Shown: positions 1 to 64,000 of the stretch, in pieces | Layout of the letters: every line of letters begins with the position of its first letter | How positions within the stretch are numbered: the first letter of the stretch is position 1 | Assembly (NCBI GenBank): GCA_017500935.1 | Contig: JAFVXW010000029.1 | Span: forward strand, 186,001 to 250,000 | DNA from: Lachnospiraceae bacterium | GTDB lineage: Bacteria > Bacillota > Clostridia > Lachnospirales > Lachnospiraceae | DNA length: 64,000 bases | Direction: 5' to 3' | Position numbers and translations under genes: made by a program | The notes under the pieces: model-generated | What the model was told of the DNA's origin: nothing | Databases searched by the model: none | Seen by the model: the letters and a program-made list of their open reading frames with translations, nothing else

Positions 1-1159
1 GAGGCCAGTGGCGCCAGTTCATTACAGTGGCAAGATAGGTGACAAACCAGCTTTTATAAGAGGAGCCGCCGTTTACCATGTCCTGCCAGACAAGCATGCC
101 CAGACGGTCACAGTGATAGTAGAAGCGTTCCGGCTCAATTTTGGCGTGTTTGCGCAGCATGTTAAAGCCCAGCTCTTTCATTTTCAGAATGTCAAAGATC
201 AAAGCCTCGTCAGAAGGGGCGGTATAAAGGCTTTCCGGCCAGTACCCCTGATCAAGAACGCCCGCCTGAAAGTAAGGCTTATCATTCAGGAAAAATCTCC
301 GGATTCCCCGGGAATCGGTCTGGATATCGCATTTGCGCATGGCAAAATAGCTGGTGACGCAGTCTGTGTGAGTCTGTATTTTTACCTGATAAAGAAAAGG
401 ATCTTCCGGACTCCAGGGATAAAATTCGTCTAATGCAACACAGAGTTCTTCATTGGTCTGTCCTGAAAACTGCACAGGTGCCATTTTTTCACCGCTGATA
501 TGGCAGGTAAAAGGCGTACTCAGACGTGATACAGCTTTGAACCGGATCTGCCGTGCGTCAAAATCCGGGATGAAATGAATGGATTCGATATAATTTTCAG
601 GGACATATTCCATCCATACCGTCTGCCAGATACCGCTCTGGGCAGTGTAGTACATACCGCCCGGCTTTAATACCTGCTTGCCGCGGCTGTGGTAAGAGGT
701 GTCCGTTTTGTCCCATACCCGTACCAGGATCTCATTGTCTCCGGTCTGGACAAGATCAGTGATGTCAATGGAAAAAGGCAGATATCCGCCCATGTGTGAC
801 CCGGCCAGGATACGGTTGATGTAAACTTCCGCATGCTGGTCAGCAGCGCCAAAATGCAGCAGAAGATGTCCGCCGTCTTTGGGTCTGCAGACGGATACCG
901 TGCGCCGGTACCATAAAAGATCATCGGGAAGCACAGCACGTTCCACACCGGACAGACGGGTTTCGGGGGAAAACGGAACCAGGATCTGTCCGTCAAAGGA
1001 AAGCGGGATATGGGATTCTTTTGTGATCGCATATTCCCAGAATCCGTTTAAGTTGATCCAAAAATCCCGCGCCAGCGTGGGGCGGGGATATTCGGCGAGG
1101 ATACTGTCAGGATGCAGCTGTTCCGAAAAGGGAGACTGCAGGGGAATCTGTTTTTTCAT
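1..1159 (-). CDS. Glycoside hydrolase family 2 enzyme, 3' end outside window
   Basis: This is the first 386 codons of a GH2 (beta-galactosidase/beta-glucuronidase-type) enzyme running off the left edge. The start ATG at 1159 follows an AGGAG site. The order seen is a jelly-roll sugar-binding domain (about residues 30-170), an Ig-like domain (about 170-265) and the beginning of the TIM barrel, which opens with RRFFLNDKPYFQAGVL. The barrel strand LGMLVWQDMVNGG is visible, but the catalytic acid/base and nucleophile glutamates lie beyond the edge, so activity and substrate cannot be judged. No signal peptide is seen, so it is probably cytoplasmic. It is divergent from the DIP1984-like gene. Confidence 0.9.
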   Translation of the reverse strand, partial: MKKQIPLQSPFSEQLHPDSILAEYPRPTLARDFWINLNGFWEYAITKESHIPLSFDGQILVPFSPETRLSGVERAVLPDDLLWYRRTVSVCRPKDGGHLLLHFGAADQHAEVYINRILAGSHMGGYLPFSIDITDLVQTGDNEILVRVWDKTDTSYHSRGKQVLKPGGMYYTAQSGIWQTVWMEYVPENYIESIHFIPDFDARQIRFKAVSRLSTPFTCHISGEKMAPVQFSGQTNEELCVALDEFYPWSPEDPFLYQVKIQTHTDCVTSYFAMRKCDIQTDSRGIRRFFLNDKPYFQAGVLDQGYWPESLYTAPSDEALIFDILKMKELGFNMLRKHAKIEPERFYYHCDRLGMLVWQDMVNGGSSYKSWFVTYLATVMNWRHWP

Positions 1160-1251
1160 AGGTAAATCTCCTGTCAGGATGAAGATATCTGTGATCGGTT
1201 ATGTACAGATCGGCATGACAGCACATTTGCTGTGCGGGCATACTTAATTTT

Positions 1252-1280
1252 AGTGTACAGGATAGCGGCCAGATTCGCAA
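1252..1280 (-). promoter_or_regulatory. Possible promoter of the GH2 gene
   Basis: On the minus strand TTGCGA (1275-1280) and TACACT (1252-1257) are separated by 17 bp, about 90 bp upstream of the GH2 start. The -10 match is modest. Confidence 0.4.
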
Positions 1281-1322
1281 GAGAACACATTTTTGTGAAT
1301 TTGTCAAGCAGTTTGTAATTGA

Positions 1323-1351
1323 ATGACATTTCTTTTTGGGTGATGTATGAT
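1323..1351 (+). promoter_or_regulatory. Sigma-A-type promoter of the DIP1984-like gene
   Basis: ATGACA (1323-1328), 17-bp spacer, TATGAT (1346-1351), about 50 bp upstream of the ATG at 1403. Confidence 0.6.
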
Positions 1352-1402
1352 GGCACTAACAAAAAGAAATGCGTACATGGAAGCGAACCGGGAGGCAGAG
1401 AT

Positions 1403-1981
1403 ATGGAAAACAGAATGCTGTTGGTACAGGCACTTGACGAGAGAGACCTTCTTGTAAAGAAGATTATGGACAGGACTGAGGATGCGCAGTTTGTTGACTG
1501 CCGCAAGCCGCGGGCGGTCAACGGATGGAAGAGCAGACTGCCCCTGGATGTTTTTGAAAAGGAAGCAAAGCGGCAGCTGCAGCAGATACAGGATCTGATC
1601 CGGCGTTATGACAGGATCAATGAAGCGATCACTATCTGCAATGCCAGTACGATGATCGACACCAGCCGGGGAAGGATGCCGCTGTCCTGTGTGATCACGC
1701 TGCGCAACAGACTGCGGGGAAACGGACCCTACGGAAGTGCAGGAGATTTTGAGGGAGCGCTGATCCGCAGGATCAGGACAGCATATCAGGATATGCAGGA
1801 GTCTCTGGATGATATCAATGGTCTGAGTGAGGGAAAAGCCCGGCAGCAGGCTCAGTTATGCGATCCGCTCCATATCCTTGGACGGGCACAGCGTATCGGG
1901 GAGGAGAAAGAGGCACTGCTGATGGAACTGGAAATGAAGATCAAGGTGGCCAATGCGACCACGTATCTGAATGTTGAATAG
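1403..1981 (+). CDS. DIP1984/DUF6847-like protein
   Basis: A 192-residue, mostly helical cytoplasmic protein. The ATG at 1403 is chosen over an upstream frame start because GGGAGG lies 7 bp before it. The layout resembles the DIP1984 family: an N-terminal helix of the form LVQALDERDLLVKKI, a central SRGRMPLSCVITLRNRL segment (the family has a TLTEALARRD-like motif there) and a C-terminal end in which two Thr follow Ala-Asn/Asn-Ala residues. The biochemical role of this family is not established. The gene is monocistronic, with a terminator downstream. Assignment is by motif resemblance only. Confidence 0.65.
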   Translation: MENRMLLVQALDERDLLVKKIMDRTEDAQFVDCRKPRAVNGWKSRLPLDVFEKEAKRQLQQIQDLIRRYDRINEAITICNASTMIDTSRGRMPLSCVITLRNRLRGNGPYGSAGDFEGALIRRIRTAYQDMQESLDDINGLSEGKARQQAQLCDPLHILGRAQRIGEEKEALLMELEMKIKVANATTYLNVE

Positions 1982-2014
1982 ATGCAGCAGACCGGTATAT
2001 CTGCGCATCTGATG

Positions 2015-2216
2015 CACCGGCAAGGATACCTGCAATACGAAAACCCCAAACCCGGAAAGGCGGGAGCTTCTCTCCCAATCAGTCTGACGGCCGGAGAACC
2101 GGCAGGTTTTTTGAATTGTTTATGAAATCCATGGGACAGGTTTATGTGTATTTTCGGTTGACAGCGGGGCTGTTTACAGCGACCTCATGGCTGTATTGCA
2201 GGTATCCTTACCGGTG
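2015..2216. repeat. 24-bp near-perfect inverted repeat flanking a terminator
   Basis: The 24 bases at 2015-2038 are the reverse complement of 2193-2216 with a single mismatch; 154 bp lie between the arms. The interior holds the terminator at 2090-2112 and no ORF. It could be a MITE-like remnant or a large regulatory foldback ahead of the XRE gene at 2260. Confidence 0.6.
2090..2112 (+). terminator. Rho-independent terminator
   Basis: Stem GCCGG/CCGGC with an AGAA loop (2090-2103), followed by AGG and a run of six T. It ends the DIP1984-like transcript. Confidence 0.65.
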
Positions 2217-2259
2217 TATTGTTATCTTACCGATAAAGAAAGGTTGAAAAATAATATCT

Positions 2260-2598
2260 ATGAGGAACTATCCGGTCATTGATGTGGAAAAGACGGGAAA
2301 GAAGCTGCTGAGAGAATGTGAATTACGCGGGATTTCCACAAAAGAGCTGCAGCAGTTTCTGGGGCTTTCAGGGAGACAGTCCATATATACCTGGTTTCAG
2401 GGCAAAGCATTGCCGACACTGGATAATTTTTATGCTTTGAGCCGGTATCTGGGTGTATCCATGGATGAACTGGTGACAGAGAAAGGGAAAACTGTACAGG
2501 AGGAAGGGCGCGTGGAAGGACAGAACTTTACGTACGATGTACATGCCCTGATCAGACGTATGATGACGTATTTAAACGGTCTCCTTCAGATGTATTAG
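2260..2598 (+). CDS. XRE-family HTH regulator
   Basis: A 112-residue protein with a Cro/C1-type helix-turn-helix at about residues 10-65: LRECELRGISTKELQQFLGL, then SGRQSIYTWFQGKALP and LDNFYALSRYLGVSMDEL. The C-terminal 45 residues are short and partly charged. It stands alone between an inverted-repeat region and the helicase gene, so its target is unknown. A weak AAAGG ribosome site precedes the ATG. Confidence 0.85.
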   Translation: MRNYPVIDVEKTGKKLLRECELRGISTKELQQFLGLSGRQSIYTWFQGKALPTLDNFYALSRYLGVSMDELVTEKGKTVQEEGRVEGQNFTYDVHALIRRMMTYLNGLLQMY

Positions 2599-2731
2599 AT
2601 TTTTTACTTTAGCAGTTCAAATCAGAAATTTAAAGGAATAAGCGGTTGTGCGGCGGCTGTTTCTGGTTTACAATAAAAGGTAACCCATATGGCAGAAGCA
2701 TGTGTTTTGCGATTCAGAAACAGGAGAATTT

Positions 2732-4705
2732 ATGTTCAGCAGAGAAGATATCAAAAAAGCAGCCGGCTATTCCTATTCCAAAGGTGTTGAATTATATAAT
2801 CAGAACAAGGTACATTCGTTTTCTTATGATGAAAAGGGACGATATGACCTGATCGAAGGCTGGGTAAAAGGCAGCAGCAGAAATCTGTATTCGGTTTCCA
2901 TAAATGTGGACAGAGAAAAAGGAAAATTAGAGGATTGTGACTGTGAATGCAAAGCCTTTCTGAATTATGGAGGTCTTTGCAAGCACTGTGTCGCTGTTCT
3001 TCTGGCATATATTGCGCAGAAGAATCAGAAACAGGCAATTCTGGAATATCTGGAGAGTCTGCGCGGTAATTATGCTGAAAAGAATAAAAGCAGCAGCTTG
3101 GGGATGACATACATGGGAAGCACGCAGACGGCACCTGCGGTCAGAAGAAGAGAGACTTCGGAAGAAATGAAGGAGCTGATGGGGCGTCAGGCGAAGCGAC
3201 AGGCTATGCCGCTTTTAAAAAGCGACACTTTTGGAAAAGTGCGTCTGGAGCCCTGTCTGACAATGGATGAAAATACACGTCTGGTCGAATTCCGCATCGG
3301 CGTGAACAAGATGTATGTTTTGAAGGATATTCTGGCATTTGCAGAAGCAGTCCGTCAGGTTCAGGAGGTTTCTTACGGGAAAAATTTCTCATTTCTGCAT
3401 GTGCCGGAGATGTTTGATGTACATTCCCGGAAAATGGTCAGCTTTTTAGTGGACTGGAGCAGTGAGTATGAGCGCCGCATCAAAAAAGATACCATCGGCG
3501 GCAGAACCTATGCAAACAGAGCGAAACTGCGCAATATGCCTCTGGATGCACAGGCGGCGGAACAGTTTCTGGAAGCGGTCGGCGAGCAGCCATTTCTGGC
3601 AAATATAGCGGGAAAAGGAGAACAGATCTGGCAGATCGTTTCAGATCCTTTCAGACGAAAACTGTTTGTAAAAGGAGTATCGGACGGTATGGAAGTTGGT
3701 CTGGAGGATGTGGTTTGTCTGCAGGGTATCCGGTATGATTTCTGTTTTAAGAACAATAAGATTTACAGAATTCCTGCAAAAGAACAGGCAGAAGCCAGTG
3801 AGTTTGTGAATTGTCTGGAAAGAATGCCCGCAAAAAGAGCATTTTTCCAGAAAGAAGATATTACCTCCTTTTTCAGACAGATGCTTCCAGCGTTAAAAGG
3901 ATGCATGGACTGCAGGGTAACGGGACTGCAGGCATATGAATATTCCGTGGAACCGGCAGAATTCCGTTTCTATCTGGATATGCCGCAGAATGGTCTTGTA
4001 ACCTGTCTGCCGAAGGTTTTTTATGGTGATGCTTCATACAGTGTATACGATACAGAAACAGATCTGGAAATGCGGGATCTGTATCAGGAACGGGAAGTGG
4101 CGCGCGAAGTCAGCAGCTTCTGCAATGCGTTTGATGAGCAGTTAAAGGCGATGGTCATCAGTGATGACAGCGAGCTTTTATATGTTTTTCTGACGGAAGG
4201 CACGGAGCGTCTTGGAAAGCTTGGACAGGTGTATATCTCTGAGGCATTAAAGAAAATACGGATTCTTCCGGCGCCCAGAGTATCTGCCGGTATTTCACTG
4301 TCGGGCGATCTGCTGGAGCTGTCTTTGGGCGCAGAAGGAATGAGCAGGGAGCAGCTGGCTGAGATCTTGTCCCGGTATGACCGGAAAAAGAAATATTACC
4401 GCTTAAAGGACGGCAGCCTGCTGAAAGCGGAGGATGAGCAGATGGCTTATCTGGCTGATCTGACATCCGGACTGCAGCTGACAGCACAGGAGCTTTTACA
4501 GGAACGGCTCACGTTGCCCAAATACAGGGCGCTGTTTGTGAATGAACAGCTGTCGGATAAAGAGGGGATTTCCTTTACGGCAGGCGATGATTTCCGGAAG
4601 CTGGTTCAAAATATGAAGCTGGTGGAAGAGAGTACCTTTACAATTCCCGAAAGTCTGGAAGGTACGATGCGTGAATACCAGAAATATGGATATCGGTGGA
4701 TCTGA
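2732..4705 (+). CDS. SWIM/SNF2-family helicase, N-terminal part cut by TGA
   Basis: First part of a bacterial SNF2-type ATPase, 657 codons to a TGA at 4703-4705. The ATG at 2732 is preferred because AGGAG sits 5 bp before it; the upstream ATG at 2702 has no site. Residues about 70-90 form a SWIM zinc finger (CxC ... CKHC). The following 500 residues match the helicase-associated region typical of clostridial SNF2 proteins. The TGA falls after YGYRWI, exactly where homologues continue into the ATPase core with a basic residue, and the continuation at 4706 is in the same frame. It is therefore one gene split by a nonsense change, a sequencing error or recoding. Confidence 0.85.
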   Translation: MFSREDIKKAAGYSYSKGVELYNQNKVHSFSYDEKGRYDLIEGWVKGSSRNLYSVSINVDREKGKLEDCDCECKAFLNYGGLCKHCVAVLLAYIAQKNQKQAILEYLESLRGNYAEKNKSSSLGMTYMGSTQTAPAVRRRETSEEMKELMGRQAKRQAMPLLKSDTFGKVRLEPCLTMDENTRLVEFRIGVNKMYVLKDILAFAEAVRQVQEVSYGKNFSFLHVPEMFDVHSRKMVSFLVDWSSEYERRIKKDTIGGRTYANRAKLRNMPLDAQAAEQFLEAVGEQPFLANIAGKGEQIWQIVSDPFRRKLFVKGVSDGMEVGLEDVVCLQGIRYDFCFKNNKIYRIPAKEQAEASEFVNCLERMPAKRAFFQKEDITSFFRQMLPALKGCMDCRVTGLQAYEYSVEPAEFRFYLDMPQNGLVTCLPKVFYGDASYSVYDTETDLEMRDLYQEREVAREVSSFCNAFDEQLKAMVISDDSELLYVFLTEGTERLGKLGQVYISEALKKIRILPAPRVSAGISLSGDLLELSLGAEGMSREQLAEILSRYDRKKKYYRLKDGSLLKAEDEQMAYLADLTSGLQLTAQELLQERLTLPKYRALFVNEQLSDKEGISFTAGDDFRKLVQNMKLVEESTFTIPESLEGTMREYQKYGYRWI

Positions 4706-4747
4706 ACGCTGCAGAAGAATGGATTCGGCGGCATACTGGCCGATGAT

Positions 4748-6076
4748 ATGGGATTGGGTAAAACTTTGCAGGTGATCTGTTTTTTGACCAATGTTTTTGC
4801 AGAGGACGGAGATTTTCAGGATGATACATCCGGACTAAGAAGATGCCTGATCGTGTGTCCGGCTTCTCTGGTCTATAACTGGAAAAGTGAACTGGAGCGC
4901 TTTGCACCGCATCTGCCGGTCAGAATGATCACGGGAACCGCTGCAGAACGGGAGAATTTGCTGCGCAATCTGCAGGACAGAGAAATCGTGATCACTTCTT
5001 ATGATCTGTTAAGAAGAGATCTGGAATATTATGAAGACTGCCGGTTTTTTGTGCAGATCATTGATGAAGCCCAGTACATCAAAAATCATGGAACACAGGC
5101 TGCAAGGGCGGTTAAGATGATACAGGCAGGCTTTAAGCTGGCGCTGACAGGTACTCCTGTGGAAAACCGGCTCAGTGAACTGTGGAGTATTTTTGACTAT
5201 ATGATGCCGGGATATCTGTATGCATATCCCAGATTCAGGGAAGAGATAGAGGTTCCCATTATACAGCAGGAAGACGAGAGGACAGCACAGCGTCTGCAGA
5301 AGATGATACGGCCTTTTGTACTGCGCAGATTAAAGCAGGAAGTGTTAAAGGACCTTCCTGAAAAGATGGAAGAGAATCTGTATGCCAGAATGGAAGGGGA
5401 ACAGAAACAGCTTTACGATGCACATGCTGAGCGGATGCGGATCATGCTGGATCAGGAAGACGATGCGGTATTTGCAAAATCAAAACTGCAGATACTGGCG
5501 GAACTGACCAGGCTGCGTCAGATCTGCTGTGATCCGGGACTTTTGTTTGAACAGTATGCAGGAGGTTCTGCCAAGCTGGATATGGCAGTGCAGCTGATCT
5601 GCGATGCGGTGGCAAACGGGCATAAGGTACTGCTGTTTTCGCAGTTTACCACGATGCTGGAACGGCTGACAGAGAGCCTTTCACGGGAAAATATCACCTG
5701 GCATCTGCTGACTGGTGCGACAGCCAAGGAAAAGCGTGCAGAGATGGTGGAATCCTTCCAATATGATGATGTACCGGTATTTTGTATTTCCTTAAAGGCG
5801 GGCGGAACAGGGCTGAATCTGACAGCTGCCGATGTGGTGGTGCATTTTGATCCCTGGTGGAATGTGGCGGTACAGAATCAGGCCACAGACAGGGCACACC
5901 GTATCGGGCAGAAAAACACGGTCAATGTATACCGGCTGATCGCCAAGGACAGTATCGAAGAAAAAATCATATCCCTGCAGGAACGGAAACGGGAGCTGGC
6001 AGACCGGATCCTGGGCGGAGAAGGTTTTGACAGTACCGGTTTTACAAGAGAAGAACTGCTGGAATTATTAAAATAA
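4748..6076 (+). CDS. SNF2 helicase ATPase core (downstream part of interrupted gene)
   Basis: The same reading frame as the preceding segment resumes straight after the TGA; the native protein would read through 4706 onward. The segment holds the whole motor: Walker A DDMGLGKT, DEAQ box (IIDEAQYIKN), motif III LTGTPVENRL, and the C-terminal helicase lobe with FDPWWNVAVQNQATDRAHRIGQ. The ATG at 4748 lies inside the Walker A region and has no ribosome site, so independent translation is unlikely. Intact SNF2/SWIM proteins of this type remodel protein-DNA complexes; the target here is unknown. Confidence 0.85.
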   Translation: MGLGKTLQVICFLTNVFAEDGDFQDDTSGLRRCLIVCPASLVYNWKSELERFAPHLPVRMITGTAAERENLLRNLQDREIVITSYDLLRRDLEYYEDCRFFVQIIDEAQYIKNHGTQAARAVKMIQAGFKLALTGTPVENRLSELWSIFDYMMPGYLYAYPRFREEIEVPIIQQEDERTAQRLQKMIRPFVLRRLKQEVLKDLPEKMEENLYARMEGEQKQLYDAHAERMRIMLDQEDDAVFAKSKLQILAELTRLRQICCDPGLLFEQYAGGSAKLDMAVQLICDAVANGHKVLLFSQFTTMLERLTESLSRENITWHLLTGATAKEKRAEMVESFQYDDVPVFCISLKAGGTGLNLTAADVVVHFDPWWNVAVQNQATDRAHRIGQKNTVNVYRLIAKDSIEEKIISLQERKRELADRILGGEGFDSTGFTREELLELLK

Positions 6077-6082
6077 AAATCA

Positions 6083-6128
6083 GGCGCCCCATCCGATGAT
6101 GAACTCATTGGACGGAGCGCCGTTTTTA
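6083..6128. terminator. Terminator between convergent genes
   Basis: An imperfect 17-bp stem (6083-6099 with 6106-6122) is closed by GGCGC/GCGCC and followed by GTTTTT. It serves the helicase gene and possibly the opposite-strand glycosidase. Confidence 0.7.
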
Positions 6129-6208
6129 TACGCGCACTTTTGAACATGCACTTGGTTTTATAAGTGTCTTATTTTATGAGGATTGTCCAGTTTTGGAAAG
6201 TTACAGTA

Positions 6209-7618
6209 TCATAAAACTTCTATCTGTGTGAGCTGATACCAGCCATTGTCATAATATTCCGGCTGCATACCCAGAAGGATGGGTGTATCATTTTCAAACA
6301 GTCCCAGCTCCAGCAGATAAGTACCGGGCTTGGTATTGCGCAGGTCAAGGCGTATCTGCTCGCAGACGGTTTCGTTTGGCATCCAGCGGCGGCAGTCAAC
6401 ACTTTCTGCATCAAAGGTGTATACAAGCTGTTTGTCAGAGTCTGCAGAGCAGAGACGGATTCTGCACTTATAATCCTGATAGCAGTGTGAGAAGCCGCGG
6501 TTAGTGAAGTAGACACCGATCACGTTGGAACAGCCGCTCTGCAGCGGTGTGATGCGCAGTCCCTCGATGAAGAACCAGTAACCGAGGCGGTTGGCAACGT
6601 ATTCTGTGAGGGCAGGGAACTTTTCCAGCCAGGGGCGCGGATAGCCGTGGAAGCCGGCATAGGTGGCTTTGGTACGGCGAAGAGAGTCGATGAAGGGAAG
6701 TCCCTCACGCCACGCCTTCGGATTCTGCAGTACGCTGTGGTAGTGTTCAAATTCAATGTCCACGGGTGCATTTTCTGCCAGCTGGTCAAAAAAGCGGGGA
6801 GAACGGATGGTGTCGTAGCCGAACTTTTCACAGTACATGGCTACGCAGATAGAATCGTCTCTGGCACCGCAGCCCAAGGTTTTTGCATATTCCATGATGC
6901 GCTGCTTTTCCTCTTCCGGACAGACTTCTCTGTGGCCGATCATATCATCGTTTAACAGGATGTATTTGTCAGGAAAATATTTTGCGTGCAGCAGAATATG
7001 TTTGCAGATCACTTCCTCAGGATGGATCTTGTTGGTGCTCCATACAGTGTGGCCTTCTCCCCAGGTACCGAAGGTGCCGATATCGACAAATTCCACACGG
7101 GGGTCATTATTGAACTTGCGGCCGTACTCGCGCATGAAGTTTTCCAGTTTTTCCAGAAAAACCGGATCTCCGTAATCAGGTTCGATACAGCCGTTTTCAA
7201 ACTCGAATTTGTTTGCGCCTGCTTCGTAAACCCATTTGGGTGTAGCGTAGAGAATGGATTCAGGGGAAGCTGCACATTCATAGGTACAGATACGGAAAGA
7301 GAAGCGGTAACCTTTTGCGCCCCATTCATTCATGATCTGATCGATGTAGGACCAGTCGTATTTTCCTTCTTCTTTTTCAATATCGCCCCAGTCAAAACGC
7401 AGATACAGGTGGTTTAAACCGGGGAAATCTTCCAGATAATCTCCGGCAGGATGTTCCTTCCGATAAGCCGGACGGCCGTATCCGTTGTCGATATAGTGCC
7501 AGTACCAGCCTTTGTGCGGGTTTTTTAAGACGGTTTTGTCATCCTGCATGGGTTCTAAGTCAAGGTAGTTTTCACAGGGGGCATATAAACCATAATAAGG
7601 TCTGGGTAATTTGGGCAT
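6209..7618 (-). CDS. DUF4832-type glycosidase-like protein
   Basis: A 469-residue protein with no signal peptide. The N-terminal 300 residues look like a clan-A TIM-barrel glycosidase: NPHKGWYWHYIDNG, RFDWGDIEKEEGKYDW, and a strand ending in GTFGTWGEGH where the acid/base Glu is expected. The C-terminal 130 residues form a beta-sandwich resembling DUF4832. It lies upstream of nothing on its own strand and is followed (upstream) by the aconitase X genes, so it may be the last gene of that minus-strand set. Substrate is unknown; the DUF4832 call is by general layout. Confidence 0.7.
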   Translation of the reverse strand: MPKLPRPYYGLYAPCENYLDLEPMQDDKTVLKNPHKGWYWHYIDNGYGRPAYRKEHPAGDYLEDFPGLNHLYLRFDWGDIEKEEGKYDWSYIDQIMNEWGAKGYRFSFRICTYECAASPESILYATPKWVYEAGANKFEFENGCIEPDYGDPVFLEKLENFMREYGRKFNNDPRVEFVDIGTFGTWGEGHTVWSTNKIHPEEVICKHILLHAKYFPDKYILLNDDMIGHREVCPEEEKQRIMEYAKTLGCGARDDSICVAMYCEKFGYDTIRSPRFFDQLAENAPVDIEFEHYHSVLQNPKAWREGLPFIDSLRRTKATYAGFHGYPRPWLEKFPALTEYVANRLGYWFFIEGLRITPLQSGCSNVIGVYFTNRGFSHCYQDYKCRIRLCSADSDKQLVYTFDAESVDCRRWMPNETVCEQIRLDLRNTKPGTYLLELGLFENDTPILLGMQPEYYDNGWYQLTQIEVL

Positions 7619-7694
7619 ATGTTTGCCTGCCTTTCTCTACAAGATAAGATATTGCCGGAGCAGATAATCTGCCCCGGCAAATAATTGCATAGGA

Positions 7695-8138
7695 TTACTC
7701 AACAACTACAACACCGTTTTCTTTGATGGTTACGGTCATGCCGTCTTTGACATAATTTAAGAATTCGTCGCCGAGGCAGTCCACAACAGGCATGGAAATG
7801 TTGTCAAGCCATACATCAGCAAGGATCGCACCGGCGGCGGCCAGGGAGTCGATGTGATTGGAGAAGAGCATACATGCGGGCTGGCGTTCCATCGCGCATG
7901 CACAGTATAATACCAGACCGCCGGTGGTGGAACCGATGGTCTGCGGCAGGCAGAGTGCCTTTCCTGCCATGGGCTTGCCGAAAAGATCAGGATTGTTCTG
8001 ATCGCCGCATTTTGCGGTTTTGTCACCAAACTGCAGAGGCTTCTGGAGTGAAGCCAGTGTATTGAAACCGTTGCGGGTTACAACTGCTTCTGCTTTTGCG
8101 GTGCCGGGTGTTACAACACGTCCCTGAAATGTTTTCAT
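7695..8138 (-). CDS. Aconitase X swivel domain (DUF126), small subunit
   Basis: A 147-residue AcnX small subunit (MKTFQGRVVTPGTAKAEAVV, then GSTTGGLVLYCACAMERQPA). AcnX enzymes are Fe-S dehydratases; characterised members act on cis-3-hydroxy-L-proline (bacteria) or phosphomevalonate (archaea). The start is ATG at 8138, because GGGAGGAAATTG lies just upstream inside the end of the large-subunit gene. Only 2 bp separate it from that gene's stop codon, so the pair is translationally coupled. The conserved GSTTG segment expected at the active site is present. The substrate here is open, though the neighbouring enoate reductase suggests an unsaturated product. Confidence 0.9.
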   Translation of the reverse strand: MKTFQGRVVTPGTAKAEAVVTRNGFNTLASLQKPLQFGDKTAKCGDQNNPDLFGKPMAGKALCLPQTIGSTTGGLVLYCACAMERQPACMLFSNHIDSLAAAGAILADVWLDNISMPVVDCLGDEFLNYVKDGMTVTIKENGVVVVE

Positions 8139-8140
8139 AC

Positions 8141-9418
8141 TCAATTTCCTCCCTTCGTGATCTGTTCCAAGATCTCTGCATCCGTATAGTAACGGGATGT
8201 GGTGTATGTGCGCAGCTTGTTGGAGGAGGTGATAACAGGCATTTTTGCACACAGAGGGTTATTCATATACATAAGCGGGCAGATGTAGGAGGTGATGATG
8301 CCGGTTTTGCGCAGTCTTTCTGCATAGTCGGTTTTTTCAAACTCTTTGAGAACACCGGGGGATGCGGTAAAGACAGTGGGGATCACTACTTTGCTTTTGC
8401 CGGATTTTTTCAGTCCTGCTTCCACATTGTCGGTCCAGTCTTTTAACTGCTGCAGGCTCATGTGAGGGCAGCCGATAAAGCAGAGCTTGGGAGAAGCGTC
8501 TTTGTTTTTCCACATAACGGGATAATTGTTCTTAACGCGTTCCAGTTCCGCATCATCGATCACATATACCTTTGCATCTTCACGGATGAGGCTGCTGCCA
8601 AGTTCAACAGCTTCAGGGGTCAGACCGTCGATGTGATAAAGACCAACGGCACCGTTGGAAGCTGTGGCTGCACCAAAGTCCTTTAAGTAGGTCTTTACTA
8701 AGTCATTTAAGTCATTTCCAAGCCATTTGTCCAGACCGTATACGTAAGGAACGTCTTCCATAACCTTCATGCCGATGGCAGAACCCAAAAGCTGTGCTTC
8801 GGGCTTTTTGGTGGTTTCGATACGCACGATCCAGCTGGCTTTTCTGCCTTCATCGGTCAAAAGGCCGAAGTAGGGAACATAGCCAAGTACAGAACCCATG
8901 ATATCCATGATACCGGAATTGCGGTTGCAGCGCGCGCCGAGAACGGAGTTGGCATATACAACGGCGGAGGATTCTGCCCAGCTGAGTACATCACCTTTTT
9001 TGGGAACATTGCCCACCTGATCCATGTAGCAGGTACAGGTGAAGGCATCTTCGTTCATAAGGCCCAGCTTGCCCAGCTGTTCTTCGTAAAAGTCCTGTTT
9101 GCTGTACATGAATTTGTGGAAGATCAGCTTCTGTAAAATGTTGGCGGGAACATTGGGGTCCATGGGACGGGGATCTACGGAAAACTTCTGCTGGGAGGGA
9201 GCGCCTGCCTCAAGCAGTTTGTCCATCAGTTCGTATACGGGTGCCAGCAGTTTTAAACCAAAGGAAGTTACCAGGTGATTGTAATCGGAAGTGACCGGAA
9301 CCATTTTTTCGGCACCGAATGCTTCACCGAACATTACCTGGGTCTTCATGACTTTAGCCATGGTTTCGCCCTGGGAGCCGTTTAAGATTGCCTGTTGTTC
9401 GTCTGTTAATTTCATCAT
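8141..9418 (-). CDS. Aconitase X catalytic domain (DUF521), large subunit
   Basis: A 425-residue AcnX large subunit. Family hallmarks are MKLTDEQQAILNG, the segment CTCYMDQVGNVPKKGDVLSW, then ESSAVVYANSVLGARCNR, and a C-terminal CPLMYM ... SSNKLRTYT. Cys residues in these motifs are candidate Fe-S ligands. The start could be either of two consecutive Met codons (9418 or 9415). In many bacteria the two subunits are fused, whereas here they are separate, adjacent genes. It lies just downstream of the flavin oxidoreductase (39-bp gap), which suggests dehydration followed by enoate reduction. Confidence 0.9.
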   Translation of the reverse strand: MMKLTDEQQAILNGSQGETMAKVMKTQVMFGEAFGAEKMVPVTSDYNHLVTSFGLKLLAPVYELMDKLLEAGAPSQQKFSVDPRPMDPNVPANILQKLIFHKFMYSKQDFYEEQLGKLGLMNEDAFTCTCYMDQVGNVPKKGDVLSWAESSAVVYANSVLGARCNRNSGIMDIMGSVLGYVPYFGLLTDEGRKASWIVRIETTKKPEAQLLGSAIGMKVMEDVPYVYGLDKWLGNDLNDLVKTYLKDFGAATASNGAVGLYHIDGLTPEAVELGSSLIREDAKVYVIDDAELERVKNNYPVMWKNKDASPKLCFIGCPHMSLQQLKDWTDNVEAGLKKSGKSKVVIPTVFTASPGVLKEFEKTDYAERLRKTGIITSYICPLMYMNNPLCAKMPVITSSNKLRTYTTSRYYTDAEILEQITKGGN

Positions 9419-9457
9419 AGTGTTTTATCTCCTGTAAAGGGAATGGGGAATGCGCAA

Positions 9458-11524
9458 TTACAGTTTCATTGCAACATCCCATGCGTTCCAGATAACGGTG
9501 CGCAGGTTGCCGACTTTCTTTGCATCGCCGACAATATGTACGTTTTTCGCTTTCTGTGCGATGGGAGCAGGGGTATAGCCTACGGAGAGGATTACGCTGT
9601 CAGCCTGGATGGGGAAGGTTTTGCCGGATTTGTCCACTGCAATGACGCCGTCTTTGGTCACTTCGGAAAGGCTGGTTTCCAGATAAACGGGAACCTTGTT
9701 TGCCGCAAAGAAGTCACGCAGGAAGCTGGAGTTTGCCAGACAGATACCTTTTACAGCGATCAGGTCGTCCTTCATTTCCACGATGGTGGGCTTTTTGCCC
9801 TGTAAGTACAGGTCGTATGCGATTTCACAGCCGGTCAGACCGCCGCCGATGATGGTTACGTTCTCACCGACTTCTTTTTCACCGAGCAGGTATTCGGTTG
9901 CGTCCATAGCCAGTTCAGCGCCCTTGATGGGAAGCTTTCTTGCTTTGGAACCGGTGGCAACGATGATCTCGTCAGCCTTTAAGCTGCTGATGTCTTTGAT
10001 CTCGGTATTGAGCTTAACTTCGATGGAAGGGTATTTTTTGATTTCGCGTTCATACCATGCGATCAGGGCGCGGTCTTTTTCTTTAAAGGAAGGAGCAGCT
10101 GCTGCGATGAAGATGCCGCCCAGTTTGTCGTCCTTTTCGTACAGGGTTACGGAATGACCGCGTTTGGCAAGTACGATCGCCGCTTCCATACCGCCGATAC
10201 CGCCGCCGATGACAGCAATGTTTTTCTTAACGGCAGCAGGTTCGATCTTATATTTTTTGGACTGCATAACGCTGGGAACAAGTGCGCAGCGTGCAAGGCC
10301 TCTGGTATCGCCGAAGCTCTGGTCATTTGCATGGCCTTTGTAGCTGGAGAAGTTAAAGCAGCCGTTGTGGCAGCAGATACAGGGTCTAATGTCTTCCAGA
10401 CGGTCTTCGATGAGCTTGGTGATCCATTCGCTGTCTGCAAGGAACTGTCTGGCAATGCCGACACCGTCGATCTGACCGGCAGCAACAGCTTCTGCGCCCA
10501 CATCGGGTTCCATACGGCCTGCGCAGACAACGGGGATGTCAACGAACTGCTTGATGTGTGCAACATCGGACAGGTTGCAGTTCTGGGGCATATACTGCGG
10601 GGGATGTGCCCAGTACCAGGAGTCATAGGTACCGTTGTCACAGTTTAACATGTCATAGCCTGCATCCTGCAGATATTTTGCGGCTTTTTCACTTTCTTCC
10701 ATGTCACGGCCGATTTCTGTGTATTCTTCGCCGGGTACGGCACCTACGCGGAAATCTTTTACCTTGGATTCCACGGAGTAACGCAGGGAAACAGGGAAAT
10801 CCTTGCCGCAGGAAGCTTTGATGGCTTTTACGATATCGGTGGCAAAACGATATCTGTTTTCAAAGGAACCGCCGTATTCGTCGGTACGCTTGTTGGTATA
10901 TTTTAAGGTGAACTGGTCAAGCAGATAACCTTCATGAACAGCGTGTACTTCCACACCGTCAACGCCTGCTTCCATACAAAGCTTTGCGGTCTTTGCAAAA
11001 GCGTCCACGATCTCTTTGATCTCTTCTACGGTCATGGCGCGGCAGGTTACGTCGGGTGCCCAGCGGGAAGGAAGTTCACTGGGGCTTGCCAGCTGATAGG
11101 AGGTGTCGATGATAGGTTTTGCGATGGTACGCAGAACGGAATTGTTGTGCAGAAGCAGCACATGGTCGGTGATCGCCCAGGAACGGCCCATGCCGGCTGT
11201 CATCTGTACAAACAGCTTGGCACCGGTTTTGTGGATCTCATCCATAAAGGTTTTGAGTTCTTTGAACATTTTTTTGTTCTGCCACAGCCAGCGGTTGCCG
11301 AGGGTGTCTTTGATGGGGGCGATACCGGGAATGATCAGGCCGACATTATTCTGTGCCCGTTCCAGGAAAAATTTGGCAGCTTCCTTATCAAAATGGTTGG
11401 GTTCCATCCATCCAAAGAGGGAAGTACCGCCCATGGGGCAGAGAACAATTCTGTTTTTGATCTCTACATTGCCGATCTTCCAGGGCGTAAAGAGTGCGTC
11501 ATACTTGGGATCTGTCTTTTGCAT
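9458..11524 (-). CDS. Old-yellow-enzyme-type NAD(P)H:flavin/enoate reductase with Fe-S cluster
   Basis: A 688-residue protein of the 2,4-dienoyl-CoA reductase/BaiCD-BaiH type. The N-terminal FMN TIM barrel (about residues 1-370) has NRIVLCPMGG and HAVHEGYLLDQF ... RTDEYGGSFENR. A 4Fe-4S motif CICCHNGCF plus a later ARCAL follows at about 370-410. The C-terminal FAD/NAD fold has GGGIGGMEAA and IIGGGLTGCEIA. It reduces activated C=C bonds, and the substrate cannot be told from sequence. The ATG at 11524 has an AAAGGA site. It is the first gene of the minus-strand reductase-AcnX set. Confidence 0.92.
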   Translation of the reverse strand: MQKTDPKYDALFTPWKIGNVEIKNRIVLCPMGGTSLFGWMEPNHFDKEAAKFFLERAQNNVGLIIPGIAPIKDTLGNRWLWQNKKMFKELKTFMDEIHKTGAKLFVQMTAGMGRSWAITDHVLLLHNNSVLRTIAKPIIDTSYQLASPSELPSRWAPDVTCRAMTVEEIKEIVDAFAKTAKLCMEAGVDGVEVHAVHEGYLLDQFTLKYTNKRTDEYGGSFENRYRFATDIVKAIKASCGKDFPVSLRYSVESKVKDFRVGAVPGEEYTEIGRDMEESEKAAKYLQDAGYDMLNCDNGTYDSWYWAHPPQYMPQNCNLSDVAHIKQFVDIPVVCAGRMEPDVGAEAVAAGQIDGVGIARQFLADSEWITKLIEDRLEDIRPCICCHNGCFNFSSYKGHANDQSFGDTRGLARCALVPSVMQSKKYKIEPAAVKKNIAVIGGGIGGMEAAIVLAKRGHSVTLYEKDDKLGGIFIAAAAPSFKEKDRALIAWYEREIKKYPSIEVKLNTEIKDISSLKADEIIVATGSKARKLPIKGAELAMDATEYLLGEKEVGENVTIIGGGLTGCEIAYDLYLQGKKPTIVEMKDDLIAVKGICLANSSFLRDFFAANKVPVYLETSLSEVTKDGVIAVDKSGKTFPIQADSVILSVGYTPAPIAQKAKNVHIVGDAKKVGNLRTVIWNAWDVAMKL

Positions 11525-11689
11525 AGATAACGGTCCTTTCTGTAAAAAGTGTGCGCCGTACGCATATATCGCGCATGGGGATACCGGAGGTATCTTCTGA
11601 AACGGCGCAGCTGTTATCTTTATCATAAGGGATTGGGGCTGATTTCGCAATTAAATTGCATATGGAATTGTACAAGTTTTTATTATTCT

Positions 11690-11718
11690 TTGCACTTTGG
11701 TTCATCTTTTGCTATGAT
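11690..11718 (+). promoter_or_regulatory. Promoter of the PHP gene
   Basis: TTGCAC (11690-11695), 17-bp spacer, TATGAT (11713-11718), about 50 bp before the ATG at 11769 and in the divergent gap with the flavin reductase. Confidence 0.7.
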
Positions 11719-11768
11719 GGGAACAAACAGTAAATGCTGTCCGCTGTTTGGCGGCAAAAGGAGATATC

Positions 11769-12500
11769 ATGGAACTTCATCAGTTAAAAGAAACTTTAAA
11801 ACAGCAATATCCTTACAGAACAGAGCTGCATGCGCACTGCAGCCCGGCATCTCCCTGCGGAGATCTGCCGCCGGAGGAAGTGGTGCGTATTTTTCATGAG
11901 TCAGGATTTTCGGGACTGGCCCTGACCAACCATTTTTTTCCCAATCTTTCGATGCAGCTTCTGGGAGAGATGAATAAGGAAAAATATTTGGATATGTATA
12001 TCGGCAATTACCATGCTGCGCTGGAAGAAGGCGAAAAGCTTGGCATGAAGATCTGGCTGGGAGCAGAACTGCGCTGGAGTGCTCTTGGAGACAGTGATTA
12101 TCTGATCTATGGTATAGATGAGGCAATGCTTTCTGATATTTTTGATTATCTGAATACGGATCCGGCGACTTTTGTCAGAGAGTGCAAGAGTGAGAAGAGC
12201 TTTTTTATACAGGCCCATCCTTTCCGCAACAACTGTGTGGCGCTGGATGCAGAGCTTTTAGACGGCGTGGAGGTGTTTAATATGCACCCCGGTCATAACA
12301 GCCGTCCTGCCATTACCGCCCGTCATTATCAGCATACCGATCTGCGTGTGCTGATGGGAACAGATTATCACCATCCCGGTCATCATGACATCTGCGCGAC
12401 CCGTATGGCATCTCTTCCGGCAGATTCCTTTGAACTGGCGGCACTGCTTAAAAGAGGAGAATATGTGCTGGAAGTTGGGAAAAGTATAATATTACCATAA
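11769..12500 (+). CDS. PHP-domain phosphoesterase-like protein
   Basis: A 243-residue PHP-fold metal-dependent hydrolase. Metal-ligand motifs are visible: the ELHAHCSP opening, LTNHFF after the second strand, IQAHPFRN, and the late GTDYHHPG. The start ATG at 11769 has AAAGGAG 5 bp upstream; an in-frame TTG at 11748 is less likely. PHP enzymes cleave phosphate esters, but the substrate is unknown. It is divergent from the enoate reductase. A second PHP protein lies in the sugar cluster at 22.8 kb. Confidence 0.88.
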   Translation: MELHQLKETLKQQYPYRTELHAHCSPASPCGDLPPEEVVRIFHESGFSGLALTNHFFPNLSMQLLGEMNKEKYLDMYIGNYHAALEEGEKLGMKIWLGAELRWSALGDSDYLIYGIDEAMLSDIFDYLNTDPATFVRECKSEKSFFIQAHPFRNNCVALDAELLDGVEVFNMHPGHNSRPAITARHYQHTDLRVLMGTDYHHPGHHDICATRMASLPADSFELAALLKRGEYVLEVGKSIILP

Positions 12501-12662
12501 ATAATTCTGAAAAATATCTTATGAAAAAGTCAAGAAACAGCTAAGAAAAACAGGTATGTCTGCTAAGAAACGGATAAGAGAAGCCGCAAACTATATCTAA
12601 TTACAGCCGGTTGTGCTAGTCTACAGGTTATCAATATTACATCAGAAAGGAAGTATGTACTT

Positions 12663-14162
12663 ATGATGACTTTTATCTTAGGTGTGGTTATCCTCTTAGT
12701 GGGCGGCGCATTATACGGCCGTTTCTGCGAAAAGGTATTCGGACCTGACGACAGAAAGACACCTGCTTACGAAAAAGAAGACGGTGTTGACTATGTTCCT
12801 ATGAAAGGCTGGAAAAACAGCCTGATCAACCTGCTGAATATTGCAGGTACCGGTCCTATTTTCGGACCTATTCAGGGTATCCTTTTTGGACCCATCGCAT
12901 TCATCACCATCCCGATCGGTAATATTATCGGTGGTGCAATGCACGATTTCTTCTCCGGTATGATCTGTCTGCGTGACGGTGGTACCCAGATGCCTGCAAT
13001 GGTTCGCCGTTACAGCAACCAGAAGATTTTCCGTATCTACCAGATTTTTGTATGTCTGCTTCTGTTGCTTGTAGGTGCAGTATTCATCTATACCCCTGGT
13101 GATATCGCTGCAACCCAGGTATTTGGCTTTGACGGCAAAGCTACTTCCGTATCCACCTGGATCATTTACGGTGCAATTTTTGCATATTACCTGATCGCAA
13201 CCGTGTTCCCGATCGATGCGATCATCGGCCGCATCTATCCTGTATTCGGTGCGATCCTGATGTTCTCCGCAATCGGCGTATTTATCGGTCTGTTCGTAAA
13301 GGGCTATCCTCTGGTAAACCTTTGGGATGACTGGTATTCTCCTTTTATGGATGCATTTGTGAAAAACGCTGACGGCACTGCAGTTGCATTCAGCTACGGT
13401 GATTACTTCACTGCACAGCGTTTCTTCCCTACCTTCTTTATCACTGTTGCCTGTGGTATTCTGTCCGGTTTCCATTCCACTCAGACTTCCATCATCTCCC
13501 GTACCATGAAGTCCGAGCGTCAGGGACGTATGACTTTCTACAACATGATGATCCTGGAAGGCTTCATCGCAATGGTTTGGGCTGCAGCAGCTATGGGTGC
13601 TTACAACCTTGGTATGCGTGAAGCGCTTGCTTCCGGTGCTACCGGTACTGTAGGTGCTGTATGTAAGGATCTGTTAGGACCTATCGGCGGTATCATTGCT
13701 CTGCTTGGTATCATCGTTCTTCCTATCACCTCCGGTGACACTGCACTTCGCGGTTTGAGACTGACTGTTGCAGAATCCTTAAACATCGACCAGAGCACCA
13801 ACAAGAAACGTCTGGTTCTTTCCGGCATTATCTTTGCTCTGGTAGCAGTTATCCTGGTATTTGCAAAAGTAAATTCCAACGGCTTCAACATCCTGTGGAG
13901 ATACTTTGCATGGGCTAACCAGACACTGTCTCTGTTTGCATTCCTTGCTATTGCAGTTTGGATGTATGAAAACAAGAAGAGCAAATTCGTATGGATGCCT
14001 CTGATCCCCGGCGGTTTCTACGCATTCATCACCACTACCTACCTTGCAAATGCAAAGATCGGTTTCAACCTGCCCTGGGGCGTTGCTTACGTGATCGGTG
14101 CAGTTTGCTGCCTGGCTTACATTGCGGCAATCGTTTGGTACGGCAAAAAACGTGCGAAATAA
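12663..14162 (+). CDS. cstA: CstA-family carbon starvation transporter
   Basis: A 499-residue, strongly hydrophobic protein with a dozen or more membrane segments. CstA signatures are present: GGALYGRFCEKVFGPDD, the segment NIAGTGPIFGPIQGILFGP, HDFFSGMICLRDGG, and later GFHSTQTSIISRTMKSE and ITSGDTALRGLRL. Family members import peptides or pyruvate. Codon use is strongly biased toward a few codons, suggesting high expression. An AGAAAGGA ribosome site precedes two tandem ATGs. The 160 bp upstream is A-rich leader with no clear promoter match. Confidence 0.93.
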   Translation: MMTFILGVVILLVGGALYGRFCEKVFGPDDRKTPAYEKEDGVDYVPMKGWKNSLINLLNIAGTGPIFGPIQGILFGPIAFITIPIGNIIGGAMHDFFSGMICLRDGGTQMPAMVRRYSNQKIFRIYQIFVCLLLLLVGAVFIYTPGDIAATQVFGFDGKATSVSTWIIYGAIFAYYLIATVFPIDAIIGRIYPVFGAILMFSAIGVFIGLFVKGYPLVNLWDDWYSPFMDAFVKNADGTAVAFSYGDYFTAQRFFPTFFITVACGILSGFHSTQTSIISRTMKSERQGRMTFYNMMILEGFIAMVWAAAAMGAYNLGMREALASGATGTVGAVCKDLLGPIGGIIALLGIIVLPITSGDTALRGLRLTVAESLNIDQSTNKKRLVLSGIIFALVAVILVFAKVNSNGFNILWRYFAWANQTLSLFAFLAIAVWMYENKKSKFVWMPLIPGGFYAFITTTYLANAKIGFNLPWGVAYVIGAVCCLAYIAAIVWYGKKRAK

Positions 14163-14186
14163 AAATTGAATAACGGAACAAAAATA

Positions 14187-14220
14187 AGGAGCTCATGCCG
14201 GTTATCTGGCATGGGCTCCT
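14187..14220. terminator. Bidirectional terminator overlapping the AraC stop
   Basis: A 13-bp stem with one mismatch (AGGAGCTCATGCC with 14208-14220) has its loop on the stop codon of the minus-strand AraC gene. T-rich sequence follows on the minus strand; on the plus strand it ends cstA. Confidence 0.7.
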
Positions 14221-15437
14221 AATTGTTTGCGGTAAAGACTCGGCGTGAATCCGGTCTGTTTTTTGAAAAGCTTAATGAAGTAATTGACATCCTGAAAACC
14301 GCATTCCAGGGCAATTTCCTGTACCGAGCGGCTGGAAGTCTGCAAAAGCATGATACCGTGGTCAACCCGCTGTCTGTTTATAAATTCTGTCAGGGTACAT
14401 CCGTATTCCTGATGAAACAGGTTAGACAGATAACTGCTGTTGACATTGAGCTGTTCCGAAATGGTTTTTAAGGAAAGGTCTGCGGTCAGATCGTACTGTA
14501 CCAGTGTGATGGTCTGACCGACATAATAGGAATACTGGCTGATGGAATGCTTTTTGACCAGCTGGCAGAAGCTTCGGATCATTTCTTCCTGTAAAGTCAT
14601 GCTCTGACGGATCGTGTGTATTTTTTCAATGGCAGCAGCATAATGGGAGGACAGCTTATGGATGTGGAGAGGGTGTACACCTCCGTATTCCGCGGCCTTG
14701 CGCAGAAGTGTTTTTAACATGATCAGGTAGTTTTTCCGGTCCCGCAGAGAGTCGCTGAGTCTTTGCTCGGAGCCGTTGTTGAACACCGTGGAGGCAATGG
14801 TGGTCACCATGTGCAGCTTGCCTTTGCTGACGGCCTCCATCAGCTGGTTTTCATTGGCATAGTTTTGTTCCAGCGTGGAAAGATTGAAGGCGGCATTGTG
14901 TTCGTTCAGGGTGGTCAGCGAGTAAGGAATCGGTTCATGGCGGTCCGGGATGGCATAGTCTACATATTCCATGGTATATTGCTCAGGAGATCCCCACAGA
15001 TGGAGAGCCAGTGTTTTGGTCATGCCAAGAAGCAGATTTTCATCCTCTATAAGAGGAAGCGAAGTGTAATACAGCTGCATCTGGCGGAGCTGGTCCTCGG
15101 TCAGATTCAGCATCTGTGCCTTCTTCTCCACCTGTTTGGCAGAAGGCAGGGAGAGCAGGTAAGGACCGATGAAAAAGTAAGCATCCTGTCCGGGAAGGCG
15201 CATAAAAATATAACTGCAGCTGTACTCATCATAAAAACGGTAAATGGTATTATCCCTGGCTAAAGCCATGGAATTCTGCAGAAAAACCGCATAATTATCC
15301 AGACCAAACAGATTGGCGCGCAGATGCAGGTCAATGCAGGGCGGAATCTGGCTGGAGGGGTTTTCGATGACGCAGCTGTCGATATTCATATCTTTAAGCA
15401 GCTGGCGCAAAAATGAAAGCTGTATCCGGTATTCCAT
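14202..15437 (-). CDS. AraC-family regulator of the GPH/GH2 module
   Basis: A 411-residue regulator. The last about 100 residues carry two HTH motifs of AraC/XylS type (LSLKTISEQLNVNSSYLSNL, then RSVQEIALECGFQDVNYFIKLFKK). The N-terminal 300 residues are a ligand-sensing region with no recognised fold. It is divergent from the GPH importer and GH2 genes and so is probably their sugar-responsive activator. The start at 15437 has AAAAGGAG upstream. Confidence 0.9.
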   Translation of the reverse strand: MEYRIQLSFLRQLLKDMNIDSCVIENPSSQIPPCIDLHLRANLFGLDNYAVFLQNSMALARDNTIYRFYDEYSCSYIFMRLPGQDAYFFIGPYLLSLPSAKQVEKKAQMLNLTEDQLRQMQLYYTSLPLIEDENLLLGMTKTLALHLWGSPEQYTMEYVDYAIPDRHEPIPYSLTTLNEHNAAFNLSTLEQNYANENQLMEAVSKGKLHMVTTIASTVFNNGSEQRLSDSLRDRKNYLIMLKTLLRKAAEYGGVHPLHIHKLSSHYAAAIEKIHTIRQSMTLQEEMIRSFCQLVKKHSISQYSYYVGQTITLVQYDLTADLSLKTISEQLNVNSSYLSNLFHQEYGCTLTEFINRQRVDHGIMLLQTSSRSVQEIALECGFQDVNYFIKLFKKQTGFTPSLYRKQLGAHAR

Positions 15438-15458
15438 GTTCTGATTCTCCTTTTGTCC

Positions 15459-15487
15459 ATTATATGTGTTATTTTTGGTGATTTCAA
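15459..15487 (-). promoter_or_regulatory. Strong promoter of the AraC gene
   Basis: On the minus strand TTGAAA (15482-15487), exactly 17 bp, then a perfect TATAAT (15459-15464), 22 bp upstream of the AraC ATG. Confidence 0.75.
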
Positions 15488-15593
15488 GAAAATAGGCAAA
15501 AATAATACGATGATCACAAAAGGCTTTACGATTTTCCTTTTGTTTTTTCCTTTAGAATAGAAAATAACGAATATTCGCAAAGGAGAAACAATT

Positions 15594-16988
15594 ATGAGCA
15601 AAATTCCCGCTACCTTCCAGCCTTTTGGATGGAAAGACAAAGTCGGCTACATGATCGGTAATGTGGCAAATGACTTCACCTTTATTCTGGCAAGCCTGTA
15701 TCTGCAGGTGTTTTACACAGACGTGCTGGGTATCAATGCAGTCCTTGTAGGTACCATGTTCCTGGTAGCACGAATCGTGGATGCGTTCACGGATACCGCA
15801 ATGGGCAGAATCTGTGACAAGACAAAGGCAACCAAAAACGGCAAATTCAAACCCTGGCTGCTGCGCGCCTGCGGCCCTGTGGCACTGGCATCTTTTTTGA
15901 TGTACCAGACCTTTGCGGCAGGTCTGCCGATGACGCTGCGCGTTATTTACATGTTTGTGACCTATCTGCTGTGGGGAAGTATCTGTTACACCTGTATCAA
16001 CATTCCTTACGGTTCCATGGCTTCTGTGATGAGTAATGAGCCTGACCACCGTGCAGCACTTTCCACATTCCGCGGCGTTGGCTCCATGATTCCCCAGATT
16101 CTTGTAGGTGTTGTGGTTCCTATGTTTTTGTATACCACTCTGGAAGACGGCACCAAAGTTGCCAATGCATCCGCATTCCCTGTCGTTGCGCTGGTAACTG
16201 CACTGCTGGCAGCGGCATGTTACATCATCTGTTACTTTATGTGTACGGAACGTGTGAAGGTAACAGAAGAAAGCACTGCGATTTCCTTTAAGGATACTTT
16301 AAAGGCACTGGCAGGAAACCGTGCCCTGATCGGTATTTCTCTGGTATTTATCTGCTACCTGGGTGCGCAGATGTTAAACCAGACCATCAACAACTATATT
16401 TTCAAGGATTATTTTGGAAATACCATGGGTTTGAGCGTGATGAATGCGGCAGGTTTTGCACCTGCGCTGATCCTTGCACCCTGTGCAGTTCCGCTGGCGC
16501 GTAAATTCGGTAAAAAAGAACTGGGTATCTTTGCCTCCGCTCTGGGAACCGTGGCATTCGGCGGCCTGTTCATCATGAAAACCACCAATATGTGGGCCTA
16601 TACCATCATCAATATCGTAGGTCTTTTGGGCTTTGGTCTGTTTAACCTGATCATCTGGGCATTTGTAAGTGACGTTATCGACGATCAGGAAGTACGCACC
16701 GGCAGCCGCGAAGACGGTACGATTTATGCGGTCTGCTCCTTTGCACGCAAGCTCGGTCAGGCGATCGCCAGTGCGCTGGGCGGCTGGTCTTTAGGCTGGA
16801 TCGGTTACATGGAGGGCTCCATGACCGGACAGACAGAAGCAGTAAAAAGCGGTATTTACAACATTGCTACTTTAGTTCCCATGATCCTGTATCTGACAGT
16901 GGGTATTTGTCTGCTTGTCATTTACCCTCTGGGCAAGAAAAAGGTTGCTGAAAATACTGCCTTCTTAAAAGCAAAAAGAGGCGAATAA
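15594..16988 (+). CDS. GPH-family sugar:cation symporter (MFS)
   Basis: A 464-residue, 12-segment importer of the glycoside-pentoside-hexuronide family. The N-terminal GWKDKVGYMIGNVANDFTF and the loop DKTKATKNGKFKPWLLRA are typical of GPH proteins, as is the cytoplasmic segment DVIDDQEVRTGSREDG. AAAGGAG lies 8 bp before the ATG. The GH2 gene starts 27 bp downstream, so the two form an import-and-hydrolysis unit, probably for a beta-galactoside or beta-glucuronide, under the divergent AraC protein. Confidence 0.92.
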   Translation: MSKIPATFQPFGWKDKVGYMIGNVANDFTFILASLYLQVFYTDVLGINAVLVGTMFLVARIVDAFTDTAMGRICDKTKATKNGKFKPWLLRACGPVALASFLMYQTFAAGLPMTLRVIYMFVTYLLWGSICYTCINIPYGSMASVMSNEPDHRAALSTFRGVGSMIPQILVGVVVPMFLYTTLEDGTKVANASAFPVVALVTALLAAACYIICYFMCTERVKVTEESTAISFKDTLKALAGNRALIGISLVFICYLGAQMLNQTINNYIFKDYFGNTMGLSVMNAAGFAPALILAPCAVPLARKFGKKELGIFASALGTVAFGGLFIMKTTNMWAYTIINIVGLLGFGLFNLIIWAFVSDVIDDQEVRTGSREDGTIYAVCSFARKLGQAIASALGGWSLGWIGYMEGSMTGQTEAVKSGIYNIATLVPMILYLTVGICLLVIYPLGKKKVAENTAFLKAKRGE

Positions 16989-17015
16989 GTTTCGGTATCA
17001 TATCGGAGAGATTGT

Positions 17016-19292
17016 ATGCGAAATATAAAAAATATCAATCAGGAATGGTTTTTTCATAAAGGCGTGACAGAGATTGCGGCCGGTCTGTCTGAATCCGGTG
17101 AGTCTGTAAGCCTGCCCCATACCTGGAATGCAAAAGACGGTCAGGACGGCGGAAATGATTATTTCCGCGGCACCTGCTGTTATGCAAAAAAAATGATGAG
17201 ATCTGAGCTGCCTGCGGGAGAAAAGTGTTTTCTGGAAATCAACGGTGCCAACTCCTCAGCGAAGCTGTATGTAAACGGTACTTGTCTGGCAGAACATGAC
17301 GGCGGTTATTCCACCTGGCGTACCGATATCACGGAGGTTTTACAGGAAGAAAACACAATCTGTATTTTTGTGGACAATGCAGCCAATGAAACCGTGTATC
17401 CCCAGACTGCGGATTTTACCTTCTACGGCGGTCTGTACCGTGATGTAAACCTGATCGGACTTGCGGCAGCGCATTTTGAACTGGAAGAAAACGGCGGCCC
17501 CGGCCTGCATGTCACTCCGGTGATGGAAGGCGCGGATGCAAAGGTTTCCGTGAAGGCTTTTGTGAAAAACAAAGGCGCAGAGGATGTCGTAGTATACCGC
17601 ATTTTTGACAGGGAAGGCAATGAGATCGCTGCACAGGAAAGTTGCGGCGAATTTGTGATCAGACAGGCACATCTTTGGGACGGCGTAAAAGACCCGTATT
17701 TATATACCGCGCAGGCAGCACTTTATCGCGGTGAGGAGGAACTGGACTGCGTATCCGCACGTTTTGGCTGCAGAAGCTTTTACGTGGACCCTCAGAAGGG
17801 ATTTTTCTTAAACGGCCGCAGTTATCCGCTGCGCGGCGTGAGCCGTCATCAGGACCGTTGGGAGATCGGCAATGCGCTGCTGCCAGAGCATCATAAAGAG
17901 GATATGGACCTGATCTGTGAAGTGGGTGCCAACACCATCCGTCTTGCACATTATCAGCATGACCAGTATTTTTATGATCTGTGCGATGAGCGCGGTATGG
18001 TGGTGTGGGCGGAAATTCCCTATATTTCCCGCCATATGGCGGATGCCAACGAAAATACCCATCAGCAGATGAAGGAGCTGATCACCCAGTGCTATAATCA
18101 TCCCAGTATCTGCATGTGGGGCTTATCCAACGAGATCACCATGGACGGTGCCAAGGATCCTGATCTGATCCAGAATCACAGGGTGCTCAATGATCTGGTG
18201 CACAGTATGGACGCGACCCGCCCCACCACCATCGCCTGCATTTCCATGTGCGGGATGGAGGAAGAATATGTGCACATTCCGGATCTTGTCAGTTATAACC
18301 ACTATTTTGGCTGGTACGGCGGCAGTCTGGAAGAATACGGCCCCTGGTTTGACAAATTCCATGAAAAGTATCCCAATACTCCCATCGGTATCAGTGAATA
18401 CGGCTGTGAGGCATTAAACTGGCATAATTCCAAGCCTGAAAGCGGTGATTATTCCGAAGAATATCAGGCAGTTTATCATGAGTCCCTGATCCGTCAGCTG
18501 TTTTCCAGAGAGTATATCTGGGCAACCCATGTCTGGAATATGTTTGATTTTGGTGCGGATGCCCGTGCCGAGGGCGGCGAAAACGGTCAGAACCACAAAG
18601 GTTTGATCACCATTGACCGTAAGTACAAAAAGGATGCTTTTTATGCTTACAAGGCATGGCTTTCCGATGAACCCTTTGTACATCTGTGCGGTAAGCGTTA
18701 TGTGGACCGTGTGGAGGATGTGACAAAGATCACGGTTTATTCCAATCTGCCGGAAGTGGAACTGTTTGCCAACGGCGTGAGTGTGGGCAAAAAGACAGCC
18801 AAAGACCATTTCTTCTATTTTGAAGTGGCAAACAGCGGTGAAACCAGACTGGAAGCTGTTGCCGGAGAGCATCGGGATGAAGGTGTGATCCGTAAGGTGG
18901 ACACCATGAATCCGGACTATATTTTAAGAGAGCAGGGCGCTGTCTTAAACTGGTTTGATATCGTTGAGATCGAGGGGCGTTTTTCCTTAAATGACAAACT
19001 GGGCGAGATCATGAAAACCTTCCGCGGTAAACTGTGGTTTGCGGGACTGTTTATGACACTGGCAAAGAAAATGAGTCAGAATACCCCCCAGTCCAAGGAT
19101 AAGGACAAAAAGAAAAAGAAGAAAAAGGCCAAAAACCCTGAAATGAACAGCGGTGTGATGAATATGATCGGCGGCTTTACTGTGCTGCGTTTTACCGGTA
19201 TGCTGGGTATGCGCAATGTCACCTTTACCAAGGAAGAACTGCTGAAAATGAACGCACAGCTTAACCGCATCAGAAAACCTGCAAAGAAATAA
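17016..19292 (+). CDS. GH2 beta-glycosidase with Lys-rich C-terminal tail
   Basis: A 758-residue cytoplasmic GH2 enzyme. The order is sugar-binding domain (to about 150), Ig domain (about 150-250), TIM barrel (about 255-560) and an Ig-like lid. The acid/base Glu is in CMWGLSNEITMDG and the nucleophile Glu in PIGISEYGCEALNWH. After about residue 640 a helical tail contains a tract of about ten Lys/Asp residues, then GFTVLRF ... FTKEELLKMNAQLNRI. Similar C-terminal helices occur in some clostridial beta-galactosidases, but the Lys tract is unusual. It is downstream partner of the GPH importer. Confidence 0.92.
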   Translation: MRNIKNINQEWFFHKGVTEIAAGLSESGESVSLPHTWNAKDGQDGGNDYFRGTCCYAKKMMRSELPAGEKCFLEINGANSSAKLYVNGTCLAEHDGGYSTWRTDITEVLQEENTICIFVDNAANETVYPQTADFTFYGGLYRDVNLIGLAAAHFELEENGGPGLHVTPVMEGADAKVSVKAFVKNKGAEDVVVYRIFDREGNEIAAQESCGEFVIRQAHLWDGVKDPYLYTAQAALYRGEEELDCVSARFGCRSFYVDPQKGFFLNGRSYPLRGVSRHQDRWEIGNALLPEHHKEDMDLICEVGANTIRLAHYQHDQYFYDLCDERGMVVWAEIPYISRHMADANENTHQQMKELITQCYNHPSICMWGLSNEITMDGAKDPDLIQNHRVLNDLVHSMDATRPTTIACISMCGMEEEYVHIPDLVSYNHYFGWYGGSLEEYGPWFDKFHEKYPNTPIGISEYGCEALNWHNSKPESGDYSEEYQAVYHESLIRQLFSREYIWATHVWNMFDFGADARAEGGENGQNHKGLITIDRKYKKDAFYAYKAWLSDEPFVHLCGKRYVDRVEDVTKITVYSNLPEVELFANGVSVGKKTAKDHFFYFEVANSGETRLEAVAGEHRDEGVIRKVDTMNPDYILREQGAVLNWFDIVEIEGRFSLNDKLGEIMKTFRGKLWFAGLFMTLAKKMSQNTPQSKDKDKKKKKKKAKNPEMNSGVMNMIGGFTVLRFTGMLGMRNVTFTKEELLKMNAQLNRIRKPAKK

Positions 19293-19321
19293 AGTTGGCT
19301 GTCAAAACCTCCAACTGAATA

Positions 19322-19349
19322 TTGCAAAACCTCCTGTGTCTGTTATGAT
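19322..19349 (+). promoter_or_regulatory. Promoter of the URO-D-like operon
   Basis: TTGCAA (19322-19327), 16 bp, TATGAT (19344-19349). The transcript would begin near 19356, after the left arm of the hairpin at 19326-19376. Confidence 0.6.
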
Positions 19350-19379
19350 GAAACTAAGAACTGCACAGGAGGTTTTTTT
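19326..19379 (+). terminator. Terminator hairpin that overlaps promoter and Shine-Dalgarno
   Basis: A perfect 13-bp inverted repeat (AAAACCTCCTGTG 19326-19338 with 19364-19376) is followed by a T run to 19379. The right arm contains the AGGAGG of the next gene (ATG 19380). Read-through RNA from the GH2 operon would fold and hide this site; RNA from the local promoter lacks the left arm. Confidence 0.65.
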
Positions 19380-20474
19380 ATGGAACTTTATTATCAGCCA
19401 AACTGGGAAACCATCAAAAAAAGACTGACTTTACTTTGGAATAAAGAAATCTTGGATCGCCCCTGTGTGGCGGTTTCTGCGCCGAAAGAGAATTACGAAC
19501 CTTATGTTGGCAGAATACCGCAGAATGAGGCGGAATGGAAAGCGTTTTACACAGATCCGGAGTGGATCTTAGAGCGCAGCCTGGCGGCTTTTGAAAGAAC
19601 GTATTTTGGCGGAGATGCGCTGCCTATGATCTTTCCCTACTGGGGCTGCGGCGGACATGCCAAATATCTGGGCGGCAAACCGCATTATGTACCGGATACG
19701 ATCTGGATCGAGCCCGCATTTGAAGATTACGGCAGCTTTGATTTTTCCTTTGATCCGCAGAATGAAGCGCTGCAGGCAGAGTTAAAGGCTCTTACCTATC
19801 TGGCAGATGCCGGTAAGGGAAAGTTTTTTGTGGCACCGCCTGATAACTGCGGCAGCTACGATGCTCTTTCCCAGCTGCGCGGCGGAGAGGATTTTATAAC
19901 CGATCTGCTCGATGAACCGGAGCTTGTGAAAAAAAGCGGCAGTCAGATGGTGGATGTTTTGATCCAAAGCGGCGATAGGATATTTGAGGTGCTTCGGGAA
20001 AATAATGACGGCGGTTCTGTGCACAGCTGGATGAACACCTGGTGTGAGGGAAAACATCTGCAGCTGCAGTGTGATCTGTCTGTCATGATCTCGGCGGAGA
20101 TGTATCGGGAATTTATCTTGGAGGAATTGGAACGGACCTGTCAGTGGCTGGATCATGCGATCTATCATTTGGACGGTATGGAACAGATCCGGCATATTGA
20201 TGCGCTGATGTCTGTTAAGAAACTGGATATGATCCAATGGACGCAGGTGGACGGACAGCCCGATCTGACACATAATTTTGATTCGCTGATAAAAATTCAG
20301 AAAGCCGGAAAAGGATTGGTGCTTTTGCCCCGTAAGGAACAACTGAATGCGATTGTGAATGAACTGTCTTTAGAGGGTGTGATGCTTGTTGTGAGCGGTG
20401 CTTCCAATCAGCAGGAGGCCGATGAGATTGTGGATTTTGTGGCAAAACACAGTTTTAAGAAAAGAATATTCTGA
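19380..20474 (+). CDS. URO-D superfamily (uroporphyrinogen decarboxylase-like) protein
   Basis: A 364-residue protein with the TIM-barrel layout of URO-D/MetE-type enzymes, including CDLSVMISAEMYREFILEEL and YHLDGMEQIRHIDALM. Members outside heme synthesis often act as methyltransferases or have unknown roles. No heme or corrinoid genes are nearby; instead it begins an operon with a GH42-like enzyme and a PHP protein. AGGAGG lies 7 bp before the ATG. The biochemical role here is unknown. Confidence 0.75.
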   Translation: MELYYQPNWETIKKRLTLLWNKEILDRPCVAVSAPKENYEPYVGRIPQNEAEWKAFYTDPEWILERSLAAFERTYFGGDALPMIFPYWGCGGHAKYLGGKPHYVPDTIWIEPAFEDYGSFDFSFDPQNEALQAELKALTYLADAGKGKFFVAPPDNCGSYDALSQLRGGEDFITDLLDEPELVKKSGSQMVDVLIQSGDRIFEVLRENNDGGSVHSWMNTWCEGKHLQLQCDLSVMISAEMYREFILEELERTCQWLDHAIYHLDGMEQIRHIDALMSVKKLDMIQWTQVDGQPDLTHNFDSLIKIQKAGKGLVLLPRKEQLNAIVNELSLEGVMLVVSGASNQQEADEIVDFVAKHSFKKRIF

Positions 20475-20508
20475 TATGTGCAGAAAAACGAAAAAGGGGG
20501 AAATCGTA

Positions 20509-22821
20509 ATGAGTAATGCAGGAAGTACAGAACAGCTTCGCGTATCGCGTATCGAGCAGATCAATGGAGCACCGGCACTCACAGTGGATGGAAGACCCAT
20601 CCCTATGATGTCCTATCAGTGGGGATTGGGAAACAGAATTGATGATGATCCGGCACATGACACAAAATGGATGCTGGAAAATGTGGTCAAAGCGGATACG
20701 GAATTATTTTTTAACTGGTTTTGGATCGATGACCCGGAAAAGTTCGATACCTATTATGACAAATTTATCGAACAGATGAAGCTTTTGACAGATATCCGGC
20801 CTGATGCGCTGGTGATACCCTGGATCAATATCAATGCCTATGATGCTTTTCCGGAAAAATATCCGGGAGATGTGATCTATTTTGACGACGGCAGCAACAA
20901 TGCGTGGACCCGTTCCCGTGACGGGCAGCTTTCCAGACCGGACGGTCCCCGATATACTTTTGCGTCCACAGCATGGAAACGTGAAGTGGCCGGACAGCTT
21001 CGGGAGTTTATCAGACGTCTGAATAAATCTGATTATGTAAAAAATATTGTGGGTTATTTTTTCTTCCCCAGAGATTTTGAATTCAGCTATTTCTTTGAAT
21101 TTGATACCTTAAACCGCTGCATTGATTTCAGCCCTGCCATGCAGCAGGCATTCCGCAATTACCTGGTAGAAAAATACCGCGGAGATGTGCGGCTGCTGCG
21201 CAAAGCATGGAAGGACGATGCGGTTACCTTTGAAACAGCGCAGATTCCCAAACTGGAAAAGCGTATCACGGGTGATTTCGGATATTTCCGGGATCCTGCT
21301 TTATCCATGCAGGTTTATGACTATGTGGCATGTCATAATGAAGCAAATGTGGATGCATTTATTTATTTCAGCCAGGTCTGCAAAGAAGAGACAGACGGAA
21401 AGCAGGTTGTGGGTGCTTTTTACGGCTATCTGATGAACCAGGATCTGCAGATGGGCGGACAGACCCAGATCAAAAAGGCATTGAACTGTCCGTATATCGA
21501 TATTATGGCAGCGCCTTATACCTATGAAAACCGCTGTGTGGGTAATTTTGCTTCCATGCGTATGCTGATCAAGTCACTGAACAAGCACGGAAAGTTTTAC
21601 TTTGCAGAATCAGATGCTTTTATGAGTGATTCCAACCGTTGGAGCAAGGTGGGACATAATTACCCAGATCAGACATTTGAAGAAGACAGAGCGATCCTGA
21701 AAAGAGATTTTGTATATCCGCTTTGTGAAGGAACCCATTGCTGGTGGATTGACTGGAGTTCAGGTGTGTCCGAATATCTGGAGGAAGGACATCTGCCGCT
21801 GCTTCGTCAGATCACGCAGATCAGTAAGGAGAGTTTTGGGCATCCGCGCGGTCCGGTTTCTGATATCGCAGCGCTTCTGGATCAGGAAAGTCTGCATGTA
21901 CCTGCCTGCAATTCCAGAGATCATGATCACAGAGAAACGACGACCAATGCGATTCAGCTGATGCAGCACAGTCTTGACCGGTTCCGCGTGGATGAACTGC
22001 CGCGAATCGGCTCTCCTGTGGACTTTTATGAAACAGACGATGTGCTTGACGGAGAGGGCCGCAGCTACCGTATGTACATTTTTATGAATCAGTATGTTGC
22101 AACGCCGCAGGAACGTGAACGGATTGAGAAATATCTGAAAAAAGACGGAAATGTTCTGGTATGGATGTACGGTGCAGGACTGATCGATCCTGATGCAGAC
22201 GAAATGCTGTCTCTTAAGAATGCGGAAGCCCTTACCGGTTTTAAGCTGGGATGCGAAATGCGGGAAACACGCTGTATCATGACAGCAAACACATGTGAGC
22301 TTCTGCCTTCTGTAAAAGAAGGGGAAAAGCTGGGTGATTATCTGCGTGACCGTATTAACCGGCAGTTTACCCAGGAAGAGATAGACAGCGGCCGGATCGG
22401 CACTGCGATTCCGCCGTTCCCCTGGCCGGAACCCAATCTGGTCAATCCCCTGATCTATGTGGATGATCCGGAAGCGATTGCAGTGGCACATTTTGATGAC
22501 GGCGGAAAAGTCGGAATGGCGATCCGGCAGTTTGAAGACTGGACCAGCGTTTATGTGGGAGCACCCGGTCTGCAGTCTCATGTGCTGCGGGATCTGGCTA
22601 AGCTTGCCAAAGCGCATCTGTTTGTAGATGGGGATGAGATTGTATATGCGAACGAAGGGTATGTGGCAATCCATACCGATCAGGCAGGGGAACGCACGGT
22701 TCACCTGAAACAGGCGGCAGATGTGGAAGAGGTATTTGAAAAGCGCAGCGTAGGGAAGAATGTGATGGAATTTACGGAACATATTCCCGGACATGAAACA
22801 AGACTGTATAAGCTGAATTGA
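20509..22821 (+). CDS. GH42-like beta-galactosidase-type protein
   Basis: A 770-residue cytoplasmic protein, second in the URO-D-like operon (34-bp gap). The ATG at 20509 has GGGGGAAA upstream; an earlier in-frame start would overlap the previous gene by 77 bp. The N-terminal 450 residues look like a clan-A barrel (SYQWGLGN, GYFFFPRDFEFSYFF, and later KFYFAESDAF where a nucleophile Glu is expected). This is followed by a Rossmann-like trimerisation-type domain (about 480-700, with EKYLKKDGNVLVWMYGAGL) and a small C-terminal beta domain. Overlay with GH42 is by architecture; the substrate is unknown. Confidence 0.7.
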   Translation: MSNAGSTEQLRVSRIEQINGAPALTVDGRPIPMMSYQWGLGNRIDDDPAHDTKWMLENVVKADTELFFNWFWIDDPEKFDTYYDKFIEQMKLLTDIRPDALVIPWININAYDAFPEKYPGDVIYFDDGSNNAWTRSRDGQLSRPDGPRYTFASTAWKREVAGQLREFIRRLNKSDYVKNIVGYFFFPRDFEFSYFFEFDTLNRCIDFSPAMQQAFRNYLVEKYRGDVRLLRKAWKDDAVTFETAQIPKLEKRITGDFGYFRDPALSMQVYDYVACHNEANVDAFIYFSQVCKEETDGKQVVGAFYGYLMNQDLQMGGQTQIKKALNCPYIDIMAAPYTYENRCVGNFASMRMLIKSLNKHGKFYFAESDAFMSDSNRWSKVGHNYPDQTFEEDRAILKRDFVYPLCEGTHCWWIDWSSGVSEYLEEGHLPLLRQITQISKESFGHPRGPVSDIAALLDQESLHVPACNSRDHDHRETTTNAIQLMQHSLDRFRVDELPRIGSPVDFYETDDVLDGEGRSYRMYIFMNQYVATPQERERIEKYLKKDGNVLVWMYGAGLIDPDADEMLSLKNAEALTGFKLGCEMRETRCIMTANTCELLPSVKEGEKLGDYLRDRINRQFTQEEIDSGRIGTAIPPFPWPEPNLVNPLIYVDDPEAIAVAHFDDGGKVGMAIRQFEDWTSVYVGAPGLQSHVLRDLAKLAKAHLFVDGDEIVYANEGYVAIHTDQAGERTVHLKQAADVEEVFEKRSVGKNVMEFTEHIPGHETRLYKLN

Positions 22822-22835
22822 CAGGAGGACGCGAT

Positions 22836-23729
22836 ATGTATATTAATCCTTATGAAAAACTTGACAACGCAGTATGGCATAAAGCAAATTTTCACACACA
22901 TTCCGGTACAGGCCCCAAGACCTGCGGTGTGCATTCGCCGGAAGAAGTGACAGCTCTTTACAGAGAGTACGGTTATTCTTTCCTGTGCCTTTCCAATCAC
23001 AATGAATTCCGGTCTTTTCAGAACTATTCCGATGAACAGATGACCCTGATCGACGGCGTGGAGTATACGACAGATCTGCACATGCTGACGGTTGGGATTC
23101 AGGAAAATCTGATTGATATGCCCCTGCAGGATGCCATTATCCGCACAAATCAGTTGGGCGGTTTTGTGGTGCTCTGTCATCCCAACTGGCCGAAAAAAGC
23201 CTGGTTTTCTCCGGAAATGATGCTGGAACTGACAGGATATACCGGTATAGAAGTGTTAAATGCTGTATGTTTCCGTCTGCAAGGCTCCGGCCGTGCAACG
23301 GATGTGTGGGACAGCCTGCTGTCTGCCGGTAAACTGGTAACCGGATTTTCAAACGATGATTTTCACGCCATGGCGGACGGCGGCAGATTTTTCAATCTGA
23401 TCGCATGTGAAGAAAAGAACTATGATGCCATGTATCAGGCAATTCAGGATAATGCCATCTGTGCGTCCTCCGGACTTTATCCGGTATTCCATCGTCTGGA
23501 AGGTGAGACACTGCATGTCAAAGCAGCACTGCCGATTGAAAGCTACCTGGATAATTATGAATATACCTTTGTGGGACCAAATGGTCAGATTTTAAGCAGA
23601 CAGGTGGGCACAGAGGCATCTTATACCCTTTGCGGCGAAGCCTATGTGCGCGTAGAAGTCAGGGCAGAGGGCGGTCAGCTTCTGTTTTTCCAGCCGGTGT
23701 ATCAGGAAGGTACTCTTGTGAGACCGTGA
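22836..23729 (+). CDS. PHP-domain phosphoesterase-like protein
   Basis: A 297-residue PHP hydrolase. Metal-site motifs are NFHTHSGTGPKTCG, LSNHNEF, VLCHPNWPKK, and FSNDDFHAM near residue 180. The C-terminal 100 residues form an extra beta domain. The ATG at 22836 with AGGAGG is preferred over an upstream frame start that overlaps the previous stop. It is third gene of the URO-D-like operon. Its 3' end overlaps the convergent AraC gene by 71 bp. Confidence 0.88.
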   Translation: MYINPYEKLDNAVWHKANFHTHSGTGPKTCGVHSPEEVTALYREYGYSFLCLSNHNEFRSFQNYSDEQMTLIDGVEYTTDLHMLTVGIQENLIDMPLQDAIIRTNQLGGFVVLCHPNWPKKAWFSPEMMLELTGYTGIEVLNAVCFRLQGSGRATDVWDSLLSAGKLVTGFSNDDFHAMADGGRFFNLIACEEKNYDAMYQAIQDNAICASSGLYPVFHRLEGETLHVKAALPIESYLDNYEYTFVGPNGQILSRQVGTEASYTLCGEAYVRVEVRAEGGQLLFFQPVYQEGTLVRP

Positions 23730-24513
23730 GGGTTTGACTGTTTCGATATTCAGAAGGTGTCATTCCGGTTTTTTTCTTAAAATGTCTTGAAAAATAGATG
23801 TTGGACTCATAGCCGCATCTGGATGCAACCTCGCTGATGGGTAAAGATGTGGCAGCAAGCAGGGCTCTGGCATGATTCATACGACTGTGAAACAGGTCTG
23901 CCATACAGGAAATATGATAATATTTTCTGTAAACACTTTGAAAATAGGAAGGGCTCAGACGCATGTATTCTGCCATCATATTTACAGTCCACTTACGGGA
24001 AGGGGAATTGTAGATATGGTGGCGGAGTTCGTTTAGGTGTTGATACATAGCATGATCGTAACTGGAATAATCCGCATTCATGCATTCGCTTAGTTTGATC
24101 AGAAAATACCGAAGCAGGCAGTGCAGGGATTCCTCGCGCATGGGATTGCGGCTGATGAATTCTTCACAGATCATATTGTGGACAGACATAAACGGATGCG
24201 TATCCGGAAGCGTAAAAAGCTGATTACAGCAAATCGAGAGATGTTCCATAAAGTGCTGATCCTCTGCATTGCTGATGTCAAAAAACATATAATCATCAAT
24301 ATGATGTTTGTCTGACAGTGTTTCATAATACTGCGGGTCACCTTTGCCGTAGAGAATGATATCATTTTGCGCCGCATCAATGATTTCTCCGTTTAAATAA
24401 AAGCGGGTAGGCGTTTTCAGACGCAGAAACAGAAAATCTCCGAAGCCATACGGCTTTTCGATTTTGAAGGTGTTTGTGTGAGTGGAATTGATACCGCAAT
24501 GCCTTACATGCAT
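23659..24513 (-). CDS. AraC-family regulator
   Basis: A 284-residue regulator with an N-terminal cupin-like sensing domain and a C-terminal double HTH (WTVNMMAEYMRLSPSYFQSV, then LPISEVASRCGYESNIYFSR). It is divergent from the GH116-MFS genes and so is probably their regulator, and it overlaps the PHP gene tail-to-tail by 71 bp. AAGGAG precedes the ATG. A 10-bp sequence ATGTGTCATT occurs twice in the divergent gap and may be its operator. Confidence 0.9.
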   Translation of the reverse strand: MHVRHCGINSTHTNTFKIEKPYGFGDFLFLRLKTPTRFYLNGEIIDAAQNDIILYGKGDPQYYETLSDKHHIDDYMFFDISNAEDQHFMEHLSICCNQLFTLPDTHPFMSVHNMICEEFISRNPMREESLHCLLRYFLIKLSECMNADYSSYDHAMYQHLNELRHHIYNSPSRKWTVNMMAEYMRLSPSYFQSVYRKYYHISCMADLFHSRMNHARALLAATSLPISEVASRCGYESNIYFSRHFKKKTGMTPSEYRNSQTLTVSQEYLPDTPAGKTEADRPLP

Positions 24514-24538
24514 AAGTGATTCTCCTTAAATCGTAGAA

Positions 24539-24650
24539 ATGTGTCATTGTTTCATACCTTTGTGTATTTCCTATTTTATCATAAATAGGTAAAATAAAAA
24601 GAAGAAAGCACAATGGAAGTTAGTGGAATGTATCATATTTATGTGTCATT
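24539..24650. promoter_or_regulatory. Direct repeats ATGTGTCATT, possible AraC operators
   Basis: Exact 10-bp copies at 24539-24548 and 24641-24650 lie in the gap between the AraC gene and GH116, 102 bp apart. An A+T-rich inverted repeat (CCTATTT/AAATAGG) lies between them. Confidence 0.4.
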
Positions 24651-24696
24651 TACGGATTTCTTGTTGCCGTAATTATGAAATCAGGAGGAAAGAAGA

Positions 24697-27090
24697 ATGG
24701 AAAAAGTATATAAACAGCGAAAACTGGATCAGATTTCCTATCCCATGGGCGGTTTTGGAACAGGTATGATCTGTCTGGAGGGCAATGGCTCGATCAGTAA
24801 GGTTTCCTTGCATCATACTCCGGAATTTTACAATGAACCCAACATGTTTGCGGCGGTGACGATAAAGGGAAAAGAGAATCTGTCCCGTGTATTGGAAGGT
24901 TTTGTGCCTATCCCCAAGGTGTACGGCGGAAATGTACAGGGATTTACAGGTTCCGGCAACGGTATGACCGGAAAAAACTACGGTTTTCCCCGTTTTGGAG
25001 ACTGCAGCTTTACCGCCCGTTTTCCCTTTGGAAAGGTTTCTCTGAAAGATGAAAAAGTACCTTTTACCGTGGAAATCGAAGGCTTTTCTCCGTTTATTCC
25101 CGGCAATGCGGATGATTCCTCCATTCCGGCAGCGTCCGTCACCTATACGCTGACCAATCAGACGGACGAAGATCTGGATGGTGTCTTTTATTACTCTGCA
25201 CTGCAGTTTATGGGTCAACCCGGCGGTGAGGAGAAATGTTTTGTGAAGCCTGTGAAAAACGGATTTGTGCTGGAACAGGAAGTTTTCGATGACTGTCCTT
25301 ACAAAGCAGGCGCGTTTATGATCAGCACGGACAGGGAAGCCTGTGTAAATGCCGATTTTTACCGCGGCGGCTGGTGGGATTGTCTGACCATGCGCTGGAA
25401 TACCATTGCAGCGGGTGTATGCAGCGGAAATACGGCAGCGGATCTGCGTTCTCCAGGCGGCGCGATTGAAATTCCGTTTTGCCTGAAAGCGCGCGGGACT
25501 TATACCATTCCTGTTTATTTTACCTGGTATGTGCCTGACAGCCGGATATTCTGTTATGGAAGTGCCCAGCCCGATGAAGAAGAATTGAAAAAACTTTCCG
25601 GAGAAGGACTTAGGTATTATCGTCCCTGGTATGCGGGAAAATACACCTCTGCAGAGGATGTGGCGGCAGATTTTACAGGCAGATATGCAGAACTGTATGA
25701 CAAAACGAAGCTGTTTTCCAACACTTTATATGAAAGCAGTCTGCCCGATGAGATCATGGATGCAGTAGGGGCCAATCTGACAATTTTAAAATCCACTACG
25801 GTGCTTCGGCAGACTGACGGCAGATTCTGGGCCTGGGAAGGTTCCTGTGATACTCTGGGAAGCTGTCATGGATCTTGTACCCATGTGTGGAACTATGCAC
25901 AGGCATTGTGTCATCTGTTCCCGGAGCTGGAACGGACACTGCGCGAAGTGGAATTTACGGAAGACATGGACGAAAACGGTCATCAGCAGTTTCGTACTTT
26001 GCTTCCGATCCGGAAAAATGATCATGATTTTCATGCAGCCTCCGACGGACAGCTGGGTGGTATCATGAAAATGTACCGGGAATGGAAAATCTCCGGTGAC
26101 ACCGCTTGGATCGCTTCTTATTGGGATCGTATTGTCCTGTCTATGGAATACGGTATCCGTACCTGGGACAAAAAAGAGGAAGGCATTTTAAGAGAACCTC
26201 ATCACAACACCTACGATATTGAATTCTGGGGCGCAGACGGCATGTGCAGTTCCTTCTATCTGGGGGCCTTAAAAGCGATCAGCGAGATCGGTAAGGCGCT
26301 TGGCAGGGATGTGACCAGATACGAAACCCTTTACCAAAAGGGCAAAACCTATATGGAAACCGTTCTTTTCAATGGAGAATATTTTATACAGATTCCGGAA
26401 TGGACTACGCTGGAGGCAGAATTTAACGCAAACGGCGATTTGGTGATGGAAAAAGAGGGGCCTAAATATCAGTACGGCAGCGGCTGTATTTCAGACGGCG
26501 TATGCGGTGCATGGCTTGCCAAGGAATGCGGTCTGGGAGATATTCTGGATCCGGAAAAGACAAAATCTCATCTGCTTTCTGTATACAAATATAACATGCG
26601 AAAGGATCTGAGCGAGCATGCGAATCCCCAGCGCCCCGGCTATGCGCTGTGGGATGAAGGCGGCCTGCTGTTGTGCTCCTGGCCTTACGGCGGCAAGCCT
26701 TCCATTCCGTTTGTTTATTCAGACGAAGTGTGGACCGGCATCGAATATCAGGTGGCAGCCCATCTGGCATCCTTTGGCTATCAGGAGGAAGCGCTGGATA
26801 TCGTAACCACGCTGCGTGCCCGTTATGACGGTGAAAAACGCAATCCTTACGATGAATACGAATGCGGTCACTGGTATGCAAGGGCTATGGCATCCTATGC
26901 ATTGCTGGCATCCTGTACCGGTGTGCGTTACGATGCTGTGACAAAGACCCTTTATGCGGGAAGTGGCGATTATAAGGTGTTTCTGGCAGCGGCCGGCGGC
27001 TACGGCCTGGTAAGCTGCAAAAACGGAGAAGTTAAACTGGATGTGGTTTCCGGTGAGATATTGATTGAACAGATCGTGATGGCAGGGTAG
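24697..27090 (+). CDS. GH116 glucosylceramidase-type glycosidase
   Basis: A 797-residue cytoplasmic protein of the GH116 (GBA2-like) family. The N-terminal beta-sandwich opens with SYPMGGFGTGMICLEG and has FPRFGDCSFTARFPFG and EGFSPFIPGNADDSS. The (alpha/alpha)6 barrel has WEGSCDTLGSCHGSCTHVWN, then HHNTYDIEFWGADGMCSSFY, near which the catalytic Asp is expected. The family hydrolyses beta-glucosides and beta-xylosides. It is first of an operon with an MFS importer 10 bp downstream. AGGAGG precedes the ATG. Confidence 0.88.
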   Translation: MEKVYKQRKLDQISYPMGGFGTGMICLEGNGSISKVSLHHTPEFYNEPNMFAAVTIKGKENLSRVLEGFVPIPKVYGGNVQGFTGSGNGMTGKNYGFPRFGDCSFTARFPFGKVSLKDEKVPFTVEIEGFSPFIPGNADDSSIPAASVTYTLTNQTDEDLDGVFYYSALQFMGQPGGEEKCFVKPVKNGFVLEQEVFDDCPYKAGAFMISTDREACVNADFYRGGWWDCLTMRWNTIAAGVCSGNTAADLRSPGGAIEIPFCLKARGTYTIPVYFTWYVPDSRIFCYGSAQPDEEELKKLSGEGLRYYRPWYAGKYTSAEDVAADFTGRYAELYDKTKLFSNTLYESSLPDEIMDAVGANLTILKSTTVLRQTDGRFWAWEGSCDTLGSCHGSCTHVWNYAQALCHLFPELERTLREVEFTEDMDENGHQQFRTLLPIRKNDHDFHAASDGQLGGIMKMYREWKISGDTAWIASYWDRIVLSMEYGIRTWDKKEEGILREPHHNTYDIEFWGADGMCSSFYLGALKAISEIGKALGRDVTRYETLYQKGKTYMETVLFNGEYFIQIPEWTTLEAEFNANGDLVMEKEGPKYQYGSGCISDGVCGAWLAKECGLGDILDPEKTKSHLLSVYKYNMRKDLSEHANPQRPGYALWDEGGLLLCSWPYGGKPSIPFVYSDEVWTGIEYQVAAHLASFGYQEEALDIVTTLRARYDGEKRNPYDEYECGHWYARAMASYALLASCTGVRYDAVTKTLYAGSGDYKVFLAAAGGYGLVSCKNGEVKLDVVSGEILIEQIVMAG

Positions 27091-27100
27091 GATAAAGGTC

Positions 27101-28294
27101 ATGGGAAGTTTATTGCTGGCACTTATTTATGTATGTTTTATCAGTCTTGGCCTGCCGGATTCCCTGTTGGGTTCGGCCTGGCCGGTGCTCCATCTTGCAT
27201 TGCAAGTGCCGGTATCCTATGCGGGTATTATTTCCATGGTTATCTTTGTCGGTACGATTCTGTCAAGCCTGTTCAGTGATAAGCTGCTGCACAGATTCGG
27301 CGCAGGGAAAGTAACAGCAGTCAGTGTGGCAATGACAGCGATCGCCCTTTTGGGATTTTCAATCAGCAATCGCTTCTGGATGCTGATTTTATGGGCTATT
27401 CCATACGGTTTTGGTGCCGGCGGCGTGGATGCGATCTTAAACAACTATGTTGCCCTGCATTTTAAACCACAGCATATGAGCTGGCTGCATTGTATGTGGG
27501 GTGTAGGTGCATGCATCAGCCCGTATATTATGAGTTTTGCACTGGTAGAGCTTGATAGGTGGAATTACGGATACCTGATCGTATCTGTGATACAGATTGT
27601 TTTGTCAGGAGTCATTTTTGCCAGTCTGCCCATTTGGAATAAGGAAGAGGATGCGGCGGCAGCTGTGCGTGACAAGGAACCGACGCCTGAAAATGAGGAA
27701 GAGAAAGCTCTTTCTTTTAAGGAGATTTTTGCGATTAAGGGAGCGGTTCCCTGTTTTCTGCTGTTTTTTTGTTATTGTTCCCTGGAACTGACCACATCTT
27801 TATGGGCAAGCACCTATTTGGTACAGAAATGGGCATTTTTGCCGGAAACAGCCGCGGGTTATGCGAGTATGTTCTATATCGGCATCACGCTGGGAAGACT
27901 TATCAATGGATTCCTTGCCATGAAACTTGGCGACCGCTTCCTGATCAGGATGGGAATCGTGATTGTAGCGTGTGGGATCGGACTATTGAGTATACCTTTT
28001 CATGCAGGTTTTGCCCTGGCAGGTTTTATTGTGACCGGACTTGGCTGTGCCCCTATTTACCCGTGTATCATTCATATGACGCCCGATGTTTTTGGAAAAG
28101 ATAAATCACAGGCAATGATCGGGGTACAGATGGCGTTTGCTTATATTGGTTTTCTGGTGATGCCGCCTTTGTTTGGTGTGATTGCAGAGAAGGTTTCCAT
28201 TTCACTTTTGCCCGGATATCAGTTTGTTTTTCTTGTACTAATGGCTGTGATGCATGAGCTTGTGATCAGAAAGTGTAAAAAAGAAATCAAATAA
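27101..28294 (+). CDS. MFS transporter
   Basis: A 397-residue major-facilitator protein with about 12 membrane segments (GLPDSLLGSAWPVL, then a loop DKLLHRFGAGKV, and LGRLINGFLAMKLGDRF in the second half). A charged central loop of about 35 residues separates the two halves. Close coupling with GH116 suggests import of a glucoside or a related sugar. Confidence 0.88.
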   Translation: MGSLLLALIYVCFISLGLPDSLLGSAWPVLHLALQVPVSYAGIISMVIFVGTILSSLFSDKLLHRFGAGKVTAVSVAMTAIALLGFSISNRFWMLILWAIPYGFGAGGVDAILNNYVALHFKPQHMSWLHCMWGVGACISPYIMSFALVELDRWNYGYLIVSVIQIVLSGVIFASLPIWNKEEDAAAAVRDKEPTPENEEEKALSFKEIFAIKGAVPCFLLFFCYCSLELTTSLWASTYLVQKWAFLPETAAGYASMFYIGITLGRLINGFLAMKLGDRFLIRMGIVIVACGIGLLSIPFHAGFALAGFIVTGLGCAPIYPCIIHMTPDVFGKDKSQAMIGVQMAFAYIGFLVMPPLFGVIAEKVSISLLPGYQFVFLVLMAVMHELVIRKCKKEIK

Positions 28295-28328
28295 AAGCTG
28301 TTTTGGCAACAGCAGAGAAGAGGAATGT

Positions 28329-28532
28329 ATGGATATTGAAAAAAAAGGAAATGAAAAGGATATTGAAGAAATTATCGCACTGCTGGATGGCTATGTGAAA
28401 TCCGAAGGCAGCCGCTTGAAAATTCAGGTGACAGAAGGCGAGGGAAAAGTGATAGACAAAAAGTATCATCACGGCAGATGTGATGTGGGAAGTCCCTGGG
28501 CAAAGGGAGAGGCTTTTGATTTGTGTGAATAA
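28329..28532 (+). CDS. Small charged protein, unknown function
   Basis: 67 residues, rich in Glu and Lys, with the motif KKYHHGRCDVGSPWAKG near the C terminus. It fits between the MFS gene and the FMN reductase gene with short gaps on the same strand, and an AGAGG site precedes the ATG. No family is recognised. Co-transcription and the conserved-looking His/Cys stretch make it a plausible real gene. Confidence 0.55.
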   Translation: MDIEKKGNEKDIEEIIALLDGYVKSEGSRLKIQVTEGEGKVIDKKYHHGRCDVGSPWAKGEAFDLCE

Positions 28533-28572
28533 TCCGGAAACGGTTAGGAAAGTCAGAAAAAAGGAGAGGCAC

Positions 28573-29208
28573 ATGGGAAAAAAAATAGTTGCAGTCAATG
28601 CAGGTCCGCGAAAGGGATGGAATACGGATACCCTGCTTACGGAGGCAGTAAAAGGGGCTGAATCTGCAGGCGCAGAGGTTGAGAAGTTTGATTTGTTCCG
28701 GCTGGAAAAATATACAGGATGTATTTCCTGTTTTGGATGTAAGAAGGAAAACAGGAAAGGTCATTGTGTCTGCAGAGACGGACTGACGCCGGTTCTTGAT
28801 GCGATCAGGGAAGCAGATGGTCTGATCATCGGTTCCCCCAATTATCTGTCAGAAATGACCGCATCTTTCAGGGCGCTTTATGAAAGATTGATTTTCCAGA
28901 GTCTTACTTATAATATGGAAAAGCCGTGCTGTAATGAACGGCCGATTCCGGTGCTTTTGATCATGACCAGTAATGCGCCCGACGCCGCATATGCCGGATT
29001 ACTGCAGAATTACAAAAATACACTGAGCCGTTTTGTGGGACCGACCGAAATTTTTGTCAGCGGAGATACGCTTCAGCTGAAAGACTACAGTAAGACAGAC
29101 TGGCCATGGACGATGTTTGATCCGGAAGCAAAGCATCACAGACATGAGACTGTTTTCCCGCAGGAATGCAGTCGTGTATATGAAATGGGAAAAACATTTA
29201 TACTGTAA
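28573..29208 (+). CDS. NADPH-dependent FMN reductase/flavodoxin-fold protein
   Basis: A 211-residue flavodoxin-fold protein. An N-terminal phosphate loop VNAGPRKGWNTDTLL is followed by the CISCFGCKK segment found in the iron-sulfur flavoprotein-like subfamily and the GLIIGSPNYLSEMTASF flavin loop. It probably transfers electrons from NAD(P)H to FMN. The ATG at 28573 has AAGGAG upstream. Last gene of the GH116 operon. Confidence 0.88.
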   Translation: MGKKIVAVNAGPRKGWNTDTLLTEAVKGAESAGAEVEKFDLFRLEKYTGCISCFGCKKENRKGHCVCRDGLTPVLDAIREADGLIIGSPNYLSEMTASFRALYERLIFQSLTYNMEKPCCNERPIPVLLIMTSNAPDAAYAGLLQNYKNTLSRFVGPTEIFVSGDTLQLKDYSKTDWPWTMFDPEAKHHRHETVFPQECSRVYEMGKTFIL

Positions 29209-29329
29209 ATATGCCTGCAGCTGCTTGTGAGGCTTTTGATTATGTCCATAATGATTATTGATCATAAAGGAAGGGCTGAATAGTATGTAAAAATACAATT
29301 GTTCGAGATGTTTTGCTAAGATTCTTCGC

Positions 29330-29357
29330 GGGGGCTGTCGGTTAGTAGACAGCCCCC
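29330..29357. terminator. Strong hairpin between operons
   Basis: Perfect 10-bp stem GGGGGCTGTC/GACAGCCCCC with an 8-nt loop, 122 bp after the reductase stop and 44 bp from the convergent DUF2961 stop. No long T run follows on either strand. Confidence 0.5.
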
Positions 29358-29400
29358 TATTGACATTTGCAATATATGCAGGAACAGATAACGTTTATTG

Positions 29401-30504
29401 TCAATTCATGGATTTCGGATTCTCCTTCAGGAAAAGTTTGCATCTTTCTTCAACCTGCAGCATCGGTTTGTGATTATAACCGATGGCTTTCTGATACCAG
29501 TAACTGGTCATTGCATAGTCGATCCAACCGCCGCCGTTTTCCAGTGTTTTTGTGAAAGTCTTCATGAACAGTTCATTTTTGAAAAAATATTGTTCATTAC
29601 TCCAATTGATGGTCAGGTCCAGGCTTTTATCAAAACGGATTACATTATTCTCCATAAAACGGTAGATGCTTAACAGGGAGTGTTTGGAGACCGAATCACA
29701 TTTGATGAAATTCATGCCGGCATAAGGCCCGTTATATTCTTTCTGGAAACCCCAACTGAATGAGAAGGAGTCTTCCGTTCCCAGATAATCCAGACTTGGC
29801 CTTTCCTCTCCATCAATACGATATTCATTGTTTGCTTCCATAACAAAATTGAACTGATCAAAAAAAGGTTCATCCGTACAGATACTGTAGGAACGTCCGA
29901 GAAGGTGACCGCTTCCGTCGATATGCAGAGCGGGAAGTCTGGTCTGGGTATTCAGCTGGAAAGACGTACGCTCCCAGGTGGCATGAAAATAACCAAAGTG
30001 GTTCTCCCATTCCGGAAGCTGTTCGTATTCCACGAAGCTGTAATTGGAATAATTGTATTTTGTTTCATTTACCAGCACAACTTTGACAGATTTTTCAAAG
30101 GGCATCGGGATAAAACAATTGTAGGATTCCGGTGCTTTTTCAATAAACTGATTACCGAAATGGAGTGCCTGGCCGCAGCAGCCATCGCCGAAGAAATCTG
30201 CCAGTGGAACGCGTGCGGCAGGTGTCGGAACATCATTATAATAAATTTCAAGAATGATCCCTCTGGCAGCATAAGCTTTTTTCTCAAAGGCAAGTCCTTG
30301 CGGGAAAATATCGGGCTCATCGGGAGTAAAATGCTGTGTGGAATGGATACAGGTGATCACACCGGGACCTTTTAGGTCGGCAATTGTGATTCTGGAAAAA
30401 GCATCCAGTGTTTCTAAGTCCGGGTAGGCATCGTAAGCCCATCCACCGTTGGACATAGTAGTTTTTCTGCTCTTTAAGCGGCATAAATCTTTCCAGTTTG
30501 ACAT
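29401..30504 (-). CDS. DUF2961/GH172-family glycosidase
   Basis: A 367-residue DUF2961 protein. Motifs are KGPGVITCIHST, VPTPAARVPLADFFGDG, the LDYLGTEDSFSFSWGF segment with the conserved Glu of the GTED motif, and SLLSIYRFMENN. GH172 members cleave alpha-D-fructofuranosides and arabinofuranosides, so a furanosidase activity is likely. No signal peptide. AGGAGGA lies 8 bp before the ATG. It is divergent from an AraC gene. Confidence 0.85.
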   Translation of the reverse strand: MSNWKDLCRLKSRKTTMSNGGWAYDAYPDLETLDAFSRITIADLKGPGVITCIHSTQHFTPDEPDIFPQGLAFEKKAYAARGIILEIYYNDVPTPAARVPLADFFGDGCCGQALHFGNQFIEKAPESYNCFIPMPFEKSVKVVLVNETKYNYSNYSFVEYEQLPEWENHFGYFHATWERTSFQLNTQTRLPALHIDGSGHLLGRSYSICTDEPFFDQFNFVMEANNEYRIDGEERPSLDYLGTEDSFSFSWGFQKEYNGPYAGMNFIKCDSVSKHSLLSIYRFMENNVIRFDKSLDLTINWSNEQYFFKNELFMKTFTKTLENGGGWIDYAMTSYWYQKAIGYNHKPMLQVEERCKLFLKENPKSMN

Positions 30505-30633
30505 AAGCGATTCCTCCTGTAGTCAGCGAGTTTGAATGCTGACATTTTATTTACGTTAAAGTATCATGTTCAGGAAAGAAAAGGTAGAGACACATATACT
30601 TTTTTTTGGTATATTTGTACTGTGTCAATTGTT

Positions 30634-30662
30634 TTGGATTGTTTGACAGCGAGACCTAAAAT
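30634..30662 (+). promoter_or_regulatory. Possible promoter of the AraC gene
   Basis: TTGGAT (30634-30639), 17 bp, TAAAAT (30657-30662), about 33 bp before the ATG. Upstream, an ATATAC/GTATAT foldback spaced by eight T (30595-30614) could be an operator. Confidence 0.45.
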
Positions 30663-30694
30663 AGAAAAATGTATTAATATGGAAGACGGCCGAA

Positions 30695-31591
30695 ATGGAA
30701 GAAAAAGGATTTAATGATAAAATAGAAAACTCGATTTTGGACATAATCGATCGTTCACTGGAATTTCATTATGTTTATGGAATATCCATGCGCGAATGGC
30801 AGCCGCACAATGAGACCACATGGAGAGTTTTGCCTTATACAACAATTGTTGCAAAAGGAAACTGCATGGCAGAATATACTGTTGAAGTCAGAAACAAAGG
30901 TGTATTTTACCTGAAAAACAATTCGGTATTTGTGATACCGGCAGGAGAAGAGTTTAAAATCGAATTAAAAGAACCGGCACTGCTTGGGAATGCCCATATC
31001 AATTATACTGTTTTGGGACAGATTGATCTTTTGTCTTTTTTTCAGTTTCCCGGTCCGATCGAAGGCAGGGCAGCAATAAGGATGATCGAACTTATGGATG
31101 AACTGGCGGAGTGTGACAGGGCATGCGGAATGGAAAATGGAGATTTATATCACCTGATCCATAGAAAACAACTGGCATTTGGATTGTTGGAACAGTTGGT
31201 GCAGATGTCTGGTCAGCGTATGGATATAAATGATAAGATATCTGATATCAAACGGATTCATGACGTGATCCGCTTTATAAATGAACATATGGCAGAAAAA
31301 ATCAGCAGAAAGAATTTGGCAGATATTGTCCACCTTTCAGAGACACGTTTTCATTATGTTTTTAAGGGAATTATGGGAGCTTCGCCCATGGATTATCTGA
31401 TGATGCAGCGGCTGCAGGAAGCTCAGAAAAGGCTTTTGGTCACAAATGATGCTGTTGGGGAAATTGCCAAAGGAGTGGGGATTGATGATGTTTCTTATTT
31501 TGGCAAGCTATTTAAACGAAAATTTTATGTCAGTCCGCTGCGTTATCGGCAGATGGGATTGGGAAGGGGAGAAAACTGTTCCGGTAAATGA
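30695..31591 (+). CDS. AraC-family regulator
   Basis: A 298-residue regulator with an N-terminal cupin-type domain (about 25-120) and a C-terminal double HTH (KISRKNLADIVHLSETRFHY, then DAVGEIAKGVGIDDVSYFGK). It is divergent from the GH172-like gene, its likely target. The start has only a weak ribosome site; no better in-frame start is near. Confidence 0.88.
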   Translation: MEEKGFNDKIENSILDIIDRSLEFHYVYGISMREWQPHNETTWRVLPYTTIVAKGNCMAEYTVEVRNKGVFYLKNNSVFVIPAGEEFKIELKEPALLGNAHINYTVLGQIDLLSFFQFPGPIEGRAAIRMIELMDELAECDRACGMENGDLYHLIHRKQLAFGLLEQLVQMSGQRMDINDKISDIKRIHDVIRFINEHMAEKISRKNLADIVHLSETRFHYVFKGIMGASPMDYLMMQRLQEAQKRLLVTNDAVGEIAKGVGIDDVSYFGKLFKRKFYVSPLRYRQMGLGRGENCSGK

Positions 31592-31962
31592 ATGTAACAG
31601 TTTAGCACAAAGCAAAAAGTTTCCGGGAATCATCATTGAATTGAAGGTATTAGAGTTTCTTTTTATAAGAAAAGCGTGAAGCTTGCAAGCAGAATGGAAA
31701 GGTTTTTGTAGAATGGGTGCATTCATGGACATAAGTGACTATAAAGAAGATTTAGAATATCGGAAAAGAAGGCACTATTAAGTATGCACCTATTCACTTA
31801 ACTCCATTTTTCTGCAAATAAAAAGTACAGATAATTTATTGGAAAAAGGCATATACAGTATCGGAAGCTGTGAACTTTCGACAAGACAGTTTCCGCTCTA
31901 TATAGGTCTAACCCCATCATCGTTGTCATACAATGTAAAAAATGTATGGCGGGGGTCACCCT
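31592..31962. other. Gap upstream of spoIIID
   Basis: No convincing gene. It holds a 7-bp inverted repeat GGTGCAT/ATGCACC (about 31717 and 31783) around a 22-codon ATG frame of unclear status. At 31927-31934 the sequence CATACAAT is identical to the -10 type used by the mother-cell sigma factor SigE, 29 bp before the spoIIID start. A matching -35 is not clear. Confidence 0.45.
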
Positions 31963-32112
31963 GTGAAAGAATATATTGAAGAACGGGCGATGGCGGTCGC
32001 CGGGTATATTATCGATTGCAATGCGACGGTGAGACAGGCGGCAAAGCAGTTTGGGATCAGTAAGAGTACGGTACATACGGATGTGACACAATGGAACGGT
32101 TTTGGTGGGTGA
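31963..32112 (+). pseudogene. spoIIID: spoIIID, 5' portion (interrupted by the 18.8-kb element)
   Basis: From GTG at 31963 (GGGGGT site upstream) the frame reads VKEYIEERAMAVAGYIIDCN, then ATVRQAAKQFGISKSTVH. This is the N-terminal half and recognition-helix region of SpoIIID, the small HTH regulator of mother-cell sporulation genes. After His38 (codon 32074-32076) the frame enters the element and ends after 11 foreign codons at 32110-32112. The missing C-terminal half lies at 50853-51002. Family members begin with nearly the same MHDYIKERT-type sequence. Confidence 0.9.
32092..32104 (+). repeat. Left recombinase-arm repeat
   Basis: TGGAACGGTTTTG, inverted with respect to 50821-50833; 15 bp from the ACAT core. 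Likely one half of the recombinase binding site in the excised circle. Confidence 0.75.
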
Positions 32113-32151
32113 TAATATGATTATCAGATAAGAATTATACCATAGGTATTA

Positions 32152-32180
32152 TTGACAAGAATTTGAGCAAGCAGTATGCT
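32152..32180 (+). promoter_or_regulatory. Strong promoter of the leader region
   Basis: Perfect TTGACA (32152-32157), 17-bp spacer, TATGCT (32175-32180). It is the first promoter inside the element and reads into the leader peptide and the acetyltransferase. Confidence 0.75.
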
Positions 32181-32207
32181 TTAGAAAAAATAAAGGAGTA
32201 CCATCGA

Positions 32208-32270
32208 ATGAAAAACGTACATCATACAATGAATCATATGTATATGCATTACGGACGTATTTGTTCGTGA
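32208..32270 (+). CDS. Putative 20-residue leader peptide
   Basis: MKNVHHTMNHMYMHYGRICS, with AAAGGAG 9 bp before the ATG and a strong promoter 28 bp further up. It contains four His and four Met. Its stop codon lies in a 7-bp inverted repeat (GTGACTG/CAGTCAC, 32267-32306). A terminator follows at 32383, before the acetyltransferase gene. This order suggests translation-controlled attenuation. No homologue is recognised. Confidence 0.5.
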   Translation: MKNVHHTMNHMYMHYGRICS

Positions 32271-32332
32271 CTGTAAGAATCTGATGAAGGATGCGCAGTC
32301 ACAGCAATTAGGTCTGATTTGTCTGTGCATAT

Positions 32333-32368
32333 AATTCGGATGATGTAGGTTTTATCGATTTTATATAA
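32333..32368 (+). pseudogene. Remnant of a HAD-family gene 3' end
   Basis: The frame reads NSDDVGFIDFI and stop, resembling the C terminus SNDDDGIADYL of the HAD gene ending at 36796. In both places the stop codon is followed by one base and then the same 48-bp repeat. Upstream frames carry stops, so only a scrap of the gene is left. Confidence 0.45.
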
Positions 32369-32369
32369 C

Positions 32370-32417
32370 TACATGTGAAGACATGCACCAGACATTTCAT
32401 TTGTTTGGTGCATTTTT
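32370..32417 (+). repeat. 48-bp direct repeat, copy 1
   Basis: Identical over 48 bases to 36798-36845. It contains a complete rho-independent terminator (see 32383). Confidence 0.9.
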
Positions 32418-32418
32418 T
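32383..32418 (+). terminator. Rho-independent terminator before the acetyltransferase
   Basis: 11-bp stem ATGCACCAGAC with GTTTGGTGCAT (32403-32413), one wobble or mismatch, then a run of six T. It stands 75 bp before the GNAT start and downstream of the leader peptide. Confidence 0.8.
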
Positions 32419-32492
32419 ATTGTTTTGCAAATGATAAGCCAAACGAGAAAAACTAGCATTATCACAGTTGAGGAAAGGAGCAGAAGAAAATT

Positions 32493-32960
32493 ATGGTACG
32501 GTTTGCAACAGAAAAAGACATTGAAAAAGTCAATGATTTGAGGAGACAAGTCAATGAGATTCATGTATTGGGACGTCCGGATATTTTTAAAGCAGGTTTT
32601 GGCAGGGAATTGCAGGATTTTGTATATATGCTGCTCAATGATGAAAACAAGGATATTCTGGTCGTTGAAAGAGTGGGGGTAATCTGTGGTATGGCGTGTG
32701 TTGACTATGTTTGTAGACCGGAATCGCCGTACATGATAGCAAGGAATTTTTATCACGTTCAGGAGATAGCTGTGGACGAAGCTTTCAGACGCCAAGGAGT
32801 TGCCAGAGAATTATTTGAATTTATGAAAGAAGATGCCAGCAGGAGAGGTCTTGATAAAATTGAACTGGATGTATGGGCTTTTAATGAATCTGCAATAGAA
32901 TTTTATGGGGCAATGGGATTCAGAGAAACGAGAAGATGGATGGAGTACAAATTAAACTGA
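32493..32960 (+). CDS. GNAT-family N-acetyltransferase
   Basis: A 155-residue acetyltransferase. Acetyl-CoA motif A is seen as EIAVDEAFRRQGVARELFEF, followed by the C-terminal NESAIEFYGAMGF that is typical of GNATs. The substrate is unknown; it could be an antibiotic, peptide or protein N-terminus. AAAGGAG precedes the ATG. It is the first cargo gene behind an attenuator-like leader and lies 15 bp from the metallohydrolase gene. Confidence 0.9.
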   Translation: MVRFATEKDIEKVNDLRRQVNEIHVLGRPDIFKAGFGRELQDFVYMLLNDENKDILVVERVGVICGMACVDYVCRPESPYMIARNFYHVQEIAVDEAFRRQGVARELFEFMKEDASRRGLDKIELDVWAFNESAIEFYGAMGFRETRRWMEYKLN

Positions 32961-32975
32961 TTGGAGGAACGTGAT

Positions 32976-33821
32976 ATGAAGTTAAAAATAATTGGTTCCG
33001 GCGGCTGTGTCAGTACGCCAAGACCGTGCTGTACATGTCCGGTGTGTGTGGAGGCACGTGAAAAAGGTTTTCCTTATGCAAGAACGGGATGTAGTTTATT
33101 GATAGAGGATGCTAATATTTTGATCGATACACCGGAGGATATCAGTTATGGGTTAAACAATGCGGGAGTTGGGACGATCGATTATATTCTCTATAGTCAT
33201 TGTGATCCGGATCACACGATGGGAATGCGTGTGATTGAACAGCTTAAGATGGATTGGCTGGAGGTGTCTTTGGGGAAGAATGTTCAAAACCCCGTTAAAA
33301 TAGCAGCTTTGCCGACGATATTAGATGATATCAGACTTCAGAGAACTAGATATGGATCTGTATTGAATTACTATGAAATGAGAGGTCTGGCAGAAACAGA
33401 AGCATTATATGAACTGGATATAAACGGGATAAAAATAGAATTGATTCCAATTGATGATGCAGAACATGTTGCGATTTTTCTGATATCGGATGTACATAGA
33501 AAAGTGATTTATGCCCCCTGTGATGTGAAACCATTTCCTGAGTGTCCAAAATTTTACGGAGCAGATTTGATGATTATCGGAAATACAATTATCGGAGAAA
33601 CCTTGAAAGGCGGATTTGCATTGAGTACAGATAATCCACTCAGAAATGAGTTGTTTGTAATGGAAGAGGTGGTTGAAATACAGAAGAAGTACAATATTAA
33701 GGAAGTAATCATCACGCATATCGAAGAAGACTGGGGAAAGTCCTATGACGATTATAAAGAACTGGAAAAAAGATATCAGGGAATTCGCTTTGCATATGAT
33801 GGGATGGATATACCATTGTAG
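32976..33821 (+). CDS. PhnP-like metallo-beta-lactamase-fold hydrolase
   Basis: A 281-residue MBL-fold protein. The opening KLKIIGSGGCVSTPRP is followed by a CCTCPVC cluster found in PhnP-type cyclic phosphodiesterases, then the metal motif SHCDPDHTMG. The C-terminal THIEEDWGKSYDDY supplies a late His. The ATG at 32976 has GGAGG upstream; an in-frame TTG at 32961 is weaker. It probably cleaves a small phosphodiester or a modified nucleotide, with the substrate unknown. Confidence 0.85.
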   Translation: MKLKIIGSGGCVSTPRPCCTCPVCVEAREKGFPYARTGCSLLIEDANILIDTPEDISYGLNNAGVGTIDYILYSHCDPDHTMGMRVIEQLKMDWLEVSLGKNVQNPVKIAALPTILDDIRLQRTRYGSVLNYYEMRGLAETEALYELDINGIKIELIPIDDAEHVAIFLISDVHRKVIYAPCDVKPFPECPKFYGADLMIIGNTIIGETLKGGFALSTDNPLRNELFVMEEVVEIQKKYNIKEVIITHIEEDWGKSYDDYKELEKRYQGIRFAYDGMDIPL

Positions 33822-33921
33822 TTAGATTCGCCTATTGTGATAATCGATTCGCAAATTGATCGGCAGACGAATCCCGCTACTGATTGTTATGATTAAGAAA
33901 AAAGAAAGGCGGTATGTTAAT

Positions 33922-35034
33922 ATGATTCATTTTAAACTTGCAGAGCTTCGAAAAAAGAATAATCTTACACAGCAGGAACTGGGAGATATTCTGAATGTTT
34001 CTTATCAGACGATCAGTAAATGGGAGAATAGCGTAGTATTCCCAGACATATCTGTTTTACCTCAGATCAGCAGCTATTTTGGGGTATCTGTCGATGCGTT
34101 GCTTGGTCTGGTTCCTTTAGGAGAAGAATATTCTCCGTCAAATTCAGGAACAGTAGAATATTGGAACCAAAGATTGGATTATCTGAAAATGACGCGTAAG
34201 AGTATGTGGAATGAGGATTATTTTCAGTTTTTGATTACGGCTGTGTGGAACATAAATAAACCGATAACTGTTCTGGATTGTGGATGTGGATATGGAGCCT
34301 TAGGGTTATTGATTATGCCGTTATTGCCGGAAGGAAGCAAATACACTGGAATCGATTTTTCCGAAACCATGATTGAGTCAGCAAAAAAGATATACCGGGA
34401 TTCCGGGATAAGTGCAGAGTTTGTTCTTTCTGATATTTTATCTTATCAGCCCAAAGAAAAATACGACATGGTTATCAGCCAAGCGGTATTGCGGCATGTA
34501 GATGATGGAGAAAGGTTTTTGCGAAAAATGGCAGAGTTCTTGAAGAAAGATGGTATTTTGGTCAGCATGGAATGCAATCGGGAGTTTGAGGCAGACGGGT
34601 TGTATATCAGAGGAATGGATTACAGCCGATTATGTCAACATGAAGGATTGAATAAACTATGGCAAACAGAACTGCAGAGGCAAAACAGAGATTATTCTAT
34701 TGCGATGAAAATTCCCCATTATATGAAGAAAATGGGATTGAAAAATATTTCCACAAGAATGAATGACAGGGTAACTTTTTTAGAACCTGAACAGGAGATG
34801 TATGATGAACTACTGGAAAGTATCATCAAAGCAGATTATTGGGATGATGAAAAAACAGATGCAGAAATCGAAGCAGATATTTCTTATTTTATGAATCATG
34901 GAATGAGCAGAAAAGAGGCAGAAGATTATTGCCGACAGCAAAACGGTATTGTGAAATACTTAAAGAAGAACAGAGAGAAAGCAGCAATTACGAAAGCTAC
35001 GGGATATATGATATCTTATGGGTGGAAAGTATAA
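33922..35034 (+). CDS. XRE-HTH/SAM-methyltransferase fusion 1
   Basis: A 370-residue protein. Residues 5-65 are a Cro/C1 HTH (LRKKNNLTQQELGDILNVSY, then QTISKWENSVVFPDI). Residues about 115-240 are a class I methyltransferase (VLDCGCGYGALGLL, GIDFSETMIESAK, and DMVISQAVLRHVDD). The start at 33922 is chosen because it begins the HTH and has AAAGGCGG nearby. It is one of three such fusions in the element. Each probably binds DNA and methylates a small molecule or protein; nothing indicates a DNA methylase. Confidence 0.85.
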   Translation: MIHFKLAELRKKNNLTQQELGDILNVSYQTISKWENSVVFPDISVLPQISSYFGVSVDALLGLVPLGEEYSPSNSGTVEYWNQRLDYLKMTRKSMWNEDYFQFLITAVWNINKPITVLDCGCGYGALGLLIMPLLPEGSKYTGIDFSETMIESAKKIYRDSGISAEFVLSDILSYQPKEKYDMVISQAVLRHVDDGERFLRKMAEFLKKDGILVSMECNREFEADGLYIRGMDYSRLCQHEGLNKLWQTELQRQNRDYSIAMKIPHYMKKMGLKNISTRMNDRVTFLEPEQEMYDELLESIIKADYWDDEKTDAEIEADISYFMNHGMSRKEAEDYCRQQNGIVKYLKKNREKAAITKATGYMISYGWKV

Positions 35035-35047
35035 AAATATGCAGTAA

Positions 35048-35096
35048 GGTTGAATTCAAAGGCGGGGCAAAAGACTCCCCGCTTTTGGATTCAACC
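35048..35096 (+). promoter_or_regulatory. Long perfect-type hairpin between methyltransferase genes
   Basis: 20-bp arms (35048-35067 and 35077-35096) pair with only two G-T positions around a 9-nt loop. No T run follows, so it may stabilise or process the mRNA rather than terminate it. Confidence 0.5.
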
Positions 35097-35186
35097 GGTG
35101 GTAGAGTAAAAATATATGATTAAACTATCCAGTTATTGGTTTAACGATCTTTTTGATATATGGTTATATCAGGAGGTGGCGTGAAG

Positions 35187-35996
35187 ATGAATATAGGATC
35201 GGTTATACTGAATAAAAGGAAGGCGCTTGGTTATACGCAGCAAGTTTTGGCTGATAAACTGCATGTTTCATTTCAGGCTGTTTCGAAATGGGAGAATGGA
35301 ACAGCTTATCCAGAAGTAGAATTACTTCCGGTTATAGCTGCAATATTGGGAATCAGCGTAGATGCACTTCTTGGGTATCGTTCAGCGGTGGTTACAGAGT
35401 ATGAGAATCGATATCAGACAGAGGATTATTATTGGGGAGTGGTTCCGAATCGTTTATGCTATGAAATTATGAAATTGCGGCCGCCTATAAAACCATTGAA
35501 AGTTTTGGATATGGGGTGTGGAGAAGGAAAAGATGCCGTATTTCTCGCCAGAAACGGATATATTGTGTCAGCGTTTGATGTATCAGACTCCGGGCTTGAA
35601 AAAGGAAAAAGAATGGCTGAAAAATGTGGGACTTATGTGGATTTTTTCAAGGCAAACATATTAGATTATCGGCTGTCTGAGAATTTTGATATTATTTTCA
35701 GCAGTGGAGTGTTTCACTATATTGCTCCGAATATACGAACTGAGATAACAGAGAATCTGAAGCAGTATACAAATAAAAAGGGAATCCATGCGATAAATGT
35801 ATTTGTGGAAAAACCATTCATTGAACGCGCTCCGGATGAAGAAGCAGCGGAAAGATATCATTGGAAATCAGGTGAACTTTTTACATATTACCATGATTGG
35901 TTATTGTGGCGGACTGAAGAAGTTATTTTTGACTGTAATAGCGGTGGGAAACCGCATCAACATTGCATGGACATTATGATTGCGGAGAAAAAATAG
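35187..35996 (+). CDS. XRE-HTH/SAM-methyltransferase fusion 2
   Basis: A 269-residue protein: HTH at residues 3-60 (LNKRKALGYTQQVLADKLHV, then FQAVSKWENGTAYPE) and a TehB-like methyltransferase at about 95-230 (VLDMGCGEGKDAVFLARNGY and IIFSSGVFHYI). ATG at 35187 has AGGAGG 10 bp upstream; GTG at 35181 is an alternative. It shares layout but little sequence with fusions 1 and 3. Confidence 0.85.
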   Translation: MNIGSVILNKRKALGYTQQVLADKLHVSFQAVSKWENGTAYPEVELLPVIAAILGISVDALLGYRSAVVTEYENRYQTEDYYWGVVPNRLCYEIMKLRPPIKPLKVLDMGCGEGKDAVFLARNGYIVSAFDVSDSGLEKGKRMAEKCGTYVDFFKANILDYRLSENFDIIFSSGVFHYIAPNIRTEITENLKQYTNKKGIHAINVFVEKPFIERAPDEEAAERYHWKSGELFTYYHDWLLWRTEEVIFDCNSGGKPHQHCMDIMIAEKK

Positions 35997-36013
35997 AAGG
36001 AAAATCTCAGAAC

Positions 36014-36796
36014 ATGGATAAAAAAGTTTTGTTATTTGATTTGGATGGAACTTTACTCCGAAGTGATAAAAGTATTTCGAAGTACACGTTAAATGTTCTT
36101 CATAAATGCAGAGAACAGGGATATTTGATAGGGGTAGCCACTGCCAGGAGTGAAAAGAATTCGGAGAAATTTGTAAAGGAACTCTGTCCGAATATCGTAA
36201 TATCTTGTGATGGTGCGCTTGTGAAATATAATGATGTTTATATTTATATAGCAGAGTTTACTGTTGATGAAACAAGAAACATGATTGATACTGCAAGAAA
36301 GATATGCGGAGAAACATGTGAAATTACCATTGATACAGTGAATGAACATTATTGGAATTATAAGATCGACCCTAAAGAATTTGATGACAGTTGGGGAGAT
36401 ACCATATATACAGATTATGGAGATTTTAATAATAAAGCACTAAAATTTTGTGTTGAAATATTGGAACCAAACAAGGCACTGGAATTGGCGAAAATGTTAA
36501 ATGAGTGCGATTGTGTTAAATTTTCGGATTCCGCTTGGTACAAATTTACTCAAAAATCTGCCACCAAAGAAAATGCAGTAAGAAACTTATGCGCGAAATG
36601 CAAGATTTCTCCGGCCAATATCATTGCATTCGGAGATGATTTGGTAGACATGGGGATGCTAAGATTTTGTGGGAAAGGAATTGCTATGGGGAATGCAGTG
36701 GATGAAGTGAAGAACATAGCAGATTTGGTAATCGGAAGTAACGATGATGATGGAATAGCAGATTATTTGGCTGAAAGTTTTATGGAACTTTTATAG
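36014..36796 (+). CDS. HAD-superfamily (Cof-type) phosphatase
   Basis: A 260-residue HAD hydrolase. Motif I is LLFDLDGTLLRSD; motif II is GVATARSEKN; motif IV is IIAFGDDLVDMGML near the C terminus. Cof-type members dephosphorylate small molecules such as sugar phosphates or flavins. The ATG at 36014 follows AAGGA. It lies 17 bp after fusion 2, and its stop is one base from the second 48-bp repeat. Confidence 0.9.
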   Translation: MDKKVLLFDLDGTLLRSDKSISKYTLNVLHKCREQGYLIGVATARSEKNSEKFVKELCPNIVISCDGALVKYNDVYIYIAEFTVDETRNMIDTARKICGETCEITIDTVNEHYWNYKIDPKEFDDSWGDTIYTDYGDFNNKALKFCVEILEPNKALELAKMLNECDCVKFSDSAWYKFTQKSATKENAVRNLCAKCKISPANIIAFGDDLVDMGMLRFCGKGIAMGNAVDEVKNIADLVIGSNDDDGIADYLAESFMELL

Positions 36797-36797
36797 T

Positions 36798-36845
36798 TAC
36801 ATGTGAAGACATGCACCAGACATTTCATTTGTTTGGTGCATTTTT
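36798..36845 (+). repeat. 48-bp direct repeat, copy 2, with terminator
   Basis: Identical to 32370-32417. It carries the same 11-bp terminator stem with a run of five T. It begins one base after the HAD stop codon. Confidence 0.9.
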
Positions 36846-37053
36846 GGTTTTACTATTGAGTCAGGAAAGTATTATTACAATTTGGATGTAAAAGATGTAA
36901 GTACATCTGGAAATCATGGATTCAGAAAATTTTTCAAAGTTGTTTTCGGTGATTTTTCGCAACTATAGGTTTCCCAAAAAAACTTTAAAGTTGGTGGAAT
37001 AAATAATGAGAACTCTGTACAATTAACTTTATAAATACGTCGGAGGATTATTT

Positions 37054-37671
37054 ATGAAGTTATCTGAAAAAATAGTAGAATTACGGAAAGTAAATGGAAT
37101 GACTCAGGAAGAACTTGCATCCAGGTGCAATGTAAGCAGACAATCCATATCCAAGTGGGAGGCAGATATTGCCTTGCCGGAAACTGAAAAATTGTTGATG
37201 CTGGGTGACATATTTCATGTTTCTATGGATGTGCTGTTAAAGGACGAACTGATATTAAGTGAAGTTAAAGAAGTACATACCTGCGGGCATAATGCAATTC
37301 AGAGAAAGAAACAGGAAGTGTTCGAAGGTGTGCTGATTAAAGAAAGTTTATCGGATGACACCATTATAGATTTGATAAATGTTCATAAGATAGAATTATG
37401 GAATACTGGAGGAAAACCAAAGTATTGGACTGTATTATTTTTTACCAGTGATATAAAGGATTTTCCGGAGCAAATAGCCAGAGTAATGCGTGAAGATTCT
37501 GATAATGATGGTAACTGGTTTGTTGATTTTAAGTCGGGAAATATAAAGTATATTGTATTCAAAGATAAAATATTAAAATATCATATTGGAAATCAAACTG
37601 AAAAAATGAATGTATGTGCTGAATGCAGAAAATTGGGAATTTCCGATGAAGAAATGAAGTGGTCAGAATAG
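37054..37671 (+). CDS. XRE-family regulator with unknown C-terminal domain
   Basis: A 205-residue protein with Cro/C1 HTH at residues 3-60 (LRKVNGMTQEELASRCNVSR, then QSISKWEADIALPE). The C-terminal 135 residues are unrecognised and contain a HTCGH near residue 77 and CAECRK near the end, possibly a metal site. CGGAGG precedes the ATG by 6 bp. The peptidase E-like gene starts 8 bp downstream. Confidence 0.85.
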   Translation: MKLSEKIVELRKVNGMTQEELASRCNVSRQSISKWEADIALPETEKLLMLGDIFHVSMDVLLKDELILSEVKEVHTCGHNAIQRKKQEVFEGVLIKESLSDDTIIDLINVHKIELWNTGGKPKYWTVLFFTSDIKDFPEQIARVMREDSDNDGNWFVDFKSGNIKYIVFKDKILKYHIGNQTEKMNVCAECRKLGISDEEMKWSE

Positions 37672-37679
37672 GAGAAGGC

Positions 37680-38234
37680 ATGAGAGTATTATTAACATCT
37701 GCTGGTTTGGAAACTGAGAAGATAAAAGAGTATTTCATAAAAATGTCAGAAAAAGATATGTTGGATGTAAAGGCTTTATTTATACCGACTGCGGCTATAG
37801 ATCCAGGAGCAATTGCAGTGTTGCCAAAATGTATGAATGATTTGTTGAGGTGTGGTATCCAAGATAAAAATATCAAAGTTTTTGACTTATATACCGGAAT
37901 AAATTTAGATGAATTATTGAAATACGATGTGGTATATATCTGCGGTGGAGATACCAATTATTTGTTGGAAAGAGTTAATGCAACAGGGTTTGGCATGACA
38001 TTAATGGAGTACATTAAAGCAAATGGAATGGTAATCGGTGTGAGTGCGGGAAGCCTTATTTTCGCAAACAATTTGCCGGATAATTTAGGTCTGATAGATA
38101 CAAAGCTGGAGGTACACTGTCCTGAAGGGGAAAAGAGTGGTAAATTGAAATATCCTCTAAAGGATAATTTGAGATTGACAAATACCAGCGCTCTCGCTAT
38201 GTGGGGATTTCCGGATGGATTAGAAGTAATTTAA
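37680..38234 (+). CDS. Peptidase E-like (S51) protein
   Basis: A 184-residue glutamine-amidotransferase-fold protein of the dipeptidase E family. The nucleophile elbow GVSAGSLIFANN has the Ser of S51 peptidases; YICGGDTNYLLE and LEVHCPEG (candidate His) are also seen. It is shorter than typical PepE (about 230) and ends soon after SALAMWGFPDG, so it may be a trimmed form. ATG at 37680 has GGAG; next to the XRE gene. Confidence 0.8.
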   Translation: MRVLLTSAGLETEKIKEYFIKMSEKDMLDVKALFIPTAAIDPGAIAVLPKCMNDLLRCGIQDKNIKVFDLYTGINLDELLKYDVVYICGGDTNYLLERVNATGFGMTLMEYIKANGMVIGVSAGSLIFANNLPDNLGLIDTKLEVHCPEGEKSGKLKYPLKDNLRLTNTSALAMWGFPDGLEVI

Positions 38235-38245
38235 AAACAAGAAGA

Positions 38246-38270
38246 AGCCGGCAAAAAAGCTGGCTTTTTT
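38246..38270 (+). terminator. Rho-independent terminator
   Basis: AGCCGGC (38246-38252), an A6 loop, GCTGGCT, and a run of six T, 11 bp after the peptidase E-like stop. Confidence 0.8.
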
Positions 38271-38415
38271 GATGGGGCAATTTGGGGGAGAAATCTACAA
38301 TCACTTTTTCTATCCCCAAATGGTTGACACTGGTAAAAAATAATTCCATTGTATGTTCACTTTTCTTGAAGTAAAATGAAGACCAAAACATTTGTTGTGA
38401 GGAGGTGATTGACTG

Positions 38416-39387
38416 ATGGACATGAACATATGTCAGACGATAAAGAAGCTTCGCCTGAGCAGAAATTTAAGCCAGGCTACTTTAGCGAAGGCACTCGGTG
38501 TTTCCACACAGTCGATCAGCAAATGGGAGAACCAAAAAGCATTGCCGGATATCATGCTTTTGCCAGAGATTGCCAGGTTTTTTGAGGTTTCTATTGATGA
38601 TTTGTTTATGGGAAATATTGTGGCAAAAGATATTTTGCCTGCGAGTATCAGCGATAATATTTCAATTAATCATATTGCATGGGATGGGATTTCATCAGGA
38701 AACTGGACAGGAACAATACTTCCTGAGTGGGGAGTTTATATACCGAATGAAGAAACACTTCACTTGTTGGAAGATATTCCGGGAAAGAAAGTTTTGGAAA
38801 TCGCCTGTGGAGATGGACAGTCGCTGGTCTATTGTGGGAAAAAAGAGGTGAAAGAGTTATGGGGGCTGGATATCTCAGAAGTACAGATTCGGAAAGCGAA
38901 GAAGCTGATGAAAGAAAACGGACTTAGAGCCAATTTATATCTTTCTCCGATGGAAACCAATCCGGGAATTCCGGAACATTATTTTGATTTTATTTATTCT
39001 ATTTATGGAATTGGCTGGACGCAGGATCTTGAAAAGACTATTTCATGTGTGGCGAAATATTTAAAAACCAATGGTATCTTTGTTTTTTCTTGGGACAATC
39101 CGATGATCTCTTGTATCGACACTATTAATGGACAGTATGTAATGACCAGGTCCTATGTAGATGAATGGAAAGTACGACGTAAACAGCGTGGAGAAACGGT
39201 GGTTTTAACAAACTGGAAGCTTGCATCTTATGTGAATTTGCTTGCAAAATATGGTTTCAAAATTGAACGTTTGATTGAAGATTCCAGTGAAGTTAGCGAG
39301 AATGTGATCTTTACAGAAGAGTACTATTCGGAACACAAAGCCAGATATATTCACCATACATTTGTGATCAAAGCCAGAAAGCTATAG
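38416..39387 (+). CDS. XRE-HTH/SAM-methyltransferase fusion 3
   Basis: A 323-residue protein: HTH at residues 6-65 (LRLSRNLSQATLAKALGVST, then QSISKWENQKALPD) and a class I methyltransferase at about 110-260 (VLEIACGDGQSLVYCG, GLDISEVQIRKAKKLM, and YIYSIYGIGWTQD-type strand). GGAGG lies about 10 bp before the ATG. A foldback TTTGGGG/CCCCAAA and a TTGACA lie upstream, so it starts a new transcript. It is followed 8 bp later by the ABC exporter, which it may regulate. Confidence 0.85.
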   Translation: MDMNICQTIKKLRLSRNLSQATLAKALGVSTQSISKWENQKALPDIMLLPEIARFFEVSIDDLFMGNIVAKDILPASISDNISINHIAWDGISSGNWTGTILPEWGVYIPNEETLHLLEDIPGKKVLEIACGDGQSLVYCGKKEVKELWGLDISEVQIRKAKKLMKENGLRANLYLSPMETNPGIPEHYFDFIYSIYGIGWTQDLEKTISCVAKYLKTNGIFVFSWDNPMISCIDTINGQYVMTRSYVDEWKVRRKQRGETVVLTNWKLASYVNLLAKYGFKIERLIEDSSEVSENVIFTEEYYSEHKARYIHHTFVIKARKL

Positions 39388-39395
39388 AGGGCGAA

Positions 39396-41099
39396 ATGAA
39401 AACGGCGGGAAAAATTTATAAAGTGTATTCCAAATATAAGGTTTCGGTTTTGTTGCTTTTAATTGGAATCCCTGTGATATCAAAATTAGATGTGTTTTCT
39501 CAAACAATGCTTGGGAAAATAGTAGATAATATATCAGATGCAGATTTATGGGTATCGGCGGCAGGAATTTATGCGGCTGCGGTTGCTATACTCTTTGCGG
39601 TGAAGCAGGGATATGCAATTGTGGAACAGAGATTATCTTTTAAGGTTACCTATGATCTGCGGGATGCTATTGCTAAAAAGGTTTTACATATGAGTAGTGA
39701 ATCTCTCAATCGACATTCTACGGATGATATTTTGCAGATGTGGAATGAGGATGTACGGGATATTCAGACGATATCGGTGCAAAGTATTTTTAATTTTCTG
39801 ATTCTTACAATCAGCGCAGCGATAGCATTGATTGAGTTGGGCAGAATATCCGTTTATTTTCCAGTGATTGCGCTGGGAGTCAATATATTGGCAATCATGC
39901 CAGTGAAAATATTAGGTAGGAATAATAAAAATAAGTCGCAGAATAAACGGAACAGCCAGATTGCTATGAATGAGAAATTCTACACAATCTTGAATGCTAT
40001 CCGATTGATAAAGAACTTTGGGAAAGAAGAAAAAGAAATTCAGGAATTCGAGCAACTGAACCATAAATTTGTGGATGATAAATTAGCGTTTTCCGTATCT
40101 GCCCGTATATATAAAAGCGTTGTGAATGCAGTGAATGCCATTGCACCGACAGTAATTTTGCTTATAGCCAATTTTCAGATACGCGATGGGTATATGAGCA
40201 TTGGTGACATTGTTTTGGCAACATCTCTGCTTGAAACAATCAGCAAACCGTTTAGTAAAGGCGGAAATTTCCTGGTAGAGCTGAAGGGAATCGGATTTAA
40301 ATTTGATCATCTGTTTCAATTTTTGGAACAGGAGAACGAACAGTCGACAGGAAAGAGTCTGGAATTGAGTAAAGCCTGTTCGGTTGAATTTCGGAATGTC
40401 TCTTTTACTATGAATGAAAACAGTATTGTTGACAATATCAGTTTTTCTGTTGGTCCGGGTGAAAAAGTGGCGATTGTAGGAGAAAGTGGTAGTGGAAAGA
40501 CAACGTTGAACAATTTACTTTTAAGGTTATATTCACCTACAGCCGGTCAGATTTTGGTAGAGAATAACAATGTGGGAGATTTGAATCTGCAGTCTTATCG
40601 AGGAAATATTTATTATTCTCAAAGTAATACATATGTGGCAAATGCGTCAATCATGGAGAATTTAACTCTTTTGGGGGCTAAAGAAGACCAGTGTATTCAA
40701 GCTGCAAAAGAAATTCAGTTTCACGATGAGATATGCATGATGCCGGAAGGATATCATACGATCGTGGATGCCAGCGGTGCCAATATTTCAGGTGGGCAAA
40801 AGAAAAAAATGGCGATCATCAGGGCTTTGACACATCAGAAACCTTTATATGTGTTTGATGAAATAACCCGTGGAATCGATGAAAAAACAGCAGTTGCTAT
40901 CATGGAGTATTTGGTGAAACGTATTACGGCTACTGTGATTTTCACAATGCATAATTTTTATTCCATTGAACATATGGATAAGATCATAGTTATGCAGTCA
41001 GGAAAAATAATCGCACAGGGAAATCATGCAGATTTGTATCAACACTGTAGCTATTACCGGGAACTATTCGACAATAGGAAAAGAATTGGCAATGGATAA
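39396..41099 (+). CDS. ABC exporter half-transporter A (membrane + ATPase)
   Basis: A 567-residue type IV ABC protein: six membrane segments (to about residue 310), then an ATPase domain with Walker A VGESGSGKTT, signature NISGGQKKK, Walker B YVFDEI and an H-loop TMHNF. Its stop overlaps the second half-transporter by 8 bp (ATGGATAA), so the two form a heterodimer. Export of a peptide or drug is likely, substrate unknown. Confidence 0.92.
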   Translation: MKTAGKIYKVYSKYKVSVLLLLIGIPVISKLDVFSQTMLGKIVDNISDADLWVSAAGIYAAAVAILFAVKQGYAIVEQRLSFKVTYDLRDAIAKKVLHMSSESLNRHSTDDILQMWNEDVRDIQTISVQSIFNFLILTISAAIALIELGRISVYFPVIALGVNILAIMPVKILGRNNKNKSQNKRNSQIAMNEKFYTILNAIRLIKNFGKEEKEIQEFEQLNHKFVDDKLAFSVSARIYKSVVNAVNAIAPTVILLIANFQIRDGYMSIGDIVLATSLLETISKPFSKGGNFLVELKGIGFKFDHLFQFLEQENEQSTGKSLELSKACSVEFRNVSFTMNENSIVDNISFSVGPGEKVAIVGESGSGKTTLNNLLLRLYSPTAGQILVENNNVGDLNLQSYRGNIYYSQSNTYVANASIMENLTLLGAKEDQCIQAAKEIQFHDEICMMPEGYHTIVDASGANISGGQKKKMAIIRALTHQKPLYVFDEITRGIDEKTAVAIMEYLVKRITATVIFTMHNFYSIEHMDKIIVMQSGKIIAQGNHADLYQHCSYYRELFDNRKRIGNG

Positions 41100-42714
41100 G
41101 AACTTTGAGAAACTTTTTTACGAGAAAATAGAAGAAAAGAAGTATCGTGTCATCATGTCATGCATTTCGAGTATGGTCAGAAGTGTGTTAGTACTTTTGC
41201 CGACTTTGCTGATGCGATATGTATACAATTCTCTGGAATTAGGATTGGACTCTAAAGGAATCGTTGGGATTATTTTGATTACTTTTGTAATTCCGGTTAT
41301 TGTTGGTGTGACTTTCAGCGTAGATATTCATCTGAGCAAATATATTTATGTAATCATCAAAGAAATCAGAGTACAGGTGATGTCGAATATCGTTCATTCA
41401 AAGCTTCGCTCGGTTCTGAAACAGAATAAAGGTGAACTTTTTAGCCGGATTATCGCATCGCTGGAAGAGCTGGCTGATTATTATTACTATTTTATTAATA
41501 CGACGACATGGTTTATTACAACATCAGTCGTTGGCATTGGTCTGATGCTCTTTATCAATTTTCGGATTTCTTTGGTGTTACTTGTTTTTTCTGCGCTTCA
41601 AACATCCTGTTCATTGCTGATACAAAAGAGAATTGAACAGGTAAAAGGCATGGAGAATCAGTTGCAGGCAAGGGGGACAGATTACATCGTTCGGATAAAG
41701 AACCACAATGCTTTTATTAAGACAGCTTTGTTGGCAGATAGAGAGATAAGTGCTGCAAAAGATTGGGAGCAGGATTCCTGGGAGATATGTAAAGCAGGAA
41801 TACGAAACAGACAGGTTGTGGCATTTCTGTCTTTCATACTGACATTGATGCGCACCTTGTATCTGTTTTACGCGGCACATTATCTGTTCCTGGATGGCAG
41901 CATGCTGAGAGGTGATTTTATTGCACTTAACAGTTATATCGTATGGTTGTCTCCTGTTTTTGAAGGGCTACAGGAATGTGTCGAGGACATGATAAAGGCG
42001 CGCGAAAATAAGAGAAGAGTGAGCGGCTATTTACAGGAAGAGTCAAGGAAAGAGTGCGGACAGAATATGATACCAGCTTCTGCACCGGAATCCATAGAAG
42101 TTTCAGGTTTGGAATTTTCTTATGAGGATTCTAAAAAAGCGCTTCTCGAAAATGTGTCTTTTCAGGTGAAAAAGAATGAAACGTTTTATATCACCGGAGC
42201 ATCTGGATCAGGTAAGAGCACTTTGCTTAATATCATGTCAGGTTTAGAAACGGAATATGGTGGTGAGATTTTATATGATGCTTCCGAACTGAGATCATTG
42301 GATGATGCCTGGCTGCATCAAAATGTGATCATGGTCGGTCAGGAAGTGGACATTCTACCTACAACACTGCGCGAAAATATTCTGTATTCTGGTGTGGCTG
42401 CATCGGACGAGGAAGTGATTAATCTATTGACATCCCTAAAAATCGAGTATCTTCTGGATATGCCGGGAGGGTTGGACTGGAATATGAAGGAGATTCCAAG
42501 GGCATTATCCGACGGTGAGAAAAAGAGAATTGCCATTGTGAGAGCAATATTGAGCAAACCTTCCGTTTTGCTTTTGGATGAACCTACTGCGGGACTGGAT
42601 AATATTAATAAGATGGCAGTGACGAAGTTCATTGAGAAAAGTATGGATGGAATTCTCGTGATTGTTACACATGATCGAGTGTTCCCGGACGGGGCAAGGG
42701 TGTTATATATTTAG
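41092..42714 (+). CDS. ABC exporter half-transporter B (membrane + ATPase)
   Basis: A 540-residue half-transporter: membrane domain to about residue 310, Walker A TGASGSGKST, signature LSDGEKKRIAIVRA (a departure from LSGGQ), and Walker B VLLLDEPT. The altered signature means one ATP site of the heterodimer may be less active. The ATG at 41092 lies inside the end of the preceding gene. Confidence 0.92.
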   Translation: MDKNFEKLFYEKIEEKKYRVIMSCISSMVRSVLVLLPTLLMRYVYNSLELGLDSKGIVGIILITFVIPVIVGVTFSVDIHLSKYIYVIIKEIRVQVMSNIVHSKLRSVLKQNKGELFSRIIASLEELADYYYYFINTTTWFITTSVVGIGLMLFINFRISLVLLVFSALQTSCSLLIQKRIEQVKGMENQLQARGTDYIVRIKNHNAFIKTALLADREISAAKDWEQDSWEICKAGIRNRQVVAFLSFILTLMRTLYLFYAAHYLFLDGSMLRGDFIALNSYIVWLSPVFEGLQECVEDMIKARENKRRVSGYLQEESRKECGQNMIPASAPESIEVSGLEFSYEDSKKALLENVSFQVKKNETFYITGASGSGKSTLLNIMSGLETEYGGEILYDASELRSLDDAWLHQNVIMVGQEVDILPTTLRENILYSGVAASDEEVINLLTSLKIEYLLDMPGGLDWNMKEIPRALSDGEKKRIAIVRAILSKPSVLLLDEPTAGLDNINKMAVTKFIEKSMDGILVIVTHDRVFPDGARVLYI

Positions 42715-42796
42715 TATGATGTTATACGGTGGCATAAACGATATAGGGATGGCCGTTCTTTTGATGGTTAGAATATTTTGTGCTAATGTGCAAGCA

Positions 42797-42905
42797 GTGT
42801 CCAGATGGACGTTTACCGGATTTTCCGGTGCTTGTTGGGAAATTCCCAAACCCTTTTGAACACACAAGTGTGGCTGCGCGTTCTATGGAACGCTGAAGAA
42901 GACAC
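42797..42905. other. Cluster of short palindromes forming a cloverleaf-like fold
   Basis: GTGTC (42797-42801) can pair with GACAC (42901-42905), enclosing a row of short foldbacks: GTCCA..TGGAC (42799-42810), ACCGGA..TCCGGT (42815-42829), TTGGGAA..TTCCCAA (42835-42849), CACAC..GTGTG (42861-42872) and GCGTTC..GAACGC (42878-42893). It has no gene. It could be a structured RNA or a single-strand replication/transfer site. Confidence 0.6.
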
Positions 42906-42919
42906 AACTTTATTTTTAC

Positions 42920-42950
42920 TTGACTCTCCCCTCAACTGTAATGATATAAC
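42920..42950 (+). promoter_or_regulatory. MerR-type promoter with 19-bp spacer
   Basis: TTGACT (42920-42925), 19 bp, TATAAC (42945-42950). The overlong spacer is characteristic of promoters that MerR proteins activate by DNA distortion. It lies 38 bp before the MerR gene, so autoregulation is likely. Confidence 0.75.
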
Positions 42951-42988
42951 CAAATTGCAGATATAATTAATTAGAAAGGGGCTACGAT

Positions 42989-44179
42989 ATGTACAAGATT
43001 GGTGAATTATCACGGCTATGTCATATACCTGTCAAAACTCTGAGATACTATGATAGTGAGGGATTACTTGTTCCAGACGAAATAGATCGCGTTACCGGAT
43101 ATCGTTACTACTCTGCCGCACAGCTTGCAGATTGTTACCGTATTATTTCACTCAAGGAACTGGGATTTTCACTTGAAGAAATAAAAAAGCATATGCATGC
43201 AAGTTCAGATGCGGATATCCTCGAATTAGTAGAAAACAAATATACAGAGCTTACGGAAAAATCAAAGGAACTTTCATTACAGATGAAAAAATTGTATCAC
43301 ATCAAGAAATCAATATCGGAAGGGGCGAAGACGATGTTTCATGTGTCAATTCGAAGTGGTGACACCATCAATGTTATCTTTCAGAGAAAGATTTATGCTG
43401 CCAAAACTGATGCGGAAGAAATGGTGAAACATATAAAAGCAGCTCTGCCTCAACATATGATTGGTGAGCGTACTATAATTGTCAATTATGAAATGGAATA
43501 TCGTGAAAGTGACTTGGATCTTGCTGCTTGTGTGGAAGTCACAGGGAAGTTTATAAATAACCTTGAATATGAAGAAATGACATTTACCTTTTCGGGTGAA
43601 TTTGCAACGTTAGCTTGCAGGCGAGAGCAACTTGATGATGGATATCATGCAATGTTATCTCAAATCCATGAAATAGATTATCAAATTATTGGTGCCTCTT
43701 ACGAAATTTATTATGATGACGGTACAGTAGAATTAAAAATACCTGTGTGCAAAAAAGTGAAATGCATAGATGCACCGATAGAAAGACAAACATTTGAAAA
43801 TGACGAAGCTGTTGTCGGCAAATGGGAGATCAGAGATATTGTCACGAGTAAAGAGCAATTTGTTTATGGAAATCCGAAATGTCCTGAAGCAAGAAATTCT
43901 GTTTGGTGCGAGTTGTATTTTCCGGAAGGAGGCGAGCCTTATTGGTTTCTTAAGGGGTGGACAAAGGGATTTCTATATTTGGAGGCAACAACTCCAGAAC
44001 CGCACATTGTGGCAATGCCATATATTATTGAATCGCTAAATGAGCGAACAATTATGTTTCTGCAAATACCGCGTCGATATTCAGACGGAAGCAAAGATGC
44101 TGTTCCGCAATTACTGGTGTTTGAGAAGGTATCAAATCAATCGATTTTAGCAAAAGATATTCAGATCTCCGCTAATTAA
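42989..44179 (+). CDS. MerR-family regulator with GyrI-like and C-terminal beta domains
   Basis: A 396-residue regulator. Residues 1-70 are a MerR winged HTH (MYKIGELSRLCHIPVKTLRY, then YDSEGLLVPDEID and GYRYYS). A coiled-coil helix follows, then a GyrI-like effector domain (about 110-255). A last 120-residue domain with WYFLKGW-like strands (EPYWFLKGWTKGFLYLE) looks like a lipocalin-type barrel. This multidrug-sensor layout fits the adjacent ABC exporter. AAAGGGG precedes the ATG. Confidence 0.88.
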   Translation: MYKIGELSRLCHIPVKTLRYYDSEGLLVPDEIDRVTGYRYYSAAQLADCYRIISLKELGFSLEEIKKHMHASSDADILELVENKYTELTEKSKELSLQMKKLYHIKKSISEGAKTMFHVSIRSGDTINVIFQRKIYAAKTDAEEMVKHIKAALPQHMIGERTIIVNYEMEYRESDLDLAACVEVTGKFINNLEYEEMTFTFSGEFATLACRREQLDDGYHAMLSQIHEIDYQIIGASYEIYYDDGTVELKIPVCKKVKCIDAPIERQTFENDEAVVGKWEIRDIVTSKEQFVYGNPKCPEARNSVWCELYFPEGGEPYWFLKGWTKGFLYLEATTPEPHIVAMPYIIESLNERTIMFLQIPRRYSDGSKDAVPQLLVFEKVSNQSILAKDIQISAN

Positions 44180-44238
44180 ATATTATGATTGAAAAGAATT
44201 TGACAGAAAAACTCCAATTGAACTGAATAGTATATGTC

Positions 44239-44276
44239 AAAAAGGAGCAAGGTTAAGATATACTTTGTTCCTTTTT
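44239..44276 (+). terminator. Terminator after MerR gene
   Basis: 14-bp stem (44239-44252 with 44263-44276, two wobbles), A-rich left arm and T-rich right arm. Confidence 0.65.
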
Positions 44277-44372
44277 ATTGAGTATTTATTAATAACAAAT
44301 CAATGGGTCAGTTATACAGATCAATACTTATTTCGGACAGAGAGTTAGAAAAATATTATATTACTTTTACAA

Positions 44373-44402
44373 AGCTGGGTGAAAAATCACCTGGCTTTTT
44401 TT
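44373..44402 (+). terminator. Rho-independent terminator
   Basis: AGCTGGGTG (44373-44381), a 6-nt loop, CACCTGGCT (two wobbles), then a run of seven T. Confidence 0.75.
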
Positions 44403-44542
44403 GTCAAGCCACAAATTGGGTCCCTAAATGGGGGTAAGGGACACTACCAGTACGCCGAAATAAAAGTAATTATAATTTATAATATACACACACCCATCTA
44501 ATGGAACGAAAAACATATCCGAAAACTTAAGGAGGTTGTTTC

Positions 44543-45055
44543 ATGGAATGTTATTTTATGCAAGTAGAAACACAATTACCGATATATTATCCATTGCCCA
44601 AATTTATTCTGAAATTAAAAATTTCCAGTACAGCGAAAATATTGTATTCATTGCTGCTGAACAGAATGAACCTCTCACAGAAGAACGCATGGGAGGATGA
44701 GAGCGGGAATGTATTTATTGTGTATCCGTTGGAAGAGTTGGCACGGGATATGGATAGGGGAATGACGGCAATAAAAACGGCATTAAACGAATTGGGAAAA
44801 ATGGGATTGGTAGAGCGAGTGCGTCCTGAATTTGGCAGGGCAAATCATTTGTATGTCAAAATTCCACAGGATGTGGACATGGTCGGAAAACCGCCTGTAG
44901 TAAGGTCAGAAAACCGCCTTTCAGTTGGTCAGAAAACCGTCTCTAAGATAGCCGGATTTCAGCCTCCTAATAACAATACAAAATTACTTTACGGAAATAA
45001 CCAGAGAGAGATAGGGTATGTGGATTATTCATATGAGGAAGGTGAAAGTCTGTGA
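44543..45055 (+). CDS. RepA-like replication initiator, ICE type
   Basis: A 170-residue protein resembling the N-terminal domain of RepA replication initiators from Gram-positive plasmids and integrative elements: YYPLPKFILKLKISSTAKIL, LLNRMNLSQKNAWEDESG, and a winged-helix segment LARDMDRGMTAIKTALNELG. It probably binds the element's origin in the excised form. AAGGAGG lies 7 bp before the ATG. Its stop overlaps the next start. Confidence 0.85.
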   Translation: MECYFMQVETQLPIYYPLPKFILKLKISSTAKILYSLLLNRMNLSQKNAWEDESGNVFIVYPLEELARDMDRGMTAIKTALNELGKMGLVERVRPEFGRANHLYVKIPQDVDMVGKPPVVRSENRLSVGQKTVSKIAGFQPPNNNTKLLYGNNQREIGYVDYSYEEGESL

Positions 45056-45900
45056 GAGTTACAGATAAAACGGTTGAGAGAAGTATAATGGCAGAAACCA
45101 GTGACTATAGGGGAAACGATGGGGTACTACATTGTGGGATTTGTCATGAGGCAAAAGAAGCATTTTATCCCGCTGGGATGGAGTGGCTTGGAAAGAAAAA
45201 ACATCCGCGGATGTGTGCTTGTTACAGAGAAGAATGTGAACAGGAAGAAAAGCGGGTACGGCATAAGGAACATGAACTGTTTGTGGAACGGTTGAGGGCC
45301 AATTGTTTTTCAGCATCTCATATGTACAGATGGTGTTTTCGGAACGACAATGGCAGAAATCCTAAAATGAAAATAGCAAAAGAGTATGTTGATGCCTGGG
45401 AGGAAAATGAAAAAGGAAATCGGGGTCTGCTCTTTTGGGGAGGAGTTGGTACAGGGAAATCTTTTATGGCAGGATGTATTGCCAATGAACTGCTGGAAAT
45501 TGAAGTTTCCGTGCGTATGACAAATTTTGCAGAAATTCTGAATGAACTTAACCGTTCTGATACGGATCGGAATGCATATATTCAGAAATTGTGTAAATTC
45601 AGATTATTGATCATAGATGATTTGGGCATGGAACGTGGGACTGATTATGGTATGGAGCAGGTTTACAATGTGATCGATGCCAGATATCGTTCCGGAAAGC
45701 CTTTGATCGTTACAACAAATCTATCGCTGCAGGAAATGAAAAATGAGACAAATATGGCACGAAAGCGTATTTATGACAGGATTTTGACTATGTGCATTCC
45801 TGTTCAGATACAGGGGACCAACATGCGGCAGGAAGAACAGCGGGAGAAGTTCAGGGGATTTTCGAAATCTATAGGACTATTTCAAAAACAGGATTCATAG
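45052..45900 (+). CDS. DnaC/IstB-like ATP-binding helicase loader
   Basis: A 282-residue AAA+ protein. An N-terminal zinc-type cluster (HCGICHEAKEA ... MCACYREECE) is followed by Walker A FWGGVGTGKSF and Walker B LLIIDDLGMER, then sensor VTTNLSLQEM. It probably loads replicative helicase together with RepA. The GTG start overlaps the RepA stop (GTGA). Typical neighbour set of integrative elements. Confidence 0.9.
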   Translation: MRVTDKTVERSIMAETSDYRGNDGVLHCGICHEAKEAFYPAGMEWLGKKKHPRMCACYREECEQEEKRVRHKEHELFVERLRANCFSASHMYRWCFRNDNGRNPKMKIAKEYVDAWEENEKGNRGLLFWGGVGTGKSFMAGCIANELLEIEVSVRMTNFAEILNELNRSDTDRNAYIQKLCKFRLLIIDDLGMERGTDYGMEQVYNVIDARYRSGKPLIVTTNLSLQEMKNETNMARKRIYDRILTMCIPVQIQGTNMRQEEQREKFRGFSKSIGLFQKQDS

Positions 45901-45942
45901 GATTGGACAAAGGTTAAACAAGAAGGAGGTGGATGCTTCGCT

Positions 45943-46119
45943 GTGAAGAAACGAAAATTGAATTATCGCTTTCATAATCCCAATACAGTAGAAGCAACCG
46001 CTGATGTTTTATTAAAAGTTTTTATTGAAGCGAATTCGAAAAAGGTGGAAAATGCAATTCAGGAAGCTGCGGAGCAGATTTCGGGAGAAAACAAGTCTGA
46101 TGAGGGGCATTCGGCGTGA
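45943..46119 (+). CDS. Small ICE-associated protein
   Basis: 58 residues from GTG at 45943: VKKRKLNYRFHNPNTVEATA, then DVLLKVFIEANSKKVENAIQ. Proteins of this RKLxYRFHNPN type regularly follow repA/dnaC genes in gut integrative elements, function unknown. AAGGAGGTGG lies 10 bp upstream. Too short for routine ORF calling. Confidence 0.75.
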   Translation: MKKRKLNYRFHNPNTVEATADVLLKVFIEANSKKVENAIQEAAEQISGENKSDEGHSA

Positions 46120-46167
46120 TATGTGTCGGATGTCCTTAATTTTTTTGTTTTTGAGAATTACAACGAT

Positions 46168-46192
46168 ATATATGAGATAAAATCTCATATAT
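46168..46192. promoter_or_regulatory. Perfect 11-bp inverted repeat, operator candidate
   Basis: ATATATGAGAT (46168-46178) and its complement (46182-46192) with a 3-bp centre end 2 bp before the -35 of the defence-pair promoter. A dimeric regulator bound here would control or sense at that promoter. Confidence 0.65.
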
Positions 46193-46194
46193 TG

Positions 46195-46222
46195 TTTACA
46201 AAATATAAAAATAGGATATAAT
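46195..46222 (+). promoter_or_regulatory. Promoter of the AbiL-like pair
   Basis: TTTACA (46195-46200), 16 bp, perfect TATAAT (46217-46222), 37 bp before the ATPase start. Confidence 0.7.
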
Positions 46223-46258
46223 AAAATATGAAAAGGAATAAAAGTGGAGGTGACGATT

Positions 46259-47482
46259 ATGTTATGCCAATTTACCGTAAAAAATTATAAAAGCATTAGA
46301 GATGAAGTGACTTTCGATATGCAGGCTGCGGCAATTTCTGAACACGAAGATAAAATAATTACAGATAGAGATGGAGAAACGTTTTTACCCGTTTCTGCAT
46401 TGTATGGACCTAATGGTGGGGGTAAATCAAATGTGTTGGAAGCTCTGCATACATTAGCAGCGAAAGTACTCCGTCCATTATATGCAACTGGCGATAATGA
46501 TGAGCGTGTCTTTCTTCAGAGGAAATTGATTATTGAACCTTTTGCTTTTTCGGAAGAAGCAAAAAGTGAACCGACAGAATTTGAAATCTTTTTCCGTACA
46601 GAGATGGCGGAATATAGATATATCCTGCACGTGAAACGTGATACTGTTGTTTATGAAAGTCTGGATCGAGTGAAGTTAGATACAGGAAGAAGATCAGCAT
46701 TGTTTGAGCGTGATACAGAAATTGCATTAAAAGGTGGATTTGCTAAGTTAAAGATTAGTGATGAATTATCATCTACATTGCCTCTGTTGTCATATCTTGG
46801 AATCACATATAAGAAGAATGAAATTGTAAAAGATGTTTTGGAATGGTTTGAATACGGAATTGATTTCCTGAATTATGGCAATCCAATAGAAGAACTTCGG
46901 ATGGCAGTATCCAATTCGGATGATGTAAAACAGTTGATGTTAGATATGATTCAGGAAATGGATTTAGATATTGTAGATTTCCGTGTAACTGAAGACGAAA
47001 ATGACAAAATAGACGTATATACAAAACATCGGGTAGAAGGATATGAAACGGAACTGAATTTGCTGGAAGAATCCAGTGGTACCAAGAAGTTATTTGGATT
47101 AATGCCTTTTATTGCTGCAAGTTTATTAAATGGAACTGTTCTGGTGATTGATGAATTGGATGCTAAAATACATCCGGTATTGTTACGGCATATTATTATG
47201 ATGTTCAGTGATATGGCGATCAACAAGAAAAAAGCACAGTTGATATTTACATCCCATGATTTATCTACTATGAACAGTGAAGTGTTCCGTAGAGATGAAA
47301 TTTGGTTTGTGGCGAAAGGAAATGCTCAGAATTCTAAGATATATTCCCTTGTAGAGTTTAAAAATGAAAAGGGAGAGTCTGTTCGCAAGGATGCAAAATT
47401 CGATAAACAGTATCTTGAAGGAAAGTATGGGGCGGATCCATACCTGAGAAGAATTATAGATTGGGGGAAAGTTAATGCCTAA
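46259..47482 (+). CDS. OLD/AbiLi-type AAA15 ATPase (abortive-infection pair, gene 1)
   Basis: A 407-residue ABC-type ATPase of the AAA15 class. The N terminus MLCQFTVKNYKSIRDEVTF is typical of RloA/AbiLi/OLD proteins. Walker A is YGPNGGGKSN, the signature is EESSGTKKL, Walker B is VLVIDELD and the switch His is in TSHD. The ATG at 46259 has GGAGG upstream; an in-frame GTG at 46244 lies before that site. Its end overlaps the RloB-like gene by 8 bp. Two-gene AAA15 plus RloB systems (lactococcal AbiL) block phage; this looks like one. Confidence 0.88.
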   Translation: MLCQFTVKNYKSIRDEVTFDMQAAAISEHEDKIITDRDGETFLPVSALYGPNGGGKSNVLEALHTLAAKVLRPLYATGDNDERVFLQRKLIIEPFAFSEEAKSEPTEFEIFFRTEMAEYRYILHVKRDTVVYESLDRVKLDTGRRSALFERDTEIALKGGFAKLKISDELSSTLPLLSYLGITYKKNEIVKDVLEWFEYGIDFLNYGNPIEELRMAVSNSDDVKQLMLDMIQEMDLDIVDFRVTEDENDKIDVYTKHRVEGYETELNLLEESSGTKKLFGLMPFIAASLLNGTVLVIDELDAKIHPVLLRHIIMMFSDMAINKKKAQLIFTSHDLSTMNSEVFRRDEIWFVAKGNAQNSKIYSLVEFKNEKGESVRKDAKFDKQYLEGKYGADPYLRRIIDWGKVNA

Positions 47483-48170
47483 AAAAGCAGAAATGGAGAA
47501 GTGGAAAAAGAAGCGCCGCCAGGAGCATCTGGAATTAAAGAAATACCGCTACTATATATTCTGCGAAGGCCAGCAGACAGAACCTCAATATTTTGCAGGA
47601 TTTAAAAAGCTCATAGAAGAAAATCCAGTGTATAAGGACATGGTTCTGATTGGGATAGAACCTTGTCAGGCGGAAACCATGCGTGTAATTGGTATGGCAG
47701 AGGAATATGTGAGAAAAAATAAAATAAAAAAGGGACAAATTTGGTGCGTTTATGATAAGGATAGCTTTCCTCCGGAACGCTTTAATGGAGTTGTAGAACG
47801 GGCTGAGAGTTTGAATAAAGAGAATCCTGAACTGCAGTATCACACCGCATGGAGTAATGAGTGCATTGAGTTCTGGTTTCTGTTGCATTTTGCCTACTAT
47901 ACTGCAAATAATCATCGATCAGAGTATATTTCTTTTCTGAATAATAAGTTCAGAGAATTAGGAATCGGGAAATATCAGAAGAATATGAAGAACATTTTTG
48001 AGATTCTGATGGATAAAGGTAATCCAAAGGTGGCAATTCGGTACGCAAAGAGGATATATAAAGAAGGGGAATATAGAACGCCAACTGAAATTGCTCCGGG
48101 GACGAAGGTGTATGAGTTGGTTGAGGAACTGGCGAAGTATTTGCCGGAGGAAGTGAAAACAAGGTTTTAA
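47475..48170 (+). CDS. RloB/AbiLii-type effector with Toprim-like motifs (gene 2)
   Basis: A 231-residue RloB-family protein. Toprim-like residues are visible: a Glu in YIFCEGQQTEPQYFAGF, a DxD in WCVYDKDSFPP, and a CIEFWFLLHF motif later. An N-terminal Lys/Arg-rich segment KKRRQEHLELKKY precedes the fold. In PARIS and AbiL-type pairs the partner effector is a nuclease held in check by the ATPase; the same is inferred here. Start overlaps the ATPase stop. Confidence 0.88.
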   Translation: MPKKAEMEKWKKKRRQEHLELKKYRYYIFCEGQQTEPQYFAGFKKLIEENPVYKDMVLIGIEPCQAETMRVIGMAEEYVRKNKIKKGQIWCVYDKDSFPPERFNGVVERAESLNKENPELQYHTAWSNECIEFWFLLHFAYYTANNHRSEYISFLNNKFRELGIGKYQKNMKNIFEILMDKGNPKVAIRYAKRIYKEGEYRTPTEIAPGTKVYELVEELAKYLPEEVKTRF

Positions 48171-48218
48171 CGGAAACATCTGTGATAATAAGGCTAAAAT
48201 AAGGAGGGGTAAGGTATT

Positions 48219-49052
48219 ATGATTGAGTATACAAAAGATATTGTGATGAAAATGTGTAATGATCCATTATTGCTTGGAGTGCTGGCTATATTAAGTATTG
48301 TGATTTCGATAGTGGGAATAATTCCAGCTTTTAGAGGAAGAAGATTATCGTACAGAAGGTTAGATTTCCCTTTTTTGAAAGCCTCTTTTGGTAGTGATGC
48401 TCTTAAAAAAGTGTTTGTGGAACCAATAGGGCAAATAGCAGGTGTAGAGTTTGCAATTTGGAATAGTGGAAGAAAATACATTAATTGTAGTGATATGGCA
48501 AGAAAGGAACCACTGCGGATAGTTGCACTAAATGGTAGCAAAATTTTACAGGGGGAATTGTCATATTCATCATGTGAATATTGTGATGTGAATTGTATCA
48601 TTAATGAGAATCAAAAAGAAATATTGATTGATTTTGATTATTTAGAATGCGAAGAAGGTTGTATTGTAAATGTAGTTTATGAAGGTAATAAAGAAGATAT
48701 TAAGGTGTTGGGAGTTATAAGGGGAAAAAAGCAAATAGAGGATTCGCAGTCTGTAATGGAATGTTTCAAACGAAACAAGATAATTTATAAAGTGTTAACA
48801 TCCAAGGCGTTTAGTTGGATAGTAATTTTCTTTTGCTATTTTATGTGCCCAGTAGCATTCTTGCAGTCGGGAAATTTTTGGGCTATAGAAAACAATTTTT
48901 TTGATATTCCAAATACATTAGGTGGAAGAATAGTTGATTTCATTGTAATGGGACTTTTAATATTGTTTTCGATAGGGGTCTCGATACCGTTTGCTATGCG
49001 TTTGTTTAAACCTAGATTTCCAAAGGATTTAGAGTCTCACTTTGGAAAATAG
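48219..49052 (+). CDS. Membrane protein of unknown function next to the defence pair
   Basis: 277 residues with an N-terminal membrane segment (about 17-37) and two near the C terminus (about 200-220 and 242-265). Between the first and second is a beta-rich domain of about 140 residues: LSYRRLDFPFLK, VEFAIWNSGRKYINCSDMAR, EPLRIVAL, and ILIDFDYLE. Similar beta-domain membrane proteins are widespread with no known role. It lies 48 bp after the RloB gene on the same strand, so it may be an associated sensor or effector. Confidence 0.75.
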   Translation: MIEYTKDIVMKMCNDPLLLGVLAILSIVISIVGIIPAFRGRRLSYRRLDFPFLKASFGSDALKKVFVEPIGQIAGVEFAIWNSGRKYINCSDMARKEPLRIVALNGSKILQGELSYSSCEYCDVNCIINENQKEILIDFDYLECEEGCIVNVVYEGNKEDIKVLGVIRGKKQIEDSQSVMECFKRNKIIYKVLTSKAFSWIVIFFCYFMCPVAFLQSGNFWAIENNFFDIPNTLGGRIVDFIVMGLLILFSIGVSIPFAMRLFKPRFPKDLESHFGK

Positions 49053-49112
49053 TTAACTAAAGGTGATTTTTATACACTTTTCTCAATTTTCTAGGAGGAA
49101 AACCAAGTGTTC

Positions 49113-49157
49113 AACCAAGGCATTATTGAATGATTTCGATAATGCCTTGGTTTTCTG
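49113..49157 (+). terminator. Rho-independent terminator
   Basis: 14-bp perfect stem AACCAAGGCATTAT with 49139-49152, then TTCTG; ends the defence block. Confidence 0.75.
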
Positions 49158-49185
49158 TTTACAATCCCCTATTTCACGATATAAT
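49158..49185 (+). promoter_or_regulatory. Promoter of the serine recombinase
   Basis: TTTACA (49158-49163), 16 bp, perfect TATAAT (49180-49185). It is a vegetative-type promoter, and no SigE/SigK-type sequence is evident. Confidence 0.65.
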
Positions 49186-49219
49186 AAAGATGTAACAGAA
49201 CAATAAAGATATAACAGAA
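49183..49219 (+). repeat. Tandem 18-bp repeats at the recombinase promoter
   Basis: AATAAAGATGTAACAGAA (49183-49200) recurs at 49202-49219 with one mismatch, period 19 bp, covering the start of transcription. Possible binding sites for the recombinase itself or a regulator. Confidence 0.5.
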
Positions 49220-49231
49220 AGGTATCCATAT

Positions 49232-50854
49232 ATGAACATCGCAGCATACTGCCGTGTCTCCACCGACACAGCCGATCAGTTAAACAGTCTGGAAGCGCAG
49301 AAAGAGTTTTCCTCCGAATATACAAAACGCACCGGTGACATCTTAGTTAAATTATATGCAGATGAGGGCATTTCCGGAACCAAAATCAAAAATCGTAAGG
49401 AATTTCTTCGCATGATGGCAGATGCGGAGAAGGGATTATTTGATATGGTGGTGGTAAAAGATATTTCCCGTTTCGCCAGAAATACAGTGGATCTGCTGCA
49501 GAATGTCCGTAAATTAAAGGCTCTTGGCATTGAAACCCAGTTCCTGACAGCCAACATGACCAGTATGGGCAACAGCGAATTTGTTCTGACCATTTTTGGA
49601 GCATTAGCCCAGGAAGAAAGCGCCAATACCTCCAAGCGTGTGAAGTTTGGGAAGAAAATGAATGCAGAAAAAGGGCGGGTTCCCAACATTGTATATGGTT
49701 ATGACAAAACAATCGGAGATTATTTCAATTTGGAAATCAATGAGGAAGAGGCGAAGGTTGTAAGACAAATTTATGAATGGTACATAAGAGACGGACATGG
49801 TGCCCTGAAGATTGCGAACATGCTCAATGAAAAAGGCTATAAGACAAAGCGCAACTGTAAGTGGAGCCAGAATGCCATTTGTCGTATCCTGACCAATGAG
49901 ATTTATACAGGAAAGATCATTAACGGAAAACAGGAAGTAAGCGATTTCCTGACAGGACAGAGAAAAGAGAAAGATGAAACAGAATGGTATGTGGTGGAAC
50001 GTCCGGAAATCAGAATTATTGATGATGAATCTTTTGAACGGGCACAGGAGATCATGCACGGGCGGTATGATGCGTTCAAACTTACCCATGAACGGGAAAG
50101 CAATAAATATTTGTTTTCAACGCTGATTAAATGTAAGGAGTGTGGATGGTCTTTCCGCAGAACAGTTCGTACCTACAAGAATACGTATGTGCGTTGGGTT
50201 TGTTCCGGCAGAAACGGAAAAGGGGCAGACAGCTGTCCCAACAAAACAACAGTAGATGAAGAGGAACTGATCGAAGTTCTGCAGGAATATTTTGCAAATG
50301 TATTGAAGCAGAAGAAAAAGGTTATCAATTATGTAGTGAATGAATTTCAGCGGGTTTATAAAGCGAAGGACGAAAATCTGGAATACGAAAAGGAACTGAA
50401 CGTACAGCTTACTAAACTGAAAAAATCCCGTGAAAAATATATGGATATGTATACCGATGATCTGATTTCCAGAGAGGAATTAAATGAAAGAATCGGTGGA
50501 ATGCGTAAGGAAATCGAGCGTCTGGAAAATGAACTGAAAATGGTGTCTTATCATCTGACCAAAGGCAATCAATTGGAAGCAATCCTGAATAATACCTTTA
50601 AAACCATCGAAGATATTACGGATGTACATCAGATGACGAATATACAGTTGAAGAAACTGATTCAGAAGATTGAAGTGGATAAAGATGGAAATGTGGATAT
50701 TTATCTGCGTTTGCTGGGAGATTTGGGATTGGATGAGACCATACTGATAGAGGATGCTCCTGGCAGTAATCACAATGATACTTGTGAAGAGGAGGGTATT
50801 GGATTTGAAATAAACACTGTCAAAACCGTTCCAAATGGTAACGACCACACATAA
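49232..50854 (+). CDS. Large serine recombinase of the element
   Basis: A 540-residue recombinase. The catalytic Ser10 is in AAYCRVSTD; the resolvase domain (about 1-150) has DMVVVKDISRFARN. The recombinase domain (about 160-270) and a zinc ribbon (CKECGWSF ... CSG ... SCPN) follow, then a coiled coil (about 375-440). It resembles TnpX/SpoIVCA-type recombinases. Its TAA stop (50852-50854) spans the right junction, so after excision the gene would lose this stop and gain 14 codons. It is the likely integrase and excisionase of the element. Confidence 0.93.
   Translation: MNIAAYCRVSTDTADQLNSLEAQKEFSSEYTKRTGDILVKLYADEGISGTKIKNRKEFLRMMADAEKGLFDMVVVKDISRFARNTVDLLQNVRKLKALGIETQFLTANMTSMGNSEFVLTIFGALAQEESANTSKRVKFGKKMNAEKGRVPNIVYGYDKTIGDYFNLEINEEEAKVVRQIYEWYIRDGHGALKIANMLNEKGYKTKRNCKWSQNAICRILTNEIYTGKIINGKQEVSDFLTGQRKEKDETEWYVVERPEIRIIDDESFERAQEIMHGRYDAFKLTHERESNKYLFSTLIKCKECGWSFRRTVRTYKNTYVRWVCSGRNGKGADSCPNKTTVDEEELIEVLQEYFANVLKQKKKVINYVVNEFQRVYKAKDENLEYEKELNVQLTKLKKSREKYMDMYTDDLISREELNERIGGMRKEIERLENELKMVSYHLTKGNQLEAILNNTFKTIEDITDVHQMTNIQLKKLIQKIEVDKDGNVDIYLRLLGDLGLDETILIEDAPGSNHNDTCEEEGIGFEINTVKTVPNGNDHT
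50821..50833 (-). repeat. Right recombinase-arm repeat
   Basis: CAAAACCGTTCCA, the exact inverse of 32092-32104, 15 bp from the right ACAT core. It lies within the last codons of the recombinase gene. Confidence 0.75.
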
Positions 50855-51002
50855 AGACATCACCGAGCGCTTGGAATCCATCAATCCATCCTTAGCCCGG
50901 CAGGCCAGAACCGTGTTGGATGTTAACAAATCCGAACGTCACATCCGCGGCGGTCTGGCGACCAGAGAAAAATATCTGCATCACAGTGCAAAAACGATGT
51001 GA
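50853..51002 (+). pseudogene. spoIIID: spoIIID, 3' portion
   Basis: The frame reads KDITERLESINPSLARQART, then VLDVNKSERHIRGGLATREK and YLHHSAKTM, stop 51000-51002. This is the C-terminal half of SpoIIID, including the HIRGG motif. It continues in frame from codon 38 of the 5' portion after removal of the element. A local ATG at 50835 could start a 55-residue fragment, but has no clear ribosome site and lacks the HTH. Confidence 0.9.
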
Positions 51003-51011
51003 AAAGCAGCA

Positions 51012-51041
51012 TTGCTTCCCGGGAGAACACGATTGTATAAT
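51012..51041 (+). promoter_or_regulatory. Promoter of the sialidase
   Basis: TTGCTT (51012-51017), 18 bp, TATAAT (51036-51041), 47 bp before the ATG. Confidence 0.55.
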
Positions 51042-51087
51042 TATAATATAGAGATAAAACTATTCATTTCATCCGGGAGGAAGATCT

Positions 51088-52269
51088 ATGTACATGCAGG
51101 AAAAATTGCTGTTTGCGTCCCAGGGACGTTCCAATTACAGAATCCCCAGTATTGTGGCAGACCGTCACGGGAATGTATTTGCGTTCTGCAATGACAGAAA
51201 GGACGGACTGGAGGATCATGCGCAGGAGGTAGCGCTGGTCTGTGCCAGAAAACCGTATCAGAAGGAATGGGAAACCGTGCAGATCGTGGATGCAGTGGAA
51301 GGCTGGGCCTGCAGCATGGGAAGTGCTGTTTATGATGCAGATACCGATGTGGTGATGTGTTCGGCCCGAAGGATTCCCACAACCCGGGACGAATTTAAGG
51401 CATATACAAAAGAGGAAGCAGAATCCATTGAATCTCAGGCGGCAAAAAAGGCGCAGGAACTGGGAATCCGGAGAGGACCGGTTTTGTTGTACTCAAAAGA
51501 TCAGGGAGAAAGCTGGCAGGAGCGGGCATTGGAAATTGCGCCGGCAGAGCATATACACTGGGATGGGACTAAAGCGCTCATTCAGGGAAGCTGTCACGGT
51601 TCTGCGCATGGCATACAGTTAAAAAACAGCAGATATAAAGGGCGTCTTTTATGTCCGTCCCGCATTCAGATCGGTGAATACAGTGATTGGGAAGGGCTGC
51701 GTAAATGTGTTTACAACAATGCCATTTACAGTGATGACCATGGAATGACGTGGAAAGCTAGTATGCCGGTACAGCTGGCAACCGGTGAAGGAACACTGAT
51801 TGAGGACGGTGAAGGAAATATTCTGTATAATTCCAGAGCTTATTTTCAGGATCAGAAGCGCTATCTTGCCTCAAGCACAGACGGCGGCGAGACTTTCGGA
51901 GAATTCCGTACAGACTCTTTTTTGCAGGAAGAAAAATATATTGGCTGCAATGCTTCATTTCTTCGCGTGGAGCGGGCAATGATTCGGGATGCCTCTCTTT
52001 TGCCTTCCGGCGCAGATTCTGTTACATTGTTTGTAAATCCCAGATCCGCGGCTCGTGAAAATATGACCGTATGCTACAGCTTTGACAGCGGGAAAACCTG
52101 GACCGGAACAAAATGTATCTATGAAGGCGCCTGCGCCTATTCCAGTCTGGATTTTAACGAGGCAGATCAGAAGTTTTACCTGCTGTATGAAAAAGGGATT
52201 TCTTCCCCGTATGAACACGGAATAGCGGCAGCAGAATTTGATCTGGAGTGGATTTTAAACGGCAGGTAA
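51088..52269 (+). CDS. Sialidase-family (BNR repeat) hydrolase, intracellular
   Basis: A 393-residue six-bladed beta-propeller. The RIP motif is in SNYRIPSIVADRHG; Asp boxes are SKDQGESW, SDDHGMTW, STDGGETF and SFDSGKTW. The acidic GEGTLIEDGEG and the C-terminal AYSSLDF region hold candidate catalytic Glu and Tyr. It has no signal peptide, so it would act on imported sialyl-oligosaccharides. AGGAAG precedes the ATG. GH33 is likely; acting on another nonulosonic acid is possible given the nearby pse genes. Confidence 0.88.
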   Translation: MYMQEKLLFASQGRSNYRIPSIVADRHGNVFAFCNDRKDGLEDHAQEVALVCARKPYQKEWETVQIVDAVEGWACSMGSAVYDADTDVVMCSARRIPTTRDEFKAYTKEEAESIESQAAKKAQELGIRRGPVLLYSKDQGESWQERALEIAPAEHIHWDGTKALIQGSCHGSAHGIQLKNSRYKGRLLCPSRIQIGEYSDWEGLRKCVYNNAIYSDDHGMTWKASMPVQLATGEGTLIEDGEGNILYNSRAYFQDQKRYLASSTDGGETFGEFRTDSFLQEEKYIGCNASFLRVERAMIRDASLLPSGADSVTLFVNPRSAARENMTVCYSFDSGKTWTGTKCIYEGACAYSSLDFNEADQKFYLLYEKGISSPYEHGIAAAEFDLEWILNGR

Positions 52270-52315
52270 AACGGGGGAGAAAACGCCCATAACGGGAGCA
52301 GATCAAAAGTACGCA

Positions 52316-52344
52316 TTGCGGGAAATCGGTAAGTATAGTATGAT
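52316..52344 (+). promoter_or_regulatory. Promoter of the glycosyltransferase operon
   Basis: TTGCGG (52316-52321), 17 bp, TATGAT (52339-52344). A hairpin AGGCAGC/GCTGCCT lies further down in the leader. Confidence 0.6.
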
Positions 52345-52444
52345 GGTATCGTAAAGGATGAACGCGGCAGGCAGCTGATACTAAGCTGCCTATTTCCTGT
52401 ATCATCGTTTTGCGAATACCAACATACAGAAGGTATCACGGATT

Positions 52445-53803
52445 ATGCGTATGGATAATAAAAAATTCAATTTCAGACTGGCATGTATTATGGGCGTCGG
52501 AGGATTGCTCCGGTTTTTTTACGTCCTTTTTTCTACTATATATGAAAGACAGTACGATATAGGAATGATTGATCTTGACGCCGGACACACGGTATCCGGC
52601 GGGCATCTGGCCTATATCCAGTATCTGTACCACAACTGGCATTTGCCGGATATGGATCCCACCACAGTATATCAGTTTCATCATCCGCCGCTGCATCATT
52701 ATGTCTGTGCTGCATGGATGAAGTTTTGTTCTGTGTTTATCAAAAACACGGATATACTGGAAGAATCCATTCAGGCTGTGCCTTTTTTATGTTCTTTGCT
52801 GATTTTGTGGGTGCTTTATCTGATCGTAAAGCAGTTTGCACTGACAGACAAAACCAAACTTTTTGTGATGGCTTTATTCTGCGTGCATCCTTCTTTGATC
52901 CTGCTGTCGGGCAGTGTCAATAATGACGCTATGGCTTTGCTGTTTACCCTGCTGACGGTGTATACCACAATGGTCTGGTGCCGGACAAAGACCCTGGTAT
53001 CTCTTATGGGAATTGCCCTGTCCATTGCCCTTGGTATGTGTACCAAGCAGAATGTGGCGGAAATGGCGTTTCCGGTTGCTGCGGTATTTCTGTATGAGTT
53101 GATCAAAGAATGGAAAAAAAGCGGATTCCCGGCAAAGCGAATCGGTCATTTTGCGGTTTTCGGACTGGTATCCATACCGCTTGGCATGAGTTTCTATGTC
53201 AGAAATCTGATCAAATACAACACTCCTCTGGTCTGGGTATATGAACTGGCAGAGGATTCCTGGCAGTATACCGGTCATATACCGGTGATAAACCGCTTTT
53301 TGTGGCCGGTTCCGACAGAACTGGTGGATAATCTGACTCATTTCAGGATTGGCTGCGGATATAATGTATGGATGCAGATCATCCGTACTTCTGTGCTTGG
53401 CGAGTGGGATATGGACGGTGTAGGCAGGAGCGTAAAGCTTCTGGCAGTGGTTTTGATGCTGTTTGGCGCATTGCTTGCTGCCTGGTCGCTTGCTGTCTTT
53501 GTGGATGTTTTTGTGCTTCGATGTAAAAAATACAGCATTGCAATGCCGAATCGGATCCTGTTTTTAGGCGGTTATGTCGTAAATATGCTGTTTTATCTTG
53601 TGTTTGCGTATCGCTATCCGCAGGAGTGCAGTATGCATTTCCGTTATATTGAGATCACACTTCTGTTTCCGGCAGTCGCCCTTGGGTTCTGGCTGCAGGG
53701 TACAGACAAAACGTGGATGAGATGGGGGGCAGGTCTTTTGCTTGCAGCATTTGCTGTGTGCAGCGCATGTATGACCATTGTCTGGGGAGTGACGGCAGGA
53801 TGA
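52445..53803 (+). CDS. GT39-like (PMT/ArnT-type) membrane glycosyltransferase
   Basis: A 452-residue polytopic protein with about 11 membrane segments. The first extracytoplasmic loop carries an Asp-rich DIGMIDLDAGHTVSGGHLAY, like the DE-type motif of GT-C enzymes, and QFHHPPLHHYV. It transfers a sugar from a lipid carrier to a protein or glycan acceptor. Its stop overlaps the next start (ATGA). Confidence 0.85.
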   Translation: MRMDNKKFNFRLACIMGVGGLLRFFYVLFSTIYERQYDIGMIDLDAGHTVSGGHLAYIQYLYHNWHLPDMDPTTVYQFHHPPLHHYVCAAWMKFCSVFIKNTDILEESIQAVPFLCSLLILWVLYLIVKQFALTDKTKLFVMALFCVHPSLILLSGSVNNDAMALLFTLLTVYTTMVWCRTKTLVSLMGIALSIALGMCTKQNVAEMAFPVAAVFLYELIKEWKKSGFPAKRIGHFAVFGLVSIPLGMSFYVRNLIKYNTPLVWVYELAEDSWQYTGHIPVINRFLWPVPTELVDNLTHFRIGCGYNVWMQIIRTSVLGEWDMDGVGRSVKLLAVVLMLFGALLAAWSLAVFVDVFVLRCKKYSIAMPNRILFLGGYVVNMLFYLVFAYRYPQECSMHFRYIEITLLFPAVALGFWLQGTDKTWMRWGAGLLLAAFAVCSACMTIVWGVTAG

Positions 53804-56463
53804 AACAGTTAACATATGAAAAACAACCAAAAAGCATATATCGGCAGCTTCTGTGGACAGGATGCGCATCTGCGGCACTGTTCCTGATTTTGTGCGCTGT
53901 CAGGGGGCTGTATCCTCTGGGAGACGGTTCCGTTTTGATGATCGATCTGCATTCTCAGTACACGCCGCTTTTGTATCGGTTTTATGATGTGGTGTGTGGA
54001 CAAAAAAATCTGTTTCTGGATTTTAGTGTGTCAGGCGGTGCCAATCTGTATGCGGATACTGTCAATGAGGTGATAAATCCTTTTAATTATCTGCTTGTTT
54101 TGTTTGGACGTGAGCGGATATGGCAGGCGATCAATGTCCTTTTGGGAGTATATGTGACGGCAGCGGCATTGTCTGTCAATTTTCTTTTACTGCAGCTGTG
54201 GCCGGCAAAACGGCAGTGGAATCTGGTTTTTTCTCTGGCATATGGGTTTTCGGGGTTTGCAGCGTATCAGTTTCAGATTATCAAATGGATGATCTTTCCG
54301 GTATTGTTTCCCCTGTTTGTGCTTGCGTTTGTACGCCTGATCCGTGAAAAAAAAGGCGGATTCTATGCTCTGCTTTTGGCATATCAGCTGATGCTCAATC
54401 TGCAGCTGGGAGCGATGACGCTTTTGACGACACTTTTTGCAAGCGGCCTGTATTTTTGGTTTTGTGTAAAAAAAGAACAGCGCCGTGAGGCAATGTGCCG
54501 TCTGGCAATCTGGACATTGCTTGGAATGGCTCTTTCTGCGGTCGTGCTCTGGCCGGGGATCGTATATCTTTTGACATCGGCAAGGGGCAGTCAGAACGCC
54601 TCTTATTTTGCAGTCATGAAGCAGCATGGCCTGGATGATCTTTTTGAAAGACTGTTTATTTCTGTTCACCCGGTATTGTTAGGAATGTTTGCGGCATATG
54701 CGGCGCGCGGAAGTATTGATCGGGCTGCAGGACGAAAGAATGCATTAAACAGTTGGAAACAAATGCCGGGCGAGGGCAGATTCCTGTTAATTTTGAACGT
54801 ATTTTTGCTGCTGACGGTAGTTGCGCAGCCGTCCAATCTGTTATGGCACTTAGGTTCCTATATGTGTTTTCCGGTTCGTTACGGCTATATATTGACACTG
54901 TCAGCGATCTGCCTGGTAAAATGGCAGCGTCTGGAACGGGATGATCAGCGGGAAACAGAAGAGGAAAGGAAAAGCCTGCGCGCCTGGCAGCTGGGCTTTG
55001 AATTGCTTTCCGTACTTTTGTGTATCGGTGCCCTGTTTTTTACGGTAAAATATGCCGGTCAGATCTCGCAGGCATTTTCTACATTGGCCATCAGTCTGAC
55101 ATGTCCGGCTCAGACAAAAACAGTGGCTTTGATCTTTGTGGTTTTGACAGCAGCGGCACTGCTGGCGTTTTTATCCGGAAAAAGAAGACAGCTGACCATG
55201 ACGGCTGTGGTCTGTATATCCTCTTTGTGTCTGTTTTTATTTATCCTGCTGCCGCAGGATTATGCAGTGCGTCTGATGAATGAAGACGCCTACAGGGAAA
55301 TGAATCAGAGATATCAGACATGGGAAAATGCAGAGGGAAGCTTTGTAAGAACCGCCGATGAGGAAGATCTGCCTTTGAATGCGGCGCTGGTGGCAGGAAA
55401 TCAGACACTGACCGGCTATTTCCCGGCGGGTTCCCAGCAGGTATATGCGCAGGGACTTGAGCAGCTGGGATATCTGACACCCTGGGTTTCCACCAGAAGC
55501 TGGGGCGGAACCATGATTTCGGATGGTATTCTGGGTGTAAAAAAAGAAGAAACACCTTTGACATTGGGAAAGGCGCTGGCGATAAACAGTTCTGCAGAGG
55601 AACTTGCAGCCAAAACGCAGGAAGCGGCAGCGGCAGGAACTCTGGAACTGCAGGCATATCTGGGACTGGCAGTGACCGGTCGGGAAATGCTTTCTTATGT
55701 AGAAGAAAATGAGATTTTGGAAGATGAAAACGGCGGTATCGCAATCTGTGTCGATGGGAAAAAGGCACTCTATCTGGATGCCGGGACACCGGCAGCCAAT
55801 CTGCAGGTGCAGGTAAACGGCAAAGAAATGCAGATTCCGGAGTCCTCTTCCAGAGAAAGTGAACACCGCCTGTTATATCTGGGAACTTATGAAGATCAGC
55901 AGATTTTACTTCAGGTGACAGCGCAAGACGGCAGCAGCCTTTTGAAGGCATCAGATGCAGAACAGAAAAAAGAAGCGGCATCCTGTCTGGGCCTTGTGGA
56001 TGTGGAGAACTGGAAACAGGCAGCAGGCACAATTATGACAGCAGATGTCCTGACAGATAACCGTAAAGGAAGTATGCAGATCGATGTAAGCAGTCTGGAC
56101 AGGGGACAGACGCTGTTTGTACCTGTGGCAGCCATCGATGGATGGACTTGCCGCAGCAAAAATAAAAACGTGGAAATCACGCCGGTTCTGGGCGGTTTTA
56201 TGGGGATTTCCATACCGGAAGATACAGAGATCCTGCACTTCACATTCTGTCCGCCGGGCTTAAAAAGCGGTGCAGTGATCAGTGCGGCGGCAGTTTTGCT
56301 GATGCTGTTGATGGTATGGTTTGAAGAAAAGATTTGTGAAAAAGGCAGCCGTTTTTTTGCAGTAAGTTATAAAGCGGTATGGATTGCCGGGATCATAGTT
56401 GTCTATCTGATTCCCAATATCGGTATGGTCTGTTATATGGTCTGGAAGATCTTAAAAGGTTGA
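53800..56463 (+). CDS. YfhO-family membrane protein
   Basis: An 887-residue protein, start ATG at 53800 coupled to the previous gene. About 13 membrane segments in the first 550 residues (with GDGSVLMIDLHSQYTPLLYR, a motif of YfhO proteins) are followed by a large extracytoplasmic domain and a C-terminal membrane segment. YfhO proteins add sugars to lipoteichoic acid or polysaccharide. Confidence 0.88.
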   Translation: MKQLTYEKQPKSIYRQLLWTGCASAALFLILCAVRGLYPLGDGSVLMIDLHSQYTPLLYRFYDVVCGQKNLFLDFSVSGGANLYADTVNEVINPFNYLLVLFGRERIWQAINVLLGVYVTAAALSVNFLLLQLWPAKRQWNLVFSLAYGFSGFAAYQFQIIKWMIFPVLFPLFVLAFVRLIREKKGGFYALLLAYQLMLNLQLGAMTLLTTLFASGLYFWFCVKKEQRREAMCRLAIWTLLGMALSAVVLWPGIVYLLTSARGSQNASYFAVMKQHGLDDLFERLFISVHPVLLGMFAAYAARGSIDRAAGRKNALNSWKQMPGEGRFLLILNVFLLLTVVAQPSNLLWHLGSYMCFPVRYGYILTLSAICLVKWQRLERDDQRETEEERKSLRAWQLGFELLSVLLCIGALFFTVKYAGQISQAFSTLAISLTCPAQTKTVALIFVVLTAAALLAFLSGKRRQLTMTAVVCISSLCLFLFILLPQDYAVRLMNEDAYREMNQRYQTWENAEGSFVRTADEEDLPLNAALVAGNQTLTGYFPAGSQQVYAQGLEQLGYLTPWVSTRSWGGTMISDGILGVKKEETPLTLGKALAINSSAEELAAKTQEAAAAGTLELQAYLGLAVTGREMLSYVEENEILEDENGGIAICVDGKKALYLDAGTPAANLQVQVNGKEMQIPESSSRESEHRLLYLGTYEDQQILLQVTAQDGSSLLKASDAEQKKEAASCLGLVDVENWKQAAGTIMTADVLTDNRKGSMQIDVSSLDRGQTLFVPVAAIDGWTCRSKNKNVEITPVLGGFMGISIPEDTEILHFTFCPPGLKSGAVISAAAVLLMLLMVWFEEKICEKGSRFFAVSYKAVWIAGIIVVYLIPNIGMVCYMVWKILKG

Positions 56464-56465
56464 AC

Positions 56466-58820
56466 ATGATGAAAAAAAATGCAAATAAAATACGGCGCGC
56501 CTGGATATTAGGGTGCTGCCTGTCTCTGTGTTTTCTGGCAGGATGCGGCAGCGTGCGTAAAAAAGATCTGGAGCAGCCAAACTGGCATCTTTTGTCTGCA
56601 CAGCGGATGCAGCAGGGTATCGAAGTAGAGATCGGTGCACAAAATCTGCTGTTGAAAAAAGGGGTGCGTATCACTGCTGACAGTCAGGAAAGCGAGGCTT
56701 TTGGCGCGCAGCTTGCAGCTGACGGTATTTCTGATGAAGACGCTCTTCGCTGGTCCTCCGAGAATGACTGGGAAGACAATGAACACTGGCTGCAGGCGGA
56801 TTTCGGACAGGAAACACAGATTGGTTATGTGAAGCTTTTCTGGGAGAGAACAAATGCATGTACCTATAGTCTGGAATACTCCAGGGATGCAAAGACATGG
56901 AACGTGGCAGCAGCTTTTGATACGGCACCCGCACAGAAAGAGCAGAACATCTGCCTGGATGAGCCGGTAACAGCCCGTTATCTTCGTCTGCATGTGACGG
57001 ATGTGACAAAAGAGGAGGCTGATTTAAGTCTCTATTACCAGAATGTTTCTGTTCTGGAAATGGAAGTGTATGCAGAAGTGACAGACCGGTTTGTAATAGA
57101 AACACCGGTGATCGAAAACGGGCAGGACAGAGTGCTGACCCTGCCTAAAGTGCCGGGGGGATATGAGATAGCCTTTGGCGGTGCCGATTATGAAAATCTG
57201 ATCACGACAGAAGGCGGCATTGCCGATACCTTGTCAGAGGTCTGTGTGGAAGCCGGATTTGTGCTGAAAAAAGAAGAACAGAGCTGGGAACTGCCGGGGA
57301 TGGCAGTTTTGATCCCGGAAAGTCTGGAAACGGCTGCCGGAGAGCAGCAGACTGTTTCAGACTGCATCGCACCGGCAAATACAGCAGAATGGAAAGCTGC
57401 CGGGGAAACGGTGATGCTTTCACAAACAGTGATTTTGCAGACGGCAGAGGATCCGCAGAACACATTGCACAAAACAGAGGAGCTGTTTTTGCAGGAACTG
57501 CAGGAGACACAGCTGTTTGAACAGGTTCTGCCATTTACAGAAGCAACCAAACAAGCGGCGGCAGACAGCGGCACAGTGATCTGCCTGCAGCTGGCAGACA
57601 GTACACAAAACAGCCTGGGAGACGAAGGATTTCAAATCTGTGCGGAGCCGGGACAAATCACGGTTTTGGCCAATACTGTGCAGGGTATGCGTTGGGGATG
57701 CGTCACTTTGCTTGACTGGATCAAACAGGCGGCGGAAGACGGCAGCATGGCATTGGCTGCAGGAACAATGCGGGATTACCCCAGATATCCGGTCCGCGGT
57801 TTTGGCATTGATGTGGGACGCCGGGCAATTCCTATGGAATTCCTTTATGAATTGGTAAAGGGATTATCGCAGCAGAAGATGAACACACTGCAGATACATT
57901 TGAACGACAACCAGATCATTGCCCAGAGTGAATATGACGGCACTGTAGAAGGGGCAAGAGCCCTGTATGCAGGATTCCGCCTGGAATCCGATATCCGCAA
58001 TAAAGAGGGAGAAGGAATCACCTCTACAGATCTGTATTATACAAAAGAGGAATTTAAAGAGCTGATCGAAACTGCGGCAGCCTACGGTGTGGAGATCGTG
58101 CCCGAGATTGATACTCCGGCGCACAGTCTGGCTTTGACAAAGGTATTCCCGGAACTTGGTTTTTCCAAAGATCCGGAAAGCATCGATCAGCTGGATCTTT
58201 CCAAAGAAACGGCCCGTCAGCTTGGCATGAGCATCTGGAAAGAATATCTGACGGCAGACGGCGGAACGGACAGTGCTTTTGAAAACTGTACCGCACTGCA
58301 TCTTGGCATGGATGAATACTACGGAAAAAGCAGTGCCTATGTGGCATATCTGCAGGAACTTTCCGAGTATGTGAAACAGCTGGCACCGGAAAAAGACCTT
58401 CGTATCTGGGGCAGCCTTTCAAAGATGGATACCGATTACAGTCAGGTTTCCAGACGGCTGCAGATGCATGTCTGGGATACGGACTGGGCCAATCCGCAGG
58501 ATATGTATGAGGAAGGATTTGGAATCATCAATTCCCAAAGCAGCAGCCTTTACATCATTCCCGGCGGCGGATATGACTGGCTGGATATTGAAAAGCTGGA
58601 AAAAGAGTGGCAGCCCAATCTGTTTTTAACAGCGCAGAGAAACTGGGAATTGCCGGCATGGTCAGACCGGATGCTGGGGGCAGTCTACATGATGTGGAAT
58701 GACTGGCACTGGGCAAACGGCGATGAGATCACAGAGGAAAGTCTGTATGAACGCTTTGCGGCACCGCTTCCGATACTGGCACAAAAACTGTGGGGAAAAG
58801 CTATTTCTTTTTCGGAATAG
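56466..58820 (+). CDS. GH20 beta-N-acetylhexosaminidase lipoprotein
   Basis: A 784-residue surface lipoprotein. The signal peptide ends in a lipobox LAGC (about residue 24). A discoidin-like F5/8C domain (about 75-200) precedes the GH20 domain, in which the catalytic pair is in HLGMDEYYG and the barrel begins PRYPVRGFGIDVGRR. It releases terminal N-acetylhexosamine outside the cell. It directly follows YfhO (ATG at 56466; second ATG 3 bp on). Confidence 0.9.
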   Translation: MMKKNANKIRRAWILGCCLSLCFLAGCGSVRKKDLEQPNWHLLSAQRMQQGIEVEIGAQNLLLKKGVRITADSQESEAFGAQLAADGISDEDALRWSSENDWEDNEHWLQADFGQETQIGYVKLFWERTNACTYSLEYSRDAKTWNVAAAFDTAPAQKEQNICLDEPVTARYLRLHVTDVTKEEADLSLYYQNVSVLEMEVYAEVTDRFVIETPVIENGQDRVLTLPKVPGGYEIAFGGADYENLITTEGGIADTLSEVCVEAGFVLKKEEQSWELPGMAVLIPESLETAAGEQQTVSDCIAPANTAEWKAAGETVMLSQTVILQTAEDPQNTLHKTEELFLQELQETQLFEQVLPFTEATKQAAADSGTVICLQLADSTQNSLGDEGFQICAEPGQITVLANTVQGMRWGCVTLLDWIKQAAEDGSMALAAGTMRDYPRYPVRGFGIDVGRRAIPMEFLYELVKGLSQQKMNTLQIHLNDNQIIAQSEYDGTVEGARALYAGFRLESDIRNKEGEGITSTDLYYTKEEFKELIETAAAYGVEIVPEIDTPAHSLALTKVFPELGFSKDPESIDQLDLSKETARQLGMSIWKEYLTADGGTDSAFENCTALHLGMDEYYGKSSAYVAYLQELSEYVKQLAPEKDLRIWGSLSKMDTDYSQVSRRLQMHVWDTDWANPQDMYEEGFGIINSQSSSLYIIPGGGYDWLDIEKLEKEWQPNLFLTAQRNWELPAWSDRMLGAVYMMWNDWHWANGDEITEESLYERFAAPLPILAQKLWGKAISFSE

Positions 58821-58903
58821 TTTCGCTATAATATTGATACCGGCAGGGCAATCCTACGGGCCTACGGGCATTGTTACACCTATATGAATAAGGGAGGTTA
58901 CTT

Positions 58904-59851
58904 ATGAATATCGTACTTTTGGAATCTTTGGGGATCCCGTCATCTTTATTGGAAGAATACGCAGAATCTTTCAGAAAAGAAGGACATACTTTTACAGCTT
59001 ATCAGAGAGAAACCGACACACAGATCCTGATCGACCGTGCTAAGGATGCGGATGTGATCATGATCGCCAATATGCCTTTAAAAGGTGAAGTGATCTGCGC
59101 ATGCAAGAACTTAAAATATATTGATATTGCTTTTACCGGTGTGGATCATGTAGATCTGGAAGCGGCTAAGGAATGCGGCGTAAAAGTAAGCAATGCAGCC
59201 GGTTATTCCACCCAGGCAGTAGCGGAGCTTGCCGTGTGCATGATGCTTTCCCTGCTGCGCAATGTACCTGCTGTGGAAGAACGCTGCCGCAATTCTGCGA
59301 CCAAGGACGGTCTGGTTGGCAGCCAGCTTTCCGGAAAGACAGTTGGTATTGTGGGTGTGGGTGCCATCGGCGGCCGTACCGCAAAGCTCTGTGATGCATT
59401 CGGCGCGAAAGTGATCGGTTATAAGCGCAATATCAAGGGTGACGAACCCTCCTGCGTGGAATTTGTTTCCATGGACGAACTGCTTGAACGTGCAGACATC
59501 GTTTCCCTGCACTGCCCTCTGACGGCCCAGACAAAAGGCATGATCGGTGCAGAACAGATCGCAAAGATGAAAAAGAGCGCACTTTTGATCAATACTGCCC
59601 GCGGTGCCGTAGTAGACTCTCAGGCACTGGCAGATGCGCTCAATGAAGACCGCATTGCAGGCGCAGGTATTGACGTATTTGAGATGGAGCCTCCGATTCC
59701 GGCAGAGCATCCGCTGTTAAACAGCAAACATACCCTGGTTACTCCTCACGTGGCATTTGCGTCTGCAGAATCCATGGCAGACCGTGCACGTATTGTTTTT
59801 GACAATATCCGTTACTGGATGAACGGCGAGCAGAAGAATATTATTGTCTAA
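58904..59851 (+). CDS. D-isomer-specific 2-hydroxyacid dehydrogenase
   Basis: A 315-residue NAD-dependent dehydrogenase. The dinucleotide loop is VGIVGVGAIGGRTA; the catalytic Arg, Glu and His are in NTARGAVVD, GAGIDVFEMEPP and TPHVAF. Substrate class: small D-2-hydroxy acids. GGGAGG precedes the ATG. First gene of an operon with a PLP decarboxylase and an ATP-grasp enzyme. Confidence 0.92.
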   Translation: MNIVLLESLGIPSSLLEEYAESFRKEGHTFTAYQRETDTQILIDRAKDADVIMIANMPLKGEVICACKNLKYIDIAFTGVDHVDLEAAKECGVKVSNAAGYSTQAVAELAVCMMLSLLRNVPAVEERCRNSATKDGLVGSQLSGKTVGIVGVGAIGGRTAKLCDAFGAKVIGYKRNIKGDEPSCVEFVSMDELLERADIVSLHCPLTAQTKGMIGAEQIAKMKKSALLINTARGAVVDSQALADALNEDRIAGAGIDVFEMEPPIPAEHPLLNSKHTLVTPHVAFASAESMADRARIVFDNIRYWMNGEQKNIIV

Positions 59852-59879
59852 TATCTGCCGCATAACAGAAAGGATCTTT

Positions 59880-61082
59880 ATGGAACTGCAGACACCTTAT
59901 TTTGTCATCGAGGAAGCTGTTTTACAAAAATACTATGACATGCTGACTGATTCTCTGGAAAAAAACTGGGGGAATTATCTGGTGGGATATTCCTTTAAGA
60001 CCAATTCCCTGCCCTGGCTGGTTTCTTTTATGAAAAAACAGGGAGCCTATGCGGAGGTGGTTTCCCAGGATGAATACAGTCTCGCCAGATATATGGGCTT
60101 TCGTGACGATGAGATCGTATACAACGGACCTTACAAGAGCGTGGAATCTTTCCGCAATGTGCTCATGGCGGGCGGCTATATGAATCTGGACTCTCAGATG
60201 GAATTAAACTGGCTCATTGATCTGGCCAAAGAATATCCGGAGAAGCATTTTTACACGGGTATCCGTGCCAATTTCAATCTGGAACAGATGTGCCCCGGCG
60301 AAACCACCATGGGTGAGATGAGCGGCCGTTTTGGTTTTTGTTATGAAACCGGAAAGCTGGCACAAGGCATTGCTGCCATCAAGGCACTGCCCAATGTGAC
60401 ACTGACAGGTCTGCATCTGCATTCCAGCAGCAAATCCAGAAGCGTAAAGGTATTCCGTTCCATCGCACAGATGGCATGTCAGTTAAAAAGAGAGTTTGAC
60501 TTAAAGCTGTCCTATGTGGATCTGGGCGGCGGCTACTGCGGCGGTATGCCCGGCAGACCCGAATACCCGGATTATTTCCCGGCAGTGGCAGAGGAGCTGG
60601 CAAAGGAATTTGACCCGAAACAGACAAAGATCATCGTGGAACCCGGTATTTCCATGATCTCCAAATGTACCAGCTTTGTGACTTCCGTATTTGATACCCG
60701 CGATATCAAGGGAACCCGCTATGTGATGACAGACGGCAGCCGTTTCAATATCGATGCCACCATGATCAAAAGTTCCTACTTTTTTGAGATCGAAGAAAAC
60801 AGAGCATACGCAGCAGAGCGTCCTGTGATGGCAGAGCAGGTGATCAGCGGTTTTACCTGTATGGAAGTGGACCGCCTGTTTATCCATAAAGACAGACAGG
60901 AGCTGGTGCCTGGGGATAAGATCGTTTATGAAAATGTGGGCGGCTACACCATGAGCCTGAATCCTTTGTTTATTCAGTATTTCCCGGCAGTCTATGTAAA
61001 GCGCGGCAATGAGATGATCCAGGTGCGCAAGAAATGGACACCCGAAGAATATGTACAGGGTTCCGTCTGGGAAAAGGAGTGA
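59880..61082 (+). CDS. PLP-dependent decarboxylase (LysA/DapDC fold)
   Basis: A 400-residue fold-type III decarboxylase. The PLP Lys is in GYSFKTNS; the phosphate-binding GGGYCGG and the EPGISM strand fit diaminopimelate/ornithine decarboxylases. A C-terminal beta-barrel has ENVGGYTMSLNP, replacing the usual C-terminal Cys-Glu segment, so the substrate may differ from diaminopimelate. AAAGG precedes the ATG at 59880. It is between the dehydrogenase and the ATP-grasp gene. Confidence 0.85.
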   Translation: MELQTPYFVIEEAVLQKYYDMLTDSLEKNWGNYLVGYSFKTNSLPWLVSFMKKQGAYAEVVSQDEYSLARYMGFRDDEIVYNGPYKSVESFRNVLMAGGYMNLDSQMELNWLIDLAKEYPEKHFYTGIRANFNLEQMCPGETTMGEMSGRFGFCYETGKLAQGIAAIKALPNVTLTGLHLHSSSKSRSVKVFRSIAQMACQLKREFDLKLSYVDLGGGYCGGMPGRPEYPDYFPAVAEELAKEFDPKQTKIIVEPGISMISKCTSFVTSVFDTRDIKGTRYVMTDGSRFNIDATMIKSSYFFEIEENRAYAAERPVMAEQVISGFTCMEVDRLFIHKDRQELVPGDKIVYENVGGYTMSLNPLFIQYFPAVYVKRGNEMIQVRKKWTPEEYVQGSVWEKE

Positions 61083-61087
61083 CCGGT

Positions 61088-62047
61088 ATGAATCTTTTGA
61101 TTTTAAGCTGCGGCACCAGAAATAAGCTGGTTCGCTATTTTAAGCAAAACAGAGAGCTGATCGGCAAGGTGGTGGGAACGGACTGCAGCGAACATGCACC
61201 GGCTCTGTATGAGACCGACAGTCATTATATTGTCCCCCGCATGAAGGAGCCCGGCTATCTGCAGGTGATTCTGGATATCTGCAAAAAAGAACAGATTGAC
61301 GCGGTGCTTCCTTTGCAGGAGGATGAACTGTATCTGATCGCCTGCAACAGGGAACTGTTTACGAAAGAAGGTATCACACCGATCATTTCAGAGGCAGAGT
61401 CCATCGAGCTTTGCCGTGACAAATATGCGTTTTTTACCTATATGCGTCAAAAGAACATTCCGGTGATGATGACCTGCAGCGGATATGAAGAGTTTAAAGA
61501 ATGTCATGCGCGCGGAGAAATCGATTTTCCTGTGTTTGCCAAGCCCTGCCGCGGTGCGGGCAGCGTGGGGATCAGCAAAGTGGATCATCAGGAACTTTTG
61601 GAAGTGCTCTGCAAATACAGTGAAGAGGACATGATCATCCAGCAGTTTGCAGATGGGGAAGAATATGGTGTGGATGTGTATGTGGACATGATCAGTCATG
61701 AGCCTACAGCCATTTTTACCAAAAAGAAGCTGCGCATGCGTGCCGGTGAGACGGAAAAATCCGTATCTGTCAAGGATGAAAAGCTGTTTGCACTGATCAA
61801 AGAGACGGTTTCTGTGCTGCAGCTGGCCGGTCCCATTGATATGGATGTGTTCTGTGTGGACGGTAAGTATTATATTTCCGAGATCAATCCCCGCTTTGGC
61901 GGCGGTTATCCGCATGCCTATGAATGCAGTGTGAATTTCCCGGAATACATTGCGAATAATATCGCGGGAAAAGAAAATCCCGTGACCATCGGCGCTTATA
62001 AAGAAGGAGCTGTCATGCTCAAATATACGGATCTGATGATTCTGTAA
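61088..62047 (+). CDS. ATP-grasp ligase
   Basis: A 319-residue ATP-grasp enzyme of the carbamoyl-phosphate-synthetase-like class. ATP-lobe motifs are FPVFAKPCRGAGSVGISKV and MIIQQFADGEEYGVDVYVD; the metal-binding end is EINPRFGGGYPHAYE. Such enzymes join an amino group to a carboxylate through an acyl phosphate. With the decarboxylase and dehydrogenase it suggests assembly of an amino-acid-derived small molecule. AAGGAG precedes the ATG. Confidence 0.88.
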   Translation: MNLLILSCGTRNKLVRYFKQNRELIGKVVGTDCSEHAPALYETDSHYIVPRMKEPGYLQVILDICKKEQIDAVLPLQEDELYLIACNRELFTKEGITPIISEAESIELCRDKYAFFTYMRQKNIPVMMTCSGYEEFKECHARGEIDFPVFAKPCRGAGSVGISKVDHQELLEVLCKYSEEDMIIQQFADGEEYGVDVYVDMISHEPTAIFTKKKLRMRAGETEKSVSVKDEKLFALIKETVSVLQLAGPIDMDVFCVDGKYYISEINPRFGGGYPHAYECSVNFPEYIANNIAGKENPVTIGAYKEGAVMLKYTDLMIL

Positions 62048-62059
62048 GACAACATAAAT

Positions 62060-62117
62060 AAGCCGCATATCGGCAGAGGTATCACAAAAAGTGAGATACC
62101 GCCGATATGCGGCTTTT
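62060..62117. terminator. Bidirectional terminator
   Basis: A long foldback AAGCCGCATATCGGC (62060-62074) with 62101-62115, with an inner GGTATC/GATACC pair, followed by TTTT on the plus strand and A-rich sequence the other way. It separates the ATP-grasp and pseI genes. Confidence 0.8.
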
Positions 62118-62140
62118 ATGTTTGATCGAAAAGGGGAGCT

Positions 62141-63193
62141 TTATTTACAGATCATCTCCCAGGCAAGCGGTGTGCCTCTCTTTACATCGCAGGCTGCGGT
62201 TTTGCCAAGCACCTCTTCGTAGTACATGGTATGCAGGCCGTGGCCGGGACGGATGGAACGGATATTTTCAGGAGTCAGAATTTCACCGGCGCGGATATCC
62301 TTTACCACAAAGAGGGAACGGGAACCGCTGCGTTCCTTTACCTGTTTTTCGGTAAGTTTGTATTCGGAATTGCCAAGTGCTTTTTCCAGAATGCGGATGT
62401 TATCCACCATTTCCTTAAATTCAGCGGGTTCCATGGAGAATGCGCCGTCGGGGCCGCCGTCAGCGCGCCGCAGGGTCAGGTGTTTTTCTACCATTTTGAT
62501 GCCGAAGGGAACAGCGCCCACGGGAACCACGCTGCCCATGGAATGATCGGAAAGGCCCATGATGCAGTTGTATTTTTCCTGTAAGGTGGGGATCATGCGC
62601 AGGTTGATCTCTTCGTAGGGACAGGGGTATGCAGAGACGCATTTTAACAGGATCACCTGATCATTGCCTTCTTCGCGGCATATCTGCATGGCGCGGTCGA
62701 TATCCTCGATATGGGCAACGCCGGTGGCAAAGATAACGGGCTTTTGCAGCGCGGCGATTTTACGGATCAGCGGAATGTCGTTGATCTCATAGGAAGCCAC
62801 CTTGTAGGCGGGCATATTGCAGGAGGTCATAAAGTCCACGGAAGCAAAATCAAAGGGAGAGGAGAAGCATTCCAGACCGATTTTGTTGGCTTCCTCCATC
62901 AGACGGGGCTGCCAGTCCCAGGGGGTGGCAGCTTCCTGATAAAGCTTATATTCGGTCATGCCGTCCCAGAGTCCGCCGTGGATCTGGAAATATTCGTTGT
63001 CACAGTCCAAAGAAAGACTGTCTGCGGTGTAGGTCTGCAGCTTGATGGCGTCAGCGCCCGCCTCTTTGGCAGCGTGGACAAGCTCGATGGCTCTGTGAAA
63101 GTCCTGATTATGGTTGCCGGACATTTCTGCCACGCAGAAACAGGGATGGCCTTCGCCGACCCATTTGTTGCCGATCTTAAATTCTTTTTTCAT
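62141..63193 (-). CDS. pseI: Pseudaminic acid synthase (NeuB-like)
   Basis: A 350-residue NeuB/PseI-family synthase that condenses an amino-sugar with phosphoenolpyruvate. A TIM barrel (about 1-280) has AEMSGNHNQDFHRAIELVHA, DAIKLQTYTADSLSLDCDNE and FSSPFDFASVDF; a C-terminal SAF antifreeze-like domain has SGSRSLFVVKDIRAGE and RPGHGLHTMYYEE. The IGNKWVGEGHPCF opening and the overall pattern are closer to PseI than to sialic acid NeuB. It is downstream of pseF on the same strand. Confidence 0.85.
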   Translation of the reverse strand: MKKEFKIGNKWVGEGHPCFCVAEMSGNHNQDFHRAIELVHAAKEAGADAIKLQTYTADSLSLDCDNEYFQIHGGLWDGMTEYKLYQEAATPWDWQPRLMEEANKIGLECFSSPFDFASVDFMTSCNMPAYKVASYEINDIPLIRKIAALQKPVIFATGVAHIEDIDRAMQICREEGNDQVILLKCVSAYPCPYEEINLRMIPTLQEKYNCIMGLSDHSMGSVVPVGAVPFGIKMVEKHLTLRRADGGPDGAFSMEPAEFKEMVDNIRILEKALGNSEYKLTEKQVKERSGSRSLFVVKDIRAGEILTPENIRSIRPGHGLHTMYYEEVLGKTAACDVKRGTPLAWEMICK

Positions 63194-63219
63194 AGAAATC
63201 TCCGTTTCGGATGCCGGTT

Positions 63220-63912
63220 TTAAGCTTTTGCCAGCATCTTTTTATATTTTAATTCTGCGATCTCCCAGTCGTCGGGGGAGTCGATATCCTGCACTTCCAG
63301 TTCGCTCATGATCATGGGAACCATGTTGGGCATATCGGTGGTCTGATATTTGTAAAAAGGCGCGGTACGGCAGAAATAGAACTGACCGCAGTCATGATAG
63401 TAGGGCTCTAAATCCTGAGAACGTGTCTGGGCATGTTCCGGCCATTTCATACGCAGCTGACCTTCTTCATTTAAGATCATGCAGCGCTGGGGCGGGAAAG
63501 AAAATGCAACCACGGGCATAACGGAATCTGCGGTGTCAAGCAGTGCTCTGGCATCCTGCAGTTTCTTTGCGGTGACAAAGGGCGCGGTGGGATAAATGCA
63601 GCAGAAGGTTTCAAATTCTCTGCCGGTTTCGCGGTACTGACCGAGCACCTCTCTTAAAACGTCGTCCATGGTGGCATAGTCGTTGGCATTTTCAGAGCTT
63701 CTCATAAAGGGAACGCTGGCACCGGCTTTGCGGGCGATCTCTGCAATCTGTTCGTCGTCGGTAGAAACCATGACTTCGTCAAAAATGCCGGAAGAAAGGG
63801 CAGCCTGAATGGAATATTCGATGATGGGTCTGCCGCAGAAATTTTTTATATTTTTATGAGGAATGCGCTTGCTTCCTCCTCTTGCCGTGATGATGGCGAT
63901 TGCTTTTTCCAT
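63220..63912 (-). CDS. pseF: Pseudaminic acid cytidylyltransferase (NeuA-like)
   Basis: A 230-residue CMP-sugar synthetase. CTP-loop IITARGGSKRIPHKNIKNF is typical, then ATMDDVLREVL and DIDSPDDWEIAELKYKKM at the C terminus. It activates the nonulosonic acid made by PseI for transfer. The start at 63912 has AGGAGG upstream. It is first gene of the minus-strand unit; other pse genes may lie outside the window or elsewhere. Confidence 0.87.
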   Translation of the reverse strand: MEKAIAIITARGGSKRIPHKNIKNFCGRPIIEYSIQAALSSGIFDEVMVSTDDEQIAEIARKAGASVPFMRSSENANDYATMDDVLREVLGQYRETGREFETFCCIYPTAPFVTAKKLQDARALLDTADSVMPVVAFSFPPQRCMILNEEGQLRMKWPEHAQTRSQDLEPYYHDCGQFYFCRTAPFYKYQTTDMPNMVPMIMSELEVQDIDSPDDWEIAELKYKKMLAKA

Positions 63913-63961
63913 GTGTAAAAACCTCCTTGCCCTGTCGGTTGGCGACAATAGGCTTAGTTTA

Positions 63962-63989
63962 AGTATATCGGATCGTTTCCATAAGTCAA
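63962..63989 (-). promoter_or_regulatory. Promoter of pseF-pseI
   Basis: On the minus strand TTGACT (63984-63989), 16 bp, TATACT (63962-63967), 50 bp before the pseF ATG. Confidence 0.65.
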
Positions 63990-64000
63990 GGTGCTTGTTT

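Follow-up and report, generated by a model that had tools for sequence, protein, structure and literature searches.

Is a spoIIID gene that is cut in two by a mobile element a broken gene, or one that the cell rebuilds by excising the element when it sporulates? The question is raised by a Lachnospiraceae bacterium in which, within the window (the whole 64,000-nucleotide stretch of DNA that we analysed), an 18,776-bp element interrupts spoIIID after codon 38. The preliminary description of this DNA had claimed that spoIIID is split, that removing the element repairs its frame, and that the element carries its own large serine recombinase, and all of this was borne out. Both halves match the Pfam SpoIIID profile (82 positions) well above its cut-off of 27 bits, the 5' half over positions 1-42 and the 3' half over positions 38-80; joining 32076 to 50853 gives a single frame of 87 residues; and the recombinase is present, with Resolvase, Recombinase and zinc-ribbon domains. 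The features at the two ends are the following.

31905..31934, + strand: promoter-like pair of the split spoIIID (GGTCTAA, 15 nt, CATACAAT)
31963..32076, + strand: 5' half of spoIIID, 38 codons, GTG start (PF12116, 66.1 bits)
32073..32077, + strand: attL core, ACATA
32077..50852, + strand: the mobile element, 18,776 bp
32092..32104, + strand: left attachment arm TGGAACGGTTTTG, which the right arm repeats in inverted orientation; a similar arm occurs in most other elements
49232..50854, + strand: large serine recombinase, 540 aa, whose TAA stop spans the attR core
50821..50833, + strand: right attachment arm CAAAACCGTTCCA; a similar arm occurs in most other elements
50849..50853, + strand: attR core, ACATA
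50853..51002, + strand: 3' half of spoIIID, 49 codons (50853-50999) plus the stop (PF12116, 67.4 bits)

Since ACATA is common to both ends, the crossover can be placed only to within those 5 bp, and the length of the element is 18,776 bp regardless. The arms inside the element ends are perfect 13-bp inverted repeats, and the reconstructed circle junction has 20 palindromic matches out of 30, as compared with a mean of 13.0 and a maximum of 20 in 2,000 random stretches of the window. Judging from this anatomy, the element is integrated, by means of its own large serine recombinase, in spoIIID at the His-Lys codons within its helix-turn-helix. The promoter-like pair upstream of the split gene is labelled sigma-E type because spoIIID is a sigma-E gene in B. 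subtilis; CATACAAT or a near form of it lies upstream of spoIIID at an equal distance in sister genomes.

A search for a second intact spoIIID and for relatives without the insertion had also been suggested. No second intact copy was found in the assembly of the window (95% complete, 5.7% contamination), and spoIIID is full-length in 11 of the 12 other genomes of the genus, the remaining one (58% complete) having no match. Alignment to the spoIIID locus of these sisters is limited to some 130-150 bp on either side of the element. Three of the features that characterize a skin-type element are found at this locus, namely a split gene whose frame is restored on removal, an internal recombinase with attL and attR, and no other intact copy. 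However, given the intact genes of the relatives, this insertion may be so recent that selection has not yet had time to act, and the strain could be asporogenous.

The window's element is not alone. Among the 240 sampled family genomes that have a spoIIID match, 27 show an attachment-type cut in spoIIID and have no full-length copy; no match to SpoIIID was obtained in the other 157 of the 397 family genomes, so that halves lost after an insertion would escape notice. The count of 27 excludes G127, which is a plain contig break (its halves, 3-51 and 62-80, sit at the ends of contigs) and not an insertion, and G364, whose junction is of a different, unclear kind. As a check that weak matches of full length had not been taken for cut genes, the next best 20 family genomes by E-value were looked up, the rest being only partly placed; 19 have a full-length spoIIID, and the match in G217 spans the junction. 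Recombinases that are 80-87% identical to that of the window, with an identical core, occur in 12 other genera, and a near-identical site is also used by more distant recombinases and by a triple-recombinase element. At recombinase loci of at least 60% identity, the spoIIID 3' half lies no more than 250 bp downstream in 35 of the 43 scored; scoring covered 60 of 88 loci, omitting 24 at 32-36% identity, L160 (a 63% fragment) and L176-L178 (25-35%), and L119, one of the loci counted, and G118 of the family sample are one record. Genomes picked for a spoIIID half at a recombinase locus lack a full-length copy in 38 of 39 cases.

Could this pattern stem from faulty assembly or binning? The contamination in the window's assembly and the contig break in G127 would fit such an error, but in 13 family genomes and 19 others a single contig carries both halves on one strand, and the single-contig genomes G244 and G579 have the same layout, which argues against an artefact so strongly that we regard it as scarcely conceivable. 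The elements evidently move: in L104 and L138 the element is 97.8% identical and the spoIIID flanks are 80-85% identical, which points to recent horizontal movement and rules out vertical inheritance of one insertion in this pair. An IMG/VR phage contig carries virion genes, a related recombinase and an unbroken attP. A strict attP pattern retrieved no circle junctions from viral contigs, and this pattern also misses every locus fetched, including three phage contigs; a looser pattern based on the left arm found the same three phage contigs only. The window's element belongs to a family of moving elements that have spoIIID as their attachment site in many Clostridia, and we found no earlier report of a split spoIIID in the literature searched.

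Both halves of the split gene show low pN/pS, and when joined they are in frame and free of stops in 16 of 16 cases, with a pN/pS of 0.205 (n=16) versus 0.153 in intact genes, that is, slightly less constrained. Changes at conserved positions average 1.53 in 5' halves without an intact copy (n=36) versus 0.22 in 50 intact genes, but these counts mix families and pN/pS is to be preferred. The sporulation gene spoIVA is present in all 45 tested genomes without full-length spoIIID (G364 among them), in all 10 intact controls and in just one of nine genomes devoid of spoIIID. That SpoIIID has become dispensable in these lineages and that its split is neutral would agree with the slightly relaxed constraint, with a frameshift in the 5' half shared by G687 and G754, which belong to one genus, and with the many family genomes that lack a SpoIIID match. 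We nevertheless consider this very improbable in view of the low pN/pS of both halves and of the eight of nine tested SpoIIID-less genomes that also lack spoIVA, which indicates that loss of SpoIIID accompanies loss of sporulation genes. Spare 5' halves beside an intact copy argue in the same direction, but weakly, because those of L051 and L090 are changed at conserved positions while those of L046-L050 are close to intact.

The contents of the window's element besides the recombinase are as follows.

39396..42714, + strand: cargo, two ABC exporter subunits (the best hits in NCBIfam fall below the family cut-offs)
44543..45055, + strand: RepA_N-type replication initiator (PF06970, 4.3e-14)
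45052..45900, + strand: DnaC-like helicase loader
45874..45904, + strand: promoter-like pair of the 58-aa gene (GGACTATTT, 13 nt, CATAGGATT)
45943..46119, + strand: 58-aa protein, proposed recombination directionality factor
46259..48170, + strand: cargo, a pair of AAA ATPase and RloB-like genes, similar to the AbiL abortive-infection system

No relaxase or conjugation genes were detected among the window proteins scanned (a subset of the ORFs), and no virion genes among the five scanned with PHROGs; the 75-kb element of G118 encodes a MobL relaxase and a TraG P-loop (VirB4-like) protein. The only genes that recur in most of 21 elements are those for the recombinase and the 58-aa protein, the latter being kept in 19. 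This small protein has no NCBIfam or PHROGs match and a single implausible Pfam match below the cut-off, and no relatives of it were found in phage records.

A CTA-N15-17-CATA pair precedes the 58-aa gene in 15 of 19 elements (it is absent from the other four), as compared with 1 of 20 recombinase genes and 6 of 171 other ORFs, and in 16 of 21 element-split loci spoIIID itself has its promoter box close to the usual position. With a matrix derived from the promoters of spoIIID and spoIVA, for which 10 spoIVA sites were chosen by eye among 20 upstream regions, the region upstream of the 58-aa gene has a median score of 7.5 versus 2.9 in 174 other ORFs (p 2e-6, an optimistic value since the tested elements are related). 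Beyond CATA, the -10 boxes of the 58-aa gene differ from those of the host. Sigma-E control of the recombinase finds no such backing across the group, its upstream regions having a median score of 2.5 (p 0.72); that of the window's own recombinase scores 7.2, a level of 7 being exceeded in only 2 of 20. We propose that the 58-aa protein, with its spoIIID-like promoter pair, is the directionality factor that drives excision in the mother cell.

According to the model that we favor, to which we assign a probability of about three in four, the 58-aa factor would let the recombinase recombine attL with attR in the mother cell, so that the element would leave as a circle, spoIIID would be rebuilt and SpoIIID made. 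The mother cell would then die while the forespore retains the element, and the split state would be inherited; the element would thus ride on sporulation without blocking it. Alternatively, this may be an ordinary mobile element that happens to sit in spoIIID, its carriers being non-sporulating or sporulating only through rare excised cells, with no programmed excision. The horizontal movement, the intact sisters of the window and the frameshifted 5' halves of two genomes are compatible with this alternative, as are several genomes with a full-length spoIIID beside an attL relic, as if relying on excision were costly. Yet it accounts poorly for the retention of spoIVA, for 16 joined genes in frame and under constraint, for a split state in 27 of 240 genomes and for the promoter pair at the 58-aa gene, and we consider it unlikely. 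Carrier isolates include Blautia glucerasea MSK.21.93, Schaedlerella arabinosiphila DSM 106076 and strain D16-36. The passages searched in the one paper found on Schaedlerella are silent on its sporulation, and no report on sporulation of Blautia glucerasea was found in the literature searched.

The end of the recombinase also seems to differ between the integrated and circular forms.

32073..32120, + strand: would-be C-terminal recombinase tail (circular form), ending at TGA

The recombinase frame is open up to the core in 17 of 21 elements, and in 16 of these 17 the integrated form ends at the core. In the circular form, the stop would come at codon 15 in 10, at codons 18-19 in three and earlier in two, and none lies within the stretch read in two. 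The codon-15 stops use all three stop codons, although two of the ten elements (L104 and L138) are near-identical. Shifted frames have recurrent stops too (codons 3 and 6), but these fall within the conserved arm and can be explained by conservation of the DNA alone; codon 15 lies beyond the arm. A phage-borne copy of the recombinase ends in the long form. It is conceivable, though in our view less likely than not, that the recombinase senses its own integration state, the conserved spoIIID codons supplying a TAA stop and the circle a tail of 14-18 residues, and that the two forms set the direction, the long one integrating and the short one, with the 58-aa protein, excising.

Should excision be confirmed, roughly one in nine of the spoIIID-bearing species sampled in the family would rebuild a mother-cell regulator by DNA excision, and programmed DNA rearrangement would be common in these spore formers, beyond a few model strains. 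It would also imply that a spoIIID that looks broken in many genomes may be functional, that several recombinase lineages converged on one site and adopted host sporulation control to stay harmless, and that new pairs of recombinase and directionality factor with defined sites are available.

The locus had initially been interpreted by the logic of the skin element. The anatomy upholds this interpretation (an exact in-frame junction, an own recombinase, conserved halves, a kept promoter, kept spoIVA and a small co-conserved protein whose promoter is of the same type), but the case is not a one-off and the skin of B. subtilis is the less fitting model. In B. subtilis, production of the skin recombinase itself is controlled by sigma-E and SpoIIID, whereas the recombinase upstream regions here, as a group, have no such promoter. 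The likeness to B. subtilis skin in sigK (PMC6957869) is that a mobile element with an internal serine recombinase splits a mother-cell regulator. Other sporulation genes are known as attachment sites, with different targets, for SP-beta in spsM, vfbin in spoVFB and prophages in kamA (named in PMC10747680 and PMC6957869), and for yin in yabG of Clostridium botulinum. According to PMC10747680, yin is reported to be unique to a single strain; the spoIIID elements, by contrast, are found repeatedly across many genera. Like the gin element in gerE of Bacillus cereus, the elements described here split a small DNA-binding regulator, are apparently non-phage and would have a separate directionality factor; gin has three recombinases (PMC5595907) and the window's element one, and the triple-recombinase spoIIID elements L064, L066 and L073 resemble gin in recombinase number only. 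In C. difficile skin, according to PMC5025042, the recombinase is constitutive and the directionality factor is driven by sigma-E and SpoIIID. The latter requirement would be impossible here before excision, and the target here is spoIIID, which acts earlier. The two nevertheless share a split mother-cell gene (sigK in C. difficile) and would share a recombinase outside sporulation control and a small separate factor under sigma-E, both of which are predicted in our case (PMC5025042). It is this parallel with a conserved 58-aa gene and its CTA/CATA pair that leads us to propose excision driven by the 58-aa protein, and C. difficile skin, with its small directionality factor, appears to fit these elements better than B. 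subtilis skin, with its regulated recombinase.

The spoIIID gene in the window is interrupted after codon 38 by an element (32077-50852) that leaves its two parts on a single contig, 18,776 bp apart.

Parts of spoIIID in the window
31963-32076: spoIIID 5' part; SpoIIID family match far above the cut-off
50853-51002: spoIIID 3' part; SpoIIID family match far above the cut-off

Both cut ends carry the core ACATA, immediately inside which lie perfect 13-bp inverted arms, and joining the flanks in silico yields a single protein of 87 residues that resembles the SpoIIID of sister genomes. These results bear out the preliminary description, which had claimed that spoIIID is split by an element and had raised the questions of a second intact copy and of insertion-free relatives. 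No further SpoIIID scored above the cut-off anywhere in the 3.56-Mb genome, and among 12 other genomes of the genus spoIIID is whole in 11 and without a match in one; within that sample, therefore, the insertion is restricted to the lineage of the window.

The interruption is genuine and specific, with many others like it. A SpoIIID match was present in 240 of 397 Lachnospiraceae genomes, and match positions were looked up in 41 of these plus G012, another genome of the window's genus; this set comprised 28 genomes with only weak best matches (the window's genome apart) and 14 with extra matches. Full-length SpoIIID was absent in 29 family genomes, the window's included, and in 27 of them the break is, as judged by eye, an attachment-type junction, with both halves found in 21 (13 on the same contig and strand) and a single half in six. 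Such a junction was rejected for G127, where the break is a plain contig end, and G364 was left out because its junction is of unclear kind. In the 20 family genomes with the next best E-values, 19 matches were full-length and one spans the junction, minus its first residues. A class-wide sample, a few members of which belong to the family, gave a match in 280 of 391 genomes, and 10 of the 14 low-scoring genomes examined outside the family had two halves. One of these 10 is the single-contig genome G579, in which the halves lie 65 kb apart and the arrangement is different, the recombinase being at the element's left end. Finally, a protein search with the recombinase alignment as query, limited to the 80 best loci in titled genome records, provided 39 genomes picked for the spoIIID piece at the locus. 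Full-length SpoIIID was lacking in 38 (both halves in 34, the 3' half alone in four), and in 19 of these 38 the two halves share contig and strand; the sole genome with an intact spoIIID, adjoining the insertion, was that of Ruminococcus turbiniformis (L141).

The large serine recombinase of the window element (49232-50854) has relatives of 80-87% identity in 12 other genera of the family, one from each, which have the core and similar arms in common. Among the 43 scored loci with a recombinase of at least 60% identity, the SpoIIID 3' half lies within 250 bp downstream in 35 and at 2.4 kb in one; the remaining seven comprise three on phage contigs whose attP is uninterrupted (L171-L173), two that run into the end of a contig (L133, L139) and two in a different setting (L091, L117). 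At 45-59% identity the half follows the recombinase in 3 of 11 loci (two at 1-1.7 kb) and below 45% in none of six, so the association weakens with sequence distance. Nevertheless, two divergent recombinases of the family set (L037, 48%; L042, 44%) still use the same core, and in another type of element, which has three serine recombinases in tandem (L064, L066, L073), the cut in spoIIID falls a few bases further downstream. This shared or near-shared site among divergent recombinases indicates that several lineages converged on nearly the same spoIIID codons. The junctions at L063, L065, L067, L068 and L088 group with the triple-recombinase type. Seven further recombinases, 42-50% identical (L130, L131, L132, L135, L136, L137, L140), lie directly upstream of another conserved gene family, possibly another habitual target, with a motif like VDPI...LERxxQ...IPxKEC; a Pfam scan of four of its seven proteins gave no match.

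As for earlier work, published accounts name sigK, spsM, spoVFB, gerE, yabG and kamA as interrupted sporulation genes (PMC5595907, PMC10747680, PMC6957869), and an interrupted spoIIID is named nowhere among the literature matches listed, a scope with subscription journals and bioRxiv largely outside it. A 2022 recombinase survey (PMC10083194) mentions sporulation, in the main text as available, in a reference only; its supplementary target lists may include spoIIID.

SpoIVA was present in all 45 tested genomes without full-length spoIIID (G364 among them), in 10 of 10 controls with intact spoIIID and in one of nine without SpoIIID. All 16 cut genes that were joined in silico have an open frame. 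Their pN/pS, taken against the closest intact gene, is 0.205; for 50 intact genes the value is 0.153. In this comparison, which gives no date for the insertions, synonymous sites approach saturation. The cut genes are thus under strong, slightly relaxed constraint. In some carriers the split gene could be out of use: two genomes of one genus (G687, G754) have in common a frameshift of the 5' half that follows a stretch of A residues and may be either decay or programmed frameshifting, and total loss of the halves would go unseen in the 157 family genomes that gave no match. Loci with relics fit selection for a working spoIIID. L046-L051 have an attL (left-junction) relic, an island of ~2.2-7 kb without a functional recombinase (a fragment persists in L051) and a whole spoIIID, with 135-206 bp duplicated from the core back over the 5' half, including the promoter in the longer cases; L141 shows the reverse arrangement, in which it is the 3' half that is present a second time, as the attR (right-junction) relic type. 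Separately, G012 has an intact spoIIID and, at another contig's end, a spare 5' half with attL and changed conserved residues (L090), and two genomes of one genus (G356, G036; L052, L071) have a divergent full-length SpoIIID paralogue alongside a split second copy.

The window element carries a RepA_N/DnaC pair plus cargo, including an AAA ATPase and RloB-like pair (46259-48170) that resembles AbiL and may be an anti-phage system; four other spoIIID elements have related AAA genes. In a sister genome with intact spoIIID (L008), a piece at 149-366, close downstream, is 81% identical to the window's AAA gene and is perhaps an element remnant. The 75-kb element of G118 encodes a MobL relaxase and a TraG P-loop (VirB4-like) protein. 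A 119-kb IMG/VR contig (L171-L173; L242, L243) bears tape-measure and virion proteins, a spoIIID-type recombinase (72%), the small protein discussed below, an unbroken attP and a further integrase (phrog_216); SpoIIID is absent from this contig, and integration of its phage into spoIIID was not observed. Two elements (L104, L138) are 97.8% identical over their full length and their spoIIID flanks only 84.6% (104 bp) and 80.4% (148 bp), which shows that the element was transferred recently between diverged hosts.

In 17 of 21 elements the recombinase frame extends into the core. When the element is integrated, 16 of the 17 frames end there, at a TAA contributed by spoIIID. In the reconstructed circular form the frame continues, and the stop falls at codon 15 in 10 (as TAA, TAG or TGA), at codons 18-19 in three and earlier in two, with none within the stretch in two; shifted frames also stop repeatedly, at codons 3 and 6, inside the conserved arm. 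A stop beyond the arm that is fixed by position and not by its letters suggests a genuine protein end, so the recombinase may end differently when the element is integrated than when it is circular.

With reading frames that overlap or derive from recombinases set aside, just two genes are common to the majority of the 21 complete elements: the recombinase (21) and a gene for a 58-residue protein (19; 45943-46119 in the window), the next commonest cargo genes occurring in five. Two elements lack the small gene, and theirs are the most divergent recombinases. Neither NCBIfam nor PHROGs gave a match to the protein, and the one Pfam entry, below the cut-off, is implausible.

Promoter-like pairs in the window
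spoIIID: GGTCTAA, 15 bases, CATACAAT
small gene (45874-45904): GGACTATTT, 13 bases, CATAGGATT

Of 19 small genes, 15 are preceded by the pair CTA, 15-17 bases, CATA (nine in the strict form GG[AT]CTATTT), as against one of 20 recombinase genes and 6 of 171 other ORFs. Scored with a matrix made from the promoters of spoIIID and spoIVA, the small gene reaches a median of 7.5 (12 of 19 above 7), compared with 2.9 for 174 other ORFs (14% above 7) and 2.5 for the recombinase (2 of 20 above 7, one of them that of the window, at 7.2). Since the elements are kin, the p value of 2e-6 for the small gene overstates independence. In B. subtilis spoIIID and spoIVA are sigma-E genes, and we presume the same for these species.

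The small protein would then be the directionality factor with which the recombinase excises the element, and sigma-E would set off excision in the mother cell. From these sequence patterns and the analogy with skin, the element that splits sigK, a skin-type excision mechanism is the best explanation; the skin-like logic of the preliminary description is to this extent supported, although the window is not a single case. In C. difficile, skin excision requires both a recombinase that is expressed constitutively and a small directionality factor whose production depends on sigma-E and SpoIIID (PMC5025042). The spoIIID element would share this division of labour, but its factor would need sigma-E alone.
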